A DNA stretch of 64,000 nt from Mnemiopsis leidyi. Taxonomy: Eukaryota > Ctenophora > Tentaculata > Lobata > Bolinopsidae. This document shows positions 1 through 64,000 of this stretch, piece by piece. Under the pieces are notes generated by a model. That model saw nothing but the letters and a program-made list of their open reading frames with translations. It was not told the origin of the DNA and did not search any database. Location: positions 124,843-188,842 of the forward strand of contig JH152687.1 in assembly GCA_000226015.1 (NCBI GenBank). The letters run 5' to 3'. A program made the position numbers and the translations under genes. Positions within the stretch are counted from its first letter, which is position 1. Every line of letters begins with the position of its first letter.

Positions 1-2570
1 CCGAAAAAGGATGATAGAGGAGGGGGAGGAGGGAGAAGAATGGCGGAGGAAGAATGATAGATGGGGTCAGAGGGAGGGAAAAGAATGATGTTATTATCAG
101 AAATTTTAGCTAATCGGCTTAACTTTCTGCATAGACAGCTCATGAAATATAAGAACCATCTCAGATTGTGAGGAAAATTGCTCTTTCGACCACAAAGCCA
201 CAAGGGCCACAATTAAGTCTTGAATCTTGATAACCTAGAAATTTCAGAGATTATTCGTGCTTGATTAATGAGTTCGAACCACATCGATAAACTTATGCAA
301 AACTTCGCCAGCAGAAGAAGATTCAACGGTACCAACTCATCCATCAAACTTATTACTCTAGAGGTTGAAGAAAAACGTGAAGAGTTCATATACAATATAG
401 ATATGCTATACTTATCAACAAGGCTTACTCCAGGAAAAATATAAATGAAAATTTAATTAAAAGTGTTTCTACTAAATATTGATTAAAGTTCGAATAACCG
501 GATTACAAACATATTGAGTTCGATATATTTAATATATATTGCCGTAAAATTCTCTAATGAACACCGTTTTACTAGATGGTGCAAAAAATGATTATAAAAC
601 CGATGTTTTATTCCTTATAAGCACATACTAGAGCAAAATTTTTCTCACGGATCCAGATTCGTTTGTAAAATAGAAAATTAGTTTTACAAAATCACTTATT
701 CGTAAGCAGGAAGTCGACCCAAGATTTGCAGCGAAATTTACTCAAAATTAAAATTCTATAACAACATTCATGACACAATGGTAGTTGGTACTAGTTTAAG
801 TATACTTAGGCGATCTAGAACTCGAGAATCTAATCTCGTAACTAGCTCTAGTGCTCTACAGTCTAAATCTGAAGGACCGCACGCGCATGATAAAATTTAA
901 CTGGTATCAAAATAAGAGTTTGCAATGCCATAGAGAAAGTTTGGTACAGCCAATCAATGTCAGGCAACTCCATTATGTAATATAAATAATTATCATATTA
1001 TGTAATATAAATGATTCCTCACCCTTCTCAAAGATACCTTTCCCTAAATATTGACATTTGATATATGTATCACGTCTACAACCCTTCACAATAACACCTA
1101 AAAGTTTACAGGTGTATTCAGAAGAACTCAGCAACTTGACACATTCGAAATTGTTGTACAGTTGTTGTAGCCAATAGAATCATGAAGTTTGTAAGCATCA
1201 TCATGACAAATCTGAGGTATTACAATCTTACTACATACAAATATAGAGGCAGGATATATATATGTGTGTACATGTTGCCACTTTACTGACACCATTGTCC
1301 TTTGACTTTAAGGGTACTTTGACCCGCGTTGATATGAAAACTGTTAAGAAATTTTAAATTCTTTAAAAAGGAACTATGCGAAAGTGTTGCGAATTGTGTT
1401 TCAAACTAGTGCAGTTTCAAAAAATTGACCGATTCAGAGCCTAAATAATTGAGTCGCGGGTGGTTTCGATAACCAAAGAAAATAGGCCATCAACAATACT
1501 GTAGACCACAGGTGTCATGCATTAATTAGTTTTACGCCAATTATCGAAACAGAAATGTCCGATTAAATGTTTAGAATTGAGCTATTTTTTGTCAACCAAC
1601 TTCGAAATATTAAATAATCGACTGAATCAAATTATGCCAGTTTCAACATACACCAACAGCTCTGATTCAAGTTTAGGTGCATGGGTAACCATTCCAACCT
1701 AAATGATATTACAACAATTCGATTAATGACCATAAATCTCACCACAAATAAAGAGGCGTGTTTGAAGAAAATATCATTACGGTATTTGTCAGATTTAGGC
1801 TCTACAACAATACCACAATAATCAAGTGTCATGAGCGTGTGCAATTGGCGACGCAAGCTAAAAGCTGCGATTTGATTTTAGGTAAATCAAACAAATGACA
1901 ACCAGGAGCTTTGACATGAGACTTACCACTCCCTTGTTTTACGTTAGAGCTCTGTTTGCATATCTAAATAAATGTTTTTATTTAGTAGTGTTGTAATATT
2001 AGATCAAGAGGATGGTTTATACGAACATAATATAGATAATATAACAGTATTACATAACAGTATCACATAACAGTATTACATGATAACGCGTTATTCAAAC
2101 TAATCGAGGCGACTGGTGCTGTAGAAACCTCCATTGAAAAGCAAGCGAACGAAGAGTCGCAGTGCCGTGAAGATTAATATGGGATTGCTAATTGAGCAGC
2201 AAACCTATTCCCTATGTTTATTGCGGCATGTCGGAGGCCAAGGCCAAATCTTGACGTCTCGACGGTAGATAAACTTGAACTGCGACTTAGCGAATACCAA
2301 GGCGAGGGTGGGGAATAAATGGTTTTGTCGAGACTTGGGTTGCCGAACGTCAAAAGTTGTCTCCAAAATTCCAAATAATTAAAGACGGCGTTTATAATTA
2401 TAAAAAAGGTTGTCTCCAACATTTTGAATCATGAAAGTTTACTAAGTGTTTTTTAAAAAACAGTTGTCTCCGAAACTTCAAGCAATTTAAGTTGGCTAAC
2501 TAGGAATCGGCTAAATTGTGAACTAAATAGAAAGTCAGGCCGGTAATCAATGGCGTGTAAAAATACTTAC
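1..2570. other. No gene recognised
   Basis: AT-rich sequence without a convincing exon. If the coding exon at 2571-2633 is real, its gene continues leftward on the minus strand, so later exons may lie here. One weak candidate is a short minus-strand piece ending at a GTAAGT donor near 1925-1955. Otherwise only short direct repeats are visible, for example the repeated tatgtaatataaat near 973-1010. Confidence 0.4.
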
Positions 2571-2633
2571 CTCACACACTTCCAGATCGTGGGGTTTCTC
2601 ATCTTCATTTTCCAACTTCCTGTGTCCTGCCAT
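2571..2633 (-). CDS. Probable first coding exon of an unrecognised gene (partial)
   Basis: On the minus strand an acceptor-like TATATTCAG is followed after 10 nt by an ATG, then 21 codons in one frame, then a strong GTAAGT donor. The peptide begins MAGHRKLENEDEKPHD and is hydrophilic with many Glu and Lys. I do not recognise the family. The start resembles those of the other genes in the window, all of which have an acceptor-like AG a few bases upstream of ATG. The rest of the gene would lie to the left, inside 1-2570 or beyond the window edge, and I could not place a second exon with confidence. A chance match remains possible because the exon is so short. Confidence 0.45.
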
Positions 2634-2643
2634 GATACAGTTC

Positions 2644-5600
2644 CTGAATATAAATAGCACGTTAAGTTTTAACCCTGGTGTAACTGTTGGTTTAAAGCTA
2701 ATTCGGTTTATTGTTCTACCTAAGTCAGTGCAACCTTACCACCTTTTCGGGGATACATTTTCCAGAACTAAGTCAGCCGGTTAATGGAAATTTTGAGGAA
2801 GTGAGGCAGATACCCCGTTTTGAGGAAGTGAGGCAGATACTTTAAATCCGAAAATTTTTCTTTCCCGAGATATTCGGGAAACATGTTCATTGTAGACGTT
2901 ATGGCCAATCTGATTGCATAATTATCAAAGATTTGCGGGTTAAAACTCTTGTCTTATAAGCCTCCAGACTTCAGACGCAAACTCATATGTATAGTTATAA
3001 CCGGAAAAATATCATCGATTTGATTTCTAGTAACTACATTAATTGCGCATAACGGATCAAGATTGAAAATACTTGTAGTTTATCACAGATTTCTTATACT
3101 TCCTTTAACGGAGGCAAACATTTTTTTGAATCAGTCATTTCAGTCTAAAATTTGAGTTGTCAAACGTAAATTGGTTTATTTAGAAACTTTGCTAACAAAG
3201 CTATCAGCAACAATTAACAACTTAAGTGAGATCATGCACCAGTAAATAAACTTGCTTTTTGGCAGATCGCATGCGGTTTATCTTAAGTTTTTGTGACAGA
3301 AAAAAAGGATATACCACAAAACCAGGAAAAGCGTGGCGTCGAAACATCGCTTCTACTAAAAAAGGTGAAATAAGATTTAAAAAATGACTCAACAAAACTC
3401 TCAATTTGTTTGGACAACAGTCAGCACAATGAAAAACTGCTAACTTGCACATTACCTAACACATAAAACAGGTAAGTAGGTAATGCATATCAGCACAAAC
3501 AAACAAACCATCTCCATTGACAGCAACAGCGGGCAGTATCGCTACATTTCCAACAATAGTATCATCAACTAGCAAGAAAGTGCTGTTCAGGGTGATCCAG
3601 ATAAATGTCCTAGCTTAAGATCGCCCTGTGGTATCAGAGAACGTGGCTGAGGTGCGAGAAGAGCAATCGTTCGAAATCGATAGATCGCGTTCCATCTAAT
3701 CGACAAATTGGTCGTTTTAACGCAGATTTTCCTGCTTTCTGGTAGATTTAGAGCGTTTAATCTGGTTGCAGGAGGAGACCTAGAACCCTTAGACTATCAA
3801 TCAACCTTGGAGTGACAGATTTTCAAATTAATGGTAAAAACAAGATCGCCAATAAACATGGAATCAAAATTTAAACGTACGAACGTACATCAAAGAATGG
3901 CCGACATATTCACGGATTTTGACCTAGCCCTCAAGTGGAAACACTCGTTTGATAATCAATTTTAAGTCAAACTTACGTAAATGATTTCATAAATTTCAAA
4001 GTTACGGGTGGTAAATACGGATATCCAATAAGATTATGTGGACACGGCAGGTGGCTTCTGGCAAGGAAGGCATAAATAAAACTTGGTCAAATTGGGCGGT
4101 TGTTTCCAAGAAAACGATGTCCTACGAGAGTAAGATTTACAGCGCAATGTCGATCTGAATCATACGACCTTGTAACTACACAAAACCAGCATGGCTAGCA
4201 TACAACCACAAAACAGTGGTGGCATATTGACATAACACTTAGCACTGCCATGTCAAATAGAACGTGTACATCTATCTGTAAGTGTACAGGAGGAAGCCCC
4301 GTCGATACCTCCCCCCCCCTGTACAAACAACGCTCTACTGCTCTAGTCCTCCTAGCTAAGCTACCAGCTGTACACGTGGTAAGATAGTTGAGTGACGTCA
4401 CGCGGATGAGATAATAGCACGATCCCTCTCTTTCTCTCATCACGTACATCAGGATGGTGAAGGAGAGTGTACGTGTACACACACCGCAAGTCAACACGTT
4501 GTCATGGAGACCGTGCACCTGTCATGGAGACGGTGATTGACAGGCGTGTTTGTGTCAACAGGAAGAGCAGGAATGCGAAGACAGACTCAGAGGCTTGGAT
4601 AGAGGTGGGACAAGATAGATAATATTAGGTTGTCTGGTGGAGGGCAAGGGTGTACCGAGACCCAACTTATCTTTATCGGGACAATACTCTAGCTCTAGCT
4701 CTCTAAACCTAAAGTTTAGGGTGTGGATTTGAAATTTTTAAGCAAGAAAACCTTTTATGATCTTTGATCTAATGATGTTGATGCTTTTGGGAAGACCGTG
4801 ATAGGGTTACGCAGATAAAATCAGTAACTGAGCTTGATTTAATTACAATTTGCTCGGCAGACCATGATTGTACAATAATTGGATCATGTGATCAAAACTA
4901 CACGATACGAACTAAGGTAGGTGGTGGGAATTCTAAACATTGGGCAGAATTGTGAGACAGGCGGTCGCTGGCCACTACAATAAATGTTTTGATAGGCTGA
5001 TTGAGACGCTTCCCATAATTGAAAAAAGTCAGCAGTACATTTAACGTTAATCTCCCTGGAGCCTGGGAGACCTTTGCCCGTGAGAAACTACAAAACACTA
5101 TGAAATACAAACATGAACAACCTAACGCAGTAATGTGCATGAGATTGAGTTCTACTTGAAACAATGACAGATTGGGAAAAGGTGTGACAGGTTTTCTGTT
5201 TTTATGGAACTTTCGGCTTATTGATAGCTGAGTTAGAATATAGTGAACTGAGAAGTGAGAAAACCGATACTCACACAGAAAGATCAGAGCAAGAAAGGAG
5301 GCTGAATTAGACGTGTTATGAGACTTCACAAAGGAAAGATTAATCATTGTGAGCCCCAGTGGAAAGGGAACGAGACGCGGATAAGTGGCAAGTTTATAAT
5401 ACAGCCAAGATCACGAGCTCGGAGCTTCTTTCAAGCTTGGAAAACATTTGCAGTCATCAACACAATAAACACAATGCAAAGGGTAAGGATAACAAACAAA
5501 TGGGAGGAATGATAGAAACCAACTTTAAGATCAAAGGCGGCAAACTGGTTACACAGAACTCCGACTTAATACTTGAATAGTTAGTGATTGAAGGAAAAGC

Positions 5601-6956
5601 GTGATACCATTGGCAAGCAATCGTGAGGCAATTTACTGATTGTTTTCTTGCGAAAGTTGAAGATCAACCTCAAACCCTTATGTCTGTCGATATTTCGATA
5701 TATTAGTGATAAATATTGCTTTCCGGGCCAAACTTTTAGAGATTCCATGATCTTATTTCTTATTCTCTACTATTTCTCCGTCTCGTTTGCAAAATAATTG
5801 CGACGGTAACAACTAACATAAAAGCATACGTAAGTCATAAGCGGTAAAAAACAGGAGCAAGCCAGTATATAAAGAAAAGAATTTGTCCTTGAAACAGCGA
5901 CAATTCATGACAAATACAAAGATATGATGATAGCGTATGGACTACGAGTAAACCACGGGATCAACAAAATCATCAATTAGAAGCAAAAAATTAGCTTAAA
6001 TATGATATTATTCTTCTGCTCTCAGCTCTTCTATAAAACTACTGGACACCCGCTCGTCCAGGCAGGTACGTTTCGGAATTTGTTGTTGACCTTATTCCTG
6101 GCTCGTGAGTCCTAGTAACATACTATTGAAAAACCACAACAAACTCTATGTTAATTTGACAGCGGCATTGCACAACTCACGCGTTACCCGTTACCCAAAA
6201 AATGTTTGAAAATAGCGCGTTACTGCTAACGCTCCTAGCTGATGGCGCGTGACTTTGACGAACTTAGAGAACGAAAATGACAAGGACTGGTTGACACGTG
6301 CCGTCAGCTGTGTGCATAGTAACGCGCAATTCGTGCTAATTATGCGACACACGTGAGTCGTTAAGAAGTGCGTGCATTCACTGCACGGATATCGATATTC
6401 CTTTTTTTCGAGTTTTCAATTCAATCTTGAATGATGATTAGTAAACCGTCTTATGCACTTTTTCTATTGTTTATTGCGATTGAGTTTACTCGAATATAAT
6501 ATGGATCTGAAAGATCTTGGCAGTAGTCTATGGAAGTAGGCATCAACATCAACTACACAATTTAACCATTCAAAATTATATTCACTGATGGGCAGACATC
6601 TGATTCAGACTCACACCTAAATCAAACACCAGTACTTCGCGCTAGGCCTTGAGGGAGAAAAATGGAAAGAGAAAAAAGATCTTAAATCATTGAATGAGTA
6701 GTAAAGTTGTTGATGTCGTTGCACTCTCATTTATAACTAGACGACTTCAACTTATCAATAAAATGAATTTCATCAACCAGGACAATGATGCCACAACGAA
6801 TCAATCAGGGGAAAAATTCAAACTATCGTGACTTGAATATCACAGCTGTAGGTATATGGCTTCTCGTGTTGCGTGGCAACACGCGATCAGGAGAAAGAAT
6901 TTAAGTTTGTCAATAGCTTACGCTTACAGCTTGGTTAACGTTTGAGCATAAAGCTA
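2644..6956. other. Gene-poor stretch
   Basis: No gene is supported. There is a 24-base direct duplication near 2790-2845 (ttttgaggaagtgaggcaga repeated) and a cytosine run near 4310-4320. A 149-codon minus-strand open frame at 4898-5347 has no family resemblance and no splice context, so I treat it as chance. A plus-strand open stretch at 5359-5580 reads like protein in part but is likewise unsupported. Confidence 0.4.
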
Positions 6957-7402
6957 TGGGGTCGTTCACATATGACGTCAGCAAATTTTTAGTAATTTTT
7001 ACCCCCTTCCCCCCTCTGTCATCAATCTTCATCATGACAAACCCCCCTAAATGGCAGAGGTAAATTACCATAATGACATCATAGTCGGAACCCACCCCTT
7101 CTTCATGTCAAAAAACTTTGATTTTTGGTCTTTTAATTTGCAGTCTTTTTTGAAATTTTCTTTTTTTTTGAAAGTCAGTGAAAACAGAGTATTTCATCAG
7201 AATTTTTACTTGAAAATTTTCCTTTTGATTTTGCAAAATTCTGATAAAAATGTTCAAAAGAAATCAAAAATTCTCAAGAAAACCTTATCAATCCTAAAAT
7301 TTTTTGATGACATCATCATTGGCCAAACCCCTCGTCATCAATCGTCATCATTTGGAAACCCCCTCCCCCCTAGGTGATGACGTCAAATGTAAACGACTCC
7401 TA
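6957..7402. mobile_element. Non-autonomous DNA transposon (MITE-like) with inverted ends
   Basis: The left end reads GGGGTCGTTCACATATGACG. The reverse complement of the right end reads AGGAGTCGTTTACATTTGAC. They give imperfect terminal inverted repeats of about 25 bases, each containing the palindrome TGACGTCA. The interior is about 400 bp. C-rich stretches near both ends (around 7000-7020 and 7355-7370) and repeated cat/gat-atgac-like motifs make the whole element roughly palindromic. It encodes no transposase; the single open frame across it is low-complexity Phe/Lys sequence. I cannot assign a superfamily or a certain target-site duplication. Confidence 0.75.
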
Positions 7403-10400
7403 AATAGTAAAAAGGATCAAAACTTACCCTAAACATTTCTTGAAAGACTATTTGTCAAAATTATACCAGTCCGTTTGTCTCAATATTTTAGTTTCAATTC
7501 CCGGGTTGAAATCTGAATAAAAGGTAATACCAACAGTAATTATTTTAGCCAGGAGGTATCGCCTGAGCTTTACGTACCTACAACCTACAAATTCTGCGAA
7601 CAAAATTTTTCAAATTTACAATAAATTGTTGTTGTGAGTTCAATAAGGTATCATGATATTCACATAAAGTCTAGAAGTAGTCTTTTTGGAATTGGAAAAA
7701 GTTCCTTATTCGACAAATCAGGACGTTTATAATCTGATCAAGAAAAAATTTGACAAAATACAGATTTGATTCATCTTTATCTTATTAATTCTAAAATTTC
7801 AGGCAAAATTTTGTTTCATAACAGATATGTTACAATACAATTACATAATAAGAATCACTTTGAAATTCTGGCTGGTTTATGCACCGGACTGTTTTAAGGT
7901 TTTGGGCAATTTTTTATAGATTTACCAGAAAACCCTAGTCTGTAAGGTAAATCAATGCTACCATCTATAAGTATCGTGGAAAATTTACCGACAATTTGAA
8001 CTTCCTGGATATACCATAAAAATTAACTTACCTTTAAAATAGTTAGATTCTCATCAAAATAGTAAAGCAATAAAAATACAATATCAGACTTAGACACACC
8101 CAAGCCAAAGTCTCTACAGTCAGATCAATATCAATATCATACGGCGGCGTCCTGAAAACGCAAAATATAACGCACGCCGGACTATGACCCGTGAGATCAT
8201 AGGATTAAAATCGCTTATTTTTCGCACAATGACGCGATATTTCTTCCAGCTAAAATGACATTTTCCAGAAAACTAAGGACGAAAAATTGCACCGTGACGG
8301 AAAAGCCCATCTCCAAATTTGATCATTTCGCCAAAAAGTAAGGAGAACAAGCCAGAAACCCAACATTTAAGACGAGGGACGTGTTCCTGTCTATTAAACG
8401 TTCAACATTGCAGTTCGGTACCGCGGAACCGGCCGACGGGGTTGCGGGCAGTCAAAATGAAATTTACAATCCTGCCACCTGCGTACCTTAACGATCAAAT
8501 AATTAACGGAAAATACTTAAAAAGCGTTGAAACGATTATGCCAGTCCATATAAAAATAAAATGATAACGACGTTAGCAGCTGCACTAAGCACAACAATCC
8601 AGCCGCTTTATGCCGGGTGTTATTCCTGGAATTAGTTCGCAAAATTACGTCACTCTCCACTCATTAGATCACTACGGCCGTGTTGTGTGCAGATGCGTCG
8701 CAACAATTAATCGTCTTTATAGTGAACACGCGATATGATTATGACAAATGATAACGATCTTCAAACAAAGGAACTGCCACAACACGCTCTGCAGGAGACT
8801 GCAGCAGCAAGTACAGTCCGGACTAGCGGAATGACAGGCCAGTAACCAACAACACTGCTATAAGATTCTATCGCACGACGGCCACACCAACACAGCCTCG
8901 CACACAGCTTCAAACCAGTTGACAGCTAGTCATCGTCACCGAACAATTCTGCCAAATTTTATCCTGCGGTATGCAATTCTTAACTTTAACCACAACAACC
9001 GCTAATTCATTGACAACCAACAACCAAGTAAGGTTTGAATGTGTCCAATTCATCCCAGGACGACTGGTATTAACTATTGAAGTGGATAATTGTGTTTTAC
9101 CTGTGTAGACAGAGCATGGAATTAGAACTGAAAATAGTTCCATTAAATCAGGCCTTGGCAGTTAACTGCAGGACTCAGCGTTTGCACACGTTAACACAAT
9201 TACGCTGTTATAGCACAACGCTACGAAGCCTCAATAGACTTGCAGGGAGACAAGTGTTCCCAACAACAAACCGGCAAGCGTTGTCGCGAGAAAGCTTGAC
9301 GTAAACTGTTTCAAGAAGGTTCCAGAACAGATTGAGAAGTTTCCTCTCCAGGGAGCTGGATGAGACGATGATCGCGCGGTAGCAGCATCCTACCGTGATG
9401 CTCCGGAGGGCTCTGGCCCTCCGTCGTGAGTCTGTAAATATCTAGGAGGCCGTGGTAGGTCACGAACGTGGTGATTTTCCTGTACCGGTAATTAATGCTG
9501 GTCAGTGTAACAAGTCTGATAACGGGACGGATTCATGGCGACCAGTCTATCGATATGTTGACGTAATGGGTAAAGTAGATTCTTTGTAAAGAGTTAACAC
9601 TCACCCTACGTTGCTTGGATACTACAGTTCAGATTATGAGTAGATCGTGTTGGTAGTTCTAACATCTAATAATTTCTACTAGGTTGACACAACTCGTCCA
9701 AGCTAGTGTGGCTGCTGGTGTAGTGCCCATTAACCACATTTCTACTTACAACTTCTCGGCTACTACATTAGATGTGTTGCCGAGATTCTACAGGGAACTA
9801 AGAAAGAAACGTCTGATTCATCAGGAATATTACAAGTGAGTTTTTAAAAAAAAACGTTGATGCTCACGGTCATTGCGGGCATTATATCAATTTGAAAATA
9901 TATTTTCAAAGTCACCGCAAGAAGTCCTAGAGATCAACGAGTCTATTTTTCTTTACTTGTGAAAGAGAGCGAACAATCCTGAATCCCACAAAACAACTAC
10001 TTTATGAATTAAGATATTGTCGTCACTCGCAGAAAACACTAAACAAGACTCTCCTCCGCCTTTTGCCAAAAAACGGCGCCTAAACCCCATACCGTCCAAC
10101 AAAACTCCTCGATTGATTGGGGACTAAATGTATGGTTAGCCAATTATCTCCCCAGCTCCAGTCGGTTGGACTTTCTAAATTTTAGAATTTAACAGAGGTA
10201 GGAATTTAGATCTACTGGCAGTATCCGAGAAGACCGAAACCGTTCTATAACCATATCTAAAATCCAAGGATGAAATCTCGATTAGATCTGCAGTAGCATA
10301 ACTTTCGTAAAACTGAATGGTCTATATCCCTTACATTTACTGGAAATTTCGTTAGGGCTACGAGTAAGGCCATTGGAATTTATAATTTGTTATTTACTGA

Positions 10401-12983
10401 CCCAGTAAATAGATATAAATTAATCTGATTCAATTGTTAGACAAAAATGAATGATTTAATTATCAAATTGTAGGGTGAATGGAACTCCAAGCAGTCTCCA
10501 GAAAAATATGACGCTTCAATGACAATAAGGGCTCTGTGTCAACTATCATAATAAACTAAAAGATAAATTTAGGTATATAAAGACCGATAGAAACATTTAT
10601 TAAGAAGGATGCAACATTCGCAAAGCTACAAGAAAACGATACACGTATTTACTGACTAAGTTTGACAACACTTGATCGTCACAGCCGAGGTGTTAAAACA
10701 GCTAAAAGCCAAATAAGTTGGGCAACGCCCAAAACACACGCACAACAAATGTATAATTGTGCCTATTGAACATGTAATCATGTACACAATACTAGAATAC
10801 TGAATACACCAAATAATCCACTAAATAATGCTCTGCAGAAGAGACCAAACAAATGAGGTCCGACCTAAGAACGGCTATCAAGCCATCCCGTGGCATCCAT
10901 TATGCCTAACAAGCAAGTGAGGTCAGAGAGAGAAAGAGAACGGGTTGCGATCTCATCATGAGTCAAGTAAGATGTTGAATAGATGGCAGCAATTAGCGTG
11001 CACCCGGCAAGCTCTTGGCAGCAGTCCACCAAGTCCACCCGGCTGGTCCACGCCTTTGTAACATTGTACATGCTGCAAGATACTGGTGTATATGTACTTG
11101 TATACATGAAGTCTGCTATTGTATTGACGTAATATGCTGGGGATCCTTAGTAGGTAATCCTGAAAGTAGACCTGCAATATGCGATAAGGATCTGCTGCTA
11201 GCTACTAGCTAGAAGCTAGGTAGCTAGCTGCTGGCTAGCTAGCTGCTGCTATGATAGGATAGTTCAGAGCACGTAAAGTTGTCGGGTACCGCTTCTATCT
11301 TACTGCTCTGTTCTCCTTGGCACGCAGCATTGTGAAGATAATCCACAAATATCCAAATACACGAAAAACGTAAAAACTTGAAATATTTCGAAGGTTAATA
11401 TTTCGAAAAGAAAACAGTTAAACTATGACTAAAACTGTAGAACTATACTCCAGAAACAACTGGGAAACACTCCACAGCTAGAAGCAGAAGGTACTCTATT
11501 GTGAGTGTATATACATACGGGACCTAGCCAATTATTAACACGCTCCTCAGTCTCAGAGTAGTAGTGTACAATTATGTGCAGCATTAGCATACGATAACCT
11601 ACGTCGGAAGTTCTGAAAATGTCGATCAAATTGACAATTTACATCAGATGGGAAGTAAACGAGAGAGAGAAAGAATTGTGGCACCTGATTTGTGATTCAC
11701 TATGAGGCTCTGACTTCCATGAGTTATCTTCTAGTCTCCAGAACTCTACTCTGATAAATTTTTACAAGGGTATAAGAACCAAGTGTTAACTTTTACTGTA
11801 AAACAGGCTTTAAAGTAGAAGCAAGGAACTTTAGCTACAAATTAGCATCTTACTTTCTACAAGAAGTTTGGTACGTGACGCAGAGTTTCCTGCTCTAATT
11901 ATATTCAATTAGACAGATTATCTTCAATTAAACCAGCACTAAATAGAGAGAGATACATGGGACAGCTTGTCGCTTGAGACATACAAATTCTCAAGGTTTA
12001 GCTGACACTCCATCTCATCAGCATGGAGGGCGGATGATGAGTCTTCATAGATATGTTGAGCATGCAACATGATTCATATTATAAACAGTTTGAGCATCGA
12101 GTATACCACCAAGCAATAATAAATGAATGAGGGTCAGAAAAAGACCGATTTTCTAGATCGTTTGGCAAAAGAAGTGGTTACAGATATGTTTTAGGATGAG
12201 ACGGAGTTTTTCCTTCAAAATCCGAAAATCAAGAATTGGAAATATATATAGTCTGGTCCCGGGGACGTCATACATCATGGCAGGGGAGTATTTGGACGGA
12301 GAATAGTACCAAGCATGGAATGAGGACCCGAACACAATGGCAGATAAGCGTTGAGGTGATAAGTACAGTTCTGCACTTACTGTTAATCAAATAGAAAAGC
12401 CTGTTTCATTTCAATAGGACATTTTCCGCTCCAGCAAGGCCAATTTCCTGTCTTGTGATCGAATTGTAATTGAACATCAAAGACGAAACCAAAACTGTTT
12501 AAATGTTGTCTCAGCAGATTCCTATCTAACGTCATGATCATTTGAGCAACTTTCAGTAGGAAACTAAAGAATAGAAATTGTGGAAACTAAAGACTACAAT
12601 TGTTGAGAGAGGCGGATTTTATGAAATAAAATTGCTTTAAAATTACTGGAGAAAAGAACGAATTTTTGCAACAATCGGAATTCACATCAAGTAACATCAA
12701 GAAACATTGCCGGACCTATTGCATAGCCATACCCATGAATGTGACAGAAAATATAATTGTCTTTAACACCGGAGATATCCGATATCCAGATAGCTGTTAG
12801 TTGAGCTAGGCTTGGGACAAGGCAAAACACTCACCGTAAAAACTTGATATATTAGGCCAGTCAGTGTTTGCCTACAGGGATAAATTTACGAATTACAACG
12901 GAAACGACTCAAACACGAATACACAGAACCTCCGACCTTGATCAGCCGTTCGTTACGTGTTAGGCCCTGAAGCCTTAATGGCT
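7403..12983. other. Gene-poor stretch
   Basis: No exon could be supported on either strand. A less AT-rich patch near 9340-9500 contains a small hairpin (GGAGGGC...GCCCTCC), and near 11190-11260 there is a simple array of agctagct/gctgct motifs. The area could hold promoter or non-coding exons of the gene that starts at 2633, but nothing in the sequence decides that. Confidence 0.4.
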
Positions 12984-13141
12984 ATTTGGTATAGATCACC
13001 AACCGGCTATAAGTCGGCTACTAACAAGCTATAAGCCGGCTACTAACCGGCTAAAAGTCGGTTTATAGCCGGCTACAATTTTTATAGCCGGATGAAAGCC
13101 GGTTAGTAGCCGGCTTATAGTCGGTCGGTGATCTACCAATT
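12984..13141. repeat. Foldback (palindromic) repeat
   Basis: The left flank (attTGGTATAGATCACC) and the right flank (GGTGATCTACCAAtt) are inverted copies. Between them the motif CCGGCTATAAGCCGGCTACT recurs in both orientations, so the roughly 160 bases can fold into one long imperfect hairpin. It has no coding capacity. It looks like a miniature foldback element or a palindromic satellite fragment lying just beyond the 3' end of the Ig-domain gene. Confidence 0.7.
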
Positions 13142-13753
13142 TCCCGCCCTAATTTACCCAACCACTAAGACCATTTCTAAATTTGTCATAAACTGCTATA
13201 GTAGTATAGTGGCGGGGCCTCAGACATAAATCAATAACCATTTTGCCTAACTTGATCGTGCTAAACCACTTTGTCCTTAAATAAGACCCCCATTCTAAGG
13301 CTTCCGTTCGACCTTGGGGTCTCTGGATCATGAACTAATTCCATTACGATGTTAAAGTTAGACATATCTGTGATTAAACTGTGGCATACAGATCAAGTAA
13401 ATGACCTTCAAATCACGTTAGTGATTATCCTAGTGAGACGAACAAACAGACCCTCTCTAAGAAAGAAGTGAGAATGTTATGTCAACAGTGTTAAGAACAA
13501 AAGTAAAACATAACGTAAATACAAATCGAACACAGAACCAAACATCGTTTTAAAAATTTGCCAGCAAATCAATAAAAAGTAAGTATAAGATAACAAAAAT
13601 TAACGCGGGCATTTTAACTAGATCTTTCGATATTTATTGAAGGTGACGTGACCTAAAGTTAAACAGTCATATGTGTAACAGTCAGATTTCGCCTTGTCGA
13701 TAAGTTTGTCCGTTCGAGTGTCGATGTCGGTTTGTGAACAATTGACATACGGT

Positions 13754-41400: not shown

Positions 41401-41774
41401 GTCTCAGAGAATCAGTCAGGGATTGCAGCTGACTCTCTATGGGATCTGGGTTGGGGGCTTGGTTTTCTTTGTTCTTGGCTAACATCGCCTCCTCCTCCAT
41501 GGCTCGTTTTAACATTTCATCAGAAACCCTTTGGAAAATTTTAAAGTGGGAATGAGTTAAGTAAAAATGAAAACAGTGAATTTTCAATAAAAGTAGAGCC
41601 TATGGAGATTGAGCAAATATGGAGAAGCTCACTCTAATTCTTATCTTACATATAGCCTGGTGTTTCTACGTCCTCTTTTCCCTGAAAATGTCCCATCGCT
41701 TCCATGGCTTCCATCTCATCAGCAAACTGAGTCTCAACCTCGTCATAGAAATCCCGGGGATCATAATCGTCCAT
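35448..41774 (-). CDS. CHTF18: CTF18, subunit of the alternative clamp loader
   Basis: CTF18 replaces RFC1 in an alternative RFC complex that loads PCNA at forks and supports sister-chromatid cohesion and the S-phase checkpoint in the nucleus. My model has 14 exons and 943 codons, close to the usual length: 41650-41774, 41144-41528, 40817-40969, 40375-40562, 39874-40084, 38730-38836, 38456-38660, 37998-38284, 37430-37627, 37146-37300, 36862-37007, 36443-36646, 35996-36199, 35448-35711. Visible motifs: ELWVDDYMPTKYVDLLSDD before the ATPase; Walker A GPPGLGKTTL near residue 360; ASDDR; Walker B LIIDEIDG near 445; RPIICICND; sensor CEKTDNDIR; and the conserved C-terminal FNEGFSNAVRK. Exon 5 appears to end at a GC donor (AAG|GCGAGT), giving a GC-AG intron. 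Exon 7 contains about 30 extra residues between ASDDR and Walker B. Decayed copies of exons 1, 4 and 5 lie upstream (42.7-45.2 kb). Confidence 0.95.
36212..36360. repeat. Direct duplication, 2 copies of about 72 bp
   Basis: Two near-identical copies beginning aacatgatggagcaRgatgt lie in tandem in CHTF18 intron 12, immediately upstream of the exon 13 acceptor. Confidence 0.9.
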
Positions 41775-41785
41775 AATTCAGAGAG

Positions 41786-42689
41786 CTAAAAGAGATAACG
41801 CTTGAACTATAAGTGAGCATGGGGAGCTAGTGTTAAGAGAAGGGTATTTTGGGAGGGATCACTAATCTATAAGATCACGTGATAGTATTGCTTAATATTG
41901 ATTGGTGATACCAATCAATATTATTATATCAATATCTTATCATTTTACTATTAACCCGATTGAAAAGTTTTCGTGAATCAATTTTTAAAAGTATGTAACA
42001 AGTAACCATTTCATACTTGTCTAATTTGTATAACATTGAACTGTAAGTGTATGTTACAAATTATTTAAAATCTTGTAAAAATCTTGTAAAAATCTTGTAC
42101 CTGACTATTGATTGATCAATCACTGTCACATGATACGAAACATTTTTGACCCCTCCCCAAAAATACCTTTCAGTTTCTCAATTCATCATGAAGTTAAGCT
42201 ACTGGTGTTGTCGACAACACGCTTTTCCGCATCTTCAAGGATGATCGCGTCTTTAAAAACCAGGCTTCATTAATTTTACCTGTCCTACGTTTATGAACTT
42301 GTGTAATTGTTAACTAATTTCAGCCTTGAAATTTTACTGTCCTGGACGAGAAAAATAACCCAAATCCAATTGAATTGTAAAGATTTCATGTCATACATTA
42401 ACTGGACTTCGAAATACAACAATAAACATTTGAATTAATTTCGTTTTTATATTTTCATAGTTTTATATCCAGTAGTAGACTCAGCAAGAATATTGAAATG
42501 GTTACGAGGATCCTCAGAAGCAATTCCGGATTGAAGTTATTAAGTCAATTGTCTGAAATTTACTGGTCTCTCATCCATTGAACTATTTCTCGAGTATCAA
42601 GTAAGTATCTAGTGAAAATGGGGCGTATTCGAAACTTTGAACCGAATAGTTAAAGAATAATGTTGTAACAGATTGGAATTCTACCGATA
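41786..42689. other. Intergenic, nothing recognised
   Basis: AT-rich spacer between the CHTF18 start and the first decayed CHTF18 fragment. Only short local repeats are seen, for example aatcttgtaaa repeated near 42070-42100. The CHTF18 promoter, or the trans-splicing outron, should lie at its left side. Confidence 0.5.
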
Positions 42690-42895
42690 AAATCTAATGA
42701 TCCGACAGCTGGCACAAATCTTCCTGACTCTGCCACTTTGGTTTCTGGTTTCTCAACTGGAGCTTTGTTTCTCATCTTGGTCCCGAACACTACCCCGTCC
42801 CAGAGTTTCAGCCAGTGTAGGACTGAACGGTTAACTCCGTCGTCACTCAACAGATCTACGTACTTTGTCGGCCTGGTGAGTCAGGGGTTGTGTGG
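42690..42895 (-). pseudogene. Decayed fragment of CHTF18 exon 5 (plus a piece of exon 4)
   Basis: The minus strand repeats the start of CHTF18 exon 5 almost exactly, including its acceptor, and reads LSDDGVNRSVLHWLKLW and VVFGTKMRNKAPVEKP. Similarity stops after VEKP. The next bases match a short part of exon 4 (VPAAGS-like), out of the normal order. No Walker A exon follows, so this is a rearranged remnant rather than a working gene. The intact counterpart is at 39940-40110. The high identity suggests a fairly recent duplication or later gene conversion. Confidence 0.85.
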
Positions 42896-43537
42896 GTTTG
42901 GATTACTTTAGATTTAACTTTCACAAGATATGCAAAAATCATATGAATAGAACACAATTTTAATTATAACATTTTGCATGATAAGGGGCATTTTCAAATG
43001 ATCATCTAGAATTCGTGCTAAAGTATTAAGTTTCGGATAAGTCAAGTATAAAGTTAAGAGCCCACTCAAACAGCCAACCACTGGTTTAATTATAATTCAG
43101 TTGTTCATTAATGAAACTACATCATTGTGTTAAGCTAAAAATATTGAGATTAAAATCACTTGATGTTAAAATAACAATACATACATTGTAAAAATAAAAT
43201 TTACAATTCAACATAAAACTCAGATATAAGATTAAAATTGCATTAGGTAAAATAACTATTTAATTTATTTGAATTATGACCATCAAACAATTGCGTCGGT
43301 CATTAGGGTTTCGGTAGATTATCACAAACTTAATTATTTTATTTTAATTTTAAGCTCTATTTAAAATTAAAACAGTAAAAACTAATGAGTAATAAAAGTG
43401 GTAGCAAACAATTGTAAATTAGACAATTAGAAATATCAAAACTGAAAATCAATAACTTATACTAAATGAACGGGCAGATGAAATTTCAAACAACGATTCA
43501 CAGGCGAATATCAGCAAAAGTGACAAAGTTTTGAATT

Positions 43538-44683
43538 CTAATCGTAATACAGTCCACATTCCTTAGAACAGAGAACATACACCATCAATACGATTCTACC
43601 ATTGTTATCTCGAGAAAACCAAGGCCAATTGTTCACACGCCGGTAGTTGAACCACTCCAGTTTTGGACAATTGCGAGCAAGGCTGGTGGTCAGGCCATCA
43701 ATTTTGCTGTCCAGGTGAAAGAGACATCGCGGATTGCTGCTGCTAGAGAGGATATTCATTTCCACTAAATTAGGACATTCTATTTCAATAGTACCAATTT
43801 GTCCTTCGGGGTACCATGAAGATGATGTTAAAACCAACCTCTCCAAAGTTTCTGATCGTACAAATAGAAAGTGAAGATCTCCCCAAATTCCGTATTGGGA
43901 AGACCAAACGTTGGAATTTCCATGAAAATTTACAAGTTTAAGATAAGTGATTGCGGTTTTTTCCAACAAACTCTCCAATAACATCGACAAACAACATGTG
44001 TCAGTCCCAGAACCAGCCGCTTTCTCGTTATGGTAGAAAAATCCTGTCGGACTTCTTAAAGTTACTTCTCTCAGATGGGGAGCATTATTTGAGAGCGCTT
44101 CCAGGGCTCTCAGTGAACTTTCACACTTAAAAATTGTGAAGTCAACAGATTGAATGTATACTGAATTCGAGAAAACACACTCAGATATTTCTGCATACCA
44201 AGGACAAATACTCATAAAGGTGCGATAGCGCGAGCTATCTGCCCGAAAGTCATGTTTTAACCCGAGAGCACTTGCCTCAACGTGTTTGAGGGAAACAGCT
44301 TTCAGTTTGGAAAAATTCAAGCGTTTAACTATTTCTAGACTTCGTTCTCTGCTAGTCTTGAACGGGTGGTCCCTTACATCAAAGTCTACTTTCAGCGATA
44401 AAACATATCGGTCTTCCAGGACGAAATTCTGATATTCATTTAAACATCTTGGAAGTTCCACTTTTTTACGCAGGAAGTATTGATCAATGAGCTGTTGGTA
44501 GTCCTTACTTAAGAGTGACATACGAAGAATATCATCCAATGACAAATATCGGCTTATTATCAGCAGTTTTATCTCCAGCGGTAAACCAAGAAAATTGAAA
44601 TTGTAACAAGGATCTTCAGGGTCTATTCTTATCAGTCGGCTGGAAGAGAATCGCCTCCATTTGCTTGGTCGCTCACAATCCAT
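43538..44683 (-). CDS. Intronless F-box protein
   Basis: A single uninterrupted frame of 381 codons. The N-terminal part contains a typical F-box (LPLEIKLLIISRYLSLDDIL followed by RMSLLSKDYQQLID), the motif that binds SKP1 in SCF ubiquitin ligases. The remainder has loose leucine-rich-like stretches (LRALEALSNNAPHLREVTL, ETLERLVLTSS, ECPNLVEMNI, NCPKLEWFNY), the arrangement of FBXL-type substrate adaptors. The ATG at 44683 is chosen because TTCTATAG lies immediately upstream, as with the other genes here. The gene sits between decayed CHTF18 fragments and may have entered by retroposition or been caught in that duplication. Substrate unknown; I do not assign an orthologue. Confidence 0.85.
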   Translation of the reverse strand: MDCERPSKWRRFSSSRLIRIDPEDPCYNFNFLGLPLEIKLLIISRYLSLDDILRMSLLSKDYQQLIDQYFLRKKVELPRCLNEYQNFVLEDRYVLSLKVDFDVRDHPFKTSRERSLEIVKRLNFSKLKAVSLKHVEASALGLKHDFRADSSRYRTFMSICPWYAEISECVFSNSVYIQSVDFTIFKCESSLRALEALSNNAPHLREVTLRSPTGFFYHNEKAAGSGTDTCCLSMLLESLLEKTAITYLKLVNFHGNSNVWSSQYGIWGDLHFLFVRSETLERLVLTSSSWYPEGQIGTIEIECPNLVEMNILSSSSNPRCLFHLDSKIDGLTTSLARNCPKLEWFNYRRVNNWPWFSRDNNGRIVLMVYVLCSKECGLYYD

Positions 44684-44860
44684 TCTATAGAACAAGAAAA
44701 AGTTTTAGTCAAAAGGAAATGTAAGTAGGTGATTATTACTTTAACAGTTTAACTCTCTATCCTGTACCACCTGAACAAAAATTCAAGCCCAGAGTGTTTC
44801 CTAGATGGTGCAGCGTCAGGAGGATAATATATTTATAGAATAAAACTCACGTTTAAAATT

Positions 44861-45030
44861 CGTCGACCCAGAGCTCTGATTCCTTCTATTCTTAAACTCC
44901 TCCGAACTACAACTATCTACCCCAAAATCACCTGATCGGACAGCTGGCATGGCACAGCATGTGATCTTATCCGGGATATAGCAGCTTTATTCTCCCGATA
45001 GTCTCTCAACACCTGTGTTTTTTGTGTTAA
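44861..45030 (-). pseudogene. Decayed fragment of CHTF18 exon 4
   Basis: The minus strand matches CHTF18 exon 4: the ACTATCGGGAGAA, TATCCCGGATAAGATCACATG and CAGAGCTCTGGGTCGACGA segments are shared with 40380-40560. It carries internal deletions that shift the frame, and the downstream donor is lost. It is 5' of the F-box gene and in the same orientation as the exon 1-like piece at 45148-45229. Confidence 0.85.
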
Positions 45031-45147
45031 ACTGTACTCGACCGTGAATAAATCTTGTAAAAGGAAGGGTTTCTAAATTCAAGAGTTCAGTGCGCCTGTG
45101 AAGATTAAACAAAGATTTAAAGAAAGTTAACGTAATTTTCTACTTAC

Positions 45148-45229
45148 TGACATGACAGTCAGCAATTTCGTCATTTATTTCCTCCCTCTGAACTATGTCA
45201 TAGAGATTTCGGGGATCGTAGTCAGTCAT
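45148..45229 (-). pseudogene. CHTF18 exon 1-like fragment with intact start and donor
   Basis: It reads MTDYDPRNLYDIVQREEIN, clearly related to the CHTF18 start MDDYDPRDFYDEVETQ, and ends at a good GTAAGT donor. An acceptor-like CTCTGTTAG lies 22 nt upstream of its ATG. Its phase (one base left over) does not join in frame to the F-box ATG or to the exon 4-like fragment, so I regard it as the first exon of a dead CHTF18 copy. It could still be transcribed and serve as a 5' exon for the F-box gene. Confidence 0.75.
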
Positions 45230-46034
45230 CCGTTTTTCGGAGATCGGAAAGCTAACAGAGATAAAGTTTTGACGAGCGGATCACTTGAATACTTGATCAT
45301 TTCACTAAATCTACAGTAAAAATGTTAAAGTTAGATGATATCATATGCTTGAGGATATGAAAAGTAAATAAATTTGTCATTTTAAAGTGAAATAGCTTAT
45401 TAGGTGACCGTGAAAGAAATCCCTAAAGTTGATGAAATTAAAGCTAATCGGAAGCAATCAATATTATCAAACTTCATGATATCAAATTCATAATAATACG
45501 ATGTTAAAGGGAAGTAAGCATATAATTCAGTAATTCACACAGCTGATATTGAGTTAACTCGGAAGATATAAACTGTTATCACTCTCCGTCCAGATGAAAA
45601 ATAAAAATTAACTAAACTTTTTGCTTATTAAGGCAAGAAAAAGCGACAAATAGATTCAGCGGTCCAAAGTAGATAGCACAAAACGGTAGTACACTTGAAA
45701 TCTACAAACTCAGTCGATACAACACAAAGTACTGAATTAAGAACAGCTTGAATTTCATATATGTTTAACTCAAAACCCCACACAGCAGTCCAATATGATA
45801 CAGACCACAAAAATTTTCTCTCAAAGTTCCACTTCAAACTTAAACAATTTACCTCGCTCACGAAGCCAGAAGTCAAAATTTGCAACTGCTTGTCAATAGA
45901 ATTCACCTACACAAATAGTACACCAACCGTCCAATCAGTACTGAAATCAAAAACCAAAATTCCACTAAGATAATTTCCACAAATTCTACCAAGCACCAGC
46001 CAACTACCCTCCCTCATGAACCTCCCACCTAATT

Positions 46035-48583
46035 CTAATGTCTTCTACGTCTGCCCGGAGAACGGGATCTGTGTCGTCTTCTCCCCCCACCCTTGATATG
46101 CCGTCCCTTTCCGAAGTGCTCCAGTCCGAGACGACTACGGACCTCCTTGGAACAAGCTTTAACGTGGAGAAAGTTGCAGTATCCTCCTCTGGTACACTCT
46201 GATGTTTCGTGCTGTCGGCAACAAGCCTCTCTGTGAAGGATAGCGTGTTTAATGTCGTGTTTAATGAGGCGATGACAAGATGAAATATCTTTAATTTGTT
46301 GGCCAATAGTCTTTCACCACTTCTCTGCTATATAGCTCAAATTGTCGTCACGAGATTTTAAAAATTTGTCGGGTATCTGTTGATACAGCAACTCATTTGA
46401 GGAATATGTGTATTGGAGATAAATCCAACTTGATAGGTCGTTAAGAAAAATAGTTGACACAAATTGCATTCGATTCATTGTAAGTTGATAACCTACTGTC
46501 GCGGCCATCACGCGCTCTCACGCATTTCTGGCCTGGCGAAAGAAATTCTAGACGCGAGTCGCCCGTTAATCGATCCACTGTGACAGACGCTATATAGCCG
46601 ATGAGCACAGATGCTAAATAGCAGATGTGAACAGATGCTAAATAGCCCATGTAAACAGACGCTATATGGCCGATGATGTAGCTACATGTAGAATTATAGC
46701 CGATGATGTAGCTACATGTAGCTGATGATGAGTTTACCTGAAGTCTGTGACGGGTGAGAGTTCTGCGTAGATAGGAGCTCCATTAAACCATCTGTTGTTG
46801 AGATCGTCAACACATTTGGAGGCGTCGTCTTCCGACTTGAACATCACGTATATGTTCCCTGGAGGGGTCGGTCAGAGTAACTACACCGCTCGGCAAGATT
46901 TGGAAATGTCCGGGGCAAGACTTGGGAATGTCCGGCGAAAGACTTGGGAATGTCAGCGGAAAGACTTGGGAATGTCCGGGGAAAGACTTGGAAATTACCG
47001 GGGAAAGACTTGGAAATGTCCGGGGAAAGACTTGGGAATACCCGGGACAAGACTAAGGAATGTCCGGGGCAAGACTTGGGAATGTCTGGACGTCAGAGAA
47101 AACTTGGGAATTTCCGGGGAAAGACTTTGGAATGTCCAGGGTAGACTTTTGAATGTCAGGTGCAAGCGAGGGGAAAGGTTGGGGCATCGTCTTGGAAAAG
47201 GTTGGAAATAATCTGGGAGTGGGCGTCATTCGTGCTCGTTCTATCCCTATCCACTATAACTGATTAGGGGATGATGACGGCGACATGAACTTTGACCCAC
47301 TGACCCAGTCAATACAAGTCATCTCTAGGAGTTTCAGTTAAAAAACTCCTTTACCGATTAGATGATCTCCCAGATTTTCACAGACGTTAAGTTCCTCGAT
47401 AGCTCCGTACTTGTCTTCTAATTCCACGTAAACATCTTCAAAGAACTCGTCAAAATGCTGCTGTAAGAACTCCTGAAAAATAGAAATATATATCACAGCG
47501 CAGTTCATTGAACTAAATCCTTCCTATCCTTCCATTTATATTTACATGATCAATAAAAGCTTGACTCAAACAGCAATTGCACGAAATAACTGAGGTTTAT
47601 TCCGCAGTAATACTAAAAAAAACTGGCAGTCTCCGAGAAGACAGCCACAATGTGGAACAGTTTCAGGTAATGTGGAGCAGGGGGAGTATAAAATGTGGAA
47701 CAGTTTCAGGTAATGTGGAGCAGGGGGAGTATAAAATGTGGAACAGTTTCAGGTAATGTGGAGCAGGGGGAGTATAAAATGTGGAACAGTTTCAGGTAAT
47801 GTGGAGCAGGGGGAGTATAAAATGTGGAACAGTTTCAGGTAATGTGGAGCAGGGGGAGTATAAAATGTGGAACAGTTTCAGGTAATGTGGAGCAGGGGGA
47901 GTATAAAATGTGGAACAGTTTCAGGTAATGTGGAGCAGGGGGAGTATAAAATGTGGAACAGTTTCAGGTAATGTGGAGCAGGGGGAGTATACAATGTGGA
48001 ACAGTTTCAGGTAATGTGGAGCAGGGGGAGTATACCTCGGTATATCCACTGTTGTTCTTGAGTTCGGGATTCAGGGAGAAGTTAGCAGGACAGTGGTACA
48101 TGTGGTTAAGCAGGACTGTCTGACTGTAGGTCGGTCTGTTGTGCTGCCGCGAACATCTGCAAAGTAAGCGTAAGATAGTGGCAAAGTGGGTGTAAAGGCT
48201 TGAGAAAGTACCAGAATGACAGTACCTATATCTTGTAATTATAACTATTATCGTGGGTTGAGCCCGATTTCCGCTAGGAATCGGGCTAAACCGGCGTTGA
48301 ACTGTTTTTGAGATCGTGAATATTAAAAGATATAATTGAGAACAGAAACTCCCCATAAATATCGTTCTCCATTGGAACTTGGATAATGCCTATAAGTCGT
48401 GAGCTAGGAGTTATCTGAAATCGTTGAATTGATCAAACAAGTAGTTGAAAGTCTGGAACCTATGATGAATATGATTGACAAGCTATACCTCTCCCCGTGA
48501 GTGCAAGCTCCAGTTTTGAAGTAAAACGGACAGTTCACTCGGTCTTTTTCTGTCCCGAAAATGGAGGCCAGAAATTCTGCCAT
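46035..48583 (-). CDS. U2AF1: U2AF small subunit (U2AF35)
   Basis: U2AF35 reads the AG at 3' splice sites as the partner of U2AF65 during spliceosome assembly in the nucleus. My model has 5 exons and 216 codons: 48489-48583, 48036-48156, 47355-47472, 46738-46858, 46035-46230. The start [18 protein letters not shown] is the family hallmark. Then come zinc finger 1 ([20 protein letters not shown]), the atypical RRM ([38 protein letters not shown]) and zinc finger 2 ([20 protein letters not shown]). The RS tail is very short ([18 protein letters not shown]). Three introns contain tandem arrays: 47650-48035 begins exactly at the exon 2 donor, 46566-46736 close to the exon 4 donor, and 46893-47162 upstream of exon 4. 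Confidence 0.96.
46566..46736. repeat. Degenerate tandem repeat next to the U2AF1 exon 4 donor
   Basis: Repeated modules such as gccgatgatgtagctacatg (twice in full) and acagatgctaaatagc or acagacgctatat (four) fill the start of U2AF1 intron 4, beginning within about 10 bases of the donor. Confidence 0.8.
46893..47162. repeat. Tandem repeat, about 12 copies of a 21-22 bp unit
   Basis: Degenerate copies of gaaagacttgggaatgtccg lie in U2AF1 intron 3, about 35 bases upstream of the exon 4 acceptor in transcript order. A 138-codon plus-strand open frame over the array is only a reading of the repeat. Confidence 0.9.
47650..48035. repeat. Minisatellite, about 9 copies of a 43-bp unit, starting at a 5' splice site
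   Basis: Nearly identical units (gtaatgtggagcagggggag, then tataaaatgtggaacagttt) run up to the exon 2 donor of U2AF1. The donor GTATACTCCCCC is itself the first bases of a unit. The two units closest to the exon differ slightly from the rest (tatac instead of tataa). Confidence 0.95.
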
Positions 48584-48900
48584 GTCTGTGACTGAAAGAT
48601 ATTACAGATTACTGTTTAACAGATTATGAAAGAATGTTTCAGTCTGCAATTAATTCTTTATGTATTGGGTTACGTCAGAGCTTCAACGATACAGATAGGA
48701 CACAAACAAAATGTGCTATAATTAATACAAAATACTTTATTTCAAAAAAACCTCGAATTAATAGTTTTTAGCGTCAATCTAAGTCAATTCTGAATTCAAA
48801 ACATACAAAAATTCTAAATTTACATCAATTTATCGTGCAAATTTCGTCCTCAAGATATTAACATAATTTCATATAACATATTTTTAAAAACAAAACTCAG

Positions 48901-49043
48901 ATTTATGGCACATTGCACATCTCAATAATCCATTAAAGCCTGATTGCCAAAGTGAATAAGCGTAAAAATGGAATTTATGGCACATTGCACATCTCAATAA
49001 TCCATTAAAGCCTGATTGCCAAAGTGAATAAGCGGAAAAAATG
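48901..49043. repeat. Direct duplication, 2 copies of 72 bp
   Basis: Two almost identical copies beginning atttatggcacattgcacat lie in tandem just beyond the PEX3 stop codon, probably in its 3' untranslated region or the spacer to U2AF1. Confidence 0.93.
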
Positions 49044-49068
49044 GAATTAAATCCACAGAAACAACAAA

Positions 49069-50387
49069 TCATGTTGCAGTGAGGCCCTCATACAGATTGC
49101 AACAAAGAACTTTCAATACTCCACAATCCAGAATGTGGGATATGAACTCCTCCTTTTCCGTTGATAATATCCTGACGGGTATCTTGTTGAGAGGGGAGAG
49201 CAGTTTGGCTAGAATAACCGAATCTTGCTGGACTATTTTTGATAACTGCTTGCAGTAGAAATCTTGGGCATGAGCTACACATGAGTGGTAGGTATTACTG
49301 AGGATAAAAGCTGTTTAATTATGCAAGCTGGGGAACACAAAAAGAAAAGTATAAATCGAGTTATTCTACTTAAGAATTTTGGCAATGAAAAAACCGGGAG
49401 TCTACAATAGTCTACAATAGTCTACAATAGTCTACATTAGTCTACAATCTTACCTATAATCCTGACTTTCCAAAACATCCAATGTAACAAGAATGACCTC
49501 CTTAAGTTGACTATCCATGATATCATCTCCCAAATCTACTCTACACAGATTCAATAGGTCCATTTCCTGTGTGACACTCACATTATCAAGCAACACTCTC
49601 AAATCTCCGAAATTAACCAAACTGTCCAGTTTGAACTCTTTGAAAACCCTGTCTACTTCACCTTCACATATGTTTAGTATTTCAGGTACTGAGTGTTCAA
49701 GAAGGAGGGTTATTTTTGACAAATAAGATTTTGTGGTAGCGTTCACAGAGACACTGTCACCACCGCTAGACATGGATTGGAGAATCTTAGCTTTGACGAC
49801 GGTCAACTGGACGGAAAGAAAAAGACAGAGAAGAGTGGATGAGTATAGAGAGAGGAGGAGTTTCGTGAGAACCTGCCTCCGGAGCAGTTCCCAGCCGTCT
49901 ACTTTGGAAACAGAACCGTCCTTGAGGTTCCTTAATGTCTGTTCTGTGTCACATAGAGTGGAGATTCTCTGATTTAGCTTCTCAAAATATCTGAAAATGA
50001 TTAACTTTCAAATAACTTGGTATTCTATAATTTTTACTTTCAATCCCGTATCGTGGTATTAATCCCTTATCGTGGTATCATGTGTATTGATTCAAATAGT
50101 CTCGGAAATTGTCACTGCTTTAGTTAAGATTGAGCTAAGATTGATTAAAACTATTAAACAAAAGTCAAAACCCACCCGTTAAGAGTAGTAGCCATGTTGT
50201 GATAATGCTGAAGATAATGTTGTTCTAAGTGCGAGTTCCTCAGTAGCAGCTCCATGTGTTCTTGTTGCCAGGATGCCAACTTCCGTTTACACGCGTATCC
50301 CATAGCAACAACGCTTGAGGTTACCACCCCACTCGTCACAAGCCCTTTTTTGTAGCGGCTCAGCGTCTTCCTGCACCAGTCCAACAT
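49069..50387 (-). CDS. PEX3: Peroxin-3, peroxisomal membrane biogenesis factor
   Basis: PEX3 anchors the chaperone-receptor PEX19 and is needed to insert membrane proteins into peroxisomes. My model has 3 exons and 325 codons: 50176-50387, 49454-49990, 49069-49297. The N-terminus has a basic stretch (CRKTLSRYKKG) followed by a membrane segment (LVTSGVVTSSVVAMGYAC), the usual PEX3 anchor. Later family-like parts are TLLCLFLSVQLTVVKAKIL, the acidic middle region, and LAKLLSPLNKIPVRIL near the C-terminus. Overall similarity is modest but length, topology and order fit. Exon 2 ends at GTAAG followed directly by a 10-bp tandem repeat. Start codon: AG acceptor-like site 2 nt upstream (CCTTAG). Confidence 0.85.
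49401..49449. repeat. 10-bp tandem repeat at the PEX3 exon 2 donor
   Basis: Five copies of tctacaatag (one variant) end at the GTAAG donor of PEX3 exon 2, so the repeat is the first thing in the intron. Confidence 0.95.
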
Positions 50388-50819
50388 TGCTAAGGTTTAT
50401 CATTAACTTGCACGTTAACTGGTTTAGTGGTTTTCAGGCTATGTGTTGAAAAAGATTGTAAATGAGCAAAACAAATCGTAAGAGATATTGGTATCCGTAA
50501 GTGAAAAACATCATTAAAAAATGTCAAAAATATTAACATCACACTCAATTCATTTACAATAATAGAGCCAAAAATCTGAAAAAAAATCACATAACATTTA
50601 AACAACAGTACTGTCTCAACCTTCATCTGAATGCATCGATCCACCATTAATCATTTAATTTTCACAACGGCACAACAGGTTCCAGTGTTTCACAACAAAC
50701 AACAGCAGAACAATCTGTAAGCTCCCTCCCCTTATCTGTTATACATTGTATAAACAACCCCATTCAATCACAACTACAATCACTACAAAGCTCTGACATC
50801 AATAGAAATATCGCGAACA

Positions 50820-51639
50820 TCATCCCGGTCCATGTTTCTCCAGATATATCCGAAACTGCTCGATATCATTGTCGAAAAGCCGGTCAATGAGACGTTTCTC
50901 CTCCTCGATGCTACTCATAAACTCATCCCAGTCAGGATCGTGACCTGGGCTTGGTGGTCTGGAGTAGGCAGTGTCTGTCTCCATGGGAACGTCAATACTG
51001 TCCGGCAGGATCAGGTCACATAACTGGGAGTTGGAATTCTTGAAGAGAATCATAGTAGAGCTATAAATAGCATTGAATGGTCGTAGAATTAAGAAATTTT
51101 AAGGCGAGAAAAGGATAGTTACGTTACTGAAATCATCATACACTTATATCAAGCATATTACACGTAAGATTTGTGCTGTAATGTGGAGGCGCATAATTTT
51201 AAAAAAACACCTTAAACGGATCAGACCTCGGTCAGCTCCAGAACCTTCTTATCAAGCTTGGCAATGTTAGTATCGGCCGTTTCTGCAGCAGCTGGTAGAG
51301 TTTCTCCGCAGTGTTTCTCCAGAATCTGCTGGCATTCCTCCAACTTCAACTTCTCGGTTCCTTTCCTTTTGTTTTGAAATTCTTCGATAAAGTATCGCGC
51401 TTCACCTGGGTAATGACGAACTATACAATAAACAGTTCGATCAGTTTATTGTCGCGGTTATAACCTATATTCTTTTAAAACTGAAGTTCGCACAGCAGTT
51501 GGTACTCATCTAAAAGTAATGATTTATTTATCTTAAGGTACGATCGTATACCTTGTATAACAGCTCGATGATCAAATAGTCGACTGAAAGAAGCCAAACC
51601 AGCTTTAAGAGCACCTAAACCCCCATCATCTTTTGACAT
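50820..51639 (-). CDS. BLOC1S5: BLOC-1 subunit 5 (Muted)
   Basis: A component of the BLOC-1 complex, which sorts cargo to lysosome-related organelles from endosomes. My model has 3 exons and 156 codons: 51552-51639, 51227-51405, 50820-51023. The signature LFDHRAVIQGEARYFIEEFQ in exons 1-2 closely matches the conserved DHRPVIQGETRYFVKEF of animal Muted. The rest is helical and charged (ECQQILEKHCGETLPAAAET, WDEFMSSIEEEKRLID), as expected of a coiled-coil BLOC-1 protein. It is slightly shorter than the vertebrate protein. The exon 2 donor is GTCTGA, weaker than usual. Acceptor-like TTTTGCAG lies 1 nt before the ATG. The stop is 433 bp from the PEX3 start, and the gene begins 327 bp from the HDAC8 stop. 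Confidence 0.82.
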
Positions 51640-51965
51640 GCTGCAAAATGAATAAAAAGTAGATGCAACAACAGATTGCCAATCTCAAATCTCGGACAAA
51701 AAATGTTTTTTGAAATTCAAATTGAATCCCTAAGATCGAAATAGGGAAGCTAACTATAAAAATCATTCAGTTATATCATTAGAGTGCTTATTACTCTAGT
51801 TTTTAAGTTTAACAATAAAACTTTAATGTTATTAATAGAAAATCTGAGTATATACATACAAATAAGTGATGATAAATATTGGAAATATTTAATAAATGTT
51901 TAATACAAAGAAAATTAAAAACTTATCACGACTTAATAAATTATAGTGGCAAACATTTATTTTAC

Positions 51966-54425
51966 TCAACATTTAATTAAATCTAAATTATTATTTACAG
52001 AGTTAATTACAGAGTCCAGATATGAACTGTCATTTTCATTTTTTATGTTACTGGCAGTTATCTTCATTTCGAATCCCGGGCCATAGTCTGTAAAATATTT
52101 ATGATCTGGTATCTCTTCATTTGATAAGTCTGTATGTAGCAAATCAGCTGAAAATATTGTAATTAGACCTACTAGTTACATTCATGTTGGACCCGGAAGA
52201 TCTGGTGAAACTTCTAACCAAGACTAGCTGAAAACCGCCTAAATAAGCTCCTTCAAGGTAGTAGGTGCACTTTCAAAATTGTTGATAGACATTCTAAATC
52301 ATACACAAAATTTGAAAGACTCTTGGACTAGTCGTAGTATTAGGGTACAAGAAAAACCGGTTATCGTAGTCCAAGTTCTAGCAACGTTGGGGTGGTTGTA
52401 TCCTCCTCCACCGAGCAGGAGAGTCGGCCGGTTATAAGACACCACTTTTGACACCACTCTAGACAGACCACTTGCAGTGTAACTAAACGCCTGTTGAGAT
52501 GCTTAGTCGAACCTAACTCTCTAATTAATTGTAATATTCAACTGAGGCAGAGATTTACAAAACAGACAAATCATAGAAAAAGAGCTGAAAATTTCACCCT
52601 TAGTTATTTTAAACCTCAAGCGTTATCATTATTGTTTTAAAACCGGTAAAGTTAACTTAGACGTTTACCTGTTTTAAAACCGGTAAAGTTAACTTAGACG
52701 TATACCTGTTTTAAAACCGGTAAAGTTAACTTAGACGAGTACCTGTTTGAGAACCGGTAGAGTTAACTTAGACGAGTACCTGTTTTAGAACCGGTAAAGT
52801 TAACTTAGAGTGTACCTGGTGAGGATCCCCCGACACCCCGTCCGCTCCACACTGACACACAACAGCCTCCGGTTTGAAACGTTCCACTACAGTGTCTAAC
52901 GTTTCATCTGTCACCTGTCGGCATTTCTTACAATATCAACTTTTATTTTGCCTGAATATCTGATGACTGGCGTCTTGCAGTTGTATTGATGGTTTACCCT
53001 TGTTGGCTAGATGAACAAAACACACACGTACCCTAGTAAGTGTCGTATCATCTGCACCGTTCCTAAGCGGTATGTTAACTGAGTAGCCCCTCCCTTTACC
53101 CTCCCCGATACTGTCCACTCCACCACCTCCACGGATAGAACCCAGTCTCGTACTTGTGTACAGAGTAGGTCAACACAGCGGAACTCTGGTAGAACGCAGT
53201 TTCCACTCCGTTACCGTGATGTAGATCTAGATCTATGTACAGGACTCTGCGGGGGGTTAGAGTTAGACCAAAGTTAGAGTTAGACCAAAGTTAGAGAGTT
53301 AATGGTAGAGCTAAAGATAGAGTTAGAGTCATGTAAATTACACGCCCAAAAACACTACTTTCAAAATGTACACGCTGCCCAAACTAAACCTCCATACCTT
53401 GAAAAGTAGTTCCGTAGTTGACGTATCGCTAGAACGCAGTCGTTTACATAACAGAATCCCTCAGCTTTTTCGGGCTGCCCATGGTGCCATCCACCAAACC
53501 AGTTTATAACGACCTAGAGAAGAAATGGTTGAACATTATCGTATGGGCTTTAGTGAAAACATTGGCTTAGTTTAAATATTGATCAAAATATGTGTGATTG
53601 ATACTACGAAATCTATATCCTTATTGAAGATTTGTATCGGTTCACCGCTTCCCGCTTCGTCTATTGTAGTACGAATTCTACAAAGATCACAAATAAAACC
53701 TGCGTGAAGCGGGTGCGTACAAGAAACAAACAAACTGTTCGCGCGTCACGACTTCCATGAAACGAAGACCCTTTCAGCTATCCGTACTTACACGGTTACA
53801 CAAGAACAAATCTTACACGCATATTACCTGGTAATAACCCTGTCCTAGTTCTTCTGCTGCGGTTATTGAAGCTCCACCAATAGCACAAACCGTTCTAAAC
53901 ATCTTGGGGAATGGTGGACAATCAAACTCTGAATAAGGAAGTTCTTTGGGAAAACAAAATTTCTTATTCGTGTGAAAATAAGAGCAGCCTAAAATCACTA
54001 AAGCTTAATTCTATTAACAGCTACTATTATGACACTTAAGTTCATTTAACTTACCTAGTCCGAATTGTCGCAACTTCTCGTCGTCCTCTGTGTCTTCAGA
54101 GTAATTCTCCAAGGTACTGATGTAGTCTTTAGAATGGAACTCTGTCAACTGAAGACTGAAAATGACCAACAATTATCGTCAACAGAGCAAGGAATATCAT
54201 ATAATGATGGTAAGAGTCTTGGTTTGAATATAATCAAATTCTGAATGTTAAAAAGTACTGGAGCTATATTTACCCACTGATGTTGTTCGGTTCAATAATC
54301 TCCAAATTGTCTGTCAGTTGAAACGATTCAATCAAGTCTGCTACCATATCAGAACGATTGGTTATCTTTGGTATAAGAGATGTTAAGCTTATCAACTCAT
54401 CTGAAGCCACATAGCCTATAACCAT
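51966..54425 (-). CDS. HDAC8: Class I histone deacetylase, HDAC8-like (one frame break)
   Basis: A zinc hydrolase that removes acetyl groups from lysines (histones, SMC3). My model has 8 exons: 54274-54425, 54055-54155, 53828-53928, 53398-53513, 53032-53246, 52816-52914, 52358-52490, 51966-52147; about 365 residues if one base is ignored, near the HDAC8 length. Active-site parts are present: the tandem His of NWFGGWHHG, the zinc ligands in DLDLHHGNG (Asp and His) and [10 protein letters not shown] (Asp), and the catalytic Tyr in [17 protein letters not shown]. The short N-terminus and the C-terminal [16 protein letters not shown] favour HDAC8 over HDAC1-3. In exon 5, after TGFYP, the conserved Gly run continues only in the +1 frame (near 53125). 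This is one surplus base, so either an assembly indel or a disabled allele. Intron 6 opens with a tandem array. An AATAAA lies about 10 bases after the stop. Confidence 0.92.
52634..52815. repeat. Tandem array, about 5 copies of a 37-bp unit at the HDAC8 exon 6 donor
   Basis: On the transcript strand each unit starts GTACTCGTCTAAGTTAACTT and ends ACCGGTTTTAAAACAG. Every unit is therefore bounded by GT and AG, and units meet at CAG|GTA junctions. The first unit starts exactly at the exon 6 splice donor. Confidence 0.95.
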
Positions 54426-54866
54426 TTCTAGGGAGAAGTTATCAAGAAATAATGAAATACATTATCAAATAATGAATACATTATCAAATCATGATAAATC
54501 ATTACATATCAGATGTAAACTGTGAAATTTTTTGTGAGATTTAAACTTTAGACAAATTGAAGTTTTCTTATGTAGAAAAGAACAGTCAAACCACTTAAAT
54601 TTAGTGTATCTAGAAGCTTATTTTGTATTGCTAAATAAATAAAACTGGTTCAGAAACTTAACATCTGCGAGATAAAATTTCATATTTGTCAGCAAATTAG
54701 CTTATTACAAAAAATGAGACATGCCTGCGCCTCAAGGTATTTTAATACAGTTTATGCCAATTTGAGTGACTGGAATGGACAAAATGCATTTGTGAGATAT
54801 GGCATATGCAAGTCCGTCAATTCAAATTTAAACAAATATAAAAATTTCAATAATATAAAAATCACT

Positions 54867-57800
54867 TCAATCACTAAAAACATCAGGCAGACTTCCATCA
54901 GAATCTGGGTCCTGACTTATAATTGCTGGCTTGGTAAAACTAACAGAGCTCATACTATCTGCAGTTGAAATCTCTGTAGGCAAAATTGTCAAGACAGTCT
55001 GATGTGAGTCACTTTCGCTGATTTCAACGTTAACTGATACTACTTTTTCATTTTCAATTGCTGGACTGTTCTCCACGATTTTCACTGATTTCACAGGGCT
55101 CATCCCGAGTTTCACTTTCGAATCTTCTGGAACTTTGGCAACTGCCTGCTGAATACCCTTTAAAATATTCGAGAACAAGGAGGGTTTAGAGGTGGGAGGA
55201 GGTGAAGCAATAAGGTCTTCCTGAGAATGTTGTTCCTCAAGGATATCACGCTCTGTTATCTCATCATCTGTATCCATCTGTTTAATTGTAGTGTCTGATC
55301 TGTCGGCTGAGAGATTCAAATCACTCTCTCTAGCCTGCTCTGATTTTGTTTCTGTCGCTTCTTTTCGCTTTTTCTGTTGCATTAAATCATACTGAAGTTC
55401 GAAAATGTTCTTTCGTTTTTGGGATTTACCACCATCAGAATCTGACACTTTTTGGGGAATTTCTGATTTTTTAATTTCCAACACGGGCACTGCTGCTGTC
55501 AAAGATTCACAGTTCTCACAAACAAAACTGCCAGATTCATATGTACCACTTGTACAATGCAGATGAAAATGTTTTTTACAGAAGTCACAGAACAATTTTT
55601 GGCTGCAATCTTCGTTTGAGCACATGCTGCATCTCGTCTCATGAGACTTACGGAAAGAGTCAATAGCTACAACATTCTCCACAGTCTGCTTCTTGGGAGA
55701 ATCTGGTGACTTTTCAGGTTGGGCCTTTTCTTTTGGACCCTGTTCACATTTAAAATGATCTGGTTTCTTTACAGACCTTCCATATTTGGTAGACTTGACT
55801 TCTGAATTTTTTTCATCTTTGTCTTCTTTAGCTACAGTGGAATTGGATTTTCTGTTTTCTTTGTCATTAAGGATGGAAGCATTCGGTTTAGAACTAGTAC
55901 ATTCAGTACAAAACCAAGCCCATCTCTTACTGACTTTAGGATTTCTGGTAACTGGGGGATCAAGACAGCCAAAGTGGAACCAGTTGTGACAATCATCACA
56001 ATCTACCATCGTTTCAGGAGCTTGAGCATGCTTGCATGTGTGACAAAACTTTAGACCCAACTTTTTCTTGATAACATGCGCTTTAATACGAATGTTCTGC
56101 TTTTGCATCAAGCAATCAGGAATGTCATACTCTGTAGGTTCAACTAATGACAAAAATTTCCAGATTGCAACTGCTTGTTTCCTAATCTTCTCATATCTTT
56201 TGGATAGCTTGGGGACTTGCAGTTGCAGGTCATGTATCTCTGCTTGCAACTTTTGTTCTTCTTCCCTTAGATTCATGAGATTTTTGTAGTGATATGTAGA
56301 CCTTGCAGCTGTTTCTCTAAGTTGTTTCTGTCTAGCTTCATACTGTTTAGAAAAATCTACTGAGATATCTGGTTTTATCAGTTTAATTGGCCTGTCAGCA
56401 TAATCAGCATCCTCAACAATGGTAACATGAGTGTTCAAGCCAAACAACTCAGCTTTCTTGGTGAGTTTGGAAAACGCTGAAATTGATCCAAACAGTGCAC
56501 GAGGATGTTTCTCTGTCATAATTGCTGGAACAACCGTTTTTCTTCTGCTTACTAAATATTCTTTCCTTTTCTGTTCTAACAGAAGGCTTGCATTCTCATC
56601 CATTTTCTCATTTAATGAGGCCTTAAGATGTTCCATGAGCAAGTTGTAAGCTTTCTTCTTAGGTCTTGCTAGATCTTTATCCACATGAATTTTGCAATGA
56701 GTGAAGAAAGGGTTAGCTTTAATGTCTTCATTTTCATTACTATTTTCCATTAAAAAGCCAAGCTTTTGTGCACATGTAATGTGGAAGTTTGATTTACACA
56801 ATCCAGCATCACACTCAACAACAAGTCCAGAATAAGCAAACCGATCATCCTCACAGAGATCGCATTTCTTGTAACCAAATTTCGAAGGTGGAATATCTGT
56901 TGTAATGATGGGCTCTAACTTGCTGGTGTCACCAAATCCTATCCCCTCAGAATAGAGAGCACATACCATATGAGCCCACTTGCCAGAGTCAGTACATTTC
57001 ATTACCCCTTCCTTATTAGGACACAGTTCACAATGCTGAGAGCTATCAACGTTAGCAATGCAAGGCTCACAAAACCAACTCATATCCAGTTCATCATTGT
57101 CAGGATCACTAGGGGGTGCTCCATAGCAACCTTCGTGGACAGTAATACCACAGTTATCACACTCTAAAATATTGTCTTCTTCAGGTCCTGTCATACATAC
57201 ACAGCAGATACTTATTTCGAGAGCTTCAGAATGAGAAAGGGTAGAAACTTTTGATTTAGGCTCTTTCGGCAGCTTGGGTTTCGATTTTTTCATGCTTAAC
57301 TCTTTTTCGTCAATCATGGGGACATTGCTTAGATCAACTTGTTCCTCACCTTCTTCCTGAGCTATTTGTTCAGCGACATCTTCTTGTTTTGCTTGCCATT
57401 CTTCATCTTCTGAACTTGATTCACTAGACATGTCTTTAGCTTTCTCTGAAAGCTCATTTTTGAATTGTATTACTTTTATTTGCCTTTTTCCTGCTCCTCG
57501 AGGTATAAACAAGAAGGGCATGTCCTCCTTTGTAATATTGATTGGTTCGGCATTTTCTTCAGTTTCTTCTTCAAAACTTTTCATCTCCACATTAGTATCA
57601 TATAGTTCTTTATTGTTTGATGTGTCACTTTGGCTGTCATCCTCATCATCATCAGTGTCCTGATTGTCACTGTTATCATCGTCACTCTCATTACTACTAC
57701 TTACTCTCTTTATCACTATCGTTGCTATCTGCTGCCTCACGCTCACCCTCTTCTCCTTCCCCGTCCCAATCTTTGTCCTCATTATCTTCTGAACTAGCGT

Positions 57801-58254
57801 CGCTATCAACAAATTTAACAACTTTACTCTTGTCTTCGACAGGTCTTATAGTCCGTTTAGGCCGTCTCTTAAGAGCAGGCAAGTCAAGGTCATCCTCTAC
57901 ATTTTTAATTTTGTCTACACTCATATTTTCATCTTGCATTGCATTATCCTCAACACTACCCATTTCATTTTCATCAGCAGATTTACCTAATTCACTATTT
58001 TCTTTATGTCTATTAGTTTGATGATTTGTTTCTTTTTGTCTATCTCCCTCCCCAACTGCCTCAGAATCTTCAATGACATGGTGAATTGTACATTCGGTCA
58101 CATTTTCTGGATTATCTCGGGTAGATTTTCCATCCTCAAAGCCAAACCCCTCATCTGATGATGATGAAGACGATTTGGCATATCCTACTATGTTGCTGAT
58201 GGTGGTGGGCTGATTTATTGCCGGCAATTCATTGCTTTCATGATTTTCATTCAT
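54867..58254 (-). CDS. PHF14: PHD finger protein 14, coding region without introns (one frame break)
   Basis: A chromatin reader; PHF14 binds histone H3 tails through its PHD modules and is nuclear. The coding region is one block, unlike the intron-rich neighbours. It is about 1128 residues if one base near 57700 is skipped: upstream codons end DSNDSDKESK then a stop, and the next frame continues SSSNESDDDNSDN in the same acidic style. Domains in order: an acidic Ser-rich N-terminus; PHD1 (ICCVCMTGPEEDNILECDNC); the extended PHD with CELCPNKEGVMK and CDLCEDDRFAYSG; a coiled-coil-like stretch (about 610-680); a second PHD (CHTCKHAQAPETMVDCDDCH); a third, shorter finger (CSMCSNEDCSQKLFCDFCKK); and an acidic C-terminal tail ending PDVFSD. 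GCYGAPPSDPDNDELDMSWF matches the spacing typical of PHF14. An acceptor-like TTTCAG sits 1 nt before the ATG, so the gene is probably spliced in its leader only. Confidence 0.9.
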
Positions 58255-58971
58255 ACTGAAATGTTAGATAAACAAGTGTAAGGTGTTCGATTGATGTAAT
58301 TTTTAATCAGAATCAATATGTTTTGTACCATTAAATAAACCTGGGAGACCTTAGAGCTAGAGGAATATTTGTGCCGATTTCCATTGGTGGCCTAAATGTT
58401 AAAGTTCTAGATGAATGTCTTGATTAGATCACAGACTCACGTTTAAAACCTCTTGAAAAGGCCCTCAAAAGCAAAAATGTAAAATTCATCTGATTTCGAT
58501 AAAAATTGGAACAAATGCAACTTTATCTAAGGTCAATTTTCCCTGAAACTTACAAGTAAATTATCAAACAAAGTTGAAGTTATAAAGATAAAAGTTTTGG
58601 TTGCCCACCTAGACCTGTAGTTTGTTAGGCACAATATGAATTAAGATCACCAATTTAAAACAGATTTGCTGAACATACTGTAGATGTATAGAAATGTTAA
58701 CATTTTGAAGACTGATGTGATGACAAGTTTGGTAGAGAAAGACACAAATAATCTCACAAGTTTTCAATAAATTAGGCTTTAAATCTTATAATTGAACTGT
58801 AAAAAATTACTTGCTTTCATTTAAAATGTGATGTACTCCCTACACCAAAGCAAAGGATAAAAATCAAAGAGAGCCCCCTAATCGTTTTTTCCTTTTTTAT
58901 ATTTGAACGATTTTAAAGGATCAGCTTTCCTCTTTGAAGCCTGCCCTTTATAATTCCCAATCCTTTTCTTG

Positions 58972-61796
58972 CTAAAATCTACTATTTTTTTTCTTCTTAC
59001 TCTTAGTTTGCTTTAGATTAGCTTTTAATGCCGAAGGCACTAAATAATCAGGAACTGCCGAGAGGTGTTCTTTGATCTCACGAGGTTTTAGAACCTTATC
59101 ATGCCTTAAAACTTCCAAATCTTTAGGATTTTCTGTGAAGAAAGTCTTGAGCTTCTCTGAGTTCATCATTTCAAGTTTTATTTCTTTTCTTCGAGTCTCT
59201 TGTATAGCAAACTTTGTTACAGCACTGTAAGCATCTTTACACCGATATCTGAATCCCTCGATTGAAGACATGTTGAAATTGTAAGGCTTAAACTCTTCTG
59301 TTTGATCAGAACTTTTCTTTAAGAATTTTTTGAGATCCTCAAACTTTTCTGCATTCTGAGGAGTCAGAAAGGTTAGACTAGTCCCAGTGTTGAAAGCTCT
59401 GGCTGTTCGTCCAACTCTGTGGACATACTGCTCTGGGGAAGCCGGGAAATCAAAGTTTATGACATTGTCCACACACTGGAAATCTATTCCACGTGCAACA
59501 TTCTGGTCTTTGTTCTGGACATCATCACTGGTCACTATTGTATCGTATATACCTGAAGAAGACTTACTTTTATTTGTCAAGTTAGCTACAAATTTAAGAG
59601 ACTGAACGATATTATGTATCGATGGGAAAATCCTTTGAGAAAAATAATTAAATTTACATGTTTGTTACATACCTCTGTTAAATTGATCGATTGCATGTGC
59701 CACACAGTTTGAGGGGAGCTCGAAGTTGAGAACACACGAAGATATGGAAAACTGCTCCAGAAAAAGTTTGACTTGATAACATCTGAAAGGGGTTGTTCAT
59801 CAATTTTTTGTGCTTAATTTAAGGGAATCAAACTTTTGGCCGAGTTAATCTCTGTAATTTGTAATTAGATTAATAATGGGAACAAAATAGGTATGCTGTG
59901 ATTTTTCGTAATTTAAGATAAATAGATATTTAAGGTGTAATCTGCAACAAAACGTGTTAATCTTACTACCCATAAATTGTTGTCATATAAATGTATATAT
60001 TCATATGGCGGTCTGTCTGGTTTGTATGACGTTACTTAGCTATAATCTATAGGTAAATTTGGGTAAATTTAGTGCAATTACACTGTTAAATTGTCACTGG
60101 GCTGGAGGTCCTAATTGGCAGCTGGATTAGATTTCTTTTACACATGATTATGAGTTATGAGATTTTTTGAAAAATGCTATACTGAGTATAGTCAAGACAT
60201 CTTGCAGTCATATGGCTTAATGTTACTATTGAGTATTGGTGTATCAATACTTTCAACACTACTATAAGCAAATAAGAGACTACAGTATATATAAAAATTC
60301 TAAAATTAATTTATTTTGTTCATCGTGTTCTGGGTATCATCACTCAACCTCTTTAAAGATTTTAAAACAATACCTCTTTGACTTTTTCAAACCTGTTAGT
60401 GTCAGTGACAAATATAATTGATTTTCCTCTGACAAGATTTAGCTTCAGTAGAGTGTAAAGCAGAAGAAACTTATCATCTGTATCACACTTGACAACATAC
60501 TGCTCCAAAGTTTTCTCCTGGGGATAATTGAGTATGATCGAATAATAGGTATCAAGCAAGCCTGTGACCAGTTATAGGATGGAGCAAAACGCTAACAATA
60601 TGAGCACTCCATCCAAATTTGAAAACATCCCAATTTCGTTTCCTGTGAAAAACTTAAAACAAGTTCAAAAGGATTTATCCTTTCACACCTCAGCAGCTGC
60701 AGAGGAAATGTCAAGTGTTACAGGATCATTGAGATGTAAACAAAGTGACTTGACATCTGCAGACATGGTAGCTGACATCAGAATAGTCTGTTTCACAGAA
60801 GGAAAGCTTTGTCTTAGCTCTGCTATGTCTCCAGAAAATCCATAGGAAAATTGAAGGTCTGCTTCATCAAGGATCAATAGTGACAAAGCAGCAAGTGAAA
60901 GAGATGCATTTTTCACTGCTGAAAGTATGCTAGCTGGAGTTCCGACCAAGATGTGAGGATCTTGCAACAAAACTGTTTTCATTGAATCAGAGTTTGAACA
61001 ATGTGACAGGTTCACCTGCAAGGGTAAAAAAAGTGATAATCATTCAATATCAATTATGTTACCAGAACTGTTAATAAATTAAGTACTTTCTGATATCACC
61101 ACCTCAGTGAATGGTCGAATTAACAAAAGGCTAAAAGGTTTGCAAGAAGACTCTTACCACTGAAATAAGTGAAGCCCATTTTGTTAATGATCTGATAACT
61201 TTAGTAGTTTGGGAAGCCAGTGTCTTCGTTGGAACAAGAATAACAACTGACAGAGGAACAGGAGGAGACTGTTTCAACAATAACTGCAGAGCACTTAATG
61301 CGTAAGCTCCTGTTTTTCCTGAATAGATTCTATGACATCATTTCAATTAACAAATATCAAAAATTAACAATCAAGTATAATAGGCAATATATCTTCTATG
61401 TCGAAGATTTTGGACAAAACATGACTTATTTGAATTACTTGCAAGTACATTCACTGCAGATTTAGATGATTCTAAACATGCACCACCCAACAAATAGGCT
61501 TTTCTGACAACATCATATGACATTTATTACAACACATCAATTAATTTAGGTATTTTTAGACTGACTCTACTGAAATCAAAGTTACCTGAGCCTGTCTTTG
61601 ATTTGCATATAATGTCTTTTCCTTCCAGGGATAGAGGAAGTGTAGCAGCCTGTACTAAAGTTGGCTTAGGCCATTTAACCTTGGCCACAGACTTGATTAA
61701 CCTATCATCCAAATGCAAATCTTTGAATGATTTTATTTTCTTGGCCACAGATAAAGTGTCATTTAGCTCTTGTCCATTTTCCTTACCTTTGAGCAT
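58972..61796 (-). CDS. DDX56: DEAD-box RNA helicase DDX56 (Dbp9 type)
   Basis: A nucleolar ATP-dependent helicase needed for large ribosomal subunit assembly. My model has 6 exons: 61586-61796, 61158-61318, 60689-61015, 60393-60517, 59673-59782, 58972-59552; 504 codons as written. Motifs: a Q-motif region ([20 protein letters not shown]), Walker A SKTGSGKT at 66-73, VPTKTLA, GTPASIL, DEAD ([15 protein letters not shown]), [36 protein letters not shown] and [24 protein letters not shown] and the later [12 protein letters not shown] identify DDX56 rather than other DEAD proteins. Just before the stop is an A8 run near 58990. In the next frame the sequence continues RKADPLKSFKYKKGKND to a stop at 58878-58880, which matches the conserved DDX56 C-terminus. 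The true protein is therefore probably about 535 residues, with a one-base indel here. Confidence 0.94.
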
Positions 61797-61819
61797 CCTA
61801 GAATAATCATGGAATCAGT

Positions 61820-62280
61820 TTTATAAAACTACATTAGCTAGCTTTAACAATACATCCAAAACACAAAAGATTGTGACATACTGGCTTAACTCAATCTGGA
61901 TCCTGCTTTTTATCTTAACTGATTGAATGTGAATGAAAGTAAAACTGCAATTGTCCACTTGTTTTTGTAGCTTTAAAGAAACAAACAATTCGACATGGAG
62001 ACCAATTGCCCAAGCAAATCACTTGAGAAAGTAAAAGAGAATTTTTCAGTAAAAGAGAACTTTATTTTTCGCCTTGATATTACAAACAATATACTAAACT
62101 TAAATTTTATGACTAGGTTGAGTAGAAGTGATACTATCTGGTTAGTACCAACTATGATGCCCTATCTGGTACCTGTTTAACACTTGGTGAAAAGACAGCT
62201 GACAAAATAAGTTCACAAATTCTATTTTTCTATCCTTCAGTCAAACTCAGATTTGTCTACCGGTGGGATTTAGAATAGCC
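61820..62280. other. Upstream spacer of DDX56
   Basis: No gene seen. AT-rich sequence between the DDX56 start and the retroelement remains to the right. Confidence 0.45.
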
Positions 62281-62324
62281 AACATTTTCAACTACAAGAG
62301 AAATTTCCTCTTTCCTGCAAGTCG

Positions 62325-62640
62325 ATGGTCGTTTATTATACCCAGTGTAAACAATGTGGGCCCAGTGCGGCTTATATTAGCAAAACTGTCAATACTGTAT
62401 ATGAACAATTTTTCTCTTCAGGGACTGGTCATCTCGCTCCTAACAACAAGAACAGTGCACTTCTAGATCACCTAGTCAGTACAGGAGATCCGATTGTGAC
62501 TTTGTTTTCAAGGACTTAAAAAATTCTTGACACAGGAAGTTATGATGAACAAATAAGATTTATTGAGAGCATTTGACTAAAGTTCAACAAGCAACATTTA
62601 AACACATGTGAACGCAGTGTAGAGTTGCAACTTGTCTAGT
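62325..62640 (+). mobile_element. Retroelement tail with GIY-YIG-like domain (Penelope-like), remnant
   Basis: The plus strand encodes VVYYTQCKQCGPSAAYISKT, then NSALLDHLVSTGDP, resembling the GIY-YIG nuclease at the end of many Penelope-like elements (hydrophobic strand, CxxC-like pair, then a His helix). Further right, EQIRFIESI and KFNKQHLNT look like the final helix region of such proteins. It is short, interrupted and without the reverse transcriptase core. The assignment rests on pattern only. Confidence 0.5.
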
Positions 62641-63020
62641 GCATTTCTTGATTTTTTATCAGCGAGTGTTATATACAATTTATGCTTTCAATCACCTTAT
62701 CTATAAGAGATAATTCCATGTTCACAATTTAGTGTATATCTATAAAATAGATAAATAAATTAATAATAAACAATGATGCCAGCATCATCACACATAATCT
62801 CCTCAAAATTTCAAAAACCTTAAAAATATTTAACAAATTTAATAAAAAGCATTGAAAACTAATAGATATTAAATTTATTCTTAGCAACAAATGGGTTTTC
62901 TTGAAGAAAGCTCTTATGTCTTAACTTGTTCTCCAAATAATTTCCACTTTCAATTCTATTTAAAACTTCATCAGAAAGTTCCCAAAAGTTTCCACTACCA
63001 TATATACCTAGCGCTTTAAT

Positions 63021-63545
63021 TTAAGTCTTAAACATCTCTAAATTAGCTTTAAAAGAATTCATAGGCAGTGCATTCTTCACCTCAAATGGTAGTTTATTCC
63101 AACATTACCCTTTCATTAATAAAATTCCTTTTAATACGATTTATCTTGGAGTTTTGACTCCTGATCTACTAAAATTTAAAACTTCGGCTAACCGGGATAA
63201 AGCTTGGCTAGCTTTCCAAACTTCAATTAGATCACCTCTTGAACGCCTCTCAGCGAGAGTAGTCAGCTGTAGAATCTGCAGTCGCTCTGAGTATTGGAAA
63301 AGGCCTACCCCTTCAATCATACGGGTTAAGCGTCTCTGAATACTCTCGATCCTAAATATTGAAGACCAGTTACCATGCTCAGCTGCAGGATTCCAAAGCT
63401 GGACACAATATTCGAGATGTGGCCTGATTTAAGTCTTATAGACTATTCACATTAATGATTTCTCTCTCTACAAATCAAATTCCTAGAAATCCAGCATAAC
63501 ATTTGATTAGCTTTACTTACGCAAGATTCCATCTGTTCAAGATAC
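63021..63545 (-). mobile_element. LINE fragment (C-terminal part of ORF2), truncated
   Basis: Minus-strand frames give SCVSKANQMLCWISRNLICR, YCVQLWNPAAEHGNWSSIF, IESIQRRLTRMIEGVG, LTTLAERRSRGDLIEVWK and NKLPFEVKNALPMNSFK. This is the usual order after the reverse-transcriptase core of Jockey/CR1-like LINEs. The frame breaks at least twice, and the catalytic domain is absent on this strand. It is an old, dead copy. Confidence 0.85.
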
Positions 63546-63575
63546 CTATCTGTGTCTGATACCATCTGAATAAAC

Positions 63576-64000
63576 ATGCTTGAGGATGGAAGTCCTGTAG
63601 ATGTGTTGTGCTCTGACTTCTGTAAGGCTTTTGATACTGTACCACATTATAGACTTTTGACTGGAAGGATGATAAAAACAATAGTAAGAGGCAGTAGTTC
63701 CAAACTACATAAAGTGCTTTCAGGTGTACCTCATGGATCAGTATTGGATCCCCTGTTGTTTGTGTTGTTTATCAACGACTTGCCAAATGGCACAACGCAT
63801 GCAACAATGCTGTTTGCGGATGATTTGAAATTACTAGGTTATGTAAATGATGTTATAAAAGATTTTATAAAGATGATTTTAACAAACTAGAGGAGTGAGA
63901 GAATATTTGGCTCCTGAAGTTTAACTTAAGTAAATGTAAGGTTGTGCACATAAACTTGAACAGTAACAACAAATAGTCCATATGCATTGGACCAGGTTGA
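63576..64000 (+). mobile_element. LINE reverse-transcriptase fragment, truncated by the window edge
   Basis: The plus strand encodes DVLCSDFCKAFDTVPHYRLL, then KVLSGVPHGSVLDPLLFVLF, INDLPNG, LFADDLKLLG (the FADD catalytic motif), and after a stop ENIWLLKFNLSKCKVVHIN. It is the catalytic core of a Jockey/CR1-like LINE with an internal deletion of roughly 30 residues between the palm motifs. It is head-to-head with the LINE piece at 63021-63545 and could be the other half of one inverted insertion. Confidence 0.88.

Follow-up and report, generated by a model that had tools for sequence, protein, structure and literature searches.

Candidate spliced-leader acceptors directly upstream of the start codons in a co-oriented row of animal genes

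The window, by which the whole 64-kb stretch of DNA under analysis is meant, carries all of its clear host genes on the minus strand, and its gene content is that of an animal. The co-orientation of the row agrees with the initial annotation. All tests were confined to this window and to its DNA sequence. The gene models come from a small hidden-Markov gene finder which was run region by region. A first version of it was discarded because its intron penalty was too weak and led to overfitting, and a second version, which fused adjacent genes, was replaced by the region-by-region runs. Pfam and PDB matches support the identities of HDAC8, BLOC1S5 (Muted), U2AF1, a DEAD helicase (DDX56), an AAA/RFC-like CHTF18, a receptor guanylyl cyclase and an Ig-repeat protein, and they indicate a PHD-finger protein compatible with PHF14. 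The same sources give weak support for PEX3 and the F-box gene, and the left exon (ATG 2633) found no match in Pfam.

Upstream of each of the 11 starts, an in-frame stop lies at a distance of 2-35 codons with no other ATG in between, so that the start is the first ATG of its frame. The N-termini of U2AF1 and HDAC8 are anchored by their homologue alignments, which begin at residue 1 in the former and at residue 1 or 4 in the latter. The divergence of U2AF1 and PEX3 suggests a fast-evolving lineage, and a ctenophore would be plausible. In HDAC8 the reading frame appears to shift by one base past HKYETGFYP (window 53100-53120), and the gene resumes in the next frame; a sequencing error or decay of the gene would account for this.

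An AG close to each start had previously been listed as a splice acceptor. These AGs are present at the positions given there, with the exception of that of the F-box gene, which lies at 44685-44686 and not at 44686-44687. The sites were scored with an acceptor matrix made from 73 internal introns (59 CAG, 7 TAG, 7 AAG; median intron 194 nt), which is biased towards good sites because the introns were taken from our own gene finder. The sites are as follows.

61798-61799, minus strand: AG before the DDX56 ATG (61796); leader 1 nt; weak, score 1.49, 12th percentile of internal acceptors
58256-58257, minus strand: candidate trans-splice acceptor of PHF14 (ATG 58254); leader 1 nt, CAG, score 3.61
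54428-54429, minus strand: candidate trans-splice acceptor of HDAC8 (ATG 54425); leader 2 nt, TAG, score 4.02
51641-51642, minus strand: candidate trans-splice acceptor of BLOC1S5 (ATG 51639); leader 1 nt, CAG, score 5.36
50390-50391, minus strand: AG before the PEX3 ATG (50387); leader 2 nt; weak, score 1.00, 7th percentile
48592-48593, minus strand: candidate trans-splice acceptor of U2AF1 (ATG 48583); leader 8 nt, CAG, score 5.39
45252-45253, minus strand: acceptor upstream of exon 1 of the decayed CHTF18 copy; TAG, score 4.76
44685-44686, minus strand: candidate trans-splice acceptor of the single-exon F-box gene (ATG 44683); leader 1 nt, TAG, score 3.37
41786-41787, minus strand: candidate trans-splice acceptor of CHTF18 (ATG 41774); leader 11 nt, TAG, score 4.55
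34727-34728, minus strand: AG before the receptor guanylyl cyclase ATG (34723); leader 3 nt; poor, score -3.10, under every internal acceptor
24415-24416, minus strand: candidate trans-splice acceptor of the Ig-repeat gene (ATG 24388); leader 26 nt, CAG, score 5.84
2644-2645, minus strand: acceptor of the left exon (ATG 2633); leader 10 nt, CAG, score 4.91

The scores of BLOC1S5, U2AF1, the Ig-repeat gene, CHTF18, the left exon and the dead CHTF18 exon are close to the median of the internal acceptors, and those of PHF14, HDAC8 and the F-box gene fall at the 25-33rd percentile. The AG of DDX56 may be explained by a Kozak-type A at -3.

The mere distance from an AG to the ATG was set aside as evidence, as the same proximity is common at random ATGs (an AG within 12 nt of 60% and within 26 nt of 84% of them). 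A simple rule, which asks for a YAG no more than 12 nt from the ATG and for 9 or more pyrimidines out of 14, describes 8 of the 11 starts versus 7% of random ATGs (p about 1e-7), its 12-nt limit and thresholds being chosen post hoc and uncorrected. The PWM mixture test, in which this choice was corrected by maximising over limits, gave a logLR of 10.3 within 12 nt and 5.96 within 30 nt, and P = 0.00015 when maximised over leader lengths; none of 1000 local dinucleotide shuffles matched its signal. The enrichment also persists against nulls matched for a purine or an A at -3. The start-proximal AGs score far higher than random AGs (p = 3e-5) and somewhat lower than the internal acceptors (p = 0.054), and the best-fit share of starts with an acceptor is about 70-80% (25-96% in the 30-nt version). 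Acceptor-like sites are thus enriched at the starts as a set, but the claim of the initial annotation that every start has one was too broad, because three of the sites, those of the guanylyl cyclase, PEX3 and DDX56, score poorly.

The decayed copy of CHTF18 spans about 45252-42714, is interrupted by stops and frame breaks, and holds the F-box gene between its pieces. In the last 22 nt of the acceptor tract, 17 positions are identical between CHTF18 and the copy, an identity reached by none of 2628 pairs of internal acceptors; over the next 38 nt upstream (-60 to -23) the identity is 11/38. The homology thus ends at the acceptor tract, which would be expected if the acceptor were functional and its outron unconstrained; alternatively, the duplication may have ended there by chance. 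The pieces of the decayed copy are of unequal age, as identity to CHTF18 is 93% in one 180-nt block and 71% in another. The F-box gene lodged between them is intact and consists of a single exon.

Most genes of the row probably receive a spliced leader (SL) by trans-splicing at unpaired acceptors close to their starts. This is the best reading because acceptor-like sites cluster at the starts more than expected, good donors are absent from the gaps upstream of them, and the CHTF18 site is conserved between the paralogues. From it we infer the use of these sites, an SL RNA as the partner and the participation of about two thirds or more of the genes. In most genes an unpaired 3' splice site (outron acceptor) would lie directly upstream of the start codon, and an SL RNA encoded elsewhere would donate the leader, which would be joined at the candidate AG. 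The mature mRNA would then consist of the leader and 1-26 gene-encoded nucleotides followed by the AUG. The listed AGs of DDX56, PEX3 and the guanylyl cyclase may be unused. The spliced-leader signature noticed earlier is accordingly upheld for the row as a set, but not for each of its starts, and the further statement that most mRNAs of the genome are trans-spliced goes too far, being an extrapolation from 11 genes.

Part of the row could in addition be a polycistronic unit resolved by trans-splicing, a possibility which would add to SL addition rather than exclude it and which we regard as unlikely. About ten consecutive genes lie on one strand, and the stop-to-AG gaps, which measure 325-752 nt apart from a single gap of 1752 nt, are only 325-477 nt in the PHF14-U2AF1 stretch. 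However, most of the gaps contain poly(A)-type hexamers, and known animal operons are usually tighter, though their spacing is measured from annotated gene ends. Counted in this way, the median spacing is 1 bp in Ciona and 31-57 bp in Oikopleura (PMC7986045), and chaetognath operons were defined by a spacing of <250 bp (PMC12460157).

Another explanation, which appears improbable, is that every gene is transcribed from a promoter of its own and starts with a non-coding exon, so that the AG closes a normal cis-spliced intron in the 5'UTR. Introns of this type are frequent in animals and likewise place an acceptor 5' of the start codon, the acceptor-like sites of the row are real as a group, and fair donors exist in the gaps of CHTF18 (5.45) and PHF14 (4.86). 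However, the gaps lack matching donors as a whole, and some of them are just 325-477 nt long and shared with the 3'UTR of the previous gene. The donor signal of eight gaps was compared with that of gaps carrying one implanted real donor and with shuffles; the test spans the gaps up to the previous gene and leaves room for a donor inside or beyond that neighbour. The combined gaps gave a sum log LR of -10.47, a value as low being found in 0 of 5000 implanted-donor sets, and they differed little from shuffles (P = 0.03 towards fewer donors). Singly, a hidden real donor is rejected in five of the eight gaps, i.e., those of HDAC8, BLOC1S5, PEX3 (P = 0.005), U2AF1 and the Ig-repeat gene (P 0.003-0.022), and is not individually rejected in those of CHTF18, PHF14 and the guanylyl cyclase. 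Four of the rejecting gaps are given below; the second follows from the end of HDAC8 near 51966.

Upstream gap of HDAC8, 439 nt, minus strand: no good donor, P = 0.007 versus an implanted donor
51641-51965, minus strand: HDAC8-BLOC1S5 gap, candidate outron of 325 nt; top donor only 2.29, P = 0.005
24415-24775, minus strand: guanylyl cyclase-Ig gap, candidate outron of 361 nt; no good donor, P = 0.003
48592-49068, minus strand: PEX3-U2AF1 gap, candidate outron of 477 nt; no good donor, P = 0.022

A donor in the gap paired with the acceptor is not the general rule of this row, which agrees instead with outrons, whose acceptors have no partner donor upstream. The initial view that independent 5'UTR introns are less likely agrees with this result. 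Also improbable is the absence of any splicing at the starts, with the AG-ATG pattern made by Kozak purines at -3, T-rich 5' leaders and selective listing, since the signal exceeds both the -3 nulls and the local shuffles and the acceptor tract of CHTF18 is kept in the dead copy, even though most starts have a purine at -3, random ATGs often have a nearby AG and three of the sites are poor.

The start-proximal sites of the row also differ from the internal acceptors in the base before AG, for TAG is found at 7 of 12 of the former versus 7 of 73 of the latter (p = 0.0004). This could mean that some of the listed AGs are not true sites, that outron acceptors have a laxer sequence than intron acceptors, as reported for Schistosoma (PMC5832876), or that they are a separate class. 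TAG is present in both CHTF18 and its decayed copy, and the conservation of this pair argues against every TAG site being false. It is doubtful, though conceivable, that trans-splice acceptors are a class of their own preferring UAG, with introns preferring CAG, and that the machinery could separate outron from intron at -3. U2AF1, the reader of the 3' splice site, retains Ser34 (window 48489-48583) and has Thr at a position which we take to be Arg28 in the human protein (human numbering); this observation is possibly relevant to the split between CAG and TAG.

SL trans-splicing is already known from several animal phyla, the ctenophores among them. The ctenophore system (Hormiphora californensis, Mnemiopsis leidyi) resembles the present case in its animal genome with compact genes. 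In ctenophores the majority of mRNAs carry leaders (PMC8527503), for example at least 56% of the full-length reads in Hormiphora (PMC8527503), and the fraction estimated for this row is about 70%. The published leader end, AATTTGAG, is a point of difference, as the Hormiphora leader ending in it is absent from the 64-kb window; only about 1 locus per 150-300 kb is expected, a density derived from published counts and genome sizes, so that the absence carries little weight. An SL RNA gene was not found in the window either by the Rfam scan or by a scan for a donor with an Sm site, and donor plus Sm-like pairs showed no excess (9 versus about 11 in shuffles). The tRNA and Rfam scans of the window gave nothing useful, and the leader ends of C. 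elegans, Ciona, Schistosoma, Adineta and dinoflagellates were all absent from it.

Nematode cis and trans acceptors have a common consensus, and the over-representation of TAG at the starts of this row is a difference from nematode SL1. The gene set (HDAC8, BLOC1S5) presumably does not indicate nematodes. The likeness to SL1 lies in the unpaired acceptor just 5' of the start codon and in the outron without a donor, the latter being the classical rule for SL1 (restated in PMC5832876). The outron acceptors of Schistosoma mansoni are less conserved than its intron acceptors (PMC5832876), and in this row, too, the candidate outron acceptors are the weaker ones. The flatworm leader can provide the AUG, whereas in this row the AUG is gene-encoded. 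To our knowledge, parasitic flatworms are without peroxisomal genes such as PEX3.

If SL addition holds, the 5' ends of genes in this genome would be predictable from the DNA sequence by itself, and standard gene finders will run adjacent genes together; our own did so because it took the start acceptors for the ends of introns. An acceptor at the start combined with a donor-free gap would then serve as a cheap DNA-only screen for trans-splicing, applicable to any compact animal genome without RNA data.

Some further features of the window deserve mention. Relatives of U2AF1 were absent from viral contigs, and prokaryote genomes gave one short and one weak match. The short stretch, on a Bryobacterales MAG contig (L001 25-78), is 89% identical to U2AF1 and is probably eukaryotic contamination. 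The Ig-repeat gene (13754-24388) is predicted to encode a secreted protein with numerous Ig-like domains. Most of them have A or V in place of the second cysteine of the usual motif (DxGxYxC) and would therefore be without a disulphide. Minisatellite arrays at 46771-47225, 47649-48034, 33816-34226 and 48901-49048, with units of 86 nt at 99.7% identity, of 55 nt at about 87-90% and others, lie in introns of U2AF1 and the guanylyl cyclase and in the PEX3-U2AF1 gap. Long hairpin-forming inverted repeats occur at 12990-13137 and 31548-31803; the former has a sub-threshold Rfam match to MIR9563 (E 2e-4) and is probably a MITE-like element. The plus strand carries a reverse-transcriptase fragment of a non-LTR element at 63570-63887.
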